In this document: positions 1-64,000 of the stretch, piece after piece | Numbering within the stretch: position 1 is the stretch's first letter | How the letters are laid out: every line of letters starts with the position of its first letter | DNA from: Halobellus rufus | GTDB lineage: Archaea; Halobacteriota; Halobacteria; Halobacteriales; Haloferacaceae | Length of the DNA: 64,000 nt | Direction of reading: 5' to 3' | Assembly: GCF_000739575.1 (NCBI RefSeq) | Contig: NZ_BBJO01000014.1 | Location: forward strand, 248,001 to 312,000 | Translations under genes and position numbers: made by a program | The notes under the pieces: generated by a model | Database searches by the model: none | Told to the model about the DNA's origin: nothing | What the model saw: only the letters and a program-made list of their open reading frames with translations

Positions 1-589
1 AGATGAGGAACGGGTCGAGGACGATGTTCAACACGACGGACCCGAACATCACGAGCATCGGCGTGATCGTGTCGCCGTACCCGCGCATCAGCGCCACGAA
101 CACCATGAACCCGAACATAAACAGGAGCCCGAGCGAGATGACCTCCAAGTAGCTCGTCGCCAGCGGGAGCACGTCCTGGGATGCTCCGAGGACGCCGAGA
201 AACGGCTCGACGACGAAGTACCCGACGACCCCGAGCGTGACCGACAGCAGGATCGCGAAGATCATCGTCTGTGAGGCGGCGTACTCGGCCTCGCGTTCGG
301 CGTTCGCCCCCGTGTACTGCGCGACGAGAACGCTTCCGGCGACCGAGACCCCCATCCCGAGGGAGATCAAGAGGAAGACGACCGGGAATGCGAAGCTGAT
401 CGCCGCCAGGGCGTCGGTGCTGTACTGGCCGAGCCAGAACGTGTCGGCGACGTTGTAGGCGGTCTGGAAGAGGTTGGTGACGACGATCGGCATCGAGAGG
501 AAAAAGAGCGGCTTGCCGATGCTTCCGGACGTCAGATCGAACTCGTCGGGACCCTTGAACAGCGCGTCGATGCGGGACCGCAGCCCCAT
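1..589 (-). CDS. MATE-family efflux transporter (partial, C-terminus outside window)
   Basis: The reverse strand from 589 down to the window edge is open for 196 codons and starts MGLRSRIDALFKGPDEF. It then reads as a chain of hydrophobic helices (for example LFFLSMPIVVTNLFQTAYN, followed by NVADTFWLGQYS). The early N-x-F-Q-T-A-Y-N-V-x-D-T-F-W pattern is typical of MATE multidrug/Na+ antiporters, which export cationic drugs across the cytoplasmic membrane. About 196 of an expected 450-500 residues are present, covering roughly the first five or six helices. The ATG shares one base with the stop of the upstream TetR gene (TGATG), so the two are co-transcribed and the TetR protein probably controls this pump. 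Confidence 0.85.
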   Translation of the reverse strand, partial: MGLRSRIDALFKGPDEFDLTSGSIGKPLFFLSMPIVVTNLFQTAYNVADTFWLGQYSTDALAAISFAFPVVFLLISLGMGVSVAGSVLVAQYTGANAEREAEYAASQTMIFAILLSVTLGVVGYFVVEPFLGVLGASQDVLPLATSYLEVISLGLLFMFGFMVFVALMRGYGDTITPMLVMFGSVVLNIVLDPFLI

Positions 590-1185
590 CAGCGGGTCGC
601 CTCCGTCGGCTCTTTGGCTACGAGCTGCGCGTCGACGTACCGTGCGATCGACTTCCGTACGTCGGCGGAGTGACCGAGTGCAACGTTCCGAGTTCGCGCG
701 CCGATGACCGCCGTCACGAGAAAGTCCGCAGCGGCCGCTGCATCGACCTGCTCGTCGAATTGTCCGCTTTCGATCCCGTCGGCGATCACGTCTTCGACCC
801 GTCCGAGAAGGAACTCGTCGAAGGCACGCAGACGCTCTCTGACGGCGTCGTCGTACGGGGCTTGGGCCTTCACTTCGAGCAGTGCCGTCCGGAACGGTGC
901 TTTTGATGCCGGCTCGACCTCACCGATTGCGCGCTGCAGGAGCGAGCCCAACTCCTCCCGCGACGTCCCCCCGTCGACTGCGTCGATCCGCTCGATGTAT
1001 CTGGTGTGCAGGTGATCCAGATACTCCCGCAGTAGGGTCTCTTTGTCGTCGAAGTGATAGTGAATCGAAGAGGTACTGCGATCAGCCTCATCAGCGATCG
1101 CACCGAGCGTGAGGTCCGCGTATCCACGGCGACAGAGGGCTCTGTGCGTCGCCTCGAGGATCTCGGTAGCGGTGTCGTTCTCCAT
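589..1185 (-). CDS. TetR/AcrR-family transcriptional regulator
   Basis: A 198-residue protein with an N-terminal TetR helix-turn-helix at about residues 8-50 (ATEILEATHRALCRRGYADL, then the recognition helix around STSSIHYHFDDKETLL). It is followed by an all-helical ligand domain of normal family length. TetR proteins bind a palindromic operator as dimers and release it when a small ligand binds. The gene lies directly upstream of, and overlaps, the MATE gene, and a 14-base palindrome sits 21-34 bases before its start codon. This arrangement fits an autoregulated repressor of drug efflux. The ligand cannot be inferred. Confidence 0.9.
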   Translation of the reverse strand: MENDTATEILEATHRALCRRGYADLTLGAIADEADRSTSSIHYHFDDKETLLREYLDHLHTRYIERIDAVDGGTSREELGSLLQRAIGEVEPASKAPFRTALLEVKAQAPYDDAVRERLRAFDEFLLGRVEDVIADGIESGQFDEQVDAAAAADFLVTAVIGARTRNVALGHSADVRKSIARYVDAQLVAKEPTEATR

Positions 1186-1205
1186 TGCGTCGATACGGTA
1201 CTTAC

Positions 1206-1219
1206 TGACTAGTTAGTCA
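1206..1219. promoter_or_regulatory. Perfect dyad, probable TetR operator
   Basis: TGACTA-GT-TAGTCA is a perfect 6+6 inverted repeat with a 2-base centre. It lies just upstream of the TetR-MATE operon on the reverse strand. Its size and symmetry suit a TetR dimer, and its place suits autorepression. Direct binding is an inference from position. Confidence 0.6.
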
Positions 1220-1263
1220 AAAGGGTTTCGAGGGCGAATATCAAGCCGAAAATCCAATTCAAT

Positions 1264-1271
1264 TTTATATA
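1264..1271. promoter_or_regulatory. TATA-like box between the divergent TetR genes
   Basis: TTTATATA stands out in the 178-base divergent gap. On the plus strand it would start transcription near 1296, giving the second TetR gene a leader of about 70 bases. It could also serve the reverse strand, which would put the 1206-1219 dyad inside the transcribed leader of the first TetR gene. Confidence 0.45.
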
Positions 1272-1363
1272 CAACGCGAACGAAATTACCGCCCACTCAA
1301 AAAACTACGAGCGAGCCGCCCAGTGCAAAACCGTTAACCAACCGCAGGTGATTCACGCACACG

Positions 1364-1954
1364 ATGGCTGACCCTTCGGAACGGGAGTTTCCCGAGCAGA
1401 ACGAGGAGATTATGCAGGCCACCTATCGGGCGCTCCGCGAACACGGGTACGCTGATCTCACGATCAAACGGATCGCCGCGGAGTACGGCAAATCCACCGC
1501 GGCGGTGCACTACTACTACGACACCAAAGAAGAGCTGCTGGCCGCTTTCTTGGACCACCTCCTCGAACGCTTCGTCGATTCGATCCACGCCGTCGAGACG
1601 ACAGACCCGGAAAAGCGCCTGGAACTGCTGCTCGATATGCTGCTCGTCAAACCGCAGGAGAATCCCGATCTCTCCGTCGCCCTCTTAGAGATGCGGAGTC
1701 AGGCCCCCTACAAGGATGCCTTCCGCGACCGCTTCAAACAGAACGACGAGTACATCCGGTACATGCTCAAAGCCGTCATCAACCACGGTATCGACGAGGG
1801 CGTCTTCGACGACGTCGACGCCGACCACGTCACGCGGGCATTGATGACCATCGTCGACGGCGGCCGCACGCGGGCGGTCGTCTTAGACGACCTCTCGGCG
1901 CTCGAAACTGCGAGAGAGACTGCAAGGGAGTACGCCGAAGCGACGCTTCGTTGA
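1364..1954 (+). CDS. TetR/AcrR-family transcriptional regulator
   Basis: A 196-residue TetR protein, clearly a paralogue of the one encoded divergently at 589-1185. Both share the order I/L-M/L-x-A-T-x-R-A-L-x-x-x-G-Y-A-D-L-T and a recognition helix ending in H-Y-H/Y-Y/F-D-x-K-E-x-L-L. The helix-turn-helix spans roughly residues 17-60, and the rest is the helical effector domain. The ATG at 1364 has a weak GGTGAT sequence shortly before it. The gene stands alone on its strand, and an imperfect copy of the upstream dyad follows it at 1975-1988. Target genes are unknown; cross-regulation with the first TetR is plausible. Confidence 0.9.
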   Translation: MADPSEREFPEQNEEIMQATYRALREHGYADLTIKRIAAEYGKSTAAVHYYYDTKEELLAAFLDHLLERFVDSIHAVETTDPEKRLELLLDMLLVKPQENPDLSVALLEMRSQAPYKDAFRDRFKQNDEYIRYMLKAVINHGIDEGVFDDVDADHVTRALMTIVDGGRTRAVVLDDLSALETARETAREYAEATLR

Positions 1955-1974
1955 TGTGACGTTGTAGAACTTCC

Positions 1975-1988
1975 TGACTACTCAGTAA
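1975..1988. promoter_or_regulatory. Imperfect dyad resembling the TetR site at 1206
   Basis: Read on the reverse strand, this stretch is TTACTGA-GTAGTCA. The site at 1202-1219 reads TTACTGA-CTAGT-TAGTCA. The outer halves are the same and the centre is four bases shorter. It lies between the second TetR gene and the TM-helix gene, where it could act on the latter. The link is by similarity only. Confidence 0.3.
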
Positions 1989-2139
1989 CTCCGCGACATT
2001 TCCCGCTCGACGACTGGCACGGCTGATGGGGGGTGATCCACGTTCGTCTCTTCCTTTTAGGACCATAGACGACTCATACCGTCGGAATTCGATGATATCT
2101 GCTGAGTAACAATAGTCGTATGCGGAGTACCCTTCCGTA

Positions 2140-3198
2140 ATGTTCACCCAGAACACAGTTACCGTCCTGCAGGTCGGCGACGCGGTCAACCAAGCGATCG
2201 CCGATGCGGTCGCGTACCTTCCGACGGTGGTCGCCGCGCTCGTCATCCTCGTCGTCGGCTACCTCGTCGGGCGACTGCTCGGTGGCCTCGTGACACGGAT
2301 TGTCCGTCGAATCGGCGTCGACCGCTACACCGAGGGTACCGCGATGGAGAACGCCGGCGAGGGTGACGGCATCGCCCACGCGCTCGGAAAGATCGTCGCT
2401 TTCTACGTCTACTTCGTCGCGATCCTGGCCGCCGCCGACGTGTTGGACATCCCGCAACTGACGCAACTGCTCTCCGAGCTCGGAGCGTTCTTGCCCGTTA
2501 TCCTGGGCGCGCTCGTCGTGCTCGTCATCGGGTTCATCGCCGGACGTTTCGTCGGAGACCTCGTCGCCGACGTCGTCGGCGGGTTCAACGTCGGTCGCTA
2601 TCTGCGCGAAACGCCGATGGAACGTCTCAGCGACTCTGAGGGCGAGTTCGGGCGGCTCGTCGGACTCTTGGTCACGTACTACATCTACCTGTTGACGCTG
2701 CTCGCGGTCGCCGACATCCTCGCGATCGACGCGCTCTCGGAACTACTCGATACCTTCGCGGCGTACCTCCCCGCGTTGATCGGTGGTCTGCTGGTCCTGC
2801 TCGTGGGTATCTGGGTGGCCGAGCGCGTCGCCGCGATCGTGAGTGGAATGGGCGACGGTCGGACGGCTCACGTCGCCAGCTTGGTGGTCAAAGTGCTCAT
2901 CTATTACATCACGATCACCATCGCCGTCGCGACCATCGGGTTCGAGATCCTCGTGTTGACGAACCTCTTCACCGCGTTCGTCGCCGCGTTCTTCGGCGCG
3001 TTGGCGATCGCGCTCGCGATCGGCATCGGCCTCGCCGTCGGGCTGGGTGGACAGGAGTACGTCGCTGAGAACGTCGACGAGTGGGTCGATTCCGCGCGGG
3101 CCAGCGTTACCCCGGACGCCGCCGAAGGGGCCTCCGAGGACGAATCTTCCGCCGACGTGGACACCGACACCGAACCGGAGTCAGACGACCGCGCGTGA
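2140..3198 (+). CDS. Membrane protein of repeated conserved TM helices (MscS-related, PF05552-like)
   Basis: A 352-residue protein built from three similar modules at about residues 27-70, 117-165 and 208-240. Each has the form L-P-x-[IVL]-x-x-[AG]-L-[VL]-[IV]-L-[VI]-[VI]-G, followed in the first two by an amphipathic stretch with [GV]-R/E-x-[LV]. Between them lie further hydrophobic helices (about 88-103 and 175-195). The last helix pair is followed by the loop GLAVGLGGQEYVAENVDEWV and an acidic tail. PF05552 modules occur in mechanosensitive-channel relatives. The soluble beta domain that makes a classical MscS channel is absent, so gating by tension is not assured. The next gene is convergent. 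Confidence 0.8.
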   Translation: MFTQNTVTVLQVGDAVNQAIADAVAYLPTVVAALVILVVGYLVGRLLGGLVTRIVRRIGVDRYTEGTAMENAGEGDGIAHALGKIVAFYVYFVAILAAADVLDIPQLTQLLSELGAFLPVILGALVVLVIGFIAGRFVGDLVADVVGGFNVGRYLRETPMERLSDSEGEFGRLVGLLVTYYIYLLTLLAVADILAIDALSELLDTFAAYLPALIGGLLVLLVGIWVAERVAAIVSGMGDGRTAHVASLVVKVLIYYITITIAVATIGFEILVLTNLFTAFVAAFFGALAIALAIGIGLAVGLGGQEYVAENVDEWVDSARASVTPDAAEGASEDESSADVDTDTEPESDDRA

Positions 3199-3596
3199 GG
3201 TGACACGTCCTCGCACTCTGTCTCAAAAACCAAGAAAAAGATACGAAATTTGTAAATTAAGAACCTTATACAGGTGAAAATACTCTTGAATCTATAATCT
3301 AACACGGGTATTATAGCTGAAAATTGCTCAAAACACGGTGAAATAGCCATTCATCGACGAATCTCTATCTTATAATTTCAAATCCATTTGGTTTATAGAA
3401 TATTCAAAAAAGGGCACTAATTGCATTATTTTCCTACTATCTACTCTAACGGCGAGTCTCCTTCCAGACGACTTCCGGACAACTCCGCAGTTCGATATCA
3501 ACCCAGATCCGGACCCACTGTCTCGATTCGCTCAGAGGTGGGGGTCTCGATCGAAAGGAAACCCTCCCTCACGGGTGGCGTACAGCGCAGAGTCGG
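3199..3596. other. AT-rich intergenic stretch between convergent genes
   Basis: The roughly 400 bases between the ends of two convergent genes are markedly AT-rich from about 3225 to 3450, with runs of A and T that could end transcription from both sides. The short reading frames across it lack the acidic bias of haloarchaeal proteins and resemble nothing known. I see no RNA gene, insertion sequence or palindrome of note. Confidence 0.5.
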
Positions 3597-4376
3597 TTAC
3601 TCTCCGGTGAACTCCGCGTCCCGTTTCTCCCGGAATGCTTCGATACCTTCCTCGTGATCCCGCGTCTCGATGAGCGTGCTCTGTGCCAGCGACTCGACGA
3701 GCCCCGCCGTCTGTAGATCGGTGTCGCGCGCCGTGTTGACCGCTCGTTTCGCGAGGCCGAGCGCCTGTGGGGGCTGCGAGAGCAACGTCTCGGCGTACTC
3801 CATCGCGCTTGCTTCGGGATCGTCTTCGACCCGCTCGGCGAGGCCGATGTCGCCTGCGCGCTCGCCGTCGATCAACTCCCCGGTGAATATCATGTCCTTA
3901 GCCCGACCGGGGCCGACGAGGTGGACGAACCGCGAACAGCCGCCGAGGCCGGGGAGCAATCCGATGTTGTGCTCGGGGAAGCCGAGTTTGGCCGTCGGCG
4001 AGACGATCCGCACGTCACACGCGAGTGCGAGTTCCAACCCGCCGCCCACGCACGTTCCCTCGATCGCGGCGACCATCGGCTTCTCGATCGTTTCGAGCCC
4101 CTCGAACACGCGACCGAGGACCCGGCTGTTGGACCTGAACTCCGCAGTGGTCCACTCTCTGGCCTCCTCGAAGAGTTCGACGTCCGCACCGACAGAGAAC
4201 ACCTTCTCGGTGCCGGCGAAGACGCCGACCCGGACCCGATCTTCCCGGAGGACGTCGAGGGCGTCCCCCAGTTCGCGGCGCATCGTCTCGTCGATCGCGT
4301 TCACCGGGTCGTTGGCGAGGCGAACGGTCGCGATTCCGTCCTCTGTGACTGTGAGATCTAAGGTCTCGAAATCCAT
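3597..4376 (-). CDS. Enoyl-CoA hydratase/isomerase family protein
   Basis: A 259-residue crotonase-fold protein of normal length. It has the oxyanion-hole segment SVGADVELF (about 61-69), GGGLELA (111-117) carrying the first catalytic glutamate at E115, and GFPEHNIGLLPG with the second at E135. Both glutamates of a true hydratase are therefore present, so it can add water to 2-enoyl-CoA in beta-oxidation-type steps. It is transcribed alone, divergently from the ribbon-helix-helix/UbiD operon. The substrate chain or ring cannot be told from sequence. Confidence 0.9.
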   Translation of the reverse strand: MDFETLDLTVTEDGIATVRLANDPVNAIDETMRRELGDALDVLREDRVRVGVFAGTEKVFSVGADVELFEEAREWTTAEFRSNSRVLGRVFEGLETIEKPMVAAIEGTCVGGGLELALACDVRIVSPTAKLGFPEHNIGLLPGLGGCSRFVHLVGPGRAKDMIFTGELIDGERAGDIGLAERVEDDPEASAMEYAETLLSQPPQALGLAKRAVNTARDTDLQTAGLVESLAQSTLIETRDHEEGIEAFREKRDAEFTGE

Positions 4377-4444
4377 ACTGACGGACTGTTACCGATCGTA
4401 ATCAACGTTCGTATCCGTGAGTGTGGGGAGTCCAGCGGGAAGAT

Positions 4445-4451
4445 TTTATAA
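4445..4451 (+). promoter_or_regulatory. TATA-like box of the RHH-UbiD operon
   Basis: TTTTATAATG lies 25-31 bases before the ATG at 4476. That spacing is the one expected for a leaderless haloarchaeal transcript starting at that ATG. Confidence 0.6.
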
Positions 4452-4475
4452 TGGATCGCACCCGGATACTGTGGT

Positions 4476-4514
4476 ATGAACACGCTGGCAGGCACGGGCG
4501 GGGTGGGCGCGTGA
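4476..4514 (+). CDS. Possible 12-codon leader ORF overlapping the next gene
   Basis: The reading frame encodes MNTLAGTGGVGA and ends in TGA, which shares two bases with a GTG start (GTGA) of the main gene. A TATA-like box stands at the right distance for this ATG to be the first codon of the mRNA. A leaderless mini-ORF coupled to a GTG start would let translation of the peptide set expression of the operon. The alternative is that it is noise and the main gene starts at an upstream ATG (4421 or 4451). Confidence 0.35.
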   Translation: MNTLAGTGGVGA

Positions 4515-5014
4515 GCGACCAGTACATTACCTCCGAGGACCACCTGCCTGCCGACACGAGCGGCGAACTCACCCTGCAGGTGATGGACCAGGCGACGAAG
4601 CACATCTTCAGGACCCGCGCCCGAATCGCCCGCGACCCCGACGGTCTCACCGACCCGGATCCGCTGACCATCCTACGGGGCCCCCACGAGAACAGAGAGG
4701 AGCAGTGGTACATCGAGATCCTCGAGACGCAGGTCGAGGAACCGAGCGTGGACGAAGAGACTCTGCGAGCGTGTCTCGAGGAGACTCGTGAGGGCTCAGA
4801 CGTCATCACGGCCCGCGGGGAGGACGTCAAGACGCTGGTGTCGTATCTGGTGGAGACCGGCGAGTACAGTTCGGTCTCCAACGCGGTCCGCTCGTTGCTT
4901 CGCGACCACCTCTCGGAGATCCGGCCGGAACTGGTAGAACGGTACGTCGACCTCCGGACCGAGCACGAACGCGAGGACCTCGAACTCCGCCTGAGCGGGG
5001 GCGATGACGAGTGA
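4511..5014 (+). CDS. Uncharacterised protein with C-terminal ribbon-helix-helix-like segment
   Basis: About 167 acidic residues from the GTG at 4511; in-frame ATGs at 4421 and 4451 are possible but lie before or on the TATA-like box. Residues around 105-145 read EDVKTLVSYLVETGEYSS followed by VSNAVRSLLRDHL. This matches the two helices of CopG/Arc-type ribbon-helix-helix proteins (L-x-x-L-V-E-x-G-x-Y-S-S-x-S-x-A-V-R-x-L-L). The N-terminal 90 residues are not recognised and contain TLQVMDQATKHIFRTRARIA. The stop shares one base with the start of the first UbiD gene, so the three are one operon. A DNA-binding regulator of the operon is the best guess; a structural partner of UbiD is possible. 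Confidence 0.6.
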   Translation: MSDQYITSEDHLPADTSGELTLQVMDQATKHIFRTRARIARDPDGLTDPDPLTILRGPHENREEQWYIEILETQVEEPSVDEETLRACLEETREGSDVITARGEDVKTLVSYLVETGEYSSVSNAVRSLLRDHLSEIRPELVERYVDLRTEHEREDLELRLSGGDDE

Positions 5015-6579
5015 TGCGGGAAGGAGCGGCTCCGGACGGCGGAGCCACCGTACCGGGTCCGGACGACCCCGCAGACAGTCTCCGGGCGTACCTGACCGAC
5101 TTGGAAGCGGCCGACCAGTTGAACCGCATCGAGACCGAGGTCTCGTGGAACTTGGAGGCCAGTGCCATCACGATGCTGGCGAACGACCGCGACGACCGGA
5201 TCCCGGTCTTCGAGTCGATCGGTGACAGCCAGGTATCGGCGCGGCTGGTCGGCGACCCCTATCGCGGTTCGCGGTCGCGTCCGTGGGACCGGGCGGCGCG
5301 AGCGCTCGGACTTCCGCCCGACCTCAGCGGCGACGCGTACTACGAGACGGTCATCGACCGGCTTCGCTCACCGATCCAGCCGGACACCGTCGATGCGGCG
5401 TCGGCACCGTGCAAGGAGGTCATCCACCGCGGCACCGATGCGGACCTGTTCGCGTTCCCGTGGCCCTATATCCACGCCGCCGACGGCGGCCGTTACTCGA
5501 ACCTCCACACGATGGTCGTCCCCGATCCCGAGTCCTCGTGGATCGACTGGTCGTCCCACCGTGCGATGATCCAAGACGGGGACCGCGCTAGCGTCCTCCT
5601 CTTGGCCGGCGAGCAGACGCCGAACCTGTTTTATTACCGCTACGAGCAGCGAGACGAGCCGATGCCGGTCGCCCTCGCCGTGGGCGTCGAGCCCGCCGCC
5701 CAGTTCACCGCCTCGATGTGGATTCCGACGGGCAGCGACGAAGCGGCGTTCGCGGGCGGGCTCAAGGGCGAGCCGATCGAACTCGTCGAGTGCACGACGA
5801 ACGACCTCGAGGTGCCCGCCAGCGCCGAACTCGTCGTCGAGGGGGAGATTCTCCCCGGCGAACGGTTGGACGAGGGGCCGTTCGGCGACTACTTCGGGTA
5901 TATGCACGGCCCGCGACGGTCGATGCCGGTCCTGCGGGTCGACGCGATCACCCACCGCGAGAACCCGATCATCCCGTTCTGCGTGGAGGGGTCAGGCGTG
6001 GGGTACTCGCAGAACACCAGTTCGACGACCGAGGTCGCGTGCGTGGGCCCGGACGCGACGCTCGGGCTCCGAGCCGCCGGATACGACGTCGAGAAGTGCG
6101 TCCCGTGGCGCTTCACGCCGCGAACGGCCTACGTCGTCTCGACAGACGTACCACGCCCCGGGTACCTCCACGAGTTGGCGAACTTCATCTTCACCACCTG
6201 GGGGATGCTGCACGTCGACTTCTTCATCTTCGTGGATCCGGAGGTGGACCCGCTCTCGACGCGGGACGTGCTCGAAGCGCTCGCCTTGCACGCCGATCCG
6301 GACGCCGACTTCCACCAGTTCGGCGTCGAGGCGATGCCGAAAGTCCCGCTGAACATCTATCAGACGCCCGAGGAGAAGGGCGACGCCAAGACAGGGACCT
6401 CGAAGTCCAAGACGGCGAAGGCCTACATCGACGCGACGACCAGCAAGGAGGGGGGAGATGCGGGCGGCAGGTCGCTCCCGGCCCCCGAGCTGCGATCACG
6501 GGCACGCGATATCCTCGCCGCAGCCGGTGTCGACCTCTCGAACGACGCCACGCGGGCCTCTGGGGGTGACGAACGGTGA
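5014..6579 (+). CDS. UbiD-family decarboxylase, catalytically complete copy
   Basis: About 521 residues (an in-frame GTG at 5011 would add one). UbiD enzymes use prenylated FMN to decarboxylate or carboxylate aromatic and alpha,beta-unsaturated acids. Conserved landmarks, numbered from the GTG, are CKEVIH (134-139), YIHAADGGRYSNLH (153-166), an arginine in SSHRAMIQDGDR (R184) and the signature EGPFGDYFGY starting at E288. The acidic pair there corresponds to E277 and E282 of fungal Fdc1 (here E and D). Length is normal for the family. It overlaps a second UbiD-like gene downstream by GTGA. No ubiX gene for the cofactor lies in the window. The substrate is probably an aromatic acid, judging by the neighbours. 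Confidence 0.9.
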   Translation: MREGAAPDGGATVPGPDDPADSLRAYLTDLEAADQLNRIETEVSWNLEASAITMLANDRDDRIPVFESIGDSQVSARLVGDPYRGSRSRPWDRAARALGLPPDLSGDAYYETVIDRLRSPIQPDTVDAASAPCKEVIHRGTDADLFAFPWPYIHAADGGRYSNLHTMVVPDPESSWIDWSSHRAMIQDGDRASVLLLAGEQTPNLFYYRYEQRDEPMPVALAVGVEPAAQFTASMWIPTGSDEAAFAGGLKGEPIELVECTTNDLEVPASAELVVEGEILPGERLDEGPFGDYFGYMHGPRRSMPVLRVDAITHRENPIIPFCVEGSGVGYSQNTSSTTEVACVGPDATLGLRAAGYDVEKCVPWRFTPRTAYVVSTDVPRPGYLHELANFIFTTWGMLHVDFFIFVDPEVDPLSTRDVLEALALHADPDADFHQFGVEAMPKVPLNIYQTPEEKGDAKTGTSKSKTAKAYIDATTSKEGGDAGGRSLPAPELRSRARDILAAAGVDLSNDATRASGGDER

Positions 6580-8045
6580 CGGACTTCCGGGCGCACCTCG
6601 AACGCCTCGATGCGGCCGACGACCTCGTCGAAATTGCGCGGCCAACGCACTGGGCCGACACCGCGGCCGCGGTCGGCGCGGAGGCAACCGACGCGAACGG
6701 GCCGGCGGTGCTCCTCACCGACACCGGTGGCGCGGCTCGCTGCGTCTCCGGTGCGCTCGCTGGGCCGGATCGGCTGTCGGTCCGATCGCGGGAACCGTGG
6801 TCGCGCATCGGCTCCGCACTCGGGCTCGGATACGACGCGGATTACCTGACGGTACTCGACGCGCTCGTGGCCGCCCGCGGTGGCGACGAGGATCCGAACA
6901 CCGCGGAGCTGGCGGCCTCGGAGACGGAGACGGACCTCCGGTCGCTCGGGATTCCGGCGATCGGCGATACGGACGTTCCCGTCGTGACGCTCGGACTCGC
7001 CGCGGTCCCGGCGGTCCAGGACGGCGAGGCGACCGACGTCGACGCGGTCCGCTGGCTGCCCGTCCGGGGATCGGTCCACGGTAGCGACGGACTCCGACTG
7101 TCCGTTCCGGCCGGCGCACTCGAATCCACCGAGGAGGGATCGCCCCTGTCGCTCGTGTTGGGCGCGCCGCCGGCCGCGTTGATCGGCGCGACGATGGGAT
7201 GGGTCGGCGAGTCCCACATCGCCGCCCCGCCGCGGGTCGCCGCCTCGCTCGGGACCGTTCCGGTCGCGCCGACGCCCGCGGGAGCGGTCCCTGCCGACAG
7301 CGAAATCGTCGTCGAAGCGGTCGTCACGGGCGAAGCCCGGCAGCCCGCGGGCCCGCGATCGCCGTGGGAAGACGCCGTGGCGACGGCGACGATCAACGCG
7401 CGCGTCTCACGCGTGTCGACTCGCACCGACCCGGTGATTCCCTTTTCACCCACCGGAGCCCCGATGTCCGACGGCCGCAGTCTCCTCTCGATCATCGAGT
7501 CGGCGCGCTTGTACGGGCGCGTGAACAACTACTGGGGGGTCACCCCCGTCGAGTGGCTCGCGGTCCCCGCAGAGGCGGGACTCGGCGTGTGTCTCGTCGC
7601 CAGCGACATCCTCTATGCGGGCTTCGAGTGGCAGTTGGCGAACACCCTGTTCTCGTTCTCGCGACTGTTCGATAAGGTCGTGGTGCTCGACACGGAGACG
7701 CTCCCGATGGACCTCGGACGCGCCTTCGACGACATCTGGGTGAAAGCCCACCCGGCGAACGACTGGGAGTTCTCCGATCCGGAAGCGCCGCCGGCGAGCG
7801 CGACCCACTACCGACAGGACGGCTCGACCGGTTCGAACGTCTACGTCGACGCGGCGTGGGACCCCCGATGGGACGAGGAGTACATCGCCCCGCGAGTCAC
7901 CTTCGAGACGACGTATCCGGCCGCGCTCCGGGAGTCGGTCCGCACCAACTGGAAGTCGCTCGGGTTCGACCACGGACCGGAGTACGAGCCCGAACGTGGC
8001 AACGAACGGCGGGGGATGGACGCCGGGAGCGGCGACGATGCGTGA
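6576..8045 (+). CDS. UbiD-family paralogue with degenerate active site
   Basis: A 489-residue UbiD-like protein starting at a GTG that overlaps the previous stop (GTGA). It keeps the family's overall pattern, such as WSRIGSALGLGYDADYLTVL near residue 75 and the C-terminal half with DPVIPFSPTGAPMSDGRS. The EGPFGD signature is replaced at about 257-267 by AGPRSPWEDAV, so the glutamate that protonates the substrate is not in place. The segment that carries the CKEVIH and YSNLH motifs in the first copy has no clear counterpart. It is probably a non-catalytic or structural subunit paired with the upstream enzyme. A distinct activity cannot be excluded. Confidence 0.85.
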   Translation: MTDFRAHLERLDAADDLVEIARPTHWADTAAAVGAEATDANGPAVLLTDTGGAARCVSGALAGPDRLSVRSREPWSRIGSALGLGYDADYLTVLDALVAARGGDEDPNTAELAASETETDLRSLGIPAIGDTDVPVVTLGLAAVPAVQDGEATDVDAVRWLPVRGSVHGSDGLRLSVPAGALESTEEGSPLSLVLGAPPAALIGATMGWVGESHIAAPPRVAASLGTVPVAPTPAGAVPADSEIVVEAVVTGEARQPAGPRSPWEDAVATATINARVSRVSTRTDPVIPFSPTGAPMSDGRSLLSIIESARLYGRVNNYWGVTPVEWLAVPAEAGLGVCLVASDILYAGFEWQLANTLFSFSRLFDKVVVLDTETLPMDLGRAFDDIWVKAHPANDWEFSDPEAPPASATHYRQDGSTGSNVYVDAAWDPRWDEEYIAPRVTFETTYPAALRESVRTNWKSLGFDHGPEYEPERGNERRGMDAGSGDDA

Positions 8046-9132
8046 GGGGCGGGCGACTCCGGACGTCGAACGCATCGACCACACCGGATCGAGCCCCGAG
8101 GGAACCAACAGCACGTACGTCCTCCCCGAGCACGGCGTCGTCGTCGATCCGGGACCGCCCGGCGATCACGCGTGGGACGTCCTCGGTTCCGGGTTCCAGA
8201 GCGCCTCCGTATCGATCGAGGACGTCGAGGCGGTCGTCGTCACCCACTGGCACGCGGACCACGCCGGTCTCGCGCCCCGACTGGCCGAACGCGCCGACGC
8301 GGAGCTGTTCCTCCACGAGGCCGACGCGCCCCTCGTCGGAGACTACGCCGCCGAGCGCGGGCGACGCGTCGAACGCGACGCGCGGACGCTTCGCGGGTGG
8401 GGCGTGCCCGACCGAGTCGTGGACGCGGTGGTCGACGGCGACGATCCGTCGCCGATGCCCGATACGACGCCGGTAACGAGCGTCACGCAAGGCGATCAGA
8501 TCCGAGGGACCGACGTCGTTCACACGCCGGGACACACCGCCGGCCACGTCGCGATCAGCGCCGGCGACGCGCTCTTCGTCGGCGACGCGGTGCTCCCGAC
8601 GTACACGCCGAACGTCGGCGGGTCCGACACGCGGGTCGAACGGCCCCTGTCGACGTACCTCGACACGCTCGACGGCCTGCTCGATCATTTCGGGTCCGAC
8701 GATGCCGCAGCCCCGGAAGCAGACCGCGAATCCAGGGCCGTCCGCGCGTTTCCCGGACACGGCCCGACGGTCGCCCTGCGGTCGCGGATCACGGAGATAC
8801 GCGAGCACCACGCCGATCGGCTCCGAAACGCGGTCCGGTCGCTTCCCCGGGTCGACTCCGACTCCCGGGACGAGGACGAACCGGACTCGGAGCGCGCCAC
8901 CGAAGCCGGCGGTCGCGGTCGGACGCCCTGGCAGGTGGCCCGCGACCTCTTCGGCGAGATGTCCGGCATCCACGCGAAGATGGGTGCCGGCGAGGCCGCC
9001 GCCCACCTCCGGTTCGGGGTCGAGGCGGGGCTGGCCGTCCGGACCGACTCGGACCCGGATCGCTACGCCCGGGTCGGCGACGCGGCGGACGAGCGGTTCG
9101 AGCGCGCGGTGTCGGCGTCGCGTTACAGATAA
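8038..9132 (+). CDS. Metallo-beta-lactamase-fold hydrolase
   Basis: A 364-residue protein from the ATG at 8038, which overlaps the UbiD stop by eight bases; an ATG at 7996 would lie deep in the upstream gene. The metal-binding motifs are complete: THWHADHAG, then HTPGHTAGHVA, then FVGDAVLP, and later FPGHGP. The last 100 residues form an acidic, probably winged-helix tail common in this hydrolase branch. Such enzymes cleave thioesters, lactones or other esters with two zinc ions. In this operon a CoA-thioester or lactone substrate made by the decarboxylase/dehydrogenase steps is likely, but the family is too broad to say more. Confidence 0.88.
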   Translation: MREGRATPDVERIDHTGSSPEGTNSTYVLPEHGVVVDPGPPGDHAWDVLGSGFQSASVSIEDVEAVVVTHWHADHAGLAPRLAERADAELFLHEADAPLVGDYAAERGRRVERDARTLRGWGVPDRVVDAVVDGDDPSPMPDTTPVTSVTQGDQIRGTDVVHTPGHTAGHVAISAGDALFVGDAVLPTYTPNVGGSDTRVERPLSTYLDTLDGLLDHFGSDDAAAPEADRESRAVRAFPGHGPTVALRSRITEIREHHADRLRNAVRSLPRVDSDSRDEDEPDSERATEAGGRGRTPWQVARDLFGEMSGIHAKMGAGEAAAHLRFGVEAGLAVRTDSDPDRYARVGDAADERFERAVSASRYR

Positions 9133-9157
9133 GTCCCCCGGCGTGTCAGGGGTAGGT

Positions 9158-10312
9158 ATGACGTTACTGGAGCGCGCACTCGAAGCAGAGCACCGCGACG
9201 TCCTCGATCGAGCGGAGACGTTCGCGACGGAGACGCTCGCACCCCGGGCCGAAGAGATCGAAGACACCCGCGAGTTCCCCCGAGACGTCGTCGAGGCGGC
9301 CGGCGACGCCGGACTGTTGGGGATCCTCGTCCCCGAGGAGTACGGCGGCCTAGGCGGTGACTTCCTCTCGTACTGTCTCGCGCTGGAACGCATCGCCGAG
9401 GAGAGCGGCGCGGTGGCGGAGATAATTCAGGGACACACCTTCGCGACGCTTCCCGTCTTGAACTTCGGGACCGACGCGCAGCGCGACCGGTTGCTCCCGT
9501 CGATGGTCGCGGGGGAATCCGTCGGGGCGATGTTGCTGACGGAACCCGGCGCGGGGTCCTCACCGACCGAACTCGCGACCGTCGCGGAGGCGACGGACGA
9601 GGGGTACCGGATCTCCGGCGAGAAGTCCTTCGGGACGAACGCAGGCGTCGCCGACGTGCACCTCGTCGTCGCCCGGAAGCGGCCCCAGCCCGAAGACTCC
9701 CACGGCGTCAGCGTCTTCTTGGTTCCCAGTCCCGAGGACACCGACGGCTTCTCGTTCGAGCGCGGCGAGTACCTCGGGATGCACGGCCACGTGACCGGCG
9801 ACGCGACGTTCGAGGACGTCGACGTCGAGGCCGACGCGCTCCTCGGATCGATCGGGGAGGGGTTCCGGATCGCGATGGGCACGATCGACATGGCCCGGAC
9901 CGGGCTCGGGGCGATCGGTTGCGGAATCGGTCGCGCGGCCTTCGATCACGCCGTCGACTACGCGGGCGACCGCGAACAGGGTGGGAAAGCGGTCGGCGAG
10001 TACCAGGCCGTTCAGGTACTGATCGCCGAGATGGACTCCAGACTGGAGTCGGCGCGGCACCTCGTGTACGACTCGGCGGTCCGCATCGCGTCCGACGCCG
10101 GTGACACGCGCGCCTCCTCGCGAGCGAAGTTCACCGCGAGCGACGCCGCGGAGTTCTGTGCGCGCAACGCGATGCAGATCTACGGCGGGAAGGGCTACCG
10201 GACGGACTACCCGCTGGAGCGCTACTACCGCGACGCTCGGATCCTCTCGATCATCGGCGGGACCTCGGAGATTCAGAAGACCACCGTCGCCGGCCAGGCG
10301 CTGGGACTCTGA
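9158..10312 (+). CDS. Acyl-CoA dehydrogenase
   Basis: A 384-residue flavoprotein from the ATG at 9158; the open frame extends upstream only because it shadows the hydrolase gene. It has the N-terminal helical domain, the FAD-contacting MLLTEPGAGSSPTELATV and the C-terminal IYGGKGYRTDYPLERYYRD. It introduces a 2,3-double bond into an acyl- or alicyclic-CoA and passes electrons to ETF. The usual catalytic glutamate of medium-chain enzymes (E in YEGT) is a glycine here (IIGGTSEIQ). The alternative site used by isovaleryl-type enzymes also lacks a glutamate (IDMARTGLG). The base must therefore come from elsewhere, as in some alicyclic-CoA dehydrogenases. It is in line with the UbiD operon. Confidence 0.9.
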   Translation: MTLLERALEAEHRDVLDRAETFATETLAPRAEEIEDTREFPRDVVEAAGDAGLLGILVPEEYGGLGGDFLSYCLALERIAEESGAVAEIIQGHTFATLPVLNFGTDAQRDRLLPSMVAGESVGAMLLTEPGAGSSPTELATVAEATDEGYRISGEKSFGTNAGVADVHLVVARKRPQPEDSHGVSVFLVPSPEDTDGFSFERGEYLGMHGHVTGDATFEDVDVEADALLGSIGEGFRIAMGTIDMARTGLGAIGCGIGRAAFDHAVDYAGDREQGGKAVGEYQAVQVLIAEMDSRLESARHLVYDSAVRIASDAGDTRASSRAKFTASDAAEFCARNAMQIYGGKGYRTDYPLERYYRDARILSIIGGTSEIQKTTVAGQALGL

Positions 10313-10317
10313 GCCGG

Positions 10318-10749
10318 GTGGCCCGACACTACGACGAGATCGCGCTCACCGACGAGGAGCGCGCGGAACTGTTCGAGTCGGCGGACGTCACCCGCTTCGC
10401 CAGCGTGGGGGCCGACGGGCTGCCGCACGTCGTCCCGGTGGCGTTCACCGTGGTCGACGGAGAGCTGTGCTTCGAGACCGACGCGGACTCGGTAAAGGTC
10501 AGGAACGTCGAAGAGACGGGGAAGGGGGCCGCCGTCGTCGACGCCGGCGAGGCGGAGTTCAATGAGCACCGCGGCGTGCAGTGGCGCGGGGCCGCTCGCG
10601 TCGTCGACGACCGCGAGTTCGAGAAGGAGATCGAACGCGGCCTGTTCGGGACGGTGAAATCGGTTCCCGACGCCGGGAAACACCAACGCGTGAAGATCGC
10701 GCTGACGCCCGATCGGACGGTCTCGTGGGACTTCCGGAAGGTCGGATAA
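10318..10749 (+). CDS. Pyridoxamine 5'-phosphate oxidase-fold (PPOX/F420-type) protein
   Basis: A 143-residue split-barrel protein starting at a GTG five bases after the acyl-CoA dehydrogenase stop. The pattern RFASVGADGLPHVVPVAFTV, then KVRNVEETGKGAAVVD, is that of the PPOX/F420-dependent oxidoreductase superfamily. Haloarchaea make F420, so a deazaflavin- or FMN-dependent reduction is likely. It ends the UbiD-hydrolase-dehydrogenase operon, which suggests a redox step on the same pathway. The substrate is unknown. Confidence 0.8.
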   Translation: MARHYDEIALTDEERAELFESADVTRFASVGADGLPHVVPVAFTVVDGELCFETDADSVKVRNVEETGKGAAVVDAGEAEFNEHRGVQWRGAARVVDDREFEKEIERGLFGTVKSVPDAGKHQRVKIALTPDRTVSWDFRKVG

Positions 10750-10806
10750 TCGGGTCGTCGGCCGTGGCCGGCCACCCGAGGTGACTGAAAAACTCGCTGA
10801 TCCGGT

Positions 10807-11061
10807 TCAGCGGGATCCGTCGCGGTCCCGGCCGGTGTCGGGCATCGCGCCGTCGTATTTGATCCGCTCGAAGATCGTGTGACAGCTGTTGCAGTAGTAC
10901 TGGCTCTTCGAGACCTCCGACCCGAACGTCGATTCGAGTTCGACGTCCTCGGAGCCGCAGAACGGACAGGCCGCCCGGAACGGCGGTTCTTCCTCCCGCG
11001 AGCCGTCGGCGACCGCTTCGCGCGCCGTATCGGCCCCGGAGTTCGAGACGTTCGAGCTCAT
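10807..11061 (-). CDS. PaaD-type zinc-ribbon protein (detached C-terminal half of PaaD)
   Basis: An 84-residue protein from the ATG at 11061, which overlaps the paaC stop by ATGA; a start at 11157 would lie inside paaC. Residues around 31-70 read CPFCGSEDVELESTFGSEVS, then YYCNSCHTIFERIKYDG. This matches the two-CxxC zinc ribbon that forms the C-terminus of bacterial PaaD (C-P-x-C-G-S-x-x-V-x-x-x-S-x-F-G-S). Here it is a separate gene at the end of the operon, while the MIP18 half lies at 12034-12408. It probably works with that half in maturing or stabilising the epoxidase. Confidence 0.85.
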   Translation of the reverse strand: MSSNVSNSGADTAREAVADGSREEEPPFRAACPFCGSEDVELESTFGSEVSKSQYYCNSCHTIFERIKYDGAMPDTGRDRDGSR

Positions 11062-11837
11062 TCGATCACGTACTCCTTGTTCGAGACGCCCTGTAGCTGG
11101 TCGACCACGCTGGCTTCGACGTGGCCGTCGTCGGTTCGTCTGCGCTTCGCATCCCACTGGTCGGGGTCCGGGACGTCGCCGTCGAGGGGCGGCACCGACA
11201 CGTCCGTGCTCGCGAACAGCTCAACGTAATGCTCGTGAAGGGCACCGCGGATGTCCGCGACCGAGCGATCGGTGAAGCCGGCGTTCACGAGCGGGTCCGA
11301 CGCCTGGTCGTAGGTCGCGGGACCGATGAACGTGAGTATCTGCGGGAAGTACCGCTCCAACGCGGCTTCGACGGCGTCTGGTTGGCTCTCCGCGAGCGTC
11401 TCGAGTCGGCCGTCCTGGTGCTCCAGGTGGAAGTACTCGTCCTCGCCCATCTTCTGGACCATCCCGGTGAAGTCGTCGTGGTCGATGGCGTCCAGCAGTA
11501 GCCAGGCCGTCCGGTCGGTGAGCGCCGCCTGGACGACGAACGTCGGCCAGTTCTCGGCCTCCTCGTCGAGTGTCGGCGCGTTCGCGTACTCCTCGGGAGC
11601 GCGTTCGGACTCCAGCCACTCCTCGTCGACGCCCTGCTGTTTGAGGAGGCGGAACAGCTGTCGGACCTGTCCGATCTCGTCTTGGGCGTTGCTCGCCCCG
11701 GAGATGTTGTCCTCGAGGTGCGGTCCCTTCAGCATCCACTCGCCGTAGCGCTGCCCCAAGAGCAGCTTCGTGTCGGCGATCGCTTGTACGTAGTCGACGG
11801 CGGCTTCCGGCCAGCCGGTTTCGGCTTCGGCGTTCAT
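11058..11837 (-). CDS. paaC: 1,2-phenylacetyl-CoA epoxidase subunit PaaC
   Basis: A 259-residue ferritin-like helical protein of normal PaaC length. It contains ADTKLLLGQRYGEWMLKGPH and ASNAQDEIGQVRQLFRL, where the iron-binding histidine of PaaA is replaced by glutamine (Q57), as expected for this structural, non-catalytic subunit. EDEYFHLEH follows near residue 135. PaaC scaffolds PaaA in the multicomponent oxygenase that epoxidises the ring of phenylacetyl-CoA. It overlaps its neighbours on both sides by ATGA. Confidence 0.93.
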   Translation of the reverse strand: MNAEAETGWPEAAVDYVQAIADTKLLLGQRYGEWMLKGPHLEDNISGASNAQDEIGQVRQLFRLLKQQGVDEEWLESERAPEEYANAPTLDEEAENWPTFVVQAALTDRTAWLLLDAIDHDDFTGMVQKMGEDEYFHLEHQDGRLETLAESQPDAVEAALERYFPQILTFIGPATYDQASDPLVNAGFTDRSVADIRGALHEHYVELFASTDVSVPPLDGDVPDPDQWDAKRRRTDDGHVEASVVDQLQGVSNKEYVIE

Positions 11838-12037
11838 TGTGGGTACCCTCCTGCGATGGCTTCGGTCTTGACTTCGAGCAGATTCTCCTCGCGGACGACG
11901 CCGATGAACTCCCAGTCCTCCTCGTCGTAGGTCCGGTAGGCGTAGATGCGCGCCAGACGGTCGGAGTCGGCCTGTACCGTCCCGGCGTGGATCAGATCGT
12001 CACCGGCGTTGACTCGCGTGAACACGTGGTACTTCAT
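11834..12037 (-). CDS. paaB: 1,2-phenylacetyl-CoA epoxidase subunit PaaB
   Basis: A 67-residue protein from MKYHVFTRVNAGDDLIHAGT, with the ARIYAYRTYDEEDWEF core and a VVREENLLEV segment typical of PaaB. It is shorter than bacterial PaaB (about 95 residues). In the epoxidase PaaB links PaaAC units and is not catalytic. The ATG at 12037 overlaps the upstream paaD stop (ATGA), and the stop overlaps the paaC start, so it is translationally coupled on both sides. Confidence 0.9.
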   Translation of the reverse strand: MKYHVFTRVNAGDDLIHAGTVQADSDRLARIYAYRTYDEEDWEFIGVVREENLLEVKTEAIAGGYPQ

Positions 12038-12408
12038 AGGCTGATACCCGCGTCTTTGAGTTCTTCGTGAGCGGTCTCGGTGAGCATGTCCTTCGACCAG
12101 ACGGGGTCCCACGTGATCTCGATCTCGACGCCCGTGATCCCGCGGATCGTTCGCAGCGCGGCGCGGACGTCGTCTTTGATCATATCGTAGGCGGGACATC
12201 CCATACAGGGGAACGTCATAGTGACCGTGGCCTCACCCGCGTCGACATCGACGTCGTAGATCATCGCCATCTCGACGAGGCTGACCGGAATGTGGGGGTC
12301 GGGGACGGTATCGAGCGTCTCCCACACCTCTCGCTCCAGTTCGTCGGCGTCCTCGTCCGGACCGATGTGAAAGCCCGGCGTTCCGGCGTCGACGGAGTTG
12401 ACGCTCAT
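12034..12408 (-). CDS. paaD: PaaD N-terminal half, MIP18/DUF59-type assembly protein
   Basis: A 124-residue protein with the MIP18-family core: WETLDTVPDPHIPVSLVEM, then VTMTFPCMGCPAYDMIKDDV with the paired cysteines of this family, and VEIEITWDPVW. PaaD is needed to make an active PaaABCE oxygenase, and MIP18 proteins act in iron-sulphur or metal-centre assembly. Bacterial PaaD carries a zinc ribbon after this domain. Here the protein stops and the ribbon is a separate gene at the other end of the operon. It begins two bases after paaA. Confidence 0.9.
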   Translation of the reverse strand: MSVNSVDAGTPGFHIGPDEDADELEREVWETLDTVPDPHIPVSLVEMAMIYDVDVDAGEATVTMTFPCMGCPAYDMIKDDVRAALRTIRGITGVEIEITWDPVWSKDMLTETAHEELKDAGISL

Positions 12409-12409
12409 G

Positions 12410-13330
12410 TCACACCCCCACTTCGATCTTGCCCGACTGGAGCATATTGACGTACTTCTCGTTGGCCGGGCCGCGGTCCCGCCAGCGGTCGAGCACGTCG
12501 TCCCAGGAGATCGGCTCCTCGAAGCGCCACTCCTTGTTCTCCGCGTCGAAGGCGACCGGGGCGTCGTACTCGAGGACGTACTCCTCGGACTCCTCGTCGA
12601 AGTGGGCGGGGACGTCCAGCCCGAGGTCGTTCGCCAGCGGCACGGTGTGGCTCATCCACTCCTGCCGCAGCTCGTCGTTGGTCTTGCCCTTGATCCGATA
12701 GTCGAGTTGGGACGTGTTGTGCTTCTGGTCGTCGGGGAGGCCGAACCACTCGATGCCCATCGGGAACATCCAGTCCATCGCCTCTTGGACGCGGCGCTTC
12801 GTCTTCTCCGATTTGTTGGCCAACCGTCGCATCCACGTCTCACCGTGGCGCAGGTGGAACTGCTCTTCCTTTCCGACTTTGCGGAGGGCGCGCTTCCACG
12901 GCGCGTAGGAGGTGTTCTCCTCGATGTCGCTCAGGAGGACCATCCCCGCGCGGTCGAACATCCCGTGCGCGCTGACGAGTTCGGCGAAGGTCTCCAGGTG
13001 CTGGTCGAACCCGTAGGTGTTGCGGAACTCGTGGGGCTCGCGCCCGAAGAGGAGTTCCTCGCGGTCCTCGCCGAGGTCCTCGAGGAGCCGATAGGCGATG
13101 TGCCCGTGACCGAGTTCGTCCTGGATGACGCTCACACAGGAGGCGCGCGCGTCCAGCGTCGGCGCGTTCATCGATTGCTCGTAGTACGCGGGGGCGCTCA
13201 TCAGTTCCGTGTCCGCCGAAACCTTGAGCGTCGCCTTGAGAGCCTTCTTGTAGCCCTCGGTCATCTCGGACTCGTCCTCGATCATCCGACCGTTCTGTAG
13301 TTGCTCTTTGAATCGTTTTTCCGTTGGCAT
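12410..13330 (-). CDS. paaA: 1,2-phenylacetyl-CoA epoxidase catalytic subunit PaaA
   Basis: A 306-residue diiron subunit. Ligand motifs are visible: E42 in TELMSAP, E72-x-x-H75 in IQDELGHGH, and E156-x-x-H159 in KEEQFHLRH. The family's EWFGLPDD and LDYRIKGKTNDELRQEW stretches are present. It inserts oxygen into the aromatic ring of phenylacetyl-CoA to give the 1,2-epoxide. It is the first gene of the operon paaA-paaD-paaB-paaC-zinc ribbon, all on the reverse strand with contacts of two bases or less. No PaaE flavin reductase is in the operon; a 2Fe-2S ferredoxin lies 700 bases away. Confidence 0.95.
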   Translation of the reverse strand: MPTEKRFKEQLQNGRMIEDESEMTEGYKKALKATLKVSADTELMSAPAYYEQSMNAPTLDARASCVSVIQDELGHGHIAYRLLEDLGEDREELLFGREPHEFRNTYGFDQHLETFAELVSAHGMFDRAGMVLLSDIEENTSYAPWKRALRKVGKEEQFHLRHGETWMRRLANKSEKTKRRVQEAMDWMFPMGIEWFGLPDDQKHNTSQLDYRIKGKTNDELRQEWMSHTVPLANDLGLDVPAHFDEESEEYVLEYDAPVAFDAENKEWRFEEPISWDDVLDRWRDRGPANEKYVNMLQSGKIEVGV

Positions 13331-13365
13331 AGCTCGAAATTCGCCTCGTCAGCAAAGTTTGGCTC

Positions 13366-13385
13366 CAGTAGTATTAACTTTACTG
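13366..13385. promoter_or_regulatory. Inverted repeat over the presumed paaA promoter
   Basis: CAGTA and TACTG are exact inverted arms ten bases apart. The centre, read on the reverse strand, is AAGTTAATAC and includes an AT-rich TATA candidate 40-50 bases before the paaA start. A regulator bound here would block the operon. No regulator gene adjoins it. Confidence 0.4.
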
Positions 13386-13544
13386 CCGGTGGCTCGGACT
13401 GACTGACCGTTTCTCTCGGGACACGCGACGGCCACGCCGACCGATTCCCCGGGGTACAACGAGTGAAGCGCGCCGGTCGAGTCCCTATAACCCACAGGTA
13501 ATCTGACATTTATTCGAGGTCCGCCGCTCGTATCGACGCGAATC

Positions 13545-13550
13545 TTTTAG
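13545..13550 (+). promoter_or_regulatory. TATA-like box of the acetyltransferase gene
   Basis: CTTTTAGA lies 25-30 bases before the ATG at 13575, the leaderless spacing. It supports that ATG over the one at 13566. Confidence 0.45.
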
Positions 13551-13574
13551 AAGGATGGGTTCAGAATGGGGGGT

Positions 13575-14057
13575 ATGGAAGTCCGGACACGACACGCCGC
13601 CGAATCGGACGGAGAGGAGATATTGGAACTGTGGCATAAGTTCACGGCTCACCTCTCGAAGTACGACGACAGATACAGTCACGACGACCAGGCCGACGAA
13701 CGGTGGCTCCGTTACTTCGAGAACCAGTTGGTGGACTCGAAGTACGGCACGGTGATCGTCGCCGAAAACGACGAGGGCGAACCGCTCGGCGTGCTGGAGG
13801 CACGCGTGATGGGGGATCACCCGATATTCCAGTTGTCGAACCACGGCTACGTGCACGGGTTGTACGTGCGCGAGGAACACCGGCAGGAGGGCGTCGCCGC
13901 GGCGCTCTTGGACGCCGCCGCCGACTGGTTCCGCGAGGACCCACGCGGCGTCGACTACTACCGAATCGACGTTCTGGCCGACGACGACACCGCGAGCCGG
14001 ATGCTCGAATCCCACGGGCTCGAACCGGTCGAATGCGTCTACGAACAGCGACTCTAA
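13575..14057 (+). CDS. GNAT-family N-acetyltransferase
   Basis: About 160 residues. The GNAT core is clear: motif A around GYVHGLYVREEHRQEGVAAA with the acetyl-CoA-binding R/Q-x-x-G-x-A/V pattern, then YRIDVLADDDTASRMLESHG, LEPVECVYEQRL. It moves an acetyl group to an unknown amine. An ATG three codons upstream (13566) is an alternative start; GGGGGT just before 13575 and a TATA-like box favour the later one. The ferredoxin gene follows after one base, so the two are probably one transcript. Confidence 0.88.
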   Translation: MEVRTRHAAESDGEEILELWHKFTAHLSKYDDRYSHDDQADERWLRYFENQLVDSKYGTVIVAENDEGEPLGVLEARVMGDHPIFQLSNHGYVHGLYVREEHRQEGVAAALLDAAADWFREDPRGVDYYRIDVLADDDTASRMLESHGLEPVECVYEQRL

Positions 14058-14058
14058 T

Positions 14059-14342
14059 ATGGTCGAATACTAGACGTCGAGTTCGTCGACGAGGGGCGAA
14101 CGATCTCGGTGCCCTCGGACAAGCCGATCCTGGAGGCGGCCGAAGAGGCGGGACTCGATCTGCCGTATCAGTGCCGGATGGGCGTCTGCGGGGTGTGCTC
14201 GGCGCTCCGCGTCGAAGAGGGCGAGACAGACCAAGTCGAGGGGATGTTCCTCTCGGGTTCCGAGAAAGAGGAGGGCTACGTTCTGACGTGCGTGGCCAAG
14301 CCGCGGTCGGATCTCAAGTTGCGCTCGAACGAGAGCCCCTGA
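14059..14342 (+). CDS. 2Fe-2S ferredoxin, frameshifted near the start
   Basis: The main frame carries LPYQCRMGVCGVCSAL and later YVLTCVAKP, the four cysteines (C-x4-C-x2-C...C) of plant/PaaE-type ferredoxins. The natural start MVEY at 14059 runs into TAG at 14071 after four codons. The fitting continuation, LDVEFVDEGRTISVPSDK, is in another frame. One extra C at 14070 (TAC-CTA-GAC) would join them as MVEYLDVEFVDEG. As it stands only a GTG at 14109 is available, which would lose the first beta strands. It is a candidate electron donor to PaaA, as its cysteine region resembles the PaaE ferredoxin domain. Confidence 0.8.
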
Positions 14343-14532
14343 GATCCGGACCCGTATTCGGACCGCGCAGCATTCTCCCCGCTTGTGTACTCTGTTCTCT
14401 AACTCGACTGACCCGCTCTCGTCCGATTGACTCACCAGTCACTCCTCGCGATTTTAACCCTTCGTTCGCATCTCTCCCTCCCTCGACGTGGTGACGAAAC
14501 GGCTCGATCGGGACAGATGGGTGGCCGAGGAT

Positions 14533-14552
14533 GTATACAATTCAGTATACAA
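14533..14552. repeat. Tandem GTATACAA pair, copy 1
   Basis: GTATACAA-TTCA-GTATACAA: two identical octamers with a 12-base period, each built on the palindrome GTATAC. A protein binding one face of the helix at about one turn, or a dimer of dimers, would suit it. Confidence 0.7.
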
Positions 14553-14676
14553 TTCCATCCGAGGCAGTTCTGTCCGTCCGACTGCACCACTCCAGAGGTA
14601 AATCACATATGTACGCCTGTTATCTACTCGGCTTACTGGGGTATCTAACCGAACATAATCAATGATTATTCGGAGT

Positions 14677-14696
14677 GTATACAAATTAGTATACAA
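14677..14696. repeat. Tandem GTATACAA pair, copy 2
   Basis: GTATACAA-ATTA-GTATACAA: the same octamers and the same 12-base period as at 14533, placed exactly 144 bases downstream. Conservation of the octamers but not of the spacer bases suggests protein recognition. Confidence 0.7.
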
Positions 14697-14792
14697 CGCG
14701 GGCCCGATGACGTCCGCCAATCAACGAAGCACCGTCAGTAACTGGTGAGCCTTCGCGGCCGTCGGAGGTTCGAGGAGCGCGTCGAGTGTAAT

Positions 14793-14798
14793 GTTTAA
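14793..14798 (+). promoter_or_regulatory. TATA-like box of the 3-hydroxyacyl-CoA dehydrogenase operon
   Basis: TGTTTAAG ends 26 bases before the ATG at 14824, the spacing of a leaderless transcript. Confidence 0.5.
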
Positions 14799-14823
14799 GT
14801 CTTCGCCTACCATCGCCTGCGGT

Positions 14824-15708
14824 ATGCACGTAACAGTCCTCGGAGCGGGGACGATGGGACACGGCATTGCACAGGTGAGCGCGATGGGGGGACACGACGT
14901 GGTCCTTCGCGACATCGAATCGGACTTGGTCTCCGAGGGAATCGACGCGATCCGATCGAACTTGCGGGGCGGGGTCGAACGCGAGAAACTCACCGAGGCC
15001 GAGATGGAATCCGCTCTCGACAACATCACCGGTGAGACCGACCTCGAAGCCGCCGTCGCCGGAACTGACCTCATCGTCGAGGCCGTTCCCGAGGACCTCG
15101 ATCTGAAGAAGAGCGTCCTCGGCGACGCCGAGGACGCCGCGGCGGACGACACGGTGCTCGCGACGAACACGTCGTCGCTGTCTGTGACGGAACTCGCGAG
15201 CGCTCTCGAACGCCCGCAGGGGCTGATCGGACTGCACTTCTTCAATCCGGTGCACATCATGTCGCTTGTCGAGGTCATCGTCGGGGAACGAACCAGCGAC
15301 TCGACGCAGTCGGTTGCGACTGAGTACGTCGACAGCATCGACAAGACGTCGGTCGTCGTTCGGGACACTCCCGGATTCGCGTCGTCGAGACTTGGCGTCG
15401 CACTCGGCGTCGAGGCGATTCGGATGGTCGAAGAGGGCGTCGCTTCGCCGCGCGACATCGACAACGCGATGGAACTGGGATACAACCACCCGATGGGGCC
15501 GCTGGAGCTCACGGACGTCGTCGGACTGGACGTCCGCTTGGACATCCTCGAATACCTGCGCGAGGAACTCGGTGAACGGTTCAAACCGCCTCAACTGCTC
15601 AAACGCAAGGTCCGGGCCGGGAAAGTCGGGAAGAAGTCGGGCGAGGGATTCTACGTGTGGGAGGACGGCGAAGCGGTCGGAATGAGCGGCGAGTGGGGGG
15701 ACCGATGA
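14824..15708 (+). CDS. 3-hydroxyacyl-CoA dehydrogenase
   Basis: A 294-residue single-domain enzyme. The NAD-binding loop is GAGTMGHGIAQ at residues 7-17. The catalytic pair is in LHFFNPVHIMSLVEVI (His, and Glu twelve residues on), and the C-terminal helical domain has NHPMGPLELTDVVGLDV. It oxidises 3-hydroxyacyl-CoA to 3-oxoacyl-CoA, matching PaaH in a phenylacetate pathway. The ATG at 14824 has a TATA-like box at leaderless distance. The stop overlaps the next enoyl-CoA hydratase start (ATGA), forming a beta-oxidation pair. Confidence 0.93.
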   Translation: MHVTVLGAGTMGHGIAQVSAMGGHDVVLRDIESDLVSEGIDAIRSNLRGGVEREKLTEAEMESALDNITGETDLEAAVAGTDLIVEAVPEDLDLKKSVLGDAEDAAADDTVLATNTSSLSVTELASALERPQGLIGLHFFNPVHIMSLVEVIVGERTSDSTQSVATEYVDSIDKTSVVVRDTPGFASSRLGVALGVEAIRMVEEGVASPRDIDNAMELGYNHPMGPLELTDVVGLDVRLDILEYLREELGERFKPPQLLKRKVRAGKVGKKSGEGFYVWEDGEAVGMSGEWGDR

Positions 15709-16505
15709 GCGACGACGTCCTCGACCGAACGTTCGAGTCGCTTCGCGTCGACCGAAACGACGGCGTCGCCACGATCACGATCGACCGTCCCGACGATCGG
15801 AACGCGCTGAACGCGACGGTGAGAGACGAGCTCCGAACCGTCCTGCCGGCGATCGAAGACGCGGAGGAACGCGTCGCGGTCATCACGGGCTCCGAGGAGT
15901 GCAACGCCTTCGTCGCGGGCGCGGACGTCACCGAACTCCGCGAACGCGACCTCCTCGAACAGCGCGAGGCGAGCGCGCGACCGCGGATCTACGAACTCGT
16001 CGACGAACTGCGCACCCCGGTCGTCGCCCGGATCAACGGGCACGCCTTAGGCGGCGGCCTCGAACTCGCGATGGCCTGTGACGTTCGCGTCGCCGAGCAG
16101 GGTGGGAAACTCGGTCAGCCCGAGATCAACCTCGGGATCATCCCGGGCGGCGGCGGGACCCAGCGGTTGCCCCGCCTCGTCGGAGAGGGGCAGGCGATGC
16201 GGTTGATCCTCTCGGGCGAACTGATCGACGCCGACGAGGCGCACGAGATGGGGCTCGTCGATCTGGTGTGTTCCTCCGAGGAGTTCGACGAGCGCGTCGA
16301 GTCGTTGACGTCGGGGATCGCAGACAAGAGTCCGCTCGCGCTCGAGTTCGCCAAAGAGAGCATCCGTTCGGCCTCTCGGCTCCCGCTGGACGACGGGATC
16401 GATTACGAGGCGCAACTGTTCGTCCAACTGTTCGCGACCGAGGACAAAAACGAGGGCATCGACGCCTTCTTCGAGGACAGAGCGCCGGAGTGGGAGGGGA
16501 AGTGA
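15705..16505 (+). CDS. Enoyl-CoA hydratase
   Basis: A 266-residue crotonase, coupled by ATGA to the dehydrogenase before it. AGADVTEL forms the oxyanion hole. HALGGGLELAMACD and GQPEINLGIIPGGGGTQRLP carry both catalytic glutamates in the classical context of a short-chain enoyl-CoA hydratase. The longer frame upstream of 15705 lies inside the dehydrogenase gene. With its neighbour it makes 3-oxoacyl-CoA from 2-enoyl-CoA, the PaaF-like step. Confidence 0.93.
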   Translation: MSDDVLDRTFESLRVDRNDGVATITIDRPDDRNALNATVRDELRTVLPAIEDAEERVAVITGSEECNAFVAGADVTELRERDLLEQREASARPRIYELVDELRTPVVARINGHALGGGLELAMACDVRVAEQGGKLGQPEINLGIIPGGGGTQRLPRLVGEGQAMRLILSGELIDADEAHEMGLVDLVCSSEEFDERVESLTSGIADKSPLALEFAKESIRSASRLPLDDGIDYEAQLFVQLFATEDKNEGIDAFFEDRAPEWEGK

Positions 16506-16580
16506 CAGGCCGGCGATTCGGGCTCTCTGCCCCCTGTAACCGATAACTATTAGTATTGGTAGAAAGACCCGACGTACGTA

Positions 16581-17417
16581 ATGAAGGCATTCGACGAACT
16601 CGATCTAGAGTACTTCCAGACCGAGGTACGCAATCACGTTGGAGTCCTCCGCATCGACCGACCGCCGGTGAACGCGCACAACATCGACGTTCTGCTGGAG
16701 CTCCAGCGGGCCGTCGAGGGCGTTCGCTTCGACGACAACGTCCGCGTCTGCGTCTTCGGCAGCGCGAACGAGGACATCTTCTCGACCGGCTTCGACATCA
16801 ACGCGCTGCAGGAGGAGAGCGGCGAGCAGGTCGGCTACGCGAGCCAGACCTCCAAGGAGATCATTATGAAGATGCGGACGACGGACACGCTGTTCATCGC
16901 GGAGGTCGACGGCCACTGTATGGGCGGCGGTCTCGAACTCGCGCTCGCGTGTGACTTCCGGTTCGTCGGCGACGACGACGACTACCGCATCGGGATGCCG
17001 GAGATCCACCTCGGACTCATCGCCGGCGAGGCCGGCACGCAGCTGCTCCCCCGCTACATCGACCGCTCGGACGCGCTCCGGATGATGGTCACCGGCGAGG
17101 AGCTGACCCCCGCAGAAGCCACCGAGAAGGGCATCTTCGACGAACTCCACGACCCCGAGGACCTCGAAGACGCGGTCTTCGAGTTCGCCGAGATGATCGT
17201 CGAGAAGCCGGCCGGTGCGGTCGGTCACAACAAGCTCGCCGTCAACGAGGGCCTCGAACTGCCGCTCTGGGACGCGCTGGCTCACGAGCGCGAACTGCAG
17301 AACCAACTGCTCGGCTCCGACATCGCGAAGGAGGGCGTCGACGCGTTCCTCGACAAGCGCGACCCCGACTTCCTCGGCGTCGAACTCGGCGACAAGGAAC
17401 CCGGATCCGACGAATAA
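16581..17417 (+). CDS. Enoyl-CoA hydratase/isomerase family protein
   Basis: A 278-residue crotonase paralogue that is more acidic and more divergent than its neighbours. STGFDINAL replaces the usual AGAD loop, so the oxyanion alanine position differs. HCMGGGLELALACDFRF and GMPEIHLGLIAGEAGTQLLP keep the two glutamates. It stands 75 bases after the previous hydratase, with an AT-rich promoter-like stretch (ATAACTATTAGTATTGG) between, so it may be expressed separately. Hydratase or hydrolase activity on a CoA ester is likely; the substrate is unknown. Confidence 0.85.
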   Translation: MKAFDELDLEYFQTEVRNHVGVLRIDRPPVNAHNIDVLLELQRAVEGVRFDDNVRVCVFGSANEDIFSTGFDINALQEESGEQVGYASQTSKEIIMKMRTTDTLFIAEVDGHCMGGGLELALACDFRFVGDDDDYRIGMPEIHLGLIAGEAGTQLLPRYIDRSDALRMMVTGEELTPAEATEKGIFDELHDPEDLEDAVFEFAEMIVEKPAGAVGHNKLAVNEGLELPLWDALAHERELQNQLLGSDIAKEGVDAFLDKRDPDFLGVELGDKEPGSDE

Positions 17418-17606
17418 CGCGTCGCGCTGCGACGTCGTCGGTCCCCGAGCTCACCTTTCTGCGGTCTGCTTTCGCGAACGGTATGGTCGGACGGGAGAAC
17501 GTGAGCGACGACGCCACCTGTCGTCGGTGATCGCTGGAACCGGTGAGAAATCGGATCCCAGCCAACCTTAGCGGTTTTCCGAGAGACCGCTCTCCCGGAC
17601 TCGGGC

Positions 17607-19055
17607 TTACAGGTTGACGTTGACGTTCTTCGCCTGCGTGTACTCGCCGATCGCTTCGGTGCCCTGCTCGCGACCGATACCGCTCTCTTTGACCCCGCCG
17701 AACGGCGTCTGCGGGAACGTCTGCGGGTACTCGTTGATGCTGACCATCCCGTATTCGAGGCGTTTCGCCATGTTGTGCGCCGTCGAGAGATCGCTCGTCC
17801 AGACGCCGGCGCTCAGTCCGAACGGCGAGTCGTTGGCGATCTCGACGGCCTCCTCGTAGTCGGAGAACTCGATCACGGACAGGACGGGGCCGAAGATCTC
17901 CTCGCGGGCGATCGTCATCTCGTTGTCGACGTCGGTGAACACTGTCGGCTCGATGAAGTAGCCCTGCTCCCTGTCCTCGGGGACGGACCCGCCCGTTTCG
18001 AGGGTCGCCCCCTCTTCGATACCGGTCTCGACGTAGTCCAGAACCTCCTGCCGTTGGTCCTCGCTCACGGCGGGGCCCATCTGTCCGTCGTCGTCGATGC
18101 CGCTACCGAGCGGCGTCGCCTCGGCGCGCTGGACGACGGCGTCGACGACCTCCTCGGCGACGTCCTCGTGAACGAGGAGCCGTGAGCCCGCCCAGCACAT
18201 CTGACCGCAGTTCATGAAGATCCCGTAGTGGACGCCTTTCGCGGCCGCGTCGAGGTCGGCGTCGGGGAAGACGACGTTCGGACCCTTCCCGCCCAACTCC
18301 AGGGTAACGCCGGTGACGCTGTCGGCCGCCTCGGACATAATCTGCTTTCCGACGCCGGTGCTGCCGGTGAAGGCGACGTGATCGACCGTCGGATTCGAGA
18401 CGAGGGCGCTACCGGCCTCCGAGCCGCGCCCCGGGACGACGTTGAGCACGCCGTCTGGGAGCCCCGCGGCCTCGGCGGCCTTCGCGTAGTAGAGCGCCGA
18501 GAGCGGCGTCGTCTTCGAGGGCTTGAGGACTGCGGTGTTGCCGCAGGCGAGCGCCGGCGCGAGGCTTCGCCCGGCGAGTTGGAAGGGGTAGTTCCACGGG
18601 GCGATGTGTCCGGTGACGCCCAGGGGCTCGCGCAGGGTGTAGTCGAGTCGATCGCCCGGCACGGGAATCGTCTCGCCGGTTAGTTTGTCCGCCCACCCGG
18701 CGTAATAGCGGAACGTGTCGATGACCATGTCCACGTCGAGACGCGCCTCGAAGGGGGTCTTGCCGTTGTCGTGGGACTCGACGAGGACGATCTCGTCGGC
18801 CATCGACTCGATCTCGTCGGCCATCGAACGCAGCGTCGCGGCGCGCTCGCTCGGTGCGGCGGTCCGCCACGCCGAATCGTGAGCGGCCGCCGCCTCCGCG
18901 GCCTCTACCGCTCGGTCGACGTCGGCCTCCGTGGCGCACGCGACCGTCGCGTAGACGTCCTCCGTCGCGGGGTCTACCGTTTCGAGCGTCGAGTCGGTCA
19001 CCGAATCCGTCCACTCGCCGTCGATATACAGGGCTGTCGGGCCGTCGTATGGCAT
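17607..19055 (-). CDS. NAD(P)-dependent aldehyde dehydrogenase
   Basis: A 482-residue aldehyde dehydrogenase of normal length. The proton-relay ELGGKGPNVVF holds the general-base glutamate, and MNCGQMCWAGSRL holds the nucleophilic cysteine. FTGSTGVGKQI is the cofactor loop. In bacteria the aldehyde released by phenylacetate ring hydrolysis is oxidised by the aldehyde-dehydrogenase half of PaaZ. Here no fused PaaZ is seen, and this enzyme, next to paaG and convergent with the hydratase operon, is the natural candidate. Other aldehydes remain possible. Confidence 0.9.
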   Translation of the reverse strand: MPYDGPTALYIDGEWTDSVTDSTLETVDPATEDVYATVACATEADVDRAVEAAEAAAAHDSAWRTAAPSERAATLRSMADEIESMADEIVLVESHDNGKTPFEARLDVDMVIDTFRYYAGWADKLTGETIPVPGDRLDYTLREPLGVTGHIAPWNYPFQLAGRSLAPALACGNTAVLKPSKTTPLSALYYAKAAEAAGLPDGVLNVVPGRGSEAGSALVSNPTVDHVAFTGSTGVGKQIMSEAADSVTGVTLELGGKGPNVVFPDADLDAAAKGVHYGIFMNCGQMCWAGSRLLVHEDVAEEVVDAVVQRAEATPLGSGIDDDGQMGPAVSEDQRQEVLDYVETGIEEGATLETGGSVPEDREQGYFIEPTVFTDVDNEMTIAREEIFGPVLSVIEFSDYEEAVEIANDSPFGLSAGVWTSDLSTAHNMAKRLEYGMVSINEYPQTFPQTPFGGVKESGIGREQGTEAIGEYTQAKNVNVNL

Positions 19056-19107
19056 ACACTTTCCAGTCCCACTATGCCGAGAAAAGTGTTGATATCGAGC
19101 GAGGGAA

Positions 19108-19875
19108 CTACCGGAACTCCGGCCGCTCGTCGTTGAGGAACGCGTCCACTCCGGTCTCGTGCGGATCGCTCCCGTAGGCGAGGACTTGGAGGTAGGCCTC
19201 GCGCTCGAGGGCGTCTCGGAACGGGCGGCCGATGTTCTCGTGGATGCCGCGCTTGGTGAGCCCGAGAGTCTCGGTCGGCTTCCGCGAGAGCCGTTCGAGG
19301 AGGTCCTCGACGGTCTCGTCGAGATCTGCGCCGTCCACCGCGCGGTTGATCAGGTCCATCTCCGCGGCCTCCGCGGCGTCGAAGATGCGCCCGGTCATCG
19401 TCAGCTCCTTCGCGGTGCGGAGGCCGACGAGCGCGGGCAAGAGGAACGTCCCACCGGAGTCCGGAATCAGCCCCACGTTCCCGAACAACTCGCCGAATCG
19501 GGCTTCCTCGTCCGCGTACGCGAAGTCGCACGCGGCGACGACGTTCGTGCCCGCGCCGACGGCGTCGCCGTTGACCTTGGCGATCACCGGGATCGGAACG
19601 GTGAGAAGCGTCTCGACCAACGGGCTCAGCGTCGACTGCACGCGCTCGAACGCCTCGTGCGGCGTCTCGTCTCTGGCCGCCATCGCCTCGATGTCGCCGC
19701 CCGCGCAGAATGCGTCGCCATCGCCGGTCAGGACGACGGCCCTGACGTCCGACTCGCCGGCCGCTTCGAGCGCGCCGATCAACTCGGTCGCGGCGTCGGC
19801 GGTGAACGCGTTCTTCGCCTCCGGGCGATCGAACGACAGTGTCCGGACGCGGCCGTCCGTCTCGACTCGTACCAT
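19108..19875 (-). CDS. paaG: PaaG-type 1,2-epoxyphenylacetyl-CoA isomerase
   Basis: A 255-residue crotonase lacking the hydratase glutamates: GDAVGAGTNVVAACDFAYA replaces GGGLELA, and FGELFGNVGLIPDSGGTFLL replaces the second site. The sequence G-L-I-P-D-x-G-G-T-x-L-L with aspartate D139 is the hallmark of PaaG, which opens the ring epoxide to the seven-membered oxepin-CoA and also shifts double bonds. Its presence close to paaABCD supports an aerobic phenylacetyl-CoA route. It is 52 bases downstream of the ALDH start on the same strand and may be co-transcribed with it. Confidence 0.88.
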   Translation of the reverse strand: MVRVETDGRVRTLSFDRPEAKNAFTADAATELIGALEAAGESDVRAVVLTGDGDAFCAGGDIEAMAARDETPHEAFERVQSTLSPLVETLLTVPIPVIAKVNGDAVGAGTNVVAACDFAYADEEARFGELFGNVGLIPDSGGTFLLPALVGLRTAKELTMTGRIFDAAEAAEMDLINRAVDGADLDETVEDLLERLSRKPTETLGLTKRGIHENIGRPFRDALEREAYLQVLAYGSDPHETGVDAFLNDERPEFR

Positions 19876-19923
19876 ACCGCGAGTCCCGACCGGAAGGGTA
19901 TAAATCCATCCGAAGCCCGTACC

Positions 19924-19929
19924 TTTTAG
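19924..19929 (+). promoter_or_regulatory. TATA-like box of the thiolase operon
   Basis: CCTTTTAGTT ends about 24 bases before the ATG at 19953 and fits a leaderless start. Confidence 0.5.
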
Positions 19930-19952
19930 TTCTCAGTCGTCGAGCGGTCTGT

Positions 19953-21128
19953 ATGACCGATGCGTACGTCATCGGTGCTGGGCAGTCAGATTTCGGGTCG
20001 TTCCCCTCGGAATCGTATCGATCGCTCTTCGACGATGCGTTCGACGAAGCGATAGACAGCATCGACAACGAGTTCGACACGGACGAGATCGACGAGGCGT
20101 TCCTCGGAACGCTCGGAGTCGGCGGACGGCAGTTGGGCCTGAGCGGCCCGGCAGTGACCGAACACCTGGGACTGCACGGCATTCCCACCACGCGCGTGGA
20201 GAACGCGTGTGCGGCCTCCGGGTACGCGCTCCGACAGGCCGTGATGGCGGTCCGGTCCGGGATGGCCGACGTCGTCCTCGCCGGCGGCTACGAGGTAATG
20301 ACCGACATGAGCGGCGACCACACCAAGTGGTGGCTCGGCGTGAGCGGCGAGACCGAGTGGGAGCGGCTGTCGGGAACGACCTTCGCGGGCGTGTACGCCC
20401 AGATGGCGAGCGCGTATCTCCGCGAACACGACGCCACCGTCGAAGACCTCTCCCGCGTCGCGGTCAAGAACCACGCGAACGGCGCGCAGAACCCGCACGC
20501 ACAGCTCGGATTCGAGTGCACGCTCGAAGACGCGATGAACGCCCCCGACGTGGCGGCCCCGCTGAACCTCTATCACTGCTGTCCGACGACCGACGGGGCC
20601 AGCGCCGTCGTCGTCGCCAGCGAGGAGGCCGCCCGGAAGTTCTCCGACGCGCCGGTTCGGGTGGCCGGCGCGGGCGCGGCCAGCGGACGCGTGGGCCTGT
20701 TCCAGCGGGATTCGCTGACCGGTATCCCCGCCTCCGAGACGGCCGCAGAGCGCGCGTACGACGAAGCCGGAATCTCGCCCGAGGACCTCGACTTCGCGGA
20801 GGTCCACGACTGCTTCGCCATCGCCGAGCTCGCCGCCTACGAGGACTTGGGATTCTGCGAGCGCGGCGAAGCGCCGCGGCTCCTGCGCGAGGGGGTCACG
20901 GACCCCGACGGCGACCTACCGGTGAACACCTCCGGCGGCCTCAAATCGAAGGGCCACCCCATCGGCGCGACCGGAACCGGGCAGGTCGTCGAGGCGTTCT
21001 CTCAACTTCGTGGGGAGGCCCACGTCCAGGTCGACGACCCCGAAGTCGGGCTCACCCACAACGTCGGCGGATCCGGCGGCGGCGTGACCGTCCACGTGTT
21101 CGAGCGGGTCGACGGAGGTGACCTATGA
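19953..21128 (+). CDS. Thiolase (SCP2-like, archaeal acetyl-CoA acetyltransferase family)
   Basis: A 391-residue thiolase from MTDAYVIGAGQSDFG. The nucleophile is in RVENACAASGYALRQA, and NTSGGLKSKGHPIGATG gives the catalytic histidine. The C-terminal THNVGGSGGGVTVHVF has glycine where classical thiolases carry the second cysteine, as in SCP2-type enzymes. It cleaves 3-oxoacyl-CoA or condenses acyl-CoAs. The stop overlaps the start of an HMG-CoA-synthase-like/DUF35 fusion. In archaea thiolase, HMG-CoA synthase and a DUF35 protein form one complex, so this pair probably does too. A role as the PaaJ thiolase is plausible. Confidence 0.92.
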   Translation: MTDAYVIGAGQSDFGSFPSESYRSLFDDAFDEAIDSIDNEFDTDEIDEAFLGTLGVGGRQLGLSGPAVTEHLGLHGIPTTRVENACAASGYALRQAVMAVRSGMADVVLAGGYEVMTDMSGDHTKWWLGVSGETEWERLSGTTFAGVYAQMASAYLREHDATVEDLSRVAVKNHANGAQNPHAQLGFECTLEDAMNAPDVAAPLNLYHCCPTTDGASAVVVASEEAARKFSDAPVRVAGAGAASGRVGLFQRDSLTGIPASETAAERAYDEAGISPEDLDFAEVHDCFAIAELAAYEDLGFCERGEAPRLLREGVTDPDGDLPVNTSGGLKSKGHPIGATGTGQVVEAFSQLRGEAHVQVDDPEVGLTHNVGGSGGGVTVHVFERVDGGDL

Positions 21129-22552
21129 GCGCGACGCTCGGACTCGCCGCGACGGGCGTGTACGTGCCGCACCGGCGACTCTCGGCCGACGAGATCGAAG
21201 CCGCTTGGGGTACGTCTGCACCGGTCGATCGGGCCGCCGTCCCGGCGGCCGACGAGGACGCGCTCACGATGGCCGTCGCCGCGGGTCAGGAGGGGCTCGA
21301 CGACTGGGACGGGGAACCGGCGGACGTGGCGAACCTGTTCGTCGCGACGACGACGCCGCCGCTCGCTGAGGAGGAGTTCGCCCCCCGAATCGCCGAGGCA
21401 CTCGGCCTTTCCGTGGACGTGCGGACCGAGACCGCGACCCAGAGTACCGCTGCCGGGGCGGAGGCGCTCCTTGCCGGAGCGAACGCCGACGGCCCGGCGC
21501 TCGTCGTCGTCGCCGACGCACCGACTGGCGACGCCGCGGAGGCCGGCCAGCGCCTCGGTGCAGGAGCGGCGTCCTTCCTCTTCGCCGGAGACGGCGACGC
21601 GGTGCTCGTCGACAGCGCCCGCCGCTCCCGCGACGCACCGGGGATCAGGTTCCGCGAGCGCGACAGCGAGGCCGTGACCGGCCTCGACGTCACGACCTAC
21701 GAGCGGGAGACGACCCGCGATCTGGTCGCCTCGGCGGTCGACGCGTTGGCGATCGACCACGAGGCCGTCGACGCCGCGAGTCTCCACCAACCGACGGGAG
21801 ACATCCCGCACCGCATCGCGCGGGCGCTCCCGTACGGCGGTGGAGTCGTACAGCGCGGGACCGTCGTCGACGACGTCGGCGACGCCGGTGCCGCGACGGC
21901 CGCGATCGGACTGCTCGCGGCGCTCGCGGAGAGCGACCCCGGGTCGCTGACCGTCGCCGGGTTCTTCGGGAGCGGTGCGACCGCCGTCGCGCTCGCGTTC
22001 GAGACAGAGAGCGCGATCGGGGCCGACGTCGCATCCGCCGTCGAGTCGGGCGAGTCGGTCGACTACACCACGGCACTCCGCGAACGCGGGACGGTCGGCG
22101 AGACCGACGTCGCCGGTGGCGGCGCGCACGTCAGCCTTCCCTCTTGGCAACGGACGATCCCGCAGCGGTACCGCCTCGAAGCGGGACGCTGCCCCGAATG
22201 CGGCGCGGTCGCCTTCCCCCCGGATGGGGCGTGCCCGGAGTGCCACGAGCGAGTCGAGTTCGAGACCGAACCGCTGTCGCGGACCGGGGAGGTCGTCGCC
22301 GTCACCGTCATCGGACAGGGCGGCGCGCCGCCGGAGTTCGTCGAACACCAGCGCCGCGACGGGCCCTTCGCGGTCGCGATTCTGGAGGTTCCGACGGCGG
22401 ACGGGTCCGACGGGACCGCGCGGTTCCCCGCACAGTTGACCGGCTCCGATTCGACCGACGTTTCTGTCGGTGACCGCGTCACCGGTCGGCTCCGCCGCAT
22501 CTACAGCGTCGAGGGCGTCACCCGGTACGGTCTCAAGTTCGTCCCCGAGTAG
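21125..22552 (+). CDS. HMG-CoA-synthase-like protein fused to a zinc-ribbon/OB-fold (DUF35) domain
   Basis: A 475-residue fusion. Residues 1 to about 330 follow the thiolase-fold HMG-CoA synthase/KAS III pattern (LAATGVYVPHRRL; LGAGAASFLFAGDGDAVLVD; SLHQPTGDIPHRIARALPYG; FFGSGATAVALAF). Residues 340-475 are a DUF35 domain with a CPECG...CPEC rubredoxin-like ribbon at 356-373 and an OB fold. The first cysteine of the whole protein is residue 356, and the nucleophile position reads TQSTAAG, so it cannot run the synthase reaction. It probably bridges the overlapping thiolase and binds acyl-CoA, as DUF35 and HMGCS do in the known archaeal thiolase complex. Confidence 0.85.
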   Translation: MSATLGLAATGVYVPHRRLSADEIEAAWGTSAPVDRAAVPAADEDALTMAVAAGQEGLDDWDGEPADVANLFVATTTPPLAEEEFAPRIAEALGLSVDVRTETATQSTAAGAEALLAGANADGPALVVVADAPTGDAAEAGQRLGAGAASFLFAGDGDAVLVDSARRSRDAPGIRFRERDSEAVTGLDVTTYERETTRDLVASAVDALAIDHEAVDAASLHQPTGDIPHRIARALPYGGGVVQRGTVVDDVGDAGAATAAIGLLAALAESDPGSLTVAGFFGSGATAVALAFETESAIGADVASAVESGESVDYTTALRERGTVGETDVAGGGAHVSLPSWQRTIPQRYRLEAGRCPECGAVAFPPDGACPECHERVEFETEPLSRTGEVVAVTVIGQGGAPPEFVEHQRRDGPFAVAILEVPTADGSDGTARFPAQLTGSDSTDVSVGDRVTGRLRRIYSVEGVTRYGLKFVPE

Positions 22553-22772
22553 CGGTGGCCGTCTGCGGAGCGCCTCCCCGATTCGACGTCTCGCTGCGCC
22601 CGAGGTTCCGCCGCGATTGACGCACTGCTGTGTCTGTGATCGGGGTCTTCTGCGATGTCGTCTGACGCGGAAAGACCGCGACTGACGTCGGTATCGAACC
22701 GCAGAGAACAGTAGGCGCGCGGTGAGGTCGCGGTCGGCGAGTCGGTCCCGCCTTTCCCGTCTGTGGACCGCG

Positions 22773-24413
22773 TCAGTCCTTGTACTGCTGGCGCTCGCGC
22801 TCCCGGAGCTTCACGCGCTGGATCTTCCCGGTCTCCGTCCGGGGGAGCTCGTCGACGAACTCGACCCGTCGCGGGTACTTGTACGGGGCCAGCGTGTTCT
22901 TGACGTGGTTCTGCAGCGTGTCGACCAGGTCGTCGTCACCCTCGACGCCCTCGGGGACGACCACGAACGCCTTCACCACTTGACCGCGTTCCTCGTCGGG
23001 AGAGCCCACGACCGCGACCTCCGAGACCTCCTCGCGCTCTTCGAGGACCGCCTCGACCTCGGGACCGGGGATGTTGTACCCGCTGGAGATGATGAGGTCG
23101 TCCTCTCGGGCCTTGTACTCGAGCCGTCCGTCCTCGCGGTGGACGTAGATGTCGCCGGGGAGGCTCCAGCCGTCGATGAGAGCCTCCTCCTGCTTCTCGG
23201 GGCGGTTCCAGTAGGAGATGCCGGTGGGCCCGCGGACGGCCAGCAGTCCGGCCTCGCCGCGGGGCAGTTCCTCGCCGGTGTCGGGGTCGACGACCTTGCA
23301 CTCGTATCCGGGGACGGGGTATCCCGTCGCACCGGGGTCGATCTCCTGTCCCTCGCGGTGGCTCACGAAGATGTGCAGCATCTCCGTCGTCCCGATCCCG
23401 TCGTAGATCTCGACGCCGTAGTCGTCTTTGAATCGGTTGAAGGTGCTGTGTGTGAGGGGTTCGCCGGCGCTCACCGCGAGACGGAGCGAACTCGTGTCGA
23501 ACTCCTCGGGCCCGTCGGGGAACTTCGAGAGAATCTGGTTGTACGCCGTCGGGATCGAGCAGAGGATCGAGATTCCGTGGTTCTCGACGGCTTCGAGCAG
23601 GTCTCCGGGCGAGGCGTTCTCGACGAGGCTCGACGTCGCGCCGAACCGAAGCGGGAAGGTCAGGAGGTCGCCGTACCCGTAGGCAAACGGCAGCGGCGGG
23701 TTGCCCCCGAAGACGTCGTCCTCGGTGACGTTGAGGCAGTACCGCGCGTAACTGTCCGCCGTCGAGAGGACCTGGCGGTGGGTGTGCGTCGCGCCCTTCG
23801 GCTGACCCGTCGTCCCGGACGTGTACAGCATCAGCGCGAGGTCGTCGCGTTCGGTCGGGTAGGGCTCCAACTCCTCGTCGGCGCTCTCGGTAAGTTCGTC
23901 GTAATCGGTGTGGTCGTGCTCGACGCCGTTTCGCTGCACGGCGACGACGGTCTCGACGGTGTCGAGGTCCGGGAGCGCCTTGTTGATCTCCTCGAGGAGG
24001 TCGTCGTAGACGATGACGGCCGACGCCTCCGCGTTGTTGATGATGTGGACGAGCTCCTTCGCGCGGAGGAGCTTCATCGACGGAAGCGCGACTGCGCCGA
24101 TCTTCTGGACCGCCAGACAGGAGACGATCGCCTCCGGGCGGTTGGTGAAGCGGACGACGACCCGGTCACCGGGCTCGACGCCCTTCTCGGCGAGTCCGTT
24201 TCCGAGGCGGTTGACCCGACGCTGGAGATCGCTGTAGGTGATCTCGTCGTCCCCGAACCGGATCGCGACGTTGTCGCCACGCCCCGCTTCGACGTGTCGG
24301 TCGACCAGTTCGGCTGCGACGTTCAGTTCCTCTTTGTAGTGAAGCTCCGGCAGCGGATGGACGAGATCCGGCCCCTCGTCGGGAAGATACGCCTGTGGTA
24401 CGTTCTCTTGCAT
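22773..24413 (-). CDS. Acyl/aryl-CoA ligase, benzoate- or 2-aminobenzoate-CoA ligase-like
   Basis: A 546-residue AMP-forming ligase. The P-loop is LMLYTSGTTGQPKGATHTHR, the adenylate motif YDGIGTTEMLHIF, the hinge region REDDLIISSGYNIPGPEVEA and the C-terminal catalytic lysine in LPRTETGKIQR. The acyl pocket context (PLPFAYGYGDLLTFPLRFGA) resembles benzoate and anthranilate CoA ligases. It would activate an aromatic acid to its CoA thioester, the entry step for the CoA enzymes around it. It is transcribed divergently from the Liv-type importer, with 240 bases between. Confidence 0.88.
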   Translation of the reverse strand: MQENVPQAYLPDEGPDLVHPLPELHYKEELNVAAELVDRHVEAGRGDNVAIRFGDDEITYSDLQRRVNRLGNGLAEKGVEPGDRVVVRFTNRPEAIVSCLAVQKIGAVALPSMKLLRAKELVHIINNAEASAVIVYDDLLEEINKALPDLDTVETVVAVQRNGVEHDHTDYDELTESADEELEPYPTERDDLALMLYTSGTTGQPKGATHTHRQVLSTADSYARYCLNVTEDDVFGGNPPLPFAYGYGDLLTFPLRFGATSSLVENASPGDLLEAVENHGISILCSIPTAYNQILSKFPDGPEEFDTSSLRLAVSAGEPLTHSTFNRFKDDYGVEIYDGIGTTEMLHIFVSHREGQEIDPGATGYPVPGYECKVVDPDTGEELPRGEAGLLAVRGPTGISYWNRPEKQEEALIDGWSLPGDIYVHREDGRLEYKAREDDLIISSGYNIPGPEVEAVLEEREEVSEVAVVGSPDEERGQVVKAFVVVPEGVEGDDDLVDTLQNHVKNTLAPYKYPRRVEFVDELPRTETGKIQRVKLRERERQQYKD

Positions 24414-24619
24414 CGTTCATTACTGGAATGATGGATTATGGAAAAATACTTTACGGTCGAGTTGATCCCTCTCCGTCACTAATTCGCCTCACGATCGTCA
24501 CGGTAGCGAACGGAAATTCGGTCTCGAACGGACCGAATTTGAAACTGAGACGGGAGTGCGTCCAATCGCTGTGCTCTCTGTGATCGGAGTCGGTTTGGTG
24601 TGTGGTATGGACCGGCACA

Positions 24620-24627
24620 TTAAAATA
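24620..24627 (+). promoter_or_regulatory. TATA-like box of the first Liv-type importer operon
   Basis: TTAAAATA lies 27-34 bases before the ATG at 24654 in an AT-rich stretch (24615-24650). A second AT stretch, TTAATAATA, follows it and is closer than usual. Confidence 0.45.
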
Positions 24628-24653
24628 GGATTAATAATAGTGTTCGTATAGAA

Positions 24654-25940
24654 ATGACGCAGAAGGCTCTCGATCGGCGCAAACTCCTGAAGGCGACTGG
24701 CGCGGCAGCAACCGTCGGCCTCCTCGCAGGATGTTCCAGCGGCGGCAACGGGGACGGCGGCGACTCCGGAGGGGACTCCGGCGGCGACGGCGGCGACAGT
24801 GGGAACGAGGATACCGAAACATCCGGCGGCGGCGACAGCGAGGGAGACATCAACATCGGTTCGGTCCAACCGCTCTCCGGCGGATTCGCACCGTGGGGAC
24901 AGGCCCACTCGGCCGGGCTGGCGTTCGCGATCGACGAGATCAACGCCGACGGCGGGGTCTTGGACGGGCAGAACCTGAACATCGTGGAGGCGAACTCCGA
25001 GAGCGACCCGGCGGAGGCGTCGTCGATCTTCGAGCGGTTCGCCGAACAGAACGACATCGTGGCCGCCACCGGCCCGGTGAGCTCCGACGTCGGTATCCGC
25101 ACCTCCCGGACGGCACAGGAACTCGGGATTCCGATGGTGATGCACATGGCCGGCTCCGACGAGACGATCACCGAGGAGACGCTGCACTCGTTCAGACTGG
25201 GACTGCTGCCCGCGGCGACGACGATGCAGGCGCAGGCGCAGTTCGTCGCCGACGCGGGCTACCAGAACGTCGCCGCCATCGTCGGCGACTACGCGTGGGG
25301 GCAGTCCGTTCGGACGGCCATTCAGGACAACTTCGACGTGAACGTGGACATCCAGGTCGCTCCCGTCGGCGCGAGCGACTTCTCCTCGTACATCCGTCAG
25401 ATCTCACAGGACGTGGAGATGGTCATCGCCACCGGCCACCCGCCGGGTTCGCTGACCATCGCTCAGCAGCTGTACGAACTCGGATACGAACCGGACGTCA
25501 TCTCGGGTCCCGGCCTCCCACCCGCCGTCATCAGCTCTGCGCTGGGTGAGAACGTGGACCGCGGGTTCACGCACATCCATATGAGCGACGTGTACACCGA
25601 AGAGTACGCCGAGGTGGCGCAGCGATTCGGAGAGGAGGTCGGCGAACAGTTCGACACGCACACCTCCTACGGGTACGTCACGGGCAAGATGATCGCGCAG
25701 GCGATCGAGAACGCCGGCGAGGCCGACCCCGAGGCGATCACCGAGGCCATCCGGAGCATCGAGTTCGACACGCTGTTCCCCGAACCGATTCAGTACTCCG
25801 AGTACGGCGAACTGAAGAACCAGGTCCAGTTGTACAGTTCGCTCACCACGGAAGCGCCCTCGTACTACTCTGAGGGAAGCTACAGCCTCCAAGAGGAGTT
25901 CCGCACGGAGCCCCTCCCGGCGCTCCCGCCCGAGGAGTAA
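24654..25940 (+). CDS. ABC transporter substrate-binding lipoprotein (Leu/Ile/Val-binding family)
   Basis: A 428-residue periplasmic-binding-type protein. The N-terminus has a Tat motif (DRRKLLKATG) and a lipobox (LLAGC), then a Gly/Asp/Ser linker of about 40 residues typical of haloarchaeal lipoproteins. The binding domain begins INIGSVQPLSGGFAPWGQAH and belongs to the LivK/type I fold. This branch also binds aromatic acids and amides in bacteria. With the permease and ATPase genes that follow and the aromatic CoA genes around it, uptake of an aromatic carboxylate is a fair guess. Confidence 0.9.
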   Translation: MTQKALDRRKLLKATGAAATVGLLAGCSSGGNGDGGDSGGDSGGDGGDSGNEDTETSGGGDSEGDINIGSVQPLSGGFAPWGQAHSAGLAFAIDEINADGGVLDGQNLNIVEANSESDPAEASSIFERFAEQNDIVAATGPVSSDVGIRTSRTAQELGIPMVMHMAGSDETITEETLHSFRLGLLPAATTMQAQAQFVADAGYQNVAAIVGDYAWGQSVRTAIQDNFDVNVDIQVAPVGASDFSSYIRQISQDVEMVIATGHPPGSLTIAQQLYELGYEPDVISGPGLPPAVISSALGENVDRGFTHIHMSDVYTEEYAEVAQRFGEEVGEQFDTHTSYGYVTGKMIAQAIENAGEADPEAITEAIRSIEFDTLFPEPIQYSEYGELKNQVQLYSSLTTEAPSYYSEGSYSLQEEFRTEPLPALPPEE

Positions 25941-26067
25941 TCCGGCTCCCCGTTTCCGGATTCACCCCCGGTTTCAATCGTTCGACCACCTACGACAAGA
26001 TGCACTTGACTGACTCGCTCGTGAAGTCGAAAAGTATACACCAGTATCCCTAATGAGTAGAGACTAG

Positions 26068-26931
26068 ATGGTAACAATTAGCACATTGGCGGCGCTCGCC
26101 GTTGACGGACTCGCCTTCGGCGCGTCCTTAGCGCTGCTCGGCGTTGGAATCACGCTCGTTTACGGTCTCGGGGAGGTGTTGAACCTCGCAATCGGCGCGT
26201 TCGCAGTCATCGCGGCCATTCTGGCCTCGTTGTTGATCGACCAAGGGATGTCGTTGCCGGTTGCGATCGCAGGAGGGCTCGCGTTCGTCGGCGTCTTCGG
26301 TCTCGTCGTCGACCGGACGCTCCTCTCGCTGGTGTACCGCTCTGACGGCGAAGAGCGGATCCTGATCGGGATCTTCACCACGCTCGGGCTGACCGTCCTC
26401 CTGGAGGGAGTGATGGTGAACTACGTCTCCTCGCAGTACTCGCTCCCGCTCGGCCTCGATCCGATTCGCGTCGGGGCCGCGGTGGTGACCGGGACGTCGG
26501 TCGCGAGCATCGTCATCGCCGCGGTGGTGCTCGCCGTCCTGTTCCTCTTCTTGAACCGGACGTTCCTCGGGAAGGCGACTCGAACCATCTTCCAAGACGA
26601 GCGCGGCGCGCGTCTCGTCGGGATCAACCCCCGGAAGATTCGGACGCTGGTGTTCGTCCTCTCCGTGCTCGTCGCGGGGCTGGCCGGCGTCCTCGCGGCC
26701 GCTCGCTCGAACGTCAGCGTCGCGACGAGCTTCGAGTTCACGACCTTCGCGCTCATCGTCTCGATCGTCGGCGGGGTTCGCAGCCTCGTGGGGGCCGTCG
26801 TCGCCGGACTCCTCTTGGGTCTCATCAACACGATGGCGAACTTCTTCGTCGGTTCGTACTTCGCGACGATCATCCTCTTCGGTGCCGCGATCGTCTTCCT
26901 GCTCTTCCGTCCGGAGGTGATGTCGTCGTGA
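26068..26931 (+). CDS. livH: Branched-chain-type ABC transporter permease (LivH family)
   Basis: A 287-residue membrane protein with about eight helices. VYGLGEVLNLAIGAFAVIAA is the LivH signature near the N-terminus, and KATRTIFQDERGARLVGIN is the cytoplasmic coupling loop to the ATPase. IVGGVRSLVGAVVAGLLLG follows. It pairs with the next permease, whose start it overlaps by ATGA-type coupling (GTGA at 26928). AAAGTATACACC about 33 bases before the start could be its own TATA element. Confidence 0.92.
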   Translation: MVTISTLAALAVDGLAFGASLALLGVGITLVYGLGEVLNLAIGAFAVIAAILASLLIDQGMSLPVAIAGGLAFVGVFGLVVDRTLLSLVYRSDGEERILIGIFTTLGLTVLLEGVMVNYVSSQYSLPLGLDPIRVGAAVVTGTSVASIVIAAVVLAVLFLFLNRTFLGKATRTIFQDERGARLVGINPRKIRTLVFVLSVLVAGLAGVLAAARSNVSVATSFEFTTFALIVSIVGGVRSLVGAVVAGLLLGLINTMANFFVGSYFATIILFGAAIVFLLFRPEVMSS

Positions 26932-27950
26932 GCGACTTCCTCCCGGGCGGGCGCAAACTCGCGCTCGTGGGACTGCTGTTCGTGCTCGCCCCGCTGCCGG
27001 TGATGGGCAGCGGCTACTTCGTCGGCGTCCTCTCGCGGACGCTGCTCTTCGCGCTCTTCGCGATCGCGCTGAACATCGTCTTCGGGCACAACGATCAGCT
27101 GTTCCTCTTCATGGGCGGTCTCGGCGGTATCGGCGCGTACACCACCGCGCTCATCGCCGACAGCGTCGGTGTCTCCGCGTGGCTGGCGCTCCCAGTCGCG
27201 GCGGTTATCGCCGGGCTCATCGGCCTGTCGGTCAGCTGGATCTCCGCGCGCCGGAGCTTCACCGTCATCCTGATCTCGATCCTGACGCTGAACCTCCAGC
27301 TCGTGTTCTCGGAGGCCTTCATCGGGGCCCGCGGTCTGACCGGCGGCTCGACCGGCTTCCCGTACGAGCTGTTCACGCTGAGCGGGATCGCCGAGGCCGC
27401 GGGCGTCCCGACCGCAGTGGTCATCTACTACGTCATCCTGGCGTTCTTCCTGGCCGCGATGGTGCTGTACATCTGGCTCATCAACTCCAAGTACGGAATC
27501 GCGTTCGAGGCGATCCGCGAGGACGAGATGGCCGCCGAGTCGATCGGGATCGACGTGGTCCGATACAAGTCCATCGCGGGCTTCATCGCCGGCGTCATCA
27601 TCGCCATCGCGGGGACGTTGCTGGCGCGGGAAGCCACGTACATCACCCCCTCGATCTTCACGTTCCTCGCGGTCGACGTGATCGCGCTGGTCGTCCTCAT
27701 CGTGGGCGGGATCCGCCAGACCTACGGCCCGATCGTGGGCGCGGTCATCGTCGAGGCGATCGAGGCGATCCTCGGGACCTACGCCGCCAACTGGCGGACC
27801 GCCATCTTCGGTGCGCTCCTCATTCTCCTGTTCCTGTACTTCCGCAGCGGCGTCATCGTCAAAGCTCAGGAGTTCTTGGAGGACCGGGACGTCTCTCTCG
27901 GCGGTGGCAACGGCGGTACCGCAGCCGTCGACACCGGGGGCGACGGCTAG
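26928..27950 (+). CDS. livM: Branched-chain-type ABC transporter permease (LivM family)
   Basis: A 340-residue permease starting at a GTG that overlaps livH. LLFALFAIALNIVFGHNDQL is the LivM N-terminal signature, KYGIAFEAIREDEMAAESIG the coupling loop, and LIVGGIRQTYGPIVGAVI the conserved late helix. A short Gly-rich acidic tail (GGGNGGTAAVDTGGDG) ends the protein. It forms the channel with LivH. Confidence 0.92.
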   Translation: MSDFLPGGRKLALVGLLFVLAPLPVMGSGYFVGVLSRTLLFALFAIALNIVFGHNDQLFLFMGGLGGIGAYTTALIADSVGVSAWLALPVAAVIAGLIGLSVSWISARRSFTVILISILTLNLQLVFSEAFIGARGLTGGSTGFPYELFTLSGIAEAAGVPTAVVIYYVILAFFLAAMVLYIWLINSKYGIAFEAIREDEMAAESIGIDVVRYKSIAGFIAGVIIAIAGTLLAREATYITPSIFTFLAVDVIALVVLIVGGIRQTYGPIVGAVIVEAIEAILGTYAANWRTAIFGALLILLFLYFRSGVIVKAQEFLEDRDVSLGGGNGGTAAVDTGGDG

Positions 27951-28049
27951 CCGCGCGGCCGGTTCTCATTCCCGGACTGCGAGCGCTTTTCTTGATGTTT
28001 GACGAGGCAAAACCGTTATTAGGTGGCGGGGGTCTGTATATAGGTACCA

Positions 28050-28781
28050 ATGCTTGAGGCCGCGAACATCCGGAAGAAGTTCGGTGGTCTCGTCGCGGTC
28101 GACGGGGTCGACCTGGAGATCGGAAACGGCGAGATCGTCGGGCTCATCGGACCCAACGGTGCCGGAAAGACGACGCTCTTCAACACCATCACGGGGGTGC
28201 TCGAACCGGAGCAAGAGACGGAGATCACGTTCAACGGCGAGGACATCGTCGCGCTCGGGACGCACGAGATCGCCCGTGCGGGGCTGCTTCGAACGTTCCA
28301 GATCGTTCGGGTGTTCGGCGAGATGTCCGTCTTCGAGAACGCCGTCGCCGGCGCGCTCTTCGGAACCGAGGAGTCGATTTCACAGGAGGAGGCCGAAGAC
28401 AGAGCCCGGGAGGCGCTCGCGTTCGTCGGCCTCGAGGACAAGGCGGATATGCAGGCGGAGAACCTCCCGATTGCACAACAGAAACAGCTCGAACTGGCTC
28501 GGGCCGTGGCCTCCGAACCGGACCTCGTCTTGCTCGACGAGATCGCGAGCGGTCTCACGCCGGGCGAGATCGAAGAGCTGTCCGATACGATCCGTCGTCT
28601 TCGGGACGAACTGGGGATCTCGGTATTTTGGATCGAACACATCATGGACGCGATTATGGGAACCGCAGACCGCATCATCGTACTCAAGAGCGGCGAGAAG
28701 ATCGCCGAGGGAACGCCCGAAGAGATCAGGAACGATCAGGTCGTGACTGAAGCCTACCTCGGAGCGGAGGACGAATCGTGA
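28050..28781 (+). CDS. livG: Branched-chain-type ABC transporter ATPase (LivG family)
   Basis: A 243-residue ATPase. Walker A is GPNGAGKTTLFN and Walker B LDLVLLDEIASGLTP-like (PDLVLLDEIASGL). RTFQIVRVFGEMSVFENAVAG is the LivG Q-loop region. The usual LSGGQ signature is weakened to LPIAQQKQLELARA, which is seen in some LivG proteins. It lies 99 bases after livM, with an AT-containing TATATAGG just before the start, so a second promoter is possible. It overlaps livF by four bases. Confidence 0.92.
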   Translation: MLEAANIRKKFGGLVAVDGVDLEIGNGEIVGLIGPNGAGKTTLFNTITGVLEPEQETEITFNGEDIVALGTHEIARAGLLRTFQIVRVFGEMSVFENAVAGALFGTEESISQEEAEDRAREALAFVGLEDKADMQAENLPIAQQKQLELARAVASEPDLVLLDEIASGLTPGEIEELSDTIRRLRDELGISVFWIEHIMDAIMGTADRIIVLKSGEKIAEGTPEEIRNDQVVTEAYLGAEDES

Positions 28782-29470
28782 TCGCGCTCGACTCCGTCGA
28801 CGTCTCCTACGGGAACATCCAGGTCATCTGGGACTTCGACTTCGAGGTCTCCGAGGACGCGGGCGTCGTCTCGCTGGTCGGTCCCAACGGCGCGGGGAAG
28901 TCGACGCTGCTGCGGGTGATGTCCGGGCTTCACCCCGTCGACTCCGGGACCGTGACCGCGTGGGGCGAGGACGTCTCGACGCTGGACTCCTCGGAGATCG
29001 TGAAGAAGGGCTTCGTCCACGTCTCAGAGGAGCGGAACCTGTTCGGAGAGATGACCGTACGGGAGAACCTAGAGATGGGGGCGTACACCGAGCGTGACAA
29101 TCTCGAAGAGACGATGCAGGAGGTCTACGAGGTCTTCCCGATTCTCGAGGAGCGCTCGGACCAGTTGGCGCGGTCGATGAGCGGCGGCCAACAGCAGATG
29201 CTCGCGATCGGCCGTGGACTGATGGCCCGCCCGAAGATCCTCGCGCTCGACGAGCCGTCGGAGGGGCTGGCACCGCAGATCACCGACCGCGTCTTCGAGA
29301 AGATCGAAGACATCAGCGAGGACATCACCGTCCTCCTGGTCGAACAGCACGTGAACCGCGCCCTGAAGATGGCCGACCGCGCATACCTGATCGAGAACGG
29401 CAGGATCGTCAAAGAGGACACCGGAACGCGGCTCTTAGAGAGCGACCACGTCAAGGACGCGTACCTCTGA
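28778..29470 (+). CDS. livF: Branched-chain-type ABC transporter ATPase (LivF family)
   Basis: A 230-residue ATPase with Walker A GPNGAGKSTLLR, signature MSGGQQQMLAIGRGL, Walker B KILALDEPSEGLAP, and the H-loop VEQHVN. The start GTG overlaps livG (GTGA). It completes a full K-H-M-G-F importer on one strand. A MaoC-type enzyme follows after three bases. Confidence 0.93.
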   Translation: MIALDSVDVSYGNIQVIWDFDFEVSEDAGVVSLVGPNGAGKSTLLRVMSGLHPVDSGTVTAWGEDVSTLDSSEIVKKGFVHVSEERNLFGEMTVRENLEMGAYTERDNLEETMQEVYEVFPILEERSDQLARSMSGGQQQMLAIGRGLMARPKILALDEPSEGLAPQITDRVFEKIEDISEDITVLLVEQHVNRALKMADRAYLIENGRIVKEDTGTRLLESDHVKDAYL

Positions 29471-29473
29471 GCG

Positions 29474-29944
29474 ATGGTTCGCTACTTCGAGGACATCACA
29501 CCGGAGGAGACGCACGACCTCGGCTCTTACACCGCCGACCGGGACGAACTGATCGAGTTCGCCCAACGGTACGATCCCCAGCTAATCCACGTCGATCCGG
29601 AGGTTGCGCGGGAGACGATGTACGGCGGTCTCATCGCCAGCGGCTGGCACACGGCCGGTTCGTGTATGGCGCTCTTGGTGGAGGGATTCCTGTCGGAGAC
29701 GGCGACGCTCGGCTCCTTCGGACTCGAGGAACTCCGCTGGCGCACGCCGGTCCGGCCGGGCGACACCGTACGGGCGGAACTCGCGGTCGTGGAGACGACG
29801 GCCTCGGAGAGCCGCGACGACCGCGGATACGTCACGCTCGACGTCCGAGCCGAAAACGAGCAGGGAGAGGAGGTCGTCTACTGGCGGTCGACGAACATCT
29901 TTCTCACGCGGGACGGCGGCGACGAGTGGCCGACCGCCGAGTGA
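29474..29944 (+). CDS. MaoC-family enoyl-CoA hydratase
   Basis: A 156-residue single-hotdog MaoC protein. The hydratase motif is here FAQRYDPQLIHVDPEVARET, with the D-x-x-x-x-H arrangement of R-specific enoyl-CoA hydratases. YGGLIASGWHTAG and LRWRTPVRPGDTVRAEL follow. In bacteria the ring-opening half of PaaZ is a MaoC domain that hydrolyses oxepin-CoA. With no fused PaaZ in the window, this stand-alone protein next to the aromatic importer may do that step. Ordinary enoyl-CoA hydration is the alternative. Confidence 0.85.
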   Translation: MVRYFEDITPEETHDLGSYTADRDELIEFAQRYDPQLIHVDPEVARETMYGGLIASGWHTAGSCMALLVEGFLSETATLGSFGLEELRWRTPVRPGDTVRAELAVVETTASESRDDRGYVTLDVRAENEQGEEVVYWRSTNIFLTRDGGDEWPTAE

Positions 29945-29949
29945 CGGCG

Positions 29950-30792
29950 TTACGCCTCGAACGGAGCCAGCATCTCGGCGGTGAACGCCGTCGGCGCTCC
30001 GCTGCGATCGAAGCACCCGTACTCGGAGACGCCCTCGATGCGGACCTCGCCGTCGGTACGGAACGTGTGCGCGATTCGAACGGTATCCTCCGTGACCGCG
30101 CGGACGTCGCACTCCACCGAGAGGCGCGAGTCGAACAGCACCGGCGATTTGAACTCCCAGTGCCAATCGCGCAGCCGGAACGGTTGGCGGTCGCCCGCGA
30201 GGTCGCTCAGGTGCGTCGCGTGTTCGGAGAGGAAGGACTCGAGCGCGACGTCGGCGAACCGCGGATACTCCTCGAAGTACGCCAACTCGGACCCCTCGAT
30301 GTGGGGACTCCGGACGTCGAACGATCGCTCGAAGGTGGGGTGGGATCCCGGGTCGCCGTCTTCGGCGGCAGGACCGACGTCGACACGTCGCTCGGCCTGT
30401 AGCTCTTCGAGTCGGGCTTTCGTCGCTTCCGGAAGGGACAACGCGCCGCCCTCGGGAGCGATCGTGACGTGGGTCATCTCCGCCGTCGAGAGCGGGTCGC
30501 CGTCGCCGTCGACCATCTCGTAGACCAACTGGACGCTGGACTCGCCCACGTGCGTGGGCGTCACCTCCACGCTGACCGTGTCGTCGAACGTCGGGTAGCG
30601 ATGGACCGTCGTGTCGAGCCCGACGGGAGCATACGGGATGGCGTCGCCATCGACCAGTTCCTGAAACGAGTACTCGACCGCCGCGGCCAGTTCCTGCGTC
30701 GAAACGAGCTGCCAATCGAAGAACATCGCGCCGTGAACCAACGGTCCGGCCAGTTCGCCGAAGCGAACCTGGTGGTCGTCAATAGTACGCAT
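29950..30792 (-). CDS. Double-hotdog acyl-CoA thioesterase
   Basis: A 280-residue protein made of two 4HBT-type hotdog domains. The first begins MRTIDDHQVRFGELAGPLVH and includes VEVTPTHVGESSVQLVYEMV. The second begins VRSPHIEGSELAYFEEYPRF and includes VECDVRAVTEDTVRIAHTFR. Paired hotdogs of this kind hydrolyse acyl-CoAs and so return CoA to the pool or expel dead-end thioesters. It converges on the MaoC gene with five bases between. The substrate is not predictable. Confidence 0.82.
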   Translation of the reverse strand: MRTIDDHQVRFGELAGPLVHGAMFFDWQLVSTQELAAAVEYSFQELVDGDAIPYAPVGLDTTVHRYPTFDDTVSVEVTPTHVGESSVQLVYEMVDGDGDPLSTAEMTHVTIAPEGGALSLPEATKARLEELQAERRVDVGPAAEDGDPGSHPTFERSFDVRSPHIEGSELAYFEEYPRFADVALESFLSEHATHLSDLAGDRQPFRLRDWHWEFKSPVLFDSRLSVECDVRAVTEDTVRIAHTFRTDGEVRIEGVSEYGCFDRSGAPTAFTAEMLAPFEA

Positions 30793-30870
30793 ACGGGTGA
30801 GTCGTCATCGGCTCATAATAGCGTTTTGGACTGCGGAGAAACGCCGGGTTCGGCCCAGCTCGGAACCGGC

Positions 30871-31315
30871 CTACGACAGCAGATCGAGCGCGGTCTTCGA
30901 GAGGACCGAGACGCCGATCTCCAGGCACTCCTCGTCGACGTCGAAGGTGGCCGTGTGGTGTCCGCTCGGGTTCCCGCCACCGATCTCGACGTAGGACGCC
31001 GCCCCTCTGTGCTGCGACGGCTCGCATCAGGTAGGTCGCGTCCTCGCGGATCGCCTCGCCGATTAGCGCCGTCGAAACCTTACAGTCGTGCATTTCCGCC
31101 GCCGAGTCGACGTGTCGGAAGACATCGTCCGGTCTGTGCTCCATCAGCTCGTTCGACGCTCCGCATACCTCTATCGTGGTGCTCGCCTCGTCTGCGACCA
31201 CGTTGCAGGCGTTACCCGATTGAGTTCACCGACGTTGACCCGCGTGGCACCGTCGCTGTGGCCCGCTGCTCCCCCGACGATGTGCCAACCGCAGCGTTGA
31301 AGAGCGGTAGCGCCG
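30871..31315 (-). pseudogene. Remnant of an M20-family amidohydrolase
   Basis: Reverse-strand frames spell, in order, HIVGGAAGHSDGATRVNVGEL, then VVADEASTTIEVCGASNELM with EMHDCKVSTALIGEA and EDATYLMRAVAAQ, then ASYVEIGGGNPSGHHTATFD and a TAG at 30871. These are the C-terminal blocks of M20 peptidase/amidohydrolases. Two frame changes separate them, near 31203 (one base short in a TT) and near 31002 (one base short in CCCC). The stretch between GEA and EDATYLM is about 40 residues too short, and the N-terminal half is missing. It is a decayed gene. Confidence 0.8.
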
Positions 31316-31330
31316 AGGGGAGACGTAACG

Positions 31331-31996
31331 GTGGTAGAACTCGTGAACGGACTCTCTGGGGATCCCTTCGCCGTTATGAACACGATCGGTCTCGTCGCCT
31401 TCGCGCTGGTGGGGTCGGCGAAGGCGATCCGTGAGCGATTCGACCTGTTCGGGGTGGCAGTGGTCGGTCTCGCGACCGCGTTCGTCGGCGGGACGACGCG
31501 GGACATCCTCGTCAATCGGGTCCCGCTCGCGCTGAGTTCGCTGGGCGAAATCAGTCTCGGGATGATCGGGGTCGCCCTCGCGATCGCGTTGAACGTCGTC
31601 CTCGACTCACCGGACGATCACCCCATCACGATGGTCGCCGACGCCGTCGGACTCGGTGCCTTCGCGACGGCTGGCGCGATCGTGGCAACGGAAACCGGCG
31701 TCTCGAGCTTCGGCGTGATCGCGATCGCGACGATCAACGCGGCCGGTGGCGGAGCGTTCGCCGACCTCCTGTTGGACCGGTCTCCCTTCATCCTCGTGAC
31801 GGACTTCTACGCGAGCTGTGCAGTCCTCGGCGGCTCGACGTACTGGCTCGTGACCACCGTGTTCGCCCACGGAGGGATCGCGGCTGCGCTGTGTGCCGCC
31901 GTCACCGTTGGGACGCGCCTGCTCGCGGTCAACCGCGGGTGGGAACTGCCCACCGCGCAGTCGTTCGGTGAGCGACTGTCTCGTTTCGGCAGGTAG
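31331..31996 (+). CDS. TRIC/UPF0126-family membrane channel
   Basis: A 221-residue protein with about seven helices in two repeated UPF0126 units. The first has NTIGLVAFALVGSAKAIRER and GLATAFVGGTTRDILVNRVP. The second has DAVGLGAFATAGAIVA, ATINAAGGGAFADLLLDRSP and LGGSTYWLV. The G-G-T-x-R-D and G-G-x-x-x-D loops are the family signatures. Prokaryotic TRIC proteins are trimeric monovalent-cation channels. The frame opens at a GTG; an ATG at 31376 is a possible start. It begins right where the M20 remnant is truncated. Confidence 0.85.
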   Translation: MVELVNGLSGDPFAVMNTIGLVAFALVGSAKAIRERFDLFGVAVVGLATAFVGGTTRDILVNRVPLALSSLGEISLGMIGVALAIALNVVLDSPDDHPITMVADAVGLGAFATAGAIVATETGVSSFGVIAIATINAAGGGAFADLLLDRSPFILVTDFYASCAVLGGSTYWLVTTVFAHGGIAAALCAAVTVGTRLLAVNRGWELPTAQSFGERLSRFGR

Positions 31997-32178
31997 GTCT
32001 CAGGGAATCTCTCGTTCTGATCCGTTGAATCGTGTACTGTCGCGTGATCGGGTATGGTGCCCGCTACGCACGGGGGCAGCTGTCACACTAATCGGGAGAG
32101 TTTGTGCCCTTCTTCGAGACGCGACCGTGATAGGGGGTGAAAGAAAATCTTCGTATATCGAATTATCGTTTACGCTCG

Positions 32179-32571
32179 CTACTCGAACGTCATCCCGTAC
32201 CCCCACTCCTCCAACTGCGCTTTAACTTCGTCAGCGTGTTCGAGGCCGACTAACACGAGAGCTTCTCGGAGGTCGGTGAGGGAAACGTTGTCTCCGAACT
32301 TTTCTTCGAGTTCGCGGAGCGCTTCCCGCTCCGCGTCCTTCGTCTCGGGCTTCAAGAACAGGGGGACGCGATTTCGGCCGTCCTGAACGCCGTCCCGTCG
32401 GAATTTGTACGGGATCTGCATCGTTCTCCGATCCGACTGGTCCGTTTTCTCTTCCGATTCCGGGGACTGTTCGCGCCGTTCCTCGGATTCCGCTCCCGCG
32501 TCGGGCTCCGATTCCTCGTCCGGGTCGTCGGCGAAGGGATTCTCACCCGCGCCCTGCTTCATCCCCGTCAT
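32179..32571 (-). CDS. Small acidic partner protein of ParA
   Basis: A 130-residue protein whose ATG overlaps the parA stop (ATGA). The first 50 residues are acidic and probably disordered. IPYKFRRDGVQDGRNRVPLF begins a compact C-terminal part with the helices AEREALRELEEKFGDNVSLT and DLREALVLVGLEHADEVKAQ. It resembles neither ParB (no HTH or CTPase motif) nor TubR. Its tight coupling to ParA and the place where parB would be make it the likely DNA- or cargo-binding adaptor of the pair. Confidence 0.7.
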   Translation of the reverse strand: MTGMKQGAGENPFADDPDEESEPDAGAESEERREQSPESEEKTDQSDRRTMQIPYKFRRDGVQDGRNRVPLFLKPETKDAEREALRELEEKFGDNVSLTDLREALVLVGLEHADEVKAQLEEWGYGMTFE

Positions 32572-33443
32572 ACGGTCATCACCTCGTGGTCGACGTCGCC
32601 CGGTTCCGGTGGGTTCGGGGCCTCGAGGCCAACTTCGCGTTCGAGGTGTCTGGCGAGTCGGTCGAACTGCGCGAGCGTCTCGATCTCGTAGTCCCGTCGC
32701 CGGTCCCGGTGTTGTCGAACGTACTCGAACGCCGAGCACTGCTGCATCCAGCAGCCCTCCATCAGCGAGGCTCGCTCGCCGATGATCTCCGGAACAGGGT
32801 AGTCGATCCCTTCGAGAATGGATCGTTGATCGCGGGTGTTCTTGAACCCCATCGGGATCGCGGCGAGGACGCCGACTTCCACGTCCAGTTGCTCCTCGAA
32901 CCCCGCGACCAGTTCCTCTAGGCCTTCGACCGCCGCCTGTCCCTTCGCGCTCGGTTCGACCGGGATGACGAGCGAGCGCGTTGCGTTGATCGCGTTGTAG
33001 AGGTGCGGGCCTTCGGTCGCCGGCGGATCACAGATGAGTACGTCGTATTTCTCTGGAACGCCCGCTTCCCGAAGTACGCGAAGCAATTGCGCGTGCACTC
33101 CGAACGCCTCGCCCATCGCTTCGGACTGCTCTTTCTCGCGTTGGAGGTACTCCGCGAGGTCTGAGAGCATGTTGTGTTCCGGCACGATGTCGACGCCTTC
33201 GACCGTCCGGACGAGCGCTTCGAACTCCCCCTTCGGCCGTCGGATCATGTGTCTGACGAGGTTGTCGACAGATTCGGTTCGCCGATCGTCCACGCCGAAC
33301 AGCCGCGAGAGATCTCCGTCTTGCGGGTCCAGCGGAACGACGAGCGGTTTCAGGCCGGCTCGGGCGTGAGCGACGGCGAGATTCGCCGCGGTGGTGGTCT
33401 TCCCGACCCCTCCCGCCTCACTGTACGTCGAGTACGCGAGCAT
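32568..33443 (-). CDS. ParA/Soj-family partition ATPase
   Basis: About 291 residues from MLAYSTYSEAGGVGKTTTAA (an ATG four codons earlier, at 33455, is possible). The P-loop is AGGVGKTT with the nucleotide lysine K15. The signature lysine of the deviant Walker A (KGGxGK) is an alanine. VVPLDPQDGDLSRLFGVD and LICDPPATEGPHL follow as switch motifs. ParA proteins move plasmids, chromosomes or other cargo by ATP-dependent dimerisation on DNA. The gene is preceded by an AT-rich array of short repeats and overlaps its small partner. It could serve chromosome segregation or an integrated plasmid-like element. Confidence 0.88.
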   Translation of the reverse strand: MLAYSTYSEAGGVGKTTTAANLAVAHARAGLKPLVVPLDPQDGDLSRLFGVDDRRTESVDNLVRHMIRRPKGEFEALVRTVEGVDIVPEHNMLSDLAEYLQREKEQSEAMGEAFGVHAQLLRVLREAGVPEKYDVLICDPPATEGPHLYNAINATRSLVIPVEPSAKGQAAVEGLEELVAGFEEQLDVEVGVLAAIPMGFKNTRDQRSILEGIDYPVPEIIGERASLMEGCWMQQCSAFEYVRQHRDRRRDYEIETLAQFDRLARHLEREVGLEAPNPPEPGDVDHEVMTV

Positions 33444-33449
33444 TGTACC

Positions 33450-33671
33450 GTTCATTGCACCTGTTCATCTTTAATGTTCTCCACATCCAACCGTGCATAC
33501 ACCGAACGAACTCTCACACATCACGGTGTTAGTGGTCTCCTCAAATGAATCCATTCACTGATCATAGTTAATGAACAAGAGTAATTACTTTTGTTCATTG
33601 GTTGTGTTAATTAGAGTGTACAATGAATGTATGTAGTGAACAAATTTAGTGAATGAGATTGGTGAATGAAT
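33450..33671. repeat. Array of TGAACA/TGAATG elements upstream of parA
   Basis: At least eight copies of a short element, [AG]TGAA[CT][AG] or its complement, lie at 33450, 33462, 33545, 33571, 33591, 33622, 33636, 33649 and 33662, in DNA much richer in A and T than its surroundings. The array begins on the parA start and ends about 230 bases later. Iterated sites next to a ParA gene are typical of partition centromeres and autoregulatory operators. From 33672 to 33918 I see no further gene or element. Confidence 0.6.
33570..33599. repeat. 30-base near-perfect palindrome
   Basis: Fourteen of fifteen base pairs match around a centre at AATT (33583-33586). The left arm starts AATGAACAAGAGTAA and the right arm ends TTTTGTTCATT. 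It embeds two inverted copies of the ATGAACAA element of the surrounding array. A dimeric or tetrameric DNA-binding protein of the partition system is the likely reader. Confidence 0.75.
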
Positions 33672-33918
33672 ATTGTGGGTGTATGTACTCAACATAACCA
33701 ATGATTGGGTCTTTATCACGACACAGGCGATTGTACGTGCTGCGTCGTAGTCGTCTTCGACAATCGGGGGAGCAGTTCCCCTCTAACGGCTTCGCGGGAC
33801 TACGATTCCCCGGGTGGCGACCCCGGACTACCGGAGGCCATTCACTCGACGCGTTTGCAGTACGTTCTTACTACTGGCCGACGAGGGATCACGCGAGTCG
33901 CCCTGACTCAGTGATCCG

Positions 33919-34572
33919 ATGAACGTCGAACAATTCAAATCCGAACACGTCCCCACCGAATCGGCAGAGCCCTTCCAACTCGAAAACAGCTACACTCTCG
34001 ACGTCGCCGTCGACGGCTCCGTGATGGCGAAAGCCGGATCGATGATCGCCTACTCCGGCGACCTCTCGTTCACCGGCCGGGCGTCCGCGGAGGGCGGGAT
34101 CCGAGGGTTCCTGAAGGAGGCAGCCACGGGAGAGGGTACCCCGGTGATGTCCGTGGAGGGATCCGGCCACGTCTACTTCGCCGACCACGGAAAGAAGGTG
34201 CAGGTGCTCGAACTCGGTGCCGACGATTCGATCACCGTCAACGGCGAAGACGTCCTCGCCTTCGAGGACGACGTCTCCTACGAGATCAGTACGATCGACA
34301 GCCTCGCAGGATCGTTCGCGGGCGGATTCACGAACGTCTTCCTCGAAGGCCCGGGGTACGTCGCGATCACGACCCACGGCGACCCGCTCGTGTTGGAACC
34401 GCCGGTCGCGACCGATCCGAGCGCGACCGTCGCGTGGAGCGGGACGTCCCCGAACGTGCAGGTGAACCGCAGCCTGTCGGATATGATCGGTCAAGAGTCC
34501 GGCGAGCGTTATCAGATGAACTTCGAGGGACCGGAGGGCTTCGTCGTGGTCCAGCCCTACGAGGAACTGTGA
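33919..34572 (+). CDS. AIM24-family protein
   Basis: A 217-residue all-beta protein. The AIM24/TIGR00266 pattern is plain: FQLENSYTLDVAVDGSVMAK, AGSMIAYSGDLSFTGRASAE, GHVYFADHGKKVQVLELGAD, then LAGSFAGGFTNVFLEGPGYV. The fold is a double-stranded beta helix; the cellular role in archaea is unknown. It stands alone between the parA repeat region and the antiporter gene. Confidence 0.85.
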   Translation: MNVEQFKSEHVPTESAEPFQLENSYTLDVAVDGSVMAKAGSMIAYSGDLSFTGRASAEGGIRGFLKEAATGEGTPVMSVEGSGHVYFADHGKKVQVLELGADDSITVNGEDVLAFEDDVSYEISTIDSLAGSFAGGFTNVFLEGPGYVAITTHGDPLVLEPPVATDPSATVAWSGTSPNVQVNRSLSDMIGQESGERYQMNFEGPEGFVVVQPYEEL

Positions 34573-34675
34573 GTCGTCGCGGCATCCGATTCAGGGGCAA
34601 TGACAGATAAACGTCTGTCCGTTCCGATCGAAACCCCCGTCTTTTAGACTCCCGCGGCTGTTTTCCCGCAGTAGA

Positions 34676-35710
34676 ATGTCGCTCGGTGGTCCCTCGCTCA
34701 GTCCCGCGATCCATCTCCTCTTGGTCGTCGTCGCGACCGCGTTCATCTGGCTCGGGAGCGGATGGCTCGAAGAGTCGGCCGAGCATCTCTCCGCGTACTA
34801 CGGCCTCCCGGCCGTGGTTCAGGGATCGATCGTCGTCGCCATCGGATCGAGTTTCCCCGAGCTCGCGAGCGTCGTGGTGACCGCGCTCTCCGGGACGTTC
34901 AGTATGGGCGTGGGGGCGATCGTCGGCTCCGCGATCTTCAACATCCTCGTCATTCCCTCGCTCTCGGGTCTCATCAGCGACGGGCACCTGGAGACGAACC
35001 GGACTGTGGTGTACAAAGAAGCGCAGTTCTACATGCTCGCGGTCGCCGTGCTCGTCATCACGTTCGCGCTGGCGGTCATCTACAGCCCGGACCCGACTGG
35101 ACCGGCGCTGACCGGCGTGTTGACCCGCCCGCTCGCGATGCTCCCGCTGCTCCTGTACGGGCTGTACCTCTTCATCCAGTGGCAGGACGTGAGCGATCAC
35201 GACGCCCCCGCCCCGCCGGCAGGAATCGCCATCCGCCGCGAGTGGCTCCGACTCCTCGGCGGCTTGTTCGTCATCCTCGTCGGGGTCGAACAGCTCGTCG
35301 GCAGCGTCGAATCACTGGGACAGACGTTCGGGGTTCCGGAGTTCCTCGCTGGCGTGACCATCATCGCGGCCGTGACGAGCCTCCCGGATCTCCTCGTCAG
35401 CGTCCGCTCCGCCGCCTCCGGAAACGACGTCACGAGCCTCTCGAACGTCCTCGGATCGAACACCTTCGATCTGCTCGTCGCCATCCCGGTCGGGGTGTTG
35501 ATCGCCGGCAGCCTCCCCGTGAACTTCGCCGCGGCCGTCCCGATGCTGGGCGTTCTCACCTTTGCGACGATCCTCCTCTTCACGGTGCTCCGGACGGACC
35601 TCGTGATCACGGACCTGGAGTCGTCGCTCCTGCTCGCCGCCTACGGCGTGTTCGTCGGATGGATCGTCGCCGAAACGCTCGGCGTGACACAGTTCCTCAG
35701 GGGCGCGTGA
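34676..35710 (+). CDS. CaCA-family cation antiporter (Na+/Ca2+ exchanger-like)
   Basis: A 344-residue protein with about ten helices and the two alpha repeats of the family. The first is VVAIGSSFPELASVVVTALS with GAIVGSAIFNIL, and the second TIIAAVTSLPDLLVSVRSAA with NVLGSNTFDLLV. The paired acidic residues (E in SFPELAS and D in SLPDLLV) are the ion-binding ones. It exchanges Na+ or H+ for Ca2+ or a similar cation. CTTTTAGAC at about 34639-34647 may be its TATA element. Confidence 0.9.
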   Translation: MSLGGPSLSPAIHLLLVVVATAFIWLGSGWLEESAEHLSAYYGLPAVVQGSIVVAIGSSFPELASVVVTALSGTFSMGVGAIVGSAIFNILVIPSLSGLISDGHLETNRTVVYKEAQFYMLAVAVLVITFALAVIYSPDPTGPALTGVLTRPLAMLPLLLYGLYLFIQWQDVSDHDAPAPPAGIAIRREWLRLLGGLFVILVGVEQLVGSVESLGQTFGVPEFLAGVTIIAAVTSLPDLLVSVRSAASGNDVTSLSNVLGSNTFDLLVAIPVGVLIAGSLPVNFAAAVPMLGVLTFATILLFTVLRTDLVITDLESSLLLAAYGVFVGWIVAETLGVTQFLRGA

Positions 35711-35816
35711 GCGCCCGACGCGGACCAATCGGTTCCGGCGAGCGGCCGCCGTCCGAACGCGGGCCGCTCCCAGCCGACGCGATGGGATTTTGTCCTCGAC
35801 GACCGAAGGCGGGCGT

Positions 35817-36139
35817 ATGAGCGAAATCGACGCCGACAGACTCCTGCCCAACGACCGAGTGCAGCAAGCGGTCCTGAACGGCGACGTGACGCAGTTGACC
35901 CGGGGCGCGAGCAACCAGTACGCGGCCGAGGGTGACACCTTCGAGATCGAGGGTACCAGATTCGAGGTGTCGAGCGTCGAAACCCGGACGCTCGGCGAGT
36001 TCACTGACGCGACGCGCAACGGGAGGGATCGGAGTCGCTCGCGGCGTACAAACAGCGGATGAAACAGGTCCACCCCGGCGACTTCGAGTGGGACGACAGC
36101 GCCGAGGTCCTGACGTACCAGTTCGAGCGCGCGGACTGA
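35817..36139 (+). pseudogene. ASCH-domain protein with a one-base frameshift
   Basis: The first frame reads MSEIDADRLLPNDRVQQAVL, then GDTFEIEGTRFEVSSVETRT, LGEFTDA. The second frame reads ESLAAYKQRMKQVHPGDFEW and ends DDSAEVLTYQFERAD. Together they make one ASCH-type (RNA-binding-like) protein of about 107 residues. Adding one G after 36011 gives FTDADAQREGSESLAAYK, so the lesion is a single missing base. The total of 323 bases is one short of a whole number of codons. Confidence 0.75.
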
Positions 36140-36189
36140 GCGTTTCGCCGTCGGGCCCGACTGCTCTATCGCGCTCGTGGATTTTCCGA

Positions 36190-37062
36190 TCAGCCTCCGC
36201 GCACCGAGCCGCCGGGCTCCGTCCTCCGCGACGACGTCGCAGGACCGTCACCATTGGCGAGTAACTCGACTACAGACACGTCGTCACCCGTCGGTCGTAG
36301 GTCCCGCGCGGCCGCCGCCGAGAGCACGACGTTCGCGCCGACTGTGACCTCGTGGTCGGTCACCGACCGACACAAGGCCGCGAGCGATTCCCGGTACGCC
36401 GAGGATCGGTTCCGACTCCGCAGCACGACCGTCCCGTTGGACTCGTGGACCGTCCCGCGTTCGAGCACGTACAGTTCGACGGCGCGGCGTCGCGTTTCGC
36501 GGTCCACGTCCAACAGCCACGCGGGATGCGAGGGCGTCGTCGCGGCGTTCTTCCCGCCGCGGGGCGCTCCGGCGACGAACAGACAGCGCGCGAACACGGA
36601 GCCGTCGACGCTCGGGAGGAGTTCCGTCGGTCTCTCCGGAGAGTCGTCGTGCCGCCGCGTCGGCTCCACGCCCAGCGCGGTCAAGTACTCCCACAGTCGC
36701 CGTTCGACGTGCGGCGATGTCGGCGCGTACGCGACCGTCCATCGCCGGTCGATACTGCCACAGGCGAACACGCCGACCACTAATTCGGCGAACGCCGCGG
36801 TCGTCCGATCGCTCCTCGACCCGTCGAGCCACCCGCGCTGCCGGGCCGTCTCGACGCCCCGCACGGCGTCGGGCTGTCCGCCCGAGAGCCACCCGCGCAC
36901 GCGACTCGGCGGGAGTCCGAGGGCGTTCCCGACCGCCGTCCGTCCGGCCTCGGGGTGGCGATGTCGGTACTCCCGCACCGACTCGTAATCGCGGAGTTGC
37001 ACCGCGGGATCGTCGTAACTGCGGGGATCGTAGGTTCTAGCGAGCGCTATTTCGTCAATCAT
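36190..37062 (-). CDS. Helix-turn-helix protein with degenerate LAGLIDADG-like repeats
   Basis: A 290-residue protein from MIDEIALARTYD. Residues 27-60 (VREYRHRHPEAGRTAVGNAL, then LPPSRVRGWLSGG) look like a homeodomain-like helix-turn-helix. Two later segments, ELVVGVFACGSI (93-104) and AVELYVLERGTV (194-205), match the LAGLIDADG pattern, with the catalytic aspartates replaced by Cys and Arg. Such a tandem without acids would bind DNA but not cut it. I infer a transcription regulator derived from a homing endonuclease. It is downstream of the pilin gene on the same strand. Confidence 0.5.
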   Translation of the reverse strand: MIDEIALARTYDPRSYDDPAVQLRDYESVREYRHRHPEAGRTAVGNALGLPPSRVRGWLSGGQPDAVRGVETARQRGWLDGSRSDRTTAAFAELVVGVFACGSIDRRWTVAYAPTSPHVERRLWEYLTALGVEPTRRHDDSPERPTELLPSVDGSVFARCLFVAGAPRGGKNAATTPSHPAWLLDVDRETRRRAVELYVLERGTVHESNGTVVLRSRNRSSAYRESLAALCRSVTDHEVTVGANVVLSAAAARDLRPTGDDVSVVELLANGDGPATSSRRTEPGGSVRGG

Positions 37063-37135
37063 CGTGAACCGACTCCGGCGGGCTGGAAAATTCGACTGCC
37101 TCGGTGCCTCGAACGAAGAAAGTGAAGCTACCGAA

Positions 37136-37579
37136 CTACGGGCTTTCGTACTCGAAGGTCCGGAGCGTCGCGGAGTTGCTGCCATCCGCGGACTGCCAGG
37201 TGACGCGGATCGTGCCGCCGTTAGTCGAATCCGCCGTGACCTCGAAGCTGTCTCCTGAACTTACGGTATCACCAGTGATGCTGGTACTGAAGTTCGTAAC
37301 CACGTCACCACTGTTGTCAATGTCACCGCTCACGTAGAGATTTGATTTTTCGATCGAATCGCCAGCGGTATGGGTAATGGTAGCGTTTTCGTCGTTTCCG
37401 ATACTTGTCGAGTTGATCTCGAACGTCGCCTGCGGGGCCGACTGTCCGATACCCTGACCGAGGTTCAGTACGAATGCGCCGATGACGGCGGCGAGGATGA
37501 CCGTGATAGCGACCATCAGGATTACGCCGATGACCGGACTGACTGCGCGTTCTTCCGTGAATAACTGTTTGATGTTCAT
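37136..37579 (-). CDS. Archaeal type IV pilin
   Basis: A 147-residue prepilin from [20 protein letters not shown]. The class III signal ends [10 protein letters not shown], followed by a 20-residue hydrophobic helix ([18 protein letters not shown]). The remainder is a Ser/Thr/Asn-rich beta domain with N-glycosylation sites (NST, NDENAT, NFS). Archaeal prepilin peptidase would cut in the R-A-V-S-P-V-I-G region before assembly into adhesion pili. AGAGGTCAAACGGAC before the start contains an AGGT ribosome-binding sequence. Confidence 0.9.
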
Positions 37580-37617
37580 GTCCGTTTGACCTCTGGATAC
37601 CACTTGATTGAGAGTAC

Positions 37618-37627
37618 GTATAATATT
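37618..37627 (-). promoter_or_regulatory. TATA-like box of the pilin gene
   Basis: Read on the reverse strand the sequence is AATATTATAC, about 40 bases before the pilin ATG. This leaves a short leader that includes the AGGT ribosome-binding sequence. Confidence 0.5.
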
Positions 37628-37796
37628 ATTGACCTAATTATCAGAACTGGTAGTAGGCGGACAGATACGGTGTCAGCTTCGGGAACGACGGAACCGGGAC
37701 AGATAGTAACAACCACGTGAACTGGCCTGTGCAGCGTGGTACCACCTCGGACGCGAGGAACCGGCCATTTATCCGTCCCGCCGACGTATTGAACCT

Positions 37797-38081
37797 GTGA
37801 CTGAAGAATCAGGGCGTCGGAACCTACGGATGCCCCACGGAGAGGAGCTGTTCGCGGTCGTCACCGAGCACAACGGTGGCAATCACGTTCGCGTGCGATG
37901 TGCAGACGGGAAGAACCGGATGGGCCGTATCCCCGGCCGGATGAAGTACCGCACCTGGATCAACGAGGGCGACGTCGTCCTCGTCGAACCCTGGGACTGG
38001 CAGGACGAGAAGGCCAACATCGAGTGGCGCTACTCCGAGCAGGACGCCGAGCAGCTCCGCGAAGAAGGCCACATCGAATAG
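37797..38081 (+). CDS. eif1A: Translation initiation factor aIF1A (eIF1A)
   Basis: A 94-residue OB-fold protein starting at a [42 protein letters not shown] and [20 protein letters not shown] are the diagnostic eIF1A segments. It binds the ribosomal A site during start selection. CATTTATCC about 21-26 bases before the GTG is a reasonable TATA element for a leaderless mRNA. The gene is an archaeal marker. Confidence 0.96.
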
Positions 38082-38092
38082 CCGCTTTTCCC

Positions 38093-38464
38093 TCACGCGG
38101 ACTCGCGACGGTACAGGACGACCAGTACGACGATCAGCAGTAGCTGTGCGACTTTGTCGGCGATTCCCAGCGGCGAGAAGTCGGGCGCGTTGACGACGTA
38201 CCACGCGACGATCTGCCCGGCGGTGAACGGGATCCCGAGCAGGTACATCAGCGAGCGCCGGTAGTCGACCAAGACGGCGACGCTCCCGCCGAGGAACCCG
38301 ACCCCGGCGACGAGGAACGCCCACCCGAGCGGGCTCGTGATGAAACTCACCCCGAGCGCGAGGTGGATGACGCCGCTGATCACCGCCAGTGCGATGCCCG
38401 CCCAGTGGACGCCCGTCAGCGAGTTCGTGTGCAGGGTGAGACCGCCGGCCGTTTGCGTTGCCAT
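38093..38464 (-). CDS. Small four-helix membrane protein of unknown function
   Basis: A 123-residue protein with four predicted membrane helices: roughly residues 18-37, 41-64, 71-90 and 100-118. The helix WAGIALAVISGVIHLALGVS is followed by a conserved-looking GWAFLVAGVGFLGGSVAVLV and an R-R-S-L-M-Y-L-L-G-I-P-F-T segment. This is the pattern of haloarchaeal DUF7475-type proteins; I know no function. It converges on eIF1A. Confidence 0.75.
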   Translation of the reverse strand: MATQTAGGLTLHTNSLTGVHWAGIALAVISGVIHLALGVSFITSPLGWAFLVAGVGFLGGSVAVLVDYRRSLMYLLGIPFTAGQIVAWYVVNAPDFSPLGIADKVAQLLLIVVLVVLYRRESA

Positions 38465-38490
38465 ATGTTCACAAACGACTCGATGGATCT

Positions 38491-39603
38491 TTAATCTAGG
38501 GCCCGATCGACGTGGTCGCGAATCGCCGCTCGGAAGCGCGAGCGACCGAATCGGTCCGATGGCGTCTCGGGGGGCTGGTCGCGTTCGATCGCCGCCCCGA
38601 GCAGTCCGATCGCCTCATCGACCGACCCGAACAGGCGGTCATCGCGCCCGCCGAGGATCTCCCGCTGTCCGCCGCTGTCGGGCGCGAAGGCGATCATCCC
38701 CGCGGCGACGTACTCCGCGACGGACATCCCGAAGTGCTCCCGGGGTTTGAGATTCAACCCGTACTTGTGCGCCCCGAGCAGTTCCTCGAGGCGCGCCCTG
38801 GGGACGTCGCGCTCGACGGTGACGTACGGCCGTTCGGCGGCCGCCGCCTCGACCCGGTCGGCGTACTGGCGGTACGACCGCGGGGCCGCGCCGACGACGT
38901 GGAGGTGGACGTCGTGGCCGCGCTCCCGGACGCCGTCGACCACTTCGACGGCGTCGAGGATGCGCTTGTCGGGCGCGATACGCCCCACGACGACGACGCC
39001 GTCCTCCCGGTCGTCCCAGTCGGCCTGCGGTTCGATCGGATCGACCGGCGGATGCACGACAGTCGGTTCGACGCCGTAGACGCCCGCGAACACGTCGGCC
39101 GTCCACGAGGAGTTCGCTAGCATCGTGACGTCCTCGAAACTACCTCGATCGGGTCCCGCGAGTCGGCTCCAGAGCCGATTCAATGCTCCAGACGCGTCGG
39201 GCACTCGATCCGCGTGGAACTGCGGGTAGTGGACGTACTGCACCGACGGGACCGAGAAATCGAACTCGTTGGCCGTGCTCACCGCGAGATCGAAGGTGTC
39301 GGCCTCGAGTTCGAAGGAACGGCGGACGAGGACACTCCGGAGCGGCAACTGCGGTCCGAGGAGCGGCGCGGCAGTCGACAGCGCCTTGGCGGTCGTCGAT
39401 CCACCGCGTGGGCTTCGGACGTCGATTCCGTCGACGTCGAGACCGACGCCGAACCGCCGGGCGAGCGTCTCCAACGACGTCTCCGAGAGCGTGAACAGAG
39501 TGACGTCGTGCTCGCGCTGGAGCGCTTCGCAGACCGACAGACAGACCGCGTCGGCCCCGCCCTGGAAATCCAGCGTGTTGTGGACGACGGCGACCCGGGC
39601 CAT
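38491..39603 (-). CDS. Glycosyltransferase, GT4 family
   Basis: A 370-residue GT-B enzyme. The N-terminal acceptor domain begins MARVAVVHNTLDFQGGADAV. The donor domain has VVVVGRIAPDKRILDAVEVV and the E-x7-E motif in REHFGMSVAEYVAAGMIAFA, then DSGGQREIL. The second half resembles Alg11-type mannosyltransferases. It transfers a nucleotide- or lipid-linked sugar, probably for protein or surface glycosylation. It is the last gene of the reverse-strand run that includes the kinase and the second importer, 72 bases after the kinase stop, so a metabolic link is uncertain. Confidence 0.88.
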   Translation of the reverse strand: MARVAVVHNTLDFQGGADAVCLSVCEALQREHDVTLFTLSETSLETLARRFGVGLDVDGIDVRSPRGGSTTAKALSTAAPLLGPQLPLRSVLVRRSFELEADTFDLAVSTANEFDFSVPSVQYVHYPQFHADRVPDASGALNRLWSRLAGPDRGSFEDVTMLANSSWTADVFAGVYGVEPTVVHPPVDPIEPQADWDDREDGVVVVGRIAPDKRILDAVEVVDGVRERGHDVHLHVVGAAPRSYRQYADRVEAAAAERPYVTVERDVPRARLEELLGAHKYGLNLKPREHFGMSVAEYVAAGMIAFAPDSGGQREILGGRDDRLFGSVDEAIGLLGAAIERDQPPETPSDRFGRSRFRAAIRDHVDRALD

Positions 39604-39675
39604 ATGCGCTGTTCGGACCGTCCCGGTATTACTCCGTTGGCCCTCCGGTCTCCAGAAGGCTGGTTGCGGTGGTGA

Positions 39676-41199
39676 TCACTCGCCTTTCTCGGTGAACGCC
39701 ACCTCGAACGCGTCGGCGCGTGCGGACCAAAGCGGCCGCATCTCCCGGCTGATCTCGGCGAACGTCTCGTACAGCGTCTCGTATCCCTCCGTGAGGTTTT
39801 CGCGCGGTTCGTACCGACGGTCGATCGTCACCACGGTATCGACCGCCGATTCGAGGGAGGGATACCGGTCCAGTGCGACCGCGAGAAAGATGGCCGCGCC
39901 CTTAGCGCCGTGCTCGGATCCCGCGGGAACCACGACCGGTCGCCGGAGGCAGTCGGCTACGAGCTGACACCACAGCTCCGAACGCGTTCCGCCGCCGCTC
40001 AGCGTCACCTCTGCGGGACTGGCCGGCAGGTGTTCCACGCAGTCACGGACAGCGAAAGACAGCCCCTCGTACACCGCTCGGACCAACTGCTCGGTGCTGT
40101 GTTCGGGCGACAACCCGACGAACTGTCCTCGCGCGTCCGGCTCGACGAACGGACCGCGTTCGCCGGACGTGCTCAGATACGGGTGATACATCACGCCGCC
40201 GCTGCCCGGTTCGGCAGCCGCGGCCAACTCCTCCAGCGTCTCGATGTCTATTCCCCCCGCAATCGCATCGGCCGCCCACTCGAGGCTCGGTGTCCCGGCG
40301 TTCGACCCGATCGCGTACGTCCAGAGCCCGTCGACGCCGACGCTCATTTGGATGCCCGACGTCTCCGATTGCGGGCCGTCGACGAACACCTGTTGGGTCA
40401 GCGACGTCCCGAGCGTGACGGCGGTGCCACCGGTGGTCGCCGCGCCAGTTCCGACCGCAGACGCCGGGACGTCGAAGGCTCCGGAAACCACCGGTAGACC
40501 GGGTTCCAGACTGGTCGCATCCGCTGCACGTTCGGAAACCCTTCCGACGATCTCCGTCGGGGCCGAAAGCCGCGGTAGCGTCTCCTTCGCTGCGGGGAGA
40601 TCGACGAGATCGAAAACGCTCCGATCGTACCGCTCGGTCGATTTGCTCAGGTAGGGCACTGTCGCCTCGCTGTGGTCGATCGATCGCTCGCCGGTCAGCT
40701 TGTACGTGAGCCAGTCCTTACAGGAAAGCACCGTATCGACGCGCTCGAACCGGTCGGGTTCCTCGCGTTTCAGCCACGCCAACAGCGGGAGGCTCATTCC
40801 GGGATACGGGGCCGAGCCGCACCGTTCGATGATCTCTGCGAGTCGCCCATCTGTTTCCCACCTCTCGAGGATCTCTGCGGCACGGCTGTCAGACCAGAGC
40901 ACGGCGTTCCGCACCGGATCCCCCGACTCGGTGACCGCCCACAGGCCGTCCCCTTGCCCAGTGATACCAACGCCGATCGGATCAGCCCCGTCGGGAAGCG
41001 CTTCGGTCACTCCGCGGATCGCCGCGGCCGTGTGCCGCCACACCGTTGGCATCTCCTGTTCTACGTATCCGTGCGCCGGTCTGAGCGTCTGCGTCTCTCG
41101 GGTGGCGGTCGTGAGCTCTGTGCCGTCGGTGTCGAACGCTACGGCCTTGATCGCGGATGTCCCCGCGTCGACGGCCAGTAGGACTTCCGTCTGTTTCAT
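39676..41199 (-). CDS. FGGY-family carbohydrate kinase
   Basis: A 507-residue sugar kinase. The first ATP loop is LLAVDAGTSAIKAVAFDTDG, the substrate region ITGQGDGLWAVTESGDPVRN with AVLWSDSRA, and the second phosphate loop VTLSGGGTRSELWCQLVADC. The catalytic aspartate is in SGAFDVPASAVGTG. Sequence context is nearest to L-xylulose, ribulose or erythritol kinases. It directly follows the second importer's binding protein (54 bases), so the imported compound may be its substrate. Confidence 0.9.
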   Translation of the reverse strand: MKQTEVLLAVDAGTSAIKAVAFDTDGTELTTATRETQTLRPAHGYVEQEMPTVWRHTAAAIRGVTEALPDGADPIGVGITGQGDGLWAVTESGDPVRNAVLWSDSRAAEILERWETDGRLAEIIERCGSAPYPGMSLPLLAWLKREEPDRFERVDTVLSCKDWLTYKLTGERSIDHSEATVPYLSKSTERYDRSVFDLVDLPAAKETLPRLSAPTEIVGRVSERAADATSLEPGLPVVSGAFDVPASAVGTGAATTGGTAVTLGTSLTQQVFVDGPQSETSGIQMSVGVDGLWTYAIGSNAGTPSLEWAADAIAGGIDIETLEELAAAAEPGSGGVMYHPYLSTSGERGPFVEPDARGQFVGLSPEHSTEQLVRAVYEGLSFAVRDCVEHLPASPAEVTLSGGGTRSELWCQLVADCLRRPVVVPAGSEHGAKGAAIFLAVALDRYPSLESAVDTVVTIDRRYEPRENLTEGYETLYETFAEISREMRPLWSARADAFEVAFTEKGE

Positions 41200-41253
41200 A
41201 CGATTGTTATCCCATCGACCTTCTGTTCGGTATCGCCTCGGGCTCCTGTCTGC

Positions 41254-42588
41254 CTACAGGCTGCAGCCGGTCTCTTCGCACGGGCGGATGGCTTCGTCCC
41301 CGGACACTGTCTCGAGTAGTTCCACGGCCGGAATCTCGTCCCCTTCGACCACCTCGCCGGTCCAGACGGGATTGACCGCCTGGTGATCGCACGCCCTGAA
41401 CCGCGTGGTCCCTAGCGCTGTCGTCACCGATAGGTCTTCGAGGGCCGTCGCGACGGCGGCTGGGTCGCTCGTCCCAGCCTCCTGAATCCCGTGTGCGGTC
41501 ATTCGGATCATATCGTATCCGACGCGCGCGAAGCTCCCGGGAACGCCGTCGTACTCCTCGCGGTAGGCCTCAACGAACTGCTCGTTGTCCCCAGTCTCCA
41601 GTTTGTGGTTGTACAGGGTCGAGGAGTACGCGCCGATCGCGTCGGACCCCAACGCCTGACGACTCACTTGTGCGAAGATCGCGGTTCCGATGAGGTCGAC
41701 CTGGTCTGTCAGCCCCGCGCTGTTGGCCTGTTTCACGAAGTTGATCAGATCCGCACCGGTGTCCGGAACCGCGAGGACGTCCGCCTCGGAGTTCGAGATG
41801 TTGCTGATCTGCGGTCCGTAGTTGCTGGTTCCCTTGTCGGGTATCGTCTTCCCAACGACCTCGATATCCAGACCGCGGGCTTCGATCCGGCGTTCGATCT
41901 GTTCGACGGCCGAGTTCCCGTAGGCGTCGTCGGTCGTGTGGATCCACATCTTGGTTCCGAGCTCTGCGGCCGCGAAGTCGGCGAGTCCGGCCATCTGCTG
42001 GGCCGCGTTCGTCTCGGCCCGGAACGTGTTGCCGTTGCAGCTTTCGCCCGTCAGTTCGATCGTCGCCGCCCCCGACGTGTACACGACGTCCCGGTCGCTC
42101 ACGTAGTCGGCGACCGCCAGTGCGACGGAGCTTTCGAGCGCACCGACCACGTAGGCGGCCCCGTCGTTTTCCACCACCTGCTCGGCCCGCTGCAGCCCGG
42201 TCGAGGGATCCGTCTGCGTGTCCTCGTACACCGCGTCGATCTCGAAGTCGAACTCGTCGCTCTCGTTGACGTATTTGACACCTAACTCTGCGCCCTGCCG
42301 CTGCGCCGTCCCGAGCGGTGCCGACGGCCCGCTTTCGGGAACCAAGACTCCGAAGGTGACGGGGCCGAGGTCGCTCCCGCTGCTCTCCGACGTCTGTTCG
42401 CTGTCGGTGTCGCGTTCAGTGTCTGTCTCGTCGCTTCCGCCATCTCCCGTCTGCTGGACGCAGCCCGCGGTGCTCAGCGCCGTCGCGAGCGCGCCGGCCC
42501 CGAGGCCGCGTAGCGCGCGTCTCCGCCCGATTTTCGTCTCCGATGTCGACTGGCCGGTGTCGGCACGATCCACGGTATCTCCGTTCAT
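41254..42588 (-). CDS. ABC transporter substrate-binding lipoprotein (Liv type), second system
   Basis: A 444-residue type I binding protein. A Tat motif (GRRRALRGLGAG) sits late, at about residue 22, with lipobox STAGC at 39-43, and then a Thr/Asp/Ser/Glu-rich linker. The mature domain begins VTFGVLVPESGPSAPLGTAQ. It is the solute receptor of the importer encoded upstream and is followed by a sugar kinase. Ligands of this fold include amino acids, amides and aromatic acids; a kinase partner is unusual. Confidence 0.9.
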   Translation of the reverse strand: MNGDTVDRADTGQSTSETKIGRRRALRGLGAGALATALSTAGCVQQTGDGGSDETDTERDTDSEQTSESSGSDLGPVTFGVLVPESGPSAPLGTAQRQGAELGVKYVNESDEFDFEIDAVYEDTQTDPSTGLQRAEQVVENDGAAYVVGALESSVALAVADYVSDRDVVYTSGAATIELTGESCNGNTFRAETNAAQQMAGLADFAAAELGTKMWIHTTDDAYGNSAVEQIERRIEARGLDIEVVGKTIPDKGTSNYGPQISNISNSEADVLAVPDTGADLINFVKQANSAGLTDQVDLIGTAIFAQVSRQALGSDAIGAYSSTLYNHKLETGDNEQFVEAYREEYDGVPGSFARVGYDMIRMTAHGIQEAGTSDPAAVATALEDLSVTTALGTTRFRACDHQAVNPVWTGEVVEGDEIPAVELLETVSGDEAIRPCEETGCSL

Positions 42589-42647
42589 ACCTCCCGCTCT
42601 CGATCTACGTTATAAAATGGTACGGACTCCGATCGCTGCTTCCGAGG

Positions 42648-43433
42648 TTAGTCGGTCCGTACGCCGTCGAGGGAGACGCCGAGGTGTCTATCGAGCACGT
42701 CTCGGTCGTCTTCCAAGGCCGCGCTCGTGCTTTCGTGGACGATCCGACCGTTGTCCATAACGTACACGTAGTCGCAGACCTCCAGGGCCATCTTGACGTT
42801 CTGTTCGACGAGGACAACCGTCAGCCCGCGGTCCCGCAACTCGGTGATCGTCTCCACAACGCGCTCGACGACGTACGGTGCGAGCCCCTCTGTCGGCTCG
42901 TCGAGCAGGAGGGTCCGTGGGTTGCCGACGAGCGCTCGCCCGATCGCGAGCATCTGCTGTTCGCCGCCACTGAGCGTGCTTCCCTTCGCCGTCTCGGTGT
43001 CTGCGAGGTTCTCGAACGTGTCGAACACTTCTGCGATACTCCACCCGCCCGCTCCCTCCCTGCCGCCGAGTTCCGCGAGTTCGAGGTTCTCCCGAACGGT
43101 GAGACCGCCGAAGATCCGCCGCTCCTCCGGAACGAGCGCGATGCCCCGACCGACGGTCGATTCGGGGTCCTCGTCGGTGATATCTCTCCCCTCGTACGTC
43201 ACCGTTCCAGAACGCGGCGTGACCGCGCCCGTGACGGCCCGAAGCGTCGTCGTCTTCCCGACGCCGTTTCGACCGACGAGGCCGACGACCTCTCCGTCGC
43301 CGACGTCGAAATTCACCGACTGTAGCACTTCCGTCGGCCCGTACCCTGCGGTGAGCTCCTCGACGCGCAGTACCGGATCGGCGACCCGTCGGTGCCCGCG
43401 GTCGCGATCCGCTCCCGACTCGTGAGCGGTCAC
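42648..43433 (-). CDS. livF: ABC transporter ATPase (LivF family), second system
   Basis: A 261-residue ATPase with Walker A GRNGVGKTTTLR (Arg in place of the more usual Pro), signature LSGGEQQMLAIGRALV and Walker B TLLLDEPTEGLAP, then VEQNVKMAL. The ATG overlaps the livG stop (ATGA at 43430-43433). It energises the fused LivHM permease. Confidence 0.92.
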   Translation of the reverse strand: MTAHESGADRDRGHRRVADPVLRVEELTAGYGPTEVLQSVNFDVGDGEVVGLVGRNGVGKTTTLRAVTGAVTPRSGTVTYEGRDITDEDPESTVGRGIALVPEERRIFGGLTVRENLELAELGGREGAGGWSIAEVFDTFENLADTETAKGSTLSGGEQQMLAIGRALVGNPRTLLLDEPTEGLAPYVVERVVETITELRDRGLTVVLVEQNVKMALEVCDYVYVMDNGRIVHESTSAALEDDRDVLDRHLGVSLDGVRTD

Positions 43434-44218
43434 GCGGTGTACCCCCCGAGATACGCCGCCTGTACGCGTTCGTTGGCCGCGATTTCCGCCGGCGTCCCGG
43501 TCGCGACCACTCGCCCGCCGTTCAGGGTCGTGATGCGGTCAGAGACGCGCATCACGAGATCGACGTTGTGTTCGACGAGAATCACGGTCTGCTCCGAAAG
43601 CACGTCCTCGAATAGTTCGATCGTCGCCGCGGTCTCTTCCTCGCTCATCCCTGCGGTTGGCTCGTCTAGGAGCACCACTTTCGGATCCGTAGCCAACACC
43701 AGCCCGACCTCCAGTCGGCGACGGTCGCCGTACGAGAGATCGCTCGCCCTCGACTCCGCGACGGCCCCCAGCCCAAGTTCATCGAGGACCGCATCGGTCC
43801 GACGGTTGACGTCGGCCAGTTCCCCCGGATCAGAGAACCACCGTCGGCGAACGGACAGCTGCTCGAATTCGGACGCCTGCGCCGCCAATCTGACGTTCTC
43901 TCGCACCGTCAGCCCGTTGAACACAGTCGTCAGCTGAAACGAGCGCGCGAGGTCGGCCGCGACCCGCTCGGCGGGGGAGTAGTCGGTGACGTCCTCTCCC
44001 GCCAGCGTGATCGATCCCTCGCTCGGGCGCATCGCACCGCTGATCAGGTTGAAAAGCGTCGTCTTGCCGGCCCCGTTGGGCCCGATGACGCTCCGGAACT
44101 CGCCACGCCCGACTGACAGGTCGACGCTGTCGACCGCGGTGAACGCTCCGAACCGCTTCGTGAGGCCCGCCGTCTGCAGGACCGGATCGCTCTCGATCGC
44201 CGACTCCCACTCAGTCAT
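43430..44218 (-). CDS. livG: ABC transporter ATPase (LivG family), second system
   Basis: A 262-residue ATPase from MTEWESAIESDPVLQTAGLT; the open frame runs further upstream only into the permease gene. Walker A is GPNGAGKTTLFN, the signature LSYGDRRRLEVGLVLA, Walker B KVVLLDEPTAGMS, and VEHNVDLVM the H-loop. The start overlaps the permease stop by eight bases. Confidence 0.92.
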   Translation of the reverse strand: MTEWESAIESDPVLQTAGLTKRFGAFTAVDSVDLSVGRGEFRSVIGPNGAGKTTLFNLISGAMRPSEGSITLAGEDVTDYSPAERVAADLARSFQLTTVFNGLTVRENVRLAAQASEFEQLSVRRRWFSDPGELADVNRRTDAVLDELGLGAVAESRASDLSYGDRRRLEVGLVLATDPKVVLLDEPTAGMSEEETAATIELFEDVLSEQTVILVEHNVDLVMRVSDRITTLNGGRVVATGTPAEIAANERVQAAYLGGYTA

Positions 44219-46196
44219 CGACGTCAACCTCCGTCGACCTCTCCCCGGCGGCTGTCCCGTCGGTCCCCCGTGCGCGAAGCGCTCGGACTCTGCTCGGAAG
44301 CGAAACGAGCCCAGTCGGAAGATAGAGCACGACGAGCACGAAGAGCACACCGAGCAGCAAGCGCCACCACGGGATCAGCGAGGAGAGTTGGCGCTCGATA
44401 AGCGTGAACACGGCCGCGCCGACCATCGGTCCGTAGAGTGTCCCCGAGCCGCCGAGTACGACCATAATTATCGCGTTGCCGCTGTTGATCCAGTTCAGCA
44501 ACTCCGGGGCGACGAACCCCGTGTAGAGGGCGAAAAGCGCCCCCGAGAGTCCTGCGAGCGTGCTGCTGAGCACGAACGCCTGCCGCTTGATCGAACGGAC
44601 GTCGTAGCCGACGAAGCGCGCCCGCAGTTCGCTCTCTCTGATCGCTTGGAGCGCGGTCCCGAAGGGGGCCTTCGTGAGTCGGCGGACGCCCGCGTACGCA
44701 CCAACGACCACCACGAGCAGGAAGTAATAGAATAGCGCATCGCCGGTGAACGCGAACGGTTCGATGCCGACGATGATCTCGTCGAACCGCACGCCCACTG
44801 GACCCAGACCGTACATCGGCTCTGGCGCGCCGAAGAGACCGCTGCTACCGCCCGTAACGTCGAGTTTGACGGCCACTTGGTGGACGATTTCGGCGAACGC
44901 CAGGGTGATCATGACGAAGTACACCCCGGAGACGCGAATCGCGACGTGTCCGACGACCCAGGCCACGATCGCGCTCGCCGCGAGCGCGACCCCCAGCGCG
45001 ACGAACGCGGACGGAGACACGTACAGCAGCGTCAGCAGCGTCGCGTACGCGCCGAGGCCGTAGAACAGCGCGTGACCCAGAGAGATCAGTCCGGTGTACC
45101 CGAGTATCAGGTCCAGACTCATCGCGAACAACGCCCAGATGAGCACGGTGATCGCCAGCGAGACGACGAAATTCGAGTAAAGCACGCCCTCGAACACCGG
45201 GACGAGAACCAGTGCGGCGACGGCGGCGACTCCCAACCGCGTCCGGCGGCGATCGTCGAGGACGGATCCACCGAGTTCGCTGACGAACTCGCTGGGCTCG
45301 GACCGCCCGGCGTCGATCCGCGTCGTCGATCCGCCGAACAACCCCTCCGGGCGGACGAGGAGGACGCCGATCATCAGGAGAAACACGACGACGCCTTGGA
45401 TCTCCGGGAGGAACGTGCTAACCGCGCTCTGTATCACGCCGACTACCAACCCGCCGACGACGGCCCCGCGGAAGCTCCCGAGTCCCCCGAGGACGACGAT
45501 CACGAACGCGGGGATGATGACCGCGTTGCCCATCTCGAGGCTGACGTTCTGGTAGCCGCCGAGCACGACGCCGCCGAAGGCAGCGAGCGCCGCCCCGAAA
45601 CCGAACACGAGGGTGTAATATCGGTCGACGTCGATTCCGAGATTGCGAACCATCTCTCGGTCCTCGGAACCGGCTCGCACCACGAGTCCGAACCGGGTGT
45701 ACCTGAGCAGCGCCCAGACCGACAGCGCGATCAATCCGCCGACGGCGATGATGAAGTAGCTGTAGCCGGAGTACGAGAAGCCGAAGGCGGTGACGGTCTG
45801 ATCGATGACCGACGGCGGTGAGTAGAACTTCGGGCTCTTCCCCCAGACGAGCCGTTTCAGGTCGTAGATGATCAGCAGCAGGCCGAAGGTGAGGAGGATC
45901 TGCGCCAGTTGTCCGCGCCCGTACACGCGGTTGATGAGTTGCCGTTCTGTGGCCGCGCCGAGCACACCGACGAGCACGGGGACCGCCACGAGCGCCACCC
46001 AGAAGCCGCCGAGGCTGAACCCGGTCGCGAGCGAGAATGCGAAGTACGCACCGAGCGCGAGCAGTTCGCCGTGAGCGATGTTCAACACGCCCATCACGCC
46101 GAACACGATCGACAGCCCAGCGGCGACGAGGACGTATACCATCCCAATCGTCAAGCCGTTTAAGAGTATGTCGAGGAGCTGTGCACCCGATACCAT
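44211..46196 (-). CDS. Fused LivH-LivM permease
   Basis: A single 661-residue polypeptide from MVSGAQLLDILLNGLTIGMV. Residues 1 to about 290 are a complete LivH (VFGVMGVLNIAHGELLALGA; DREMVRNLGIDVDRYYTLVF). After a 40-residue charged linker comes a complete LivM (WALFAMSLDLILGYTGLISL; ALQAIRESELRARFVGYDVR). The open frame continues upstream to 46814, but that part overlaps the divergent oxidoreductase gene and lacks membrane character. The fusion forces a 1:1 heterodimer in one chain. Separate permeases are found in the first importer of this window. Confidence 0.9.
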   Translation of the reverse strand: MVSGAQLLDILLNGLTIGMVYVLVAAGLSIVFGVMGVLNIAHGELLALGAYFAFSLATGFSLGGFWVALVAVPVLVGVLGAATERQLINRVYGRGQLAQILLTFGLLLIIYDLKRLVWGKSPKFYSPPSVIDQTVTAFGFSYSGYSYFIIAVGGLIALSVWALLRYTRFGLVVRAGSEDREMVRNLGIDVDRYYTLVFGFGAALAAFGGVVLGGYQNVSLEMGNAVIIPAFVIVVLGGLGSFRGAVVGGLVVGVIQSAVSTFLPEIQGVVVFLLMIGVLLVRPEGLFGGSTTRIDAGRSEPSEFVSELGGSVLDDRRRTRLGVAAVAALVLVPVFEGVLYSNFVVSLAITVLIWALFAMSLDLILGYTGLISLGHALFYGLGAYATLLTLLYVSPSAFVALGVALAASAIVAWVVGHVAIRVSGVYFVMITLAFAEIVHQVAVKLDVTGGSSGLFGAPEPMYGLGPVGVRFDEIIVGIEPFAFTGDALFYYFLLVVVVGAYAGVRRLTKAPFGTALQAIRESELRARFVGYDVRSIKRQAFVLSSTLAGLSGALFALYTGFVAPELLNWINSGNAIIMVVLGGSGTLYGPMVGAAVFTLIERQLSSLIPWWRLLLGVLFVLVVLYLPTGLVSLPSRVRALRARGTDGTAAGERSTEVDVDD

Positions 46197-46343
46197 CGTG
46201 AATGAGTTATCTGAGTGCGAACCGTCGTGATTCGATAAAGGTAACGGGTTCTCGTCGCCCTCCTCGAGATGCCCCCGCTGTGGTCCGCTCTCTCCGACGC
46301 GCCGCCAGCGCACTTTTGCTCCCGGCCGTCGAACCGATTCCCG

Positions 46344-48361
46344 ATGGAGTGTGCCTTCGTCGGCGCTGGCTCGGTCGCGCGGAAGTACGCCGCGGGGCTC
46401 GCGGACTCGCCGCTGTCGCTCGCGGCCGTCTGCGACCTCGAACCCGAGCGCGCCGAGCGCTTGGCGAGCGACCGCGACGCGGCCGTCTACGGCGATCTCG
46501 ACGACCTGCTCGCCGCCGAGTCCGCTCCGCTCGTCGTGAACCTCACGAGCCACACGGCCCACGCCGACGTCACCGAGGCGTGTCTCGCGGCCGATCGGCA
46601 CGTCTTCAGCGAGAAACCGCTCGCGCTCGCGGCCGACCGGGCGCGCTCTCTCGTCCAAACCGCGGAACGCCGCGGTCTCGCCTTCGGGTGCGCGCCGATC
46701 AACCACCGCTGCGACGCCCAGCGACACGCCCGCGGGTTCCTCGATGACGACCGGTTCGGCACGGTCCGACTGGGGTACGCACACGCCCACGTCGGGCGAG
46801 TGATCGAGTGGCACGACGACCCGGGCTCGTTCTCGACGTGGGTCCGCTGTACGACGGCGCGGTGTACCCGCTCTCGCTTCTGGTCGATTGGTTCGGTCCC
46901 GTTGCGGCGGTTCGGACCGCCGACGCGCTCGACGTGTGGCCCGACCGCGAGGAGCGAAAGCCGTCCCGACCGGCGCACGTCGAGGCGACGGTCGAGTTCG
47001 CCTCGGGACCGATCGTCCGGCTCACGGCGAGCCTCTACGCGCCGCACCGCAGCCGCGAGTTCAACAGCCTCGAACTCCACGGCGACGACGGCTCGCTGTA
47101 CCTCGCTGACAGCGGGGCGCTCGCGGCCGACCGCGACACCGTATCGGTCGGCGGATCGGGCCGACAGTACGTGTCGGCCCCGCACCCTCGACCTCGACGG
47201 GAACGCCGGTACCTCTCCGGCCCCGAGCGACTCGCAGAAGCGCTCGAACGAGGTGACGCCTCCACGACGGGCGGGCGGCGAGCGGCCCACGTCGTCGCCG
47301 TCTGCAACGCTATCGAACGGGCCGCGGCGGAGGGTTCGCGCGTCGGCGTCGACGACGCGCTGACGGACGGCATTCGTCGCGCTGACAGCGATTCTCCGTC
47401 AACCCGGCCGCCGCGCCGCGGGCCCGCTACGCGTTCGGACGGAGGCGGACGCGCCGTCGACTCCCCAGCCGTCCGCGACGCCGCGATCCGGCTCCCGCCG
47501 GTCGGCTTCGGGTGCTCGCGCTACCGCGACGGCGAGTACGTCGACCGGATCGACTCGGTCGCGACGGCGCTGGACGCGGGCTACCGCCTCCTCGACTCCG
47601 CGGAGCTGTACGGCAACGAGTCCCGAATCGGCGACCTCCTCGCCGCGCCGGGCTCTCCGGACCGCGGCGGGCTGTTCGTGATCGGCAAGGTCTGGAACAC
47701 GAACCACGAACACGTCCTCGAAGCCTGCCGCGGCAGTCTCGCGGAACTCGGGATCGACGCCTTCGACTCGTATCTGCTCCACTGGCCGGAGGCCTGGGCC
47801 TACCAGGGCCCGCTCTCGGACCTGGCGTCGAAACCGCCGGCCGAGCAGGAACGGCTGACGTTCCCGACCGACGAAAACGGTGACCCGGCGACGGTCGACG
47901 CCGATCTGGAAACGACGTGGCAGCGCCTCGAAGCGCTGTACGAGCGAGGACTGACCCGGACGCTCGGCGTCTGTAACGTCTCGCTGTCGCAGCTACGGAG
48001 GATCGCGGACGTCGCGCGGATCCCGCCCGCCGTCGTGCAGGTCGAATCGCACCCGTACCTGCCCCGGACCGAGCTGGTCGAGTGGTGCCACGAGCGCGGG
48101 ATCCGCGTGATCGCCCATTCGCCACTTTCGGCCTCGGGGCTCCTCGAGGAGCCCGCGATCTGCGACGTCGCCGACGAACACGGCGTTTCACCCGCCGAAA
48201 TCGCGCTCGCGTTCCACGTCGACCGCGGCGTCGTGCCGATCCCCGCCAGCAACGACCCCGACCACGTGGTCGCGAACCTCGCGGCTGCGAGAGTCCGGCT
48301 GAGCGACGCCGACAGACGGCGACTCGGGGCTCTCGAAGACCCGGAGTTCACCCGTGAGTGA
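46344..48361 (+). pseudogene. Gfo/Idh/MocA oxidoreductase fused to aldo/keto reductase, frameshifted
   Basis: The first frame (from 46344) has the Rossmann start MECAFVGAGSVARKYAAGLA, then SEKPLALAADRA and VIEWHDDPGSF. The same protein continues in a second frame as LDVGPLYDGAVYPLSLLVDW and ends its Gfo domain near GVDDALTDGIRR. One C missing at 46832 explains the break (TTC-CTC-GAC). The whole is 2018 bases, one short of whole codons. The second frame runs on without stop or start codon through a 35-residue linker into an aldo/keto reductase, so the intact product would be a two-enzyme fusion of about 672 residues, perhaps acting in turn on one sugar or polyol. Confidence 0.72.
46808..48361 (+). 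CDS. Downstream frame of the fusion: C-terminal Gfo domain plus aldo/keto reductase
   Basis: This 517-codon frame is intact. From about residue 225 it is a full aldo/keto reductase: LPPVGFGCSRY, RLLDSAELYGNESRIGDLLA with the catalytic Asp and Tyr, VIGKVWNTNH with Lys, and YLLHWPEAW with His. TRTLGVCNVSLSQLRRIADV and VVPIPASNDPDHVVANLAAA bind NADPH. If translated from the ATG at 46808 the reductase could still work, with a useless N-terminal piece of the first enzyme. Confidence 0.7.
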   Translation: MARRPGLVLDVGPLYDGAVYPLSLLVDWFGPVAAVRTADALDVWPDREERKPSRPAHVEATVEFASGPIVRLTASLYAPHRSREFNSLELHGDDGSLYLADSGALAADRDTVSVGGSGRQYVSAPHPRPRRERRYLSGPERLAEALERGDASTTGGRRAAHVVAVCNAIERAAAEGSRVGVDDALTDGIRRADSDSPSTRPPRRGPATRSDGGGRAVDSPAVRDAAIRLPPVGFGCSRYRDGEYVDRIDSVATALDAGYRLLDSAELYGNESRIGDLLAAPGSPDRGGLFVIGKVWNTNHEHVLEACRGSLAELGIDAFDSYLLHWPEAWAYQGPLSDLASKPPAEQERLTFPTDENGDPATVDADLETTWQRLEALYERGLTRTLGVCNVSLSQLRRIADVARIPPAVVQVESHPYLPRTELVEWCHERGIRVIAHSPLSASGLLEEPAICDVADEHGVSPAEIALAFHVDRGVVPIPASNDPDHVVANLAAARVRLSDADRRRLGALEDPEFTRE

Positions 48362-49177
48362 GGAATCGGCAATCCCGGAGCGGCTCCTGCGCGAGTGGGT
48401 CGCGGTCGCGACGAGCGCGTCGCTCTCTCTACTCGCCGGGGCCGCGGCGCTCTCGGTCGTCGCCGACGGGCCGATGCCGGCCGCGGCGTTCACCTCGGCC
48501 ACGACGACTATCGCCGTCCCGGCGGCACCGGTCCGCTGGCTGGTCCCGACCGCGCTCGTCGCGGGGTTCGAACTGTGGTTCTGCTTCCGATCGCTGCGCG
48601 CGAACCGGCCCGAGACCGCCGCTGACACCGGCGTCCCGTACCGTCGGCTGGGCATCCCCAATCTCGTCACGCTCGCGCGCGGCGGCCTCTTCGCGGCGCT
48701 CGCGGCTTCGCCGCGCTCACGCCGCACCCGGCGATCGCGTGGGTTCCGGCCCTGCTTTACGGTGCTGGCTGCGCGCTCGACGCCGTCGACGGCTTTCTCG
48801 CCCGTCGGCTCGACCGCCGCACGGTCCTCGGCGCGAAACTCGATATGGCGTTCGACACCACCGGGTTTCTGGTCGCCCCCGTCGTCGCCGTCCTCTGGGG
48901 GCAACTGCCGATCTGGTACCTCTCGCTGTCGGCCGCGCGGTACCTTTTCAAAGCCGGACGGGGACTGCGCCGACGCCGCGGACTGCCGGTGTACGACCTG
49001 CCGGACAGTCTGATCCGCCGTCCGCTCGCGGGGCTCCAGATGGCGTTCATCACGCTCGCGCTCTCGCCGCTCCTCGGCCTGGCCGCGATTCGGCTCCCGG
49101 CCCTACTCGTCCTCGTTCCGTCGCTCGCGGTTTTCCTGCGCGACTACCTCGTCGTCTCCGGCCGTCTCAGGGCTTGA
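48354..49177 (+). pseudogene. CDP-alcohol phosphatidyltransferase, frameshifted
   Basis: The frame opens at a GTG overlapping the reductase stop by eight bases. It reads RRLGIPNLVTLARGGLFAAL, with hydrophobic helices before it. The frame then breaks near 48705. In the next frame PAIAWVPALLYGAGC leads to the diagnostic D-G-x2-A-R-x8-G-x3-D-x3-D motif (DGFLARRLDRRTVLGAKLD, then MAFD) and C-terminal helices ending VVSGRLRA. One extra G in GCGGC (making GCG-GGC-TTC) restores AGFAALTPHPAIAW. At 824 bases the gene is one short of whole codons. The family makes polar phospholipid heads. Confidence 0.8.
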
Positions 49178-49213
49178 AGCTGTCGGGGGACTCTCGCCCC
49201 GACGCCCCGCAAC

Positions 49214-50122
49214 TCACCCCACTGCGCGGATGAGGACGAAGAGCGTCGCGATCGACGCCAGCGTCGTGAGGAAGACGTTCAGCGACGCGAACTCCCCGTC
49301 GCCGCCGAGTTCCGTCGCGAACACGTACGTCGACACCGCCGTCGGCGTCCCGAGCATCACGATCGAGGCGGTGAACGTCGCGGCGTCGACGCCGAGCAGC
49401 GAGAGCGCGATCCACCCCAGCGCGGGCATACAGACGATCTTCACGGCGACGACCGCGCCGCTCGCGCCGACGTCGACGTTCGGGAGGTCGATCTGCAGCG
49501 ACGCGCCGACGCAGAGCAGCGCGATCGGAAGCGCGAGCGTCCCGAGGACGTCGAGTCCGGTCGTTATCGGCCCCGGAACCGACAGCCCGAGCGAGCCGAT
49601 CGTCAGCCCGGCGACGAGCGTCGCGAGAACCGGGTTTCGGGCGAGTCGGTCGAGTTCCTCACCGATCGAGGCGTCCGCCTCGTTGATCGACGTCAGCACG
49701 AGGATGGTGAGCGGCACCTGTGTCAGCGACACCACGCCGAGGACGACGCTCGCGATGGCGGTCACCCGCGCGTCGAACGTCGCCGCCACCAGCGGAAGGC
49801 CGAGATATCCCAGATTCGAGTGGTACGATTGGACGATCGCGACGCTCCGCCGCCCCGGTTCCTCGCTGCCCCGGTGCACGACCCACGCGATGGCGACCGT
49901 GCCGAAGACCGCCGCCAACAGCCCGACGAACAGCTTTCCGGTGAGCAACTCCCCGATCGCCCGGTCGTACGTCGAGACGAAGATGAGCGCCGGGAGCGCG
50001 GCGTAGTACGCCACCGTGTTGAGCAGTCGCGTCCGCGACTCGTCGAGGATCCCCGTCGCGCGCAGTCCGGTCCCGACGAAAAGCAGGACTAACAGCGCGA
50101 GCAGTCGGGACAGGACCTCCAT
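49214..50122 (-). CDS. Auxin-efflux-carrier (AEC) family transporter
   Basis: A 302-residue protein from MEVLSRLLALLVLLFVGTGL; the open frame goes further upstream without membrane character. About ten helices are visible, with the family landmarks NTVAYYAALPALIFVSTYDR, YHSNLGYLGLPLVAATF, NPVLATLVAGLTIG and MLGTPTAVSTYVFATELGGD. AEC proteins export small organic anions in prokaryotes; the solute is unknown. It converges on the frameshifted phosphatidyltransferase. Confidence 0.88.
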   Translation of the reverse strand: MEVLSRLLALLVLLFVGTGLRATGILDESRTRLLNTVAYYAALPALIFVSTYDRAIGELLTGKLFVGLLAAVFGTVAIAWVVHRGSEEPGRRSVAIVQSYHSNLGYLGLPLVAATFDARVTAIASVVLGVVSLTQVPLTILVLTSINEADASIGEELDRLARNPVLATLVAGLTIGSLGLSVPGPITTGLDVLGTLALPIALLCVGASLQIDLPNVDVGASGAVVAVKIVCMPALGWIALSLLGVDAATFTASIVMLGTPTAVSTYVFATELGGDGEFASLNVFLTTLASIATLFVLIRAVG

Positions 50123-50346
50123 ACCGCTTCTGAGTCTCCCCGGTGTTCTTATCCTGTCGGTCTCGGTGACGCCGGTCCGCTCCCTCGCACTCCCTCGCGC
50201 ACGAGTGAACCGGTCAGCACGTTCACTCGACAGGGCGAGTTGCCCGCGGTAGTCTGGGTGGTTGTCTGCGGTCAACTGAGCTGCGTTCTGCGATACCCCG
50301 GATTCGACAGGTACGCCTTTCACCGCGCCGTTCGTACTCTGCGGCG

Positions 50347-51606
50347 ATGAACGCGACACGGGGTTTCACGTTCGATTTCCACTCCGGAACCATCGTCGCC
50401 GGTGCCGGGTGCGTCGGTCGCCTCGGCGACGAACTCGACCGACTCGGTCGCGAGCGGGCGATGCTCGTGAGCGGAGCGACCGTCGGAACCACGCCCGCGG
50501 TCGTCGATCCGATCCGCGAGGGGCTCGGCGAGCGCCTCGTCGCCGAGTTCCCCGAGACGAACCCCGACAAGACGCTCGGGACCGCCCTGGGGGGGCTCCG
50601 AGTGGCACGGGAACGCGACGTCGACGTCGTCGTCGCCGTCGGCGGCGGCAGCACGCTCGACACCGCGAAAGTGCTCGCGGCGCTGTCGTCGCACGTGGGC
50701 TCCACCGGGGCGGACGACGCCGCGGCGGTCGCCGAGCGCGCGATCGAAACGGGCAATCTACCCGTCGCAACCGACGGCGACCCGCTGCCGATCGTCGCCG
50801 TCCCGACGACACTCGCCGGCGCGGACCTCTCTGACGTCGCGGGCGTGACGCTCACCCTGGACCGTGAGGTCTCGGTCTCGTCACCTTCGTCCGAATCGTC
50901 CGAGGGTCCGCAGAGCGGCGGCGTCAGCGACCCGCGGTTGATGCCGGACGCGCTCTTTTACGACGCCGATCTCTACCGGACGACGCCGCGGTCGGTGCTG
51001 GCCGCCTCGGCGATGAACGGCTTCGACAAGGGCGTCGAGATGCTCTACTCGCCGCACGCGACGCCGATCACCGACGGGGCCGCCGCCCGCGGGCTCCACC
51101 TCCTCGCGTCGGGGCTCGGCACGATTCGCGAGCAGCAGATGGACGAGGACCGGCTCGCGGACGTCCTCGACGGCATCGTCTGCGTCCAGTACGGACTCGC
51201 CGGCGCGGACGCCTACCGCGCGTCGATCATCCACGCGTTCGGGCACGGGTTCTCACACGGATTCGACGTCCATCAGGGGACGATCCACGGCGTGGTCGCC
51301 CCGCACGTCCTCCGCTACGTGTTCGACGAGGTCGACGGTCGGCGGCGGCTGCTCGCGGAGGCGCTCGGGCGCTCGACCGACGGCACGTCCGACGCGGCGG
51401 TCGCCGAATCAGTGATAGACGCCGTGGAGACCGTCCGAGACGACCTCGGACTCCCGCGCCGCCTTCGCGACGTCGACGGAGTCGCGCGCGCGGATCTAGA
51501 CGACGTCGCGGAGGCGATCCACGACGACTCGCTTCTCGACGTCGCGCCCGAGGGCGTCGATCCTGCGGTCGGAGAGATCCGAGCGATCCTCGACCGCGCG
51601 TGGTGA
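50347..51606 (+). CDS. Iron-containing alcohol dehydrogenase family protein
   Basis: A 419-residue protein of the group III alcohol dehydrogenase fold. GGGSTLDTAKVLA (99-111) is the NAD(P) loop, and HAFGHGFSHGFDVHQGTIHG (296-315) holds two of the metal histidines (H300, H314). The other two ligands, Asp and His in the usual M-D-A-L-T-H, are Asn224 and Lys228 here (MNGFDKGVEML). The metal site is therefore changed, and the enzyme may use another metal or none. An acidic Ser-rich insert at about 175-196 is a haloarchaeal feature. It is a single gene. Confidence 0.85.
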   Translation: MNATRGFTFDFHSGTIVAGAGCVGRLGDELDRLGRERAMLVSGATVGTTPAVVDPIREGLGERLVAEFPETNPDKTLGTALGGLRVARERDVDVVVAVGGGSTLDTAKVLAALSSHVGSTGADDAAAVAERAIETGNLPVATDGDPLPIVAVPTTLAGADLSDVAGVTLTLDREVSVSSPSSESSEGPQSGGVSDPRLMPDALFYDADLYRTTPRSVLAASAMNGFDKGVEMLYSPHATPITDGAAARGLHLLASGLGTIREQQMDEDRLADVLDGIVCVQYGLAGADAYRASIIHAFGHGFSHGFDVHQGTIHGVVAPHVLRYVFDEVDGRRRLLAEALGRSTDGTSDAAVAESVIDAVETVRDDLGLPRRLRDVDGVARADLDDVAEAIHDDSLLDVAPEGVDPAVGEIRAILDRAW

Positions 51607-51628
51607 CTCGGCGCTCGGGCCGAGACTG

Positions 51629-52207
51629 TCACGGTAGCTCGGCTTCCTCGAGCGCGGCCGCCAACCGCGACCCGTCGGGGACGGCCTCGCGAAACGCCGC
51701 CGAGCCGATGTCGACCTCGCCGTTGACAGAGAGAAACCCGAGACCACCCGAGGCGGCGTCGTCGAGGTTCACGAGGAACGCGATCTTCCGCGCGGCGGGG
51801 ACGCCGTCGATCGCGAGGTCCGCGTCGACCGAGCCGTAGAGCCGCCGGTGTTCGGAGACGTGCTCGACGCACTTCGCCGTCGGCGCGAACAGCAACAGCA
51901 GGTTCAGCGCGGGTTCGGTCCGCCCGAGTCGCTTGCGGAGCGTGTGCTCGTCGTCTTCGTAGAAGTACCGCTCCATCCGGCGGTACTGCCGGAGGATCTC
52001 GTTCGCGCCGCCGGCCATCCGAACGGCCGGATCGGCCTTCAGTTCCGCGAGATACTCGGTCTGCTCGGGGGGTCGCGTCCGGACGTACACGTCGACGGAG
52101 CCCCGGTTGCCGTAGTGGTCGTACGGCTCTTCGAGCCGGATCTCCGGCGAGTCGAAGGCCGCCTCGAAGTGCTCGACCACCGCCGTCGCGAGTTCGTCCT
52201 CCCGCAT
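51629..52207 (-). CDS. Hypothetical protein with PD-(D/E)XK nuclease-like core
   Basis: A 192-residue protein from MREDELATAVVEHFEAAFDS. Residues 37-58 combine GSVDVYV (D39) with YLAELKA (E55, K57), and a helix NEILRQYRRMERYFYED follows. This is the order D...E-x-K...Q of PD-(D/E)XK enzymes such as Holliday-junction and restriction-type nucleases. The remainder (LNLLLLFAPTAKCVEHVSEH) would be the beta core. No methylase or other defence gene is near. I do not recognise a named family. Confidence 0.55.
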   Translation of the reverse strand: MREDELATAVVEHFEAAFDSPEIRLEEPYDHYGNRGSVDVYVRTRPPEQTEYLAELKADPAVRMAGGANEILRQYRRMERYFYEDDEHTLRKRLGRTEPALNLLLLFAPTAKCVEHVSEHRRLYGSVDADLAIDGVPAARKIAFLVNLDDAASGGLGFLSVNGEVDIGSAAFREAVPDGSRLAAALEEAELP

Positions 52208-52323
52208 CGGTTCGACGGAGTCCCCGGCGGGATATATGCGCTCCGCTGTGGTCCGCCGCCGAGTCGTCGTCCCGGCGACCGCCGACCGGTGCGTTGTTCT
52301 ATCCGGCACGCCTACGGCCACCT

Positions 52324-52938
52324 ATGCGCGCTGCGCTCATCCTCGCGGGCGGCCGATCGACCCGGTTCGGTGACCGCGACAAGGCCGTCGCGGACCTCGC
52401 CGGCACGCCGATGATCCGACGCGTCGCCGACCGGCTCGCGCCCGTCGTCGACGAAGTGGTGATCAACTGTCGGGTCGATCAGGTGGACGCGATCGAGTCG
52501 GCGCTCTCGGGGTTCGATCCCGAGCCGTCGTTCGCGGTCGATCGCGATCCCGACGCCGGCCCGATGGCCGGAATCGCTCGCGGGCTGGAGGCCGTCGACG
52601 CGCCGTACACGTTCGTGGTGGCCTGCGATATGCCCTTCGTCGACCCCGACGTCGTGCGGCTCCTGTTCGAGCGCGCCGCCGGACACGACGCCGCGGTCCC
52701 ACGACTGGACGAGTGGTATCAGACCACGCAGGCCGTCTATCGGACCGAGGAGATGGCTGCGGCCTGCCGTCGGGCGCTGGACCGTGGGGCAGACCGGATC
52801 GTCACGCCGCTCGACGAACTCGACGCAGTCGTCGTCGACGGCGACGCGATCGAGTCGGTCGGCTCGCTGGACACCTTCGAGAACGTCAACACCGTCGAGG
52901 AGTTCGAGGCGGCGGCAGAGCGTCTCGGGTCCGAGTGA
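52324..52938 (+). CDS. mobA: Molybdenum cofactor guanylyltransferase MobA
   Basis: A 204-residue nucleotidyltransferase from MRAALILAGGRSTRFGDRDK; the frame upstream of 52324 has no support. L-A-G-G-x-S-x-R-F-G-x-x-D-K-A is the MobA signature, and PYTFVVACDMPFVDPDVVRL carries the Mg-binding aspartate. It attaches GMP to molybdopterin to make the bis-guanine cofactor of DMSO-reductase-type enzymes. A YqeC gene converges on it and a molybdate/tungstate importer lies 6.5 kb away. Confidence 0.9.
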   Translation: MRAALILAGGRSTRFGDRDKAVADLAGTPMIRRVADRLAPVVDEVVINCRVDQVDAIESALSGFDPEPSFAVDRDPDAGPMAGIARGLEAVDAPYTFVVACDMPFVDPDVVRLLFERAAGHDAAVPRLDEWYQTTQAVYRTEEMAAACRRALDRGADRIVTPLDELDAVVVDGDAIESVGSLDTFENVNTVEEFEAAAERLGSE

Positions 52939-52965
52939 GTCAGTCGGCGACCGGACCGCTGATGC

Positions 52966-53721
52966 CTACACGACGTCGATGAGCGGATCGTCGGCCCGCA
53001 TCTCCGCGAGGACCACCCGGGGAACGTCGACGCGGTCGTGGATCTCGGCGGCGACCTCCCGGGCGGTCGCTTCGAGGTCGTCGTCGTCGACCATGTTGAG
53101 AAGCGGGATCGCCGTCGCGCTCTGGGGGACGTCTTTCAGGCCGCCCGCCGCGCTCGCGAGGACCTCGGCGACGTCCGCGGCGGAGATCTCCTCGCCCTCG
53201 GACAGTCCGGTGAGCTTCGACACCTCGTCGACCCGGTGGACGAGCGAGTCGGTGAGCGGTTCGCCCACGACGTGTACGCTCGCGATCGACACCACCGTGT
53301 CCGCTGTTCTCGGGAGCTGCGGCTCCTTCTCTGCGGGCGCTTTGAACCGGCGCATCCGCGCGCCATCGGCCTTCACGAGCACGGGAACGTCGAAATCGCC
53401 CAATTCGTCGACGACTGCCGGATCGTACCCGCGGTACCGATCCTCGCGTTCCTGTTCGGGGACGAGCCCGAGCGGCCACCCGGCATCGGGATCGGCGGTC
53501 TCGCCCGTCGCCCCACCCGTCACTTCCGTGAGCGCGCCGACTGGGTCTCCCGTGACGACGACGCGGTCGACCCAGTCGTCGAAGATCGGGATCCGGACGG
53601 TCGCGGTGACGACCGCCCGGTCCAGTCGCGATGCGAGCGCGGCGAGCGTCGTCTTCTTCCCGCCCGCGCCGACGACGCAGGTCGTTCCGCTGTCGGCCTC
53701 CAGCGCAGCGACGATGTCCAT
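52966..53721 (-). CDS. yqeC: YqeC-family putative molybdenum-hydroxylase maturation protein
   Basis: A 251-residue P-loop protein. TTCVVGAGGKKTTLAALASR (12-31) is the nucleotide loop typical of YqeC. VLVKADGARMRRFKAPAEKE is its most conserved segment, with the K-x-D-G-A-R-x-x-x-F-K-A-P pattern. In bacteria YqeC is linked to selenium-dependent molybdenum hydroxylases. No selenium-use gene or hydroxylase is visible here. Its place next to mobA suggests a role in molybdenum cofactor trafficking. Confidence 0.85.
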   Translation of the reverse strand: MDIVAALEADSGTTCVVGAGGKKTTLAALASRLDRAVVTATVRIPIFDDWVDRVVVTGDPVGALTEVTGGATGETADPDAGWPLGLVPEQEREDRYRGYDPAVVDELGDFDVPVLVKADGARMRRFKAPAEKEPQLPRTADTVVSIASVHVVGEPLTDSLVHRVDEVSKLTGLSEGEEISAADVAEVLASAAGGLKDVPQSATAIPLLNMVDDDDLEATAREVAAEIHDRVDVPRVVLAEMRADDPLIDVV

Positions 53722-53784
53722 ACTCCGAGAACGCGCGCGGGGCTGTTGAGACTGTCGAAGAACGCGACTCCGCCGCCGGACCGC

Positions 53785-54156
53785 TCAGGACAGTTGCGCG
53801 GTGATGTCCGTCGAGGAGACCATCCCGACGAGGTCGTCGTCGACGACCGGGAGGTGGCTGATGCCGAAGTTCTCCATCATCGCCGCGGCCTCGGTGAGCC
53901 GGAGGTCGGGCGTGACCGTCTCGACGGATTCGGTCATCACCTCGGCGACGGTCGTCTCCGCCGGATCGCGCTCTCGGGCGATGGCGTCGAGGACGTCCGT
54001 ACTGGTGAGGATCGCCAATTCGGTCGACGGAACCAAGAGCGCGCTCACGTCTTCGCTCCGCATCCGCGTTGCCGCCACCACCAACGTCGCGTCCGGACTG
54101 ATCGTCACGAGCGACGTCGACATCACATCTCTCACTAGGGTCCGTTCGCTGGTCAT
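53785..54156 (-). CDS. CBS-domain pair protein
   Basis: A 123-residue protein made of two CBS domains: VRDVMSTSLVTISPDATLVV... SALLVPSTELAILTSTDVL and VAEVMTESVETVTPDLRLTE... ISHLPVVDDDLVGMVSSTDI. Such pairs bind adenine nucleotides and act as energy or redox sensors for partner proteins. No fused effector domain is present. The first CBS domain is shortened between its strands. It sits alone between yqeC and cysE. Confidence 0.88.
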   Translation of the reverse strand: MTSERTLVRDVMSTSLVTISPDATLVVAATRMRSEDVSALLVPSTELAILTSTDVLDAIARERDPAETTVAEVMTESVETVTPDLRLTEAAAMMENFGISHLPVVDDDLVGMVSSTDITAQLS

Positions 54157-54207
54157 ACCCAGTCGGATGCGACGGAGGGGCTTCGGTGTTTCGTCATCGC
54201 CGCCGGG

Positions 54208-55080
54208 CTACTGTTCTTTCTCGTAGCGCTTTCGCTCCTGCGTCGGGTGGTCCTTGATGAACACCTTCGTGTGGTCCGGGATGTCCTCGGTGATCCAGGA
54301 GTTCGCACCGATGCTGACGTGGTCGCCGACCGTCACCGCGCCGAGCACCTTCGTCCCCGCCCCGATGACGACGGAGTCGCCGATGTCGGGGTGTCGTTTG
54401 TACCCCTTCTTCAGCGCGTGCTCTTCGCCCTCCTCCTCCTCGAAGTGGAGCGCGCCGAGCGTGACGTCCTGGTAGAGCCGCACCCACTCGCCGACGGTCG
54501 CGGTCTCGCCGATGACGACGCCGGTCCCGTGGTCGATGAAGAAGTGCTCGCCGATCTCCGCGCCCGGGTGGATGTCGATCCCGGTCTGCGTCTTGCCGTA
54601 CTCGGTGAGCTCTCTGGCGTACTCGCTCGCGCCGAAGTCGTAGAGGACGTGCGCGAACCGCTGGATCGCGATCGCGAGGAAGCCGGGGTACGAGCGGACG
54701 ATCTCCATGTACGTCTTCGCCGCCGGGTCGCCCTTGTAGGCGGCCTCGACGTCCTTCTTCAGCAGCGATCGAACGCGCGGGAGGCTGTCCAGTACCGCGC
54801 CGACGGTCTCGTCGGGACGGCTGTCGGTGTACGGGCAGATGCCCGCCTTGATCAGGCTGCCGAGGTCGTCGAGGCGGTCAAGCACGGCCAGTTCGTCGCG
54901 GACGAGTTCCGGCGCGTTCCAGCACGTCGGGAAGAACAACTCCTGGAGGATCGCGATCTCCTCGCGGCGGTGGTCTCGGTCCGGGAAACACGCCGTCACG
55001 CTGGTCGGGAACGGGTCCGCGTCGTTCTGATACGAGTCGAAGAGCCGTTCGTGAGCGTCCCCAGCGTACCGGTAGTCCAT
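54208..55080 (-). CDS. cysE: Serine O-acetyltransferase (EpsC/CysE family)
   Basis: A 290-residue enzyme from MDYRYAGDAHERLFDSYQND. The N-terminal helical domain is followed from about residue 170 by left-handed beta-helix hexapeptides (TGIDIHPGAEIGEHFFIDHG; TGVVIGETATVGEWVRLYQD; DSVVIGAGTKVLGAVTVGDH). The catalytic His is in IDHGTG. It makes O-acetylserine for cysteine synthesis. The C-terminus ends KDHPTQERKRYEKEQ without the short Ile tail used to bind cysteine synthase in enteric bacteria. The open frame upstream of 55080 is not coding. Confidence 0.92.
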   Translation of the reverse strand: MDYRYAGDAHERLFDSYQNDADPFPTSVTACFPDRDHRREEIAILQELFFPTCWNAPELVRDELAVLDRLDDLGSLIKAGICPYTDSRPDETVGAVLDSLPRVRSLLKKDVEAAYKGDPAAKTYMEIVRSYPGFLAIAIQRFAHVLYDFGASEYARELTEYGKTQTGIDIHPGAEIGEHFFIDHGTGVVIGETATVGEWVRLYQDVTLGALHFEEEEGEEHALKKGYKRHPDIGDSVVIGAGTKVLGAVTVGDHVSIGANSWITEDIPDHTKVFIKDHPTQERKRYEKEQ

Positions 55081-55270
55081 ACCCCGCCTACTCACTAGTG
55101 GCGTATTATAGTAGCGTTTGCAGCCGATTTCACTCACACCGCCCGCGACGAGCGGACTTGGACGTCCTTCGGTCGTGCGCCGGACGCTTCCGGCCACGAA
55201 AGTACTTTTGCCCGATAAATACAATACTGATGTAGCGCCGTACCCAACGGTTCGCCAAGACACTCCACCT

Positions 55271-55852
55271 ATGACATCCGATTCAAACACCGACAGCGAC
55301 TGGATGGCAGCCGTCGCTCGAAACCGCGAGCAGAAAGAGCGGTTCTTCCGCGAACACCAGCGCTCGCCGATACCCCCGGAGTTACGCGGCGATGACTTCC
55401 CCGGCCTCGACTACTACGAGGTCGACCCGGCGTATCGATTCGAACTGGAACTCGAACGCTACGACGACCCCGAGACGGTGGTCGTCGAGACCACCGCGGA
55501 CGGCGAGCAGACGTACCGCCGCGTCGGGCAGTTCCGATTCGAGGTCGACGGCACCGAGGTGACGCTCGACGCCTTCGAGCCGACGGACGGGAGCGACCGC
55601 CTGTGGGTGCCGTTCCGCGACGCCACCAGCGGCGAGGAGACGTACGGTGCCGGTCGATACGTCGACCTCGAACCCGAGGAGGATCGCCGGGAGGACGGAA
55701 GCTGGGTCCTCGATCTCAACCGCGCGTACAACCCGACCTGCGCGTACAACCCCGCCTACGAGTGTCCGCTCGTTCCGGCCTCGAACTGGCTCGAGGTACC
55801 GATCCGCGCGGGCGAACGTGACTTCCCGGTCGACGTCCACGCGGACCACTAG
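55271..55852 (+). CDS. DUF1684 family protein
   Basis: A 193-residue protein from MTSDSNTDSDWMAAVARNRE. The family signature is complete: FRDATSGEETYGAGRYVDLE, then LDLNRAYNPTCAYNPAYECP, LVPASNWLEVPIRAGE. DUF1684 proteins are widespread, cytoplasmic and without known function. The invariant Y-N-P-x-C-A-Y-x-x-x-Y-x-C-P cysteines suggest a metal or redox site. AAGTACTTTTGCCC and AATACAATAC lie upstream as possible promoter parts. Confidence 0.85.
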   Translation: MTSDSNTDSDWMAAVARNREQKERFFREHQRSPIPPELRGDDFPGLDYYEVDPAYRFELELERYDDPETVVVETTADGEQTYRRVGQFRFEVDGTEVTLDAFEPTDGSDRLWVPFRDATSGEETYGAGRYVDLEPEEDRREDGSWVLDLNRAYNPTCAYNPAYECPLVPASNWLEVPIRAGERDFPVDVHADH

Positions 55853-55897
55853 TCGACGTCGACGGCGAGCGTCCACGCCGGCAGTGGTCCGCCGGTG

Positions 55898-56923
55898 TTA
55901 CCCCTTGAGTAACAACGCCGCGAGGAGCGCTCCGCCGACGATGAACGCCCCGCTGACGACGCCGCCGACGGCGAGCGGTCCGAGTCCGATCCCGTTCACT
56001 CCCCCGCTGGTCTCGCCGGACGTCACGGGCGCGGCGGTCACCGTCGACGTCCGCGTCGTCTCCGTCTGGACCACGAGGCTCCCGACGTCGACGGGATCGC
56101 CGGCCCGCTCGCTCCCGGCGTACAGCGAGACGTCGTAGTCGGCGACGTCTAACGTCGAGTCCAGCGACGTCTCCGAGACGACGCGGACGCTGTCGCCGCC
56201 GGAGGTGCTGAGCGTCTCGTCGCTCCGGCCGGCCAAGGAGGTGTCGACGTAGAGGACGGCCTGCCCGTCGTCGTCGCCGTCTCGCACGACCGCTTCCAGT
56301 TCGTAGTTCGAATCGCTCTCGTCTCCGATGACGACCACCGCTTCGTCCGCGTCGCCACCGTTGTCGGACGAGAACGAGATCGGAATCGCGGCGACCCCGC
56401 CGCGGTCGACGAGGAAGATGTTCTCGGCGAAGGCGACCGGCGGCGACGGCCCATCGGTCGGCGTCGCCGTCCGCGTCTGCTCGGGGATCGGCGTGGGCGT
56501 GCCGCTCGGCGGCGTCTCCGCGCACTCCTCGCCGCAGGCGACGACCTCGCCGTCGACCTCGGTCTCGGCCGAGCCGTTCTCGAACCGGGCGGTGAGGGCG
56601 AACGTGTCGTTCGCCCGCTGCCGATCGAAGTCGAACGTCGTCGCCCACGTCCCGTTCTCCGTCACGACGCCGGTAGACGTCTTCAGGAACACCGGTTCGG
56701 TGTCGCCAACAGAGCGCACGCGGACCACGATCTCGGTCCCGACCGGCGCGTCCGCGGTCCCGCGGACGACCTGGGACGTCCCGTTCGCGACCGTCACCAC
56801 GCCGCCGTCGGTGTCGACGCTCACGCTCGGATCTGCGGCGACTGATCCGGCGAAGGCCGCCGGCGCGAGCGCCGCCGTCACCAAGATCCACGTGAGCGCC
56901 AGCGTTCGGTAGCGACTCGTCAT
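55898..56923 (-). CDS. Secreted surface protein with signal peptide and C-terminal membrane anchor
   Basis: A 341-residue protein. A Sec-type signal peptide (LALTWILVTAALAPAAFAGS, cut near VAADPS) is followed by a beta domain with N-glycosylation sites (NGT, NDT, NGS). Then come a Thr/Pro linker (TPPSGTPTPIPEQTRTATPT), a second beta domain (VAFAENIFLVDRGGVAAIPI onward), a Thr-rich stretch and a C-terminal helix (VVSGAFIVGGALLAALLLKG). It has the layout of haloarchaeal cell-surface proteins with BGTF-like repeats. The function is unknown. It is a single gene. Confidence 0.8.
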   Translation of the reverse strand: MTSRYRTLALTWILVTAALAPAAFAGSVAADPSVSVDTDGGVVTVANGTSQVVRGTADAPVGTEIVVRVRSVGDTEPVFLKTSTGVVTENGTWATTFDFDRQRANDTFALTARFENGSAETEVDGEVVACGEECAETPPSGTPTPIPEQTRTATPTDGPSPPVAFAENIFLVDRGGVAAIPISFSSDNGGDADEAVVVIGDESDSNYELEAVVRDGDDDGQAVLYVDTSLAGRSDETLSTSGGDSVRVVSETSLDSTLDVADYDVSLYAGSERAGDPVDVGSLVVQTETTRTSTVTAAPVTSGETSGGVNGIGLGPLAVGGVVSGAFIVGGALLAALLLKG

Positions 56924-57194
56924 ACCGCGCCTCCTCGCTCGGTTTCGGACCCGCCGCGGACGACGCGAGCGCCGCTGCGGACCACGGCTCCGACATCGGT
57001 CGAACTCTCTGCGTTCATCGGTAGTTCACTCCGCTCGTTTCCGTGCTCGATGGTGATTCGGAGGGCATCGGTTTCTCGAAGGCGGGGCATCCAGTAAGAA
57101 CGCCCGATTGCTTCAATAGCGTTTTACGCTATCTCGGTTCCGTTAGTCAATCGACCGACACGCTGAAAAATCCACGGCACGGAGTGGCGACGAC

Positions 57195-58586
57195 GTGACG
57201 AACGACCCCCGAACCGGGCGCGGACTGACCGTCAGTCGCCGCCGCGCGCTGGCGATCGGGAGCGCGGCGGCGGCCACGCTGCTCTCGGTGGGCGAGGTTC
57301 CGGCTCTCGGCTCCGTGGGCTCGGACGACCGGTCGCGCGAGGACGCGGACTCCATCGAGCGGATCCACTCGCTGGGGATCACCGGCGAGGGGGTCCGCGT
57401 CGCCGTGTTGGACCCGACCGGGTTCGATCCCACGCACGCGGCCCTCGGCGGCGCGGTCGAGGAGGTCCGCCAGTTCGGCTCCGAGCGGGCCGTCGTCGAC
57501 GGCGCGAGCCACGGCACCGCGGCGGCCGCCTCGGTCGTCAGTCTCGCCCCGGACGCCCGCCTCTCGCTCGCGTCCTTCCGGCGAACCGGGGAGTTCGTCG
57601 AGGCGATCGATTGGGCGCGTTCGCGCGGTGTCGACGCCGTCTTGACGCCTGTCGCCGCGTACGGCTCGCGGGCGACGCGGCGATCGGCAGTCTTTCGAGC
57701 GGCGCGACGCGCGGTCGAGGACGGGTGTGCCTTCGTCGCGCCCACCGGCAACGCGGCTCTCGGTCACTGGCAGGCACCGTACGCGGCCCTCGCGGCGGAC
57801 GAGTCGGGGGAGCGAAGGCGGCTCCGGGTCGGGAATCGCGTCGGTTCGTCGTCGCCGAGAGGCCGGTTCGTGGCGTGGCTCACCGTCGAGCCCTCGATCG
57901 ACGTCGAACTGACGCTCGCGCTCCTCAGAGCCGTCGACGGCGGCGAGCGCTGGAACCTCGTGTCGGTGTCGACGCCCGCGGGGCCGGACACCGGGAAGCG
58001 ACTCGCCGCTGACCTCTCGGACGGGACGTACGCGCTCGTCGTTCGACCGGCGACGCGCGGCGAGACGGACACCTCCGCGACGGATCAGTCGGAGCGGGAA
58101 CTGGCCGGCCGCGTGGAGATCACGACGCCCACGCACCTGCTGGCCTCGCCTCGCTCAGCCGGCAGCATCGCCGTCCCCGCCAGCGTCCCCGGAGTCATCG
58201 CGGTCGGCGTCACCGACGACGCTCAGCGCGCGACGTCCGCGTCGGCGACGGGGTCCGGCTCTGATCCGACGGAACCGTCGGTCGAAGCGGGCGTTTCCCC
58301 GCACAGCGGCCGCGGACCGACGGCCTCGGGTGCCGTAGGCGTCGACGTGGTGGCACCGCCGTCTCCGTGGGTCGGCGGGGGAACTCCCGGGACGTCGGCC
58401 GCGGCCGCGCGGGCGGCCGGCGCGGTCGCGCTCGTCCTCGACGCCGTTCCCGACCTCACTCCGTCGGATGTCGTGGGGATCCTCCGGGCCTCCGCGGGCG
58501 ACGTCGGCCCCACTGGTCGGGACTTGGCCGCCGGTTCCGGGCGATTGGACGTCGTCGCAGCCGTTCAGCGGGCTCGGTCCCGGTGA
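57195..58586 (+). CDS. Tat-exported subtilisin-like (S8) serine protease
   Basis: A 463-residue protein with a GTG start and a Tat signal (VSRRRALAIGSAAAATLL). The catalytic triad is Asp73 in RVAVLDPTGFDPTH (proline where Ser/Thr usually follows), His106 in ASHGTAAAA and Ser401 in GGTPGTSAAAARAAGAVAL. The oxyanion Asn186 is in VAPTGNAALGHW. Between Asn186 and the serine lies an insert of about 140 residues with a jelly-roll-like pattern (ERWNLVSVSTPAGPDTGKRL, then LSDGTYALVVRPAT). It should act outside the cell or on the wall. It is divergent from the surface-protein gene. Confidence 0.85.
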   Translation: MTNDPRTGRGLTVSRRRALAIGSAAAATLLSVGEVPALGSVGSDDRSREDADSIERIHSLGITGEGVRVAVLDPTGFDPTHAALGGAVEEVRQFGSERAVVDGASHGTAAAASVVSLAPDARLSLASFRRTGEFVEAIDWARSRGVDAVLTPVAAYGSRATRRSAVFRAARRAVEDGCAFVAPTGNAALGHWQAPYAALAADESGERRRLRVGNRVGSSSPRGRFVAWLTVEPSIDVELTLALLRAVDGGERWNLVSVSTPAGPDTGKRLAADLSDGTYALVVRPATRGETDTSATDQSERELAGRVEITTPTHLLASPRSAGSIAVPASVPGVIAVGVTDDAQRATSASATGSGSDPTEPSVEAGVSPHSGRGPTASGAVGVDVVAPPSPWVGGGTPGTSAAAARAAGAVALVLDAVPDLTPSDVVGILRASAGDVGPTGRDLAAGSGRLDVVAAVQRARSR

Positions 58587-58703
58587 GGTCGCGGCGGTTT
58601 CTCTCGTCCTTCGAGGTCGGCTGTTCACCTCCGTCCGGCGATCAAAGAGGCGCTTAAGCTACACCCACGTTGATAAGCCCCGTCTCCGTAGCGCGGGGTA
58701 GGG

Positions 58704-59312
58704 ATGTCCTCACCGATCGCCCGGCTCGGGAACTGGACGCGGTCGCCGGACGCCGATCCGGCGGTCGTCGACGTCGTCGACGACGAGGCCGGGGAACTGG
58801 TCGAGGCGCTGGGATCCGAGACGGCGAGAGAACTGGTGCACGCGCTGCACCAGGAGCCGATGCCGCCGTCCGAGCTGGCCCGCGAACTCGACACCTCGGT
58901 ACAGAACGTCCACTACCACCTCTCGAAACTCCGCGCGGCCGAGGTCGTCGAGTCAGTCGGGACGCGACTCTCCGAGAAGGGCAACGAGATGACCGTCTAC
59001 GCGCCCGCGGCCGATCCGATCGTGCTCGTCGGCTCCTCGTCGACCGCACAGCGGGAGACGCTCAGAACGTCGCTCGCCGACTGGGTGACCGGCGTCGCCG
59101 TGCTCGCCTTGAGCAGTCTGGCCGTTCAGATCGCCGCCGAGCGCGTTCTCGGGAGCGCCGCGACGTCGCTCTTCGAGCCCGCGAGCCTCGCGCTCGACGA
59201 CGGCAACGTGCTCGTCCGCGGCGTGTTGCTGCTGACCGAACCCGGACTGCTCTTCTTCGTCGGCGGCCTCGCGGTCTTCGTCGCCGTGGCCGTAGCCCGC
59301 CGTCGCCGGTAG
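58704..59312 (+). CDS. Winged-helix DNA-binding protein with C-terminal membrane helices
   Basis: A 202-residue protein. Residues 30-95 form an ArsR-like winged helix (ALGSETARELVHALHQEPMP, then LARELDTSVQNVHYHLSKLR). The wing continues VVESVGTRLSEKGNEMTVYA. Two membrane helices follow at about 128-147 (VTGVAVLALSSLAVQIAAER) and 175-198 (LLLTEPGLLFFVGGLAVFVA). Such membrane-tied regulators are common in haloarchaea; targets are unknown. The subtilase gene precedes it on the same strand. Confidence 0.85.
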   Translation: MSSPIARLGNWTRSPDADPAVVDVVDDEAGELVEALGSETARELVHALHQEPMPPSELARELDTSVQNVHYHLSKLRAAEVVESVGTRLSEKGNEMTVYAPAADPIVLVGSSSTAQRETLRTSLADWVTGVAVLALSSLAVQIAAERVLGSAATSLFEPASLALDDGNVLVRGVLLLTEPGLLFFVGGLAVFVAVAVARRRR

Positions 59313-59404
59313 CGGAGTGATCCGTTCGACGCCGGCCGGGCGCTGCCGGTGTAAACCGTTTTCACTTGAGATACGCTTATTAGGAAACCACATCACTTTG
59401 ACCT

Positions 59405-60325
59405 ATGGGCGGTGATCGTCTGTCGATCCGTCGGCGTGACCTCCTCTGTGGGGCGATAGCCGGACTGAGCGGGCTCAGCGGCTGCTCGGGCGCCGTGGGA
59501 TCCGCCGGCAGACAACCGGACCCGGTTTCGATTCTCGCCGCCGGAAGTCTGAACAACGCGCTGGAGAACGGGCTCCGGTCAGATCTCGATACCCCACTGC
59601 AGGTCGAAGCACACGGCTCCGCCCGCGTCGCGCGGATGGTCGCCGACGGGCAGAAGGACCCGGACGTCGTCTCCGTCGCCGACACGGCCCTCTTCGACGG
59701 GCCGACCCACCCGCCGTGGTTCGCGGAGTTCGCGACCAACTCCGTCGTCGTCGCCTACGACCCCGAGAGCGAGGGCGGCCAGCGCATCGCGGCCGCCGGA
59801 CCCGACGAGTGGTACCGTCCGCTCCTCGACGACTCGGTCTCGCTCGGGCGAACGGATCCGGACCTCGATCCGTTGGGGTATCGGACGCTGTTCGTCTTCG
59901 AACTCGCCAGCGAGTACTACGGGACCGACTCCGACCTCCGAACCGCGATCCCGACCCGCGAACAGCTCTTTCCGGAGACGCAACTCGTCAGCCAGTTCGA
60001 GACCGGGAGCGTCGACGCGGCGATAACCTACCGCAATATGGCCGTCGAGCGCGACTACGCGTTCGTCGAACTCCCGGCGGCGATCGATCTGAGCGATCCG
60101 GCGCACGCCGACGACTACGCGGCCGCGAGGTACGAACTCCCGAGCGGCAAAGTCGTCCGCGGCGGTCCGATCAGCTACGCCTCGACGGCACGGAACCGAA
60201 CCGAGGCGGTTCTCGACGTCTTCGACGAACACGTTCGCGGAGCGTACCTCCGCGAGTTCGGCTTCTCCGTGCCGGACGAGTACCCGACGTTCTCAGGCAA
60301 TGTTCCCGACGAAATCACGCGCTGA
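59405..60325 (+). CDS. wtpA: Tungstate/molybdate-binding lipoprotein (WtpA type)
   Basis: A 306-residue binding protein with Tat motif (SIRRRDLLCGAIAG) and lipobox (GLSGC). PVSILAAGSLNNALENGLRS opens the binding domain, followed by VEAHGSARVARMVADGQKDP, FATNSVVVAYDPES and VSLGRTDPDLDPLGYRTLF, the pattern of WtpA/ModA proteins. It delivers tungstate or molybdate to the permease that follows. GCTTATTAGG about 21-29 bases before the ATG is a probable TATA element. The stop lies 26 bases inside the permease gene. Confidence 0.88.
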   Translation: MGGDRLSIRRRDLLCGAIAGLSGLSGCSGAVGSAGRQPDPVSILAAGSLNNALENGLRSDLDTPLQVEAHGSARVARMVADGQKDPDVVSVADTALFDGPTHPPWFAEFATNSVVVAYDPESEGGQRIAAAGPDEWYRPLLDDSVSLGRTDPDLDPLGYRTLFVFELASEYYGTDSDLRTAIPTREQLFPETQLVSQFETGSVDAAITYRNMAVERDYAFVELPAAIDLSDPAHADDYAAARYELPSGKVVRGGPISYASTARNRTEAVLDVFDEHVRGAYLREFGFSVPDEYPTFSGNVPDEITR

Positions 60326-61112
60326 CGCGGTCGTCGACCGGGTCGACTGGCTCACCGTCACGCTGCTTCTCGGCGGCGTGTTGCTCTGCTACTACCTCGT
60401 CCCGCTCGCCTCGCTGCTCCTCAGCCAACCGCCGGGAGTCGTCCTCCGCCGACTGGGCGAGCCAGACGTGGTCGCCGCGGCGTCGACCTCGCTCGCGACG
60501 GCGACCGCGAGCGTCGTCGTCGCGTCGGTGTTCGGACTCCCGCTGGCCTACTGGCTCGCGGCCGCGGAGGGGCGCGCCGAGACCCTCGTCACGGCGGTCG
60601 TCGTACTGCCGCTGGTGCTCCCGCCGATCGTCAGCGGGATGGTGCTTCTCACGCTCGTCGGACCGGGGACGCTCGTCGGAGAGGCCGCCGCCGCAAACGG
60701 CGTCCCGCTGACCCGCTCGCTGATCGGGGTCGTGCTGGCGCAGACGTTCGTCGCGTCGCCGTTCGTCGTCGTCACGGCGAAGGCGGCCTTCGAGGGCGTC
60801 GACCGCAACCTGGAGTACGCCTCGCGGACGCTCGGGAAGAACCGGCTGACGACGCTCCGCCGCGTCACGCTCCCGCTGGCGTGGCCGGGGATCCTCGCCG
60901 GGATCACGCTGGCGTTCGCTCGGTCGATCGGGGAGTTCGGCGCGACGATTATGCTCGCGTACTACCCGCGGACGATGCCGGTGCAGATCTGGGTGTCCTT
61001 CACCACGCTGGGACTGGAGCAGGCGTTCCCGATCGCCGTCATCCTCGTCGGCGTCGCGATCGCCGCGCTCGTACTGCTCACGACGCTCGGGAGGAATCCG
61101 CTGGCCCGATGA
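60300..61112 (+). CDS. wtpB: Tungstate/molybdate ABC permease (WtpB/ModB)
   Basis: A 270-residue permease with about six helices. ASRTLGKNRLTTLRRVTLPL, then WPGILAGITLAFARSIGEFG with ATIMLAYYPRT, are the ModB/CysT coupling loop and following helix. The start codon lies within the end of wtpA, and the stop overlaps wtpC (ATGA), so the three genes are tightly coupled. Confidence 0.92.
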   Translation: MFPTKSRADAVVDRVDWLTVTLLLGGVLLCYYLVPLASLLLSQPPGVVLRRLGEPDVVAAASTSLATATASVVVASVFGLPLAYWLAAAEGRAETLVTAVVVLPLVLPPIVSGMVLLTLVGPGTLVGEAAAANGVPLTRSLIGVVLAQTFVASPFVVVTAKAAFEGVDRNLEYASRTLGKNRLTTLRRVTLPLAWPGILAGITLAFARSIGEFGATIMLAYYPRTMPVQIWVSFTTLGLEQAFPIAVILVGVAIAALVLLTTLGRNPLAR

Positions 61113-62185
61113 CGCTGACGCTCTCGGGGCTCGCGAAAGCCCGCGGCGAGTTCGCGTTGGGGCCGCTCGACCTCTCGATCGCCGACGAGGTATTCTGCGT
61201 CCTCGGCCCCTCCGGCAGCGGGAAGTCGACGCTGCTCTCGCTTCTGGCCGGTATCTCCGAACCGGACGACGGGACGGTCGCGGTCGACGGCCGATCGATG
61301 AACGGTCGACCGCCGGAGGAGCGACGCGTCGGCCTCGTGTTCCAAGACGGGGCGCTCTTCCCGCACCTCACCGCCCGAGAGAACGTCGAGTACGCCGCCG
61401 AAGACCCCGAATACGTCGGAGAACTGACCGAAATTCTGTCCATCGACGACGTCCTCGATCGGCGGCCCGCGAGTCTCTCGGGGGGAGAACGCCAGCGCGT
61501 CGCGCTGGCCCGCACCCTCGCGTCGGAGCCCGACGTCCTCTTGCTCGACGAGCCTCTGTCGAGCCTCGACGAGCCGATCAGCCGACGGCTCCGCGGCGAC
61601 CTCGACCGGCTCTTCGACACGCTCGCCGTCCCGGTCATCTACGTGACACACGATCAGCGAACCGCCACGGCGCTGGCCGACCGGATCGCGATTCTCAACG
61701 ACGGACGGATCGAACAGGTGGACGCGCCGACGACCGTCCTCGAACGCCCCGCGTCCCGGTTCGTCGCGGAGTTCACCGGCAACGAGAACGTCTTCGAGGT
61801 CCGGTTCGACGACAGGAACGGTCGCGGACCCCGAATCGGCGGGACGCTCCTCCGCGGTCCGAACGACCGATCGGAACCGGCAGCAGGGCTCGAAGCCACC
61901 CCCGGTGTGTCCGCTGTAACCGTCTGCGTTCACCCCTCTCGGATCCGGTTCCCGGCCGATAGCGATTTCGAGGACGCCGCCTATCGCGTACCGGTGACGA
62001 TCGAGCGGTGGCTCCACGAGAACGACTCCTATCGCGTGTTCGCGCGCGTGAACGAGAGCCTCGATCTGACCGCGACGATGTCGCGAATCGCGTTCGATCG
62101 ACTGGACCCCGCCCGGGGGGACGAAACCGTCGTCGCGATACCGACGGATTCGATCCACGTCCTCGAGCAGTCCGACTCCCGATAA
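61109..62185 (+). CDS. wtpC: Tungstate/molybdate ABC transporter ATPase (WtpC/ModC)
   Basis: A 358-residue ATPase. Walker A is GPSGSGKSTLLS, the signature LSGGERQRVALARTL, Walker B DVLLLDEPLSSLDEP, and the H-loop IYVTHDQRTA. After residue 230 a TOBE-type regulatory domain follows (VAEFTGNENVFEVRFDDRNG; VTVCVHPSRIRFPA), which in this family senses oxyanion levels. It ends the wtpABC operon, and with mobA and yqeC points to active molybdo- or tungstoenzymes. Confidence 0.92.
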   Translation: MTLTLSGLAKARGEFALGPLDLSIADEVFCVLGPSGSGKSTLLSLLAGISEPDDGTVAVDGRSMNGRPPEERRVGLVFQDGALFPHLTARENVEYAAEDPEYVGELTEILSIDDVLDRRPASLSGGERQRVALARTLASEPDVLLLDEPLSSLDEPISRRLRGDLDRLFDTLAVPVIYVTHDQRTATALADRIAILNDGRIEQVDAPTTVLERPASRFVAEFTGNENVFEVRFDDRNGRGPRIGGTLLRGPNDRSEPAAGLEATPGVSAVTVCVHPSRIRFPADSDFEDAAYRVPVTIERWLHENDSYRVFARVNESLDLTATMSRIAFDRLDPARGDETVVAIPTDSIHVLEQSDSR

Positions 62186-62460
62186 ATATCGAATATATTA
62201 TCTTTATTATTTAATGTTGGAATAGTTACTAATCCGAAATCTCTCAAAATTACTTAGAAGATCCAGGAATACCAACTTTTACTAGAACTACTTATTATAT
62301 TTATATACTAGAAAATTTATATTTACCCGATTATGTTTGTGAGCTCCACGATCACTGTCGATGAACAGGACAGACGTAGCGTCCGACCGGGGCCCCTCGA
62401 ATCGGTTTCGTCAGCCGTCTATCTCAAATTATAAGTCAGGTCGTTACTTCTGCGCTACTA
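62186..62460. other. Very AT-rich intergenic stretch with a TATA-like box near its end
   Basis: From about 62186 to 62335 the DNA is strikingly AT-rich, against a GC-rich background, with long stretches such as TTATTATATTTATATACTAG. T-runs here may end the wtpABC transcript. AATTATAAGTC at 62426-62436 is 25-33 bases before the next ATG and is a good leaderless promoter element. No gene or RNA is seen. Confidence 0.55.
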
Positions 62461-64000
62461 TGCATCACACGTCGACAGTCGAGGTGCCCCCGGTGAAGGA
62501 TCTCTCTCGGATCGCCGCGGAGAACAACCCCGACAAGGTCGCGTTCGGTAACGGTGTGGGCGGAAAGACGATGACGTGGGCGGAGTTCGACGAGCGGAGC
62601 AATCAGGCCGCCAACGCGTTCAAACAGTACGTCGGACAGGGTGACCGCATCGCGCTGCTCTGTGAGAACTCCCTCGAACACACCGTCCTCTGGAACGGCG
62701 GGTTGAAGACCGGTTGTACCGTCTCGAACCTTCACGTGCGCGCGTCGCCGAACACGCTCAAGACGTGTATCGACTCGTTTCGCCCGCGGGTGCTCGTCGT
62801 CGACGAGGACACCTCCGAGTTCTTCGAGGAGCGAATCCGCGACAAGATCGACACCGACCTCGACGCCGTCGTCAACGTCGGCGAGGCACAGACCGACTAC
62901 GAGGCGTCCTACGAGTCGTTCCTCGACGGTCAGTCCAAGACCGAACCGGACGTCCGCGTGCGCGAGGAAGACGTCGCCGTCGTGATGTGGACCTCCGGGA
63001 CGACGGGCGAACCGAAGGGCTGGTGTCACACCAACCGCGGGCTCTACTTCCGGGCGAACGCCCTCGTCTCCGTGTACGAACTCCACCGGTCGGCCCGGCA
63101 GCCGCACGTGTTCACGCCGTCGTTCGCCGCGTGGTACTCCGCGACGCTCCCCGCGTTGGTCTCCGGGGCGACGACGTACTTCCTCAGTTCGTGGGACCCC
63201 GAGGACTACGTCGAAATGATCGACGAACACGACCTCACGAGCGCGCTCCTCGTCCCGACGATGTGGCGCGAGATCCTCAACCTCGACTCCCTCGGCGACT
63301 ACGACCTGAGCTCGCTCGGCGCGATTATGTCCGCCGGCGAGGTGCTGAACGCGACGACGCTCCGACGCCTGCGCGAGGACGTCTGCGACGTGGTGAAGAA
63401 CTCCTACGCCGCGACGGAGGCGTACGCGACGGTGATGGAGAACGCCGAACTCGACGAGAGCCGCGTGGAGAGCGTCGGCAAACCGGTGCCGGGGGTACAG
63501 ATCCGCATCGTCGACGAGGACGGGACCTACCGCGACGTCAAACCGACCGGCGAGGTCGGGGAGATCGCGGTCAAAGCGCCGGACTGCCCGGTCTGGGCGT
63601 GGGAGCGAACGGAGAAGACCGAGGAGGTCTTCGAGGACGGCTGGTGGTACTCCGGCGACCTCGGGTACAAAGACGAGGAGGGGTTCATCTACCTCGAAGG
63701 GCGGACCGATCTGATGATCCTCTCGAAGGGGATCAAGGTGTACCCCTCGCCGGTCGAGGAGCGACTCAACGCCCACCCCGACGTCAACGAGTCCGCCGTC
63801 GTCGGCGTCGAGGACGACGAGTACGGCGAGAAGGTCGTCGCATACGTCTACCCCGCCGATCCCGACCTCACCGCCGAGGAACTGGACCAGTGGTGTCTCG
63901 ACAGCGACGAACTCGCACGGATGGAGCGCCCCAGGGAGTACCACTTCGTCGACGAGTCGCTGCCGCGGACCTCGACGGGGAAACTCGATCGACTGAGTGC
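62461..64000 (+). CDS. Acyl/aryl-CoA ligase, AMP-forming (partial, C-terminus outside window)
   Basis: The plus strand is open from the ATG at 62461 to the window edge (513 codons). MHHTSTVEVPPVKDLSRIAA starts the protein. The P-loop is VMWTSGTTGEPKGWCHTNRG, the adenylate motif KNSYAATEAYATVMENAE, and GWWYSGDLGYKDEEGFIYLE with GRTDLMILSKGIKVYPSPVE the hinge. LPRTSTGKLDRLS contains the catalytic lysine, so only a few tens of residues are missing. It joins CoA to a carboxylic acid, perhaps phenylacetate or another substrate of the enzymes upstream. A TATA-like box supports a leaderless start. Confidence 0.9.

Follow-up and report, generated by a model that had tools for sequence, protein, structure and literature searches.

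A second family of PaaA-like epoxidase in a haloarchaeal gene island with a probable role in opening CoA-bound benzoate-type aromatic rings

A gene island in the haloarchaeon Halobellus rufus probably opens benzoate-type aromatic rings after their attachment to CoA. It lies in a window of 64,000 nucleotides (contig NZ_BBJO01000014.1, positions 248,001 to 312,000), the whole stretch of DNA analysed here, and reaches upstream to about 3.6 kb, so that two UbiD-family genes and the gene of an acyl-CoA dehydrogenase belong to it. The original prediction was a phenylacetyl-CoA pathway. We lean instead, at somewhat better than even chances, towards an aerobic route that handles an aryl carboxylate as its CoA ester, most likely benzoate as benzoyl-CoA, and in which a crotonase (most likely the one called ECH2) and an aldehyde dehydrogenase (ALDH) would act like BoxC and BoxD.

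The epoxidase of the island is, by its sequence, a second family distinct from bacterial and canonical haloarchaeal PaaA (type A), and is termed type B here. Its genes run on the minus strand in the order paaA-D-B-C-zinc ribbon and encode the PaaA-like catalytic di-iron subunit (12410..13330), the N-terminal, MIP18/SufT-like half of PaaD (12034..12408), a PaaB-like subunit of 67 residues (11834..12037), the PaaC-like structural subunit (11058..11837) and a zinc ribbon that represents the C-terminal half of PaaD as its own gene (10807..11061). The predicted paaA and paaC are in place, whereas PaaD is divided between two genes and PaaB is a short ORF. The two PaaD halves align to positions 1-89 and 102-144 of TIGR02159; the first scores 114.5 bits against NF041868 (cut-off 180) and the second, scanned as a longer frame, 58.7 bits against Zn_ribbon_PaaD. 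In relatives, the gene in the position of the PaaB-like subunit carries the annotation 'PaaB family protein'; the longer frame here (11834-12199) gave no match in the Pfam and NCBIfam scan. PaaA and PaaC match PF05138 with 207.9 and 95 bits, and stay below the NCBIfam equivalog cut-offs (138 bits versus 280 for PaaA; 58.6 versus 133 against TIGR02158 for PaaC). All six di-iron ligands of PaaA are kept (E42, E72, H75, D126, E155, H158; ligand list from the available part of PMC4498308).

Phylogenetic analysis placed type-B PaaA outside the 100/100 clade that joins bacterial and haloarchaeal type-A PaaA, and grouped it with Thermus and a Chloroflexi MAG at moderate support; its identity to canonical PaaA is 31%. 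The order A-D-B-C recurs in Thermus and in the B-like cluster of AArc-T1-2, whereas type-A clusters read A-B-C-D-E. A separate zinc ribbon is found near paaA in 31 of 32 haloarchaeal loci, and its haloarchaeal version is named PaaE by NCBI. To our knowledge the type-B family is unstudied, and most annotated records label its genes just 'phenylacetic acid catabolic protein'.

Two constant neighbours accompany the complex in 32/32 haloarchaeal loci, a GNAT acetyltransferase (13566..14057, plus strand; Pfam) and a plant-type 2Fe-2S ferredoxin frame (14061..14342, plus strand). Scanned from 14061, the ferredoxin scores 84.6 bits against TIGR02008 (cut-off 81.15), and it also matches the ferredoxin end of PaaE (TIGR02160 265-345), the C-terminal part only. 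The predicted ferredoxin is present as a frame beside the operon, but it holds no ATG in the window, and the GTG at 14109 is its first in-frame start. As predicted, the island genes that were scanned include no PaaE-like flavin reductase; annotated type-A haloarchaeal clusters likewise show none. We infer that the neighbouring ferredoxin donates electrons to the type-B complex.

Of 391 haloarchaeal genomes sampled, 43 carry the type-B family. Co-occurrence was surveyed in 80 genomes, 51 with type A (37 A-only) and 43 with type B (29 B-only), 14 of them carrying both, and was assessed by Fisher tests that ignore shared ancestry. The 43 type-B genomes split into an ALDH/ECH2 subgroup (n=36) and an alternative subgroup without ALDH (n=7). 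Neighbourhoods were counted over 32 haloarchaeal loci (zinc ribbon, GNAT, ferredoxin) or 21 type-B locus sets (UbiD-region genes and an MBL-fold protein).

The ligase of the island points to benzoate. This protein, LIG (22773..24413, minus strand), scores 396.9 bits against the benzoate-CoA-ligase family model TIGR02262 (cut-off 375.25) and is predicted to be a benzoate-CoA ligase; its best solved relative is the benzoate-CoA ligase 2v7b. At a threshold of at least 69% identity it occurs in 42/43 type-B and 0/37 A-only genomes (2/37 A-only at 61%). PaaK, called at E<=1e-100, is found in 42/51 type-A genomes versus 1/29 B-only ones, and no match at that threshold exists in the genome of the window. 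Together with the PaaA and PaaC scores, these results speak against the phenylacetyl-CoA pathway originally proposed, and of the aryl-CoA ligases then named a single CoA ligase is left among the genes scanned between 10807 and 29944, belonging to the benzoate-CoA-ligase family and not to PaaK. The type-B plasmid of Thermus also carries a gene of this family (590.9 bits). Against the benzoyl-CoA reading, the family covers anthranilate-CoA ligase too: LIG scores 267 bits against 4wv3, compared with 301 and 270 against benzoate ligases. The ligase of AArc-T1-2, for which the benzoate-CoA-ligase model is absent from the best 25 of 102 families matched, weakens the picture further, as do the crotonases of that strain.

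Candidates for ring opening are found in the same island. ECH2 (16581..17417, plus strand; Pfam), proposed here as a ring-opening hydrolase or hydratase, is a crotonase of 278 residues; against this role, it has a single domain and resembles an ordinary enoyl-CoA hydratase with two catalytic Glu, both present. It occurs in 35/43 type-B versus 0/37 A-only genomes, and the ALDH (17607..19055, minus strand; Pfam 599 bits), a proposed CoA-semialdehyde dehydrogenase, accompanies it in 33/36 genomes of the ALDH/ECH2 subgroup versus 0/7 of the alternative one, which has another crotonase and an SDR in their place. In the tree, in which 9/20 inner branches are open, the ALDH forms a separate clade (100/100) together with the ALDHs from clusters of both epoxidase types, while PaaZ lies elsewhere; this placement speaks against assigning the ALDH to the PaaZ type. 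In the Thermus cluster an ALDH is likewise paired with two crotonases, one of which keeps both Glu and shares 42% identity with ECH2. The two crotonases of AArc-T1-2 lack the Glu pair and are 37-39% identical to the PaaG-like isomerase versus 26-28% to ECH2. The PaaG-like protein itself (19108..19875, minus strand; TIGR02280 198 bits, cut-off 345) keeps GLIPD in its motif GLIPDSGGT and has the hydratase Glu pair replaced. Since it scores higher than ECH2 against the alternative oxepin-CoA hydrolase model NF046063 (169 versus 104 bits, cut-off 300), it may be the ring opener, although the genomic context makes ECH2 the most likely one.

Based on these assignments, LIG would make the aryl thioester, and the type-B PaaADBC complex, with the two PaaD halves serving its maturation and ferredoxin instead of PaaE supplying the electrons, would epoxidise the ring. 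The epoxide or oxepin would then be opened to a CoA-bound semialdehyde by a crotonase, most likely ECH2, as BoxC does, and the lone ALDH would oxidise this product in the role of BoxD or, equally, of the ALDH half of PaaZ. The PaaG-like isomerase, the PaaF-like hydratase ECH1 (15705..16505, plus strand; both catalytic Glu), the PaaH-like 3-hydroxyacyl-CoA dehydrogenase HCDH (14791..15708, plus strand; Pfam) and an SCP2-type thiolase (19950..21128, plus strand; Pfam; NF004720 437.7 bits, cut-off 420), all located where they had been predicted, would finish by beta-oxidation. Beside the thiolase lies a protein with a C-terminal zinc ribbon/OB fold (21125..22552, plus strand; zf-ChsH2 match), a relative of which is annotated '3-hydroxy-3-methylglutaryl CoA synthase'.

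The upstream part of the island leaves room for an unlikely but serious alternative, an aryl-CoA pathway for a ring acid other than benzoate, such as phthalate, a hydroxy- or aminobenzoate or the product of the UbiD pair. On the plus strand, a conserved protein of 197 residues, HYP197 (4421..5014; no Pfam or NCBIfam match at E<=0.001), precedes a UbiD-family (de)carboxylase (5011..6579; Pfam UbiD 224 bits) and a divergent second member (6576..8045; UbiD_C/UbiD/UbiD_N 37/30/29 bits). The UbiD pair and HYP197 (homologues counted at >=40% identity) are each present in 20 of the 21 type-B locus sets and an MBL-fold protein in all 21; the pair does not fit a plain route for benzoate, which counts against the benzoyl-CoA reading. 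The close relation of LIG to anthranilate-CoA ligase and the constant GNAT neighbour would suit another acid as well, as would a gentisate-dioxygenase-like cupin that scores 206.5 bits against the gentisate model (cut-off 442.1) and 207.5 against the 5-aminosalicylate dioxygenase model. However, the first UbiD protein points to no specific alternative substrate: its nearest relatives are ferulic acid decarboxylases and PA0254 (174-178 bits), while phthaloyl-CoA decarboxylase, at 38 bits, is distant. The region further contains a crotonase, ECH0 (3597..4376, minus strand; ECH_1 164.8 bits), and the acyl-CoA dehydrogenase (8702..10312, plus strand; Pfam Acyl-CoA_dh), whose NCBIfam match covers residues 159-533 and whose start is probably over-extended, as the match begins only at residue 159.

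Improbable in our view is a phenylacetyl-CoA pathway with a diverged epoxidase, in which LIG would be a phenylacetate-CoA ligase and ECH2 or the PaaG-like enzyme would open oxepin-CoA. The ALDH (67%), PaaG-like protein (57%), HCDH (70%), ECH1 (65%) and thiolase are 57-72% identical to their counterparts in the canonical haloarchaeal phenylacetate cluster, which suits phenylacetate too and counts against the benzoyl-CoA reading; the island has a PaaG-like enzyme that keeps GLIPD, and a crotonase-type oxepin-CoA hydrolase is proposed for Paraburkholderia in the available part of PMC9007349. Yet both epoxidase types coexist in 14 of the 43 type-B genomes, LIG is of the benzoate type, PaaK goes with type A, and the alternative subgroup does without the ALDH.

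The ALDH had also been predicted to replace PaaZ jointly with a MaoC protein (29474..29944, plus strand; Pfam 65 bits). The ALDH is indeed separate, and none of 16 PaaZ matches in the genome (13 to the ALDH part, 3 to the MaoC part) spans both halves, but the MaoC does not track it. At >=60% identity this MaoC occurs in 8/36 genomes of the ALDH/ECH2 subgroup and 5/7 of the subgroup without ALDH (7/33 ALDH-positive versus 6/10 ALDH-negative type-B genomes), and at >=50% in 20/36 and 6/7; the ALDH co-varies with ECH2 instead, and the lack of co-occurrence rules against a split PaaZ. The MaoC is 29% identical to that of the canonical cluster, which, called at E<=1e-38, is present in 51/51 type-A and 0/29 B-only genomes, including that of the window; in Haloarcula sinaiiensis the canonical ALDH and this different MaoC are neighbouring separate genes. 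A phenylacetyl-CoA pathway with PaaZ split in this way is very improbable, for although both genes lie in one island, the ALDH resembles its canonical counterpart and the MaoC, weakly similar to PaaZ (TIGR02278 41.5 bits), retains both Asp and His of the hotdog hydratase motif, another MaoC in the genome fits PaaZ better (64 versus 40 bits) and PaaK, type-A epoxidase and canonical MaoC are missing there at the thresholds used. The MaoC is best read as part of a transporter/thioesterase block and not as a ring-opening enzyme, lying between a five-gene branched-chain-amino-acid-type ABC transporter (24654..29470, plus strand; Pfam) and a double hotdog thioesterase (29950..30792, minus strand; Pfam 4HBT_2 and 4HBT). 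In the benzoyl-CoA scheme nothing need be split, because a crotonase and a lone ALDH would act like BoxC and BoxD, as is normal there; if right, this corrects the idea of an ad hoc split PaaZ.

For the family as a whole it is possible, with chances a little short of even, that type B is the aerobic benzoyl-CoA epoxidase of haloarchaea, Thermus and Chloroflexi, its product passing either to ECH2 and ALDH in a Box-like manner or through another crotonase and an SDR to 3-hydroxybenzoyl-CoA and gentisate. A gentisate-dioxygenase-like gene is found in 7/7 genomes of the alternative subgroup, 15/36 other type-B and 1/37 A-only genomes; against the benzoyl-CoA reading, this link holds for part of the family only, and the cupin scores below the cut-off of the gentisate model. 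If true, haloarchaea and some bacteria would use type B to attack the ring of benzoate-type acids, and the first ring enzyme, so far missing from benzoate degradation in archaea, would be in hand. Clusters read as broken phenylacetate pathways would have been misread, and a single gene cluster would allow a direct test of how haloarchaea attack benzoate.

Benzoic acid degradation by Haloferax sp. D1227 reportedly includes a gentisate step. Growth of this strain on benzoic acid is described in the available part of PMC6486533. The alternative type-B subgroup resembles the haloarchaeal gentisate route, with FAD monooxygenase, gentisate-dioxygenase-like and FAH genes nearby in 3/6 fetched locus sets, whereas the island of the window belongs to the ALDH/ECH2 subgroup and the gentisate-dioxygenase-like gene of its genome sits on another contig. 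With PaaABCDE and PaaZ of E. coli and haloarchaeal type A the island shares the di-iron family and ligands, the PaaB/C/D partners, the PaaG-like isomerase and the beta-oxidation enzymes, and with haloarchaeal type A also a close ALDH relative and the separate zinc ribbon. It differs in the low PaaA identity, the order A-D-B-C-Zn, the absence of a PaaE reductase from the scanned island genes and a benzoate-type ligase in place of PaaK; the genome yielded neither canonical MaoC nor fused PaaZ. For bacteria, the available parts of PMC9007349, PMC9493321 and PMC4498308 already describe ALDH and ring-opening enzymes that are separate. Ring opening and aldehyde oxidation are likewise on separate proteins in the bacterial system of the ALDH PacL with an oxepin-CoA hydrolase (PMC9007349, in part) and in Aromatoleum with its hotdog hydratase (PMC9493321 and PMC4498308, in part). 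Both serve phenylacetate, and the island differs from them in ligase and epoxidase and in that the partner tracking its ALDH is a two-Glu crotonase well below the NF046063 cut-off. Finally, the Box pathway of aerobic benzoyl-CoA degradation (BoxAB, BoxC, BoxD) has a succession of ligase, epoxidase, crotonase ring opener and stand-alone ALDH like that proposed for the island; BoxD is a PaaZ homologue made up of the ALDH part alone, and BoxC belongs to the crotonases (PMC4498308, in part). BoxB is monomeric and works with BoxA, whereas the PaaABC-like epoxidase of the island has its structural subunit as a protein of its own, and BoxC has a double crotonase domain, whereas ECH2 has a single one.

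The facts of this gene island fit an aerobic route in which an aryl-CoA, most likely benzoyl-CoA, is epoxidized and then processed by a crotonase, most likely ECH2, and a lone aldehyde dehydrogenase (ALDH), a reading that we hold on balance to be probable and whose substrate and order of steps are taken from gene context. The source assembly is a haloarchaeal draft, with 3.85 Mb spread over 81 contigs. The epoxidase operon, entirely on the minus strand, starts with paaA (12410-13330) and continues with the MIP18-like PaaD half (12034-12408), a PaaB of 67 aa (11834-12037) and paaC (11058-11837), ending with a separate zinc ribbon (10807-11061). A haloarchaeal zinc ribbon of about 55 aa in loci L138 and L139 is named 'PaaE' by NCBI (model NF041869); it is the counterpart of PaaD's C-terminal part and shows no likeness to a reductase. 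On the upstream side of paaA lie, in order, a GNAT gene, a 2Fe-2S ferredoxin, a 3-hydroxyacyl-CoA dehydrogenase, two crotonases, the ALDH (17607-19055) and a PaaG-like crotonase (19108-19875); beyond these are an SCP2 thiolase with its zinc-ribbon neighbour, a CoA ligase, a five-gene ABC transporter, a MaoC protein (29474-29944) and a hotdog thioesterase. On the opposite flank, a pair of UbiD genes and a conserved protein of 197 aa are accompanied by an acyl-CoA dehydrogenase and a crotonase.

The window PaaA conserves six of six di-iron ligands, taking the ligand list given in PMC4498308, and both PaaA and PaaC score well under the respective equivalog cut-offs. The nearest named relatives at the PaaA gene are Halobellus inordinatus (93%), Haloferax (90%) and other Halobellus species (86-89%). 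A second, canonical phenylacetate (paa) operon elsewhere can be dismissed, since the genome search returned only the window's two PaaA/PaaC-family genes. In the PaaA tree, the bacterial proteins group with those of three annotated haloarchaeal paa clusters (Haloferax, Haloarcula, Halorubrum; type A) in a single clade (100/100). Outside this type-A/bacterial clade, the window PaaA joins Thermus and a Chloroflexi MAG (86/88), and the fork adding AArc-T1-2 and Agrobacterium to this type-B group has a support of 86/87. Bacterial relatives of the type-B PaaA (L073, L094, L143) occur in the Chloroflexi MAG and on Thermus plasmids, with a further one on an Agrobacterium plasmid that has an AMP-binding gene close by.

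Matches to the window PaaA (E<=1e-30) occur in 111 of 391 genomes of the class, and 43 of these are type B, defined by at least 61% identity (observed range 61-100%). The compared set of 80 genomes consists of all 43 plus 37 of the remaining 68, the 31 left out including four with 40-42% identity. Type A was also detected in 14 of the 43, leaving 29 B-only genomes, and in all 37 others (A-only). Co-occurrence counts for PaaK, the window ligase, ECH2 and both MaoC proteins cover epoxidase-bearing genomes, and the tests ignore ancestry.

The ligases separate the two epoxidase types. The window CoA ligase (22773-24413) lies above the benzoate-CoA-ligase family cut-off. Among its solved relatives, benzoate-CoA ligases rank first (301 and 270 bits), closely followed by an anthranilate-CoA ligase (267). 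At 69% identity or more it is found in 42/43 type-B versus 0/37 A-only genomes, with two of the latter reaching 61%. For PaaK (TIGR02155), 0 matches in the 80 genomes pass the curated cut-off of 646.3 bits; scored at our own threshold of E<=1e-100, it occurs in 33/37 A-only and 9/14 both-type genomes, in 1/29 B-only genomes, and by the same threshold not in the window genome. That two epoxidase types can share a genome, each with its own ligase, speaks for different substrates. A benzoate-CoA-ligase-family gene also lies near the epoxidase of a Thermus type-B plasmid; the more distant AArc-T1-2 cluster has a ligase of a different kind, with the benzoate-CoA-ligase model not among its best 25 families. 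Less probably, the island serves phenylacetate, as its genes for the lower pathway closely resemble those of the canonical phenylacetate cluster; the distribution of PaaK, the family of the ligase and the joint occurrence of both epoxidase types argue against that route.

The original prediction of a phenylacetyl-CoA pathway held that the ALDH and the MaoC protein, as separate genes, jointly replace PaaZ. A fused PaaZ elsewhere was looked for and none was found, no genome match covering both the ALDH and the MaoC part, so this much agrees with the prediction. The proposed pair itself does not hold. The MaoC part of PaaZ has a better match in this genome than the window MaoC (C40:29507-29932, 64 versus 40 bits). 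In the canonical cluster of Haloarcula sinaiiensis (L139 16980-19037), the ALDH and a MaoC/PaaZ-C gene are adjacent and may represent a real split PaaZ; compared with their counterparts there, the window ALDH shares 67% identity and the window MaoC just 29%. This canonical MaoC occurs in 51/51 type-A versus 0/29 B-only genomes. The neighbourhood is not universal across type A: among 23 type-A loci, several of them picked for a nearby ALDH, the fetched stretch contains a close ALDH in nine and the canonical MaoC in nine. Surveys demanding a fused PaaZ could overlook the canonical haloarchaeal pair.

Nor does the window MaoC follow the ALDH in the genome survey that the prediction had called for. 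At 60% identity or more it is present in 8/36 main-subgroup versus 5/7 alternative-subgroup type-B genomes, and a recount at 50% or more gives 20/36, 6/7 and, for A-only genomes, 11/37; neither threshold brings it into step with the ALDH. It is therefore rejected as the hydratase half of PaaZ, being also distinct from the canonical MaoC. Membership of the window ALDH in the PaaZ-ALDH clade is likewise rejected by the ALDH tree.

What tracks the ALDH is the crotonase ECH2 (16581-17417). Seven type-B genomes form an alternative subgroup with another crotonase, hbECH, and without ECH2 or ALDH; the 36 outside it have ECH2 in 35 and ALDH in 33, and three of these 36 additionally carry an hbECH relative (53-54%). 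Both crotonases are found in 0/37 A-only genomes. Of the 36, the one scored without ECH2 (G359) shows a 55% match in its locus L069. The ALDH was scored at E<=1e-200, which 9/37 A-only genomes also pass and which misses a copy in G030, of the same genus; there, the ALDH beside the type-B cluster (L077 7616-8215) is a 199-aa frame that looks broken.

By sequence, ECH2 resembles an ordinary hydratase, with both catalytic glutamates kept; the PaaG-like protein lacks the pair and retains GLIPD. Thermus has two crotonases and an ALDH after its epoxidase genes, with a MaoC farther along, and one of these crotonases shares 42% identity and both glutamates with ECH2. In AArc-T1-2, an ALDH and two crotonases adjoin the epoxidase, these being nearer the PaaG-like protein and without the glutamates. 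With the alternative oxepin-CoA hydrolase model NF046063 (cut-off 300), the PaaG-like protein scores 169 versus 104 bits for ECH2. Because of this model and the AArc-T1-2 cluster, ECH2 is not singled out as the ring opener, and for that reason our confidence in the favoured route is kept only slightly above even; the broader proposal, that type B is an aerobic benzoyl-CoA epoxidase feeding either of two exchangeable modules, we regard as plausible but somewhat short of an even chance. The ALDHs of both clusters fall outside the window ALDH clade; those of Thermus (38-41% identity) are rejected as orthologues, so that the role alone, not the gene, could be shared.

Electrons for the type-B epoxidase would come from the neighbouring 2Fe-2S ferredoxin, the proposed donor, which matches the ferredoxin end of PaaE. 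Its gene is present in 32/32 of the haloarchaeal loci that the window PaaA retrieved (L041-L072, of 33 found; the Chloroflexi locus, with no ferredoxin match, was left out). In the window, the ferredoxin frame (14059-14342) has no ATG, and the ATG at 14059, where the relatives start, is in another frame with a stop after four codons; this may reflect a draft sequence error, a start at GTG 14109 or a damaged gene. The GNAT acetyltransferase (13566-14057) adjoins the ferredoxin in 32/32 haloarchaeal type-B loci and has no obvious role.

Other neighbours recur as well. The UbiD pair and its 197-aa partner (4421-8045) accompany the type-B epoxidase in 20/21 locus sets, the pair being assigned no step in the proposed pathway; the second UbiD is strongly diverged, and solved-structure relatives indicate no specific substrate. 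Box-type ring opening releases formate. In Haloterrigena turkmenica, the type-B epoxidase has a formate dehydrogenase some 10 kb away (L095 30242-35094), and three further sets of the 21 have similar genes nearby. In the alternative subgroup, an SDR sits beside the crotonase in 5/5 fetched sets and one MAG locus, the latter also with an FAD-monooxygenase. FAD-monooxygenase, gentisate-dioxygenase-like and FAH genes occur in three of these five sets, two being sister Haloferax, and none at 40% identity or more in the 16 other sets. Across genomes, the dioxygenase-like gene, which matches gentisate and 5-aminosalicylate dioxygenase models equally and under both cut-offs, is found in 7/7 alternative-subgroup, 15/36 other type-B and 1/37 A-only genomes. 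Haloferax sp. D1227 is described as growing on benzoic, cinnamic and phenylpropanoic acids (PMC6486533).

The literature searched, which mostly excludes subscription papers, yielded no description of a PaaABC-family benzoyl-CoA epoxidase, and nothing relevant on oxepin-CoA with MaoC, haloarchaeal UbiD or a Haloferax gentisate dioxygenase. Separate ALDH and ring-opening enzymes are already published for bacteria (PMC9007349, PMC9493321). A 2026 survey describes archaeal phenylacetate configurations as mostly incomplete (PMC13186573). For the mechanism, the Box system offers a comparison: PMC4498308 presents BoxC as a crotonase-fold ring opener and BoxD as an ALDH-only PaaZ homologue, and reports no exchange of substrates between PaaA and BoxB. 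By analogy, a benzoyl-CoA-type route would be expected to pair a crotonase with a lone ALDH.
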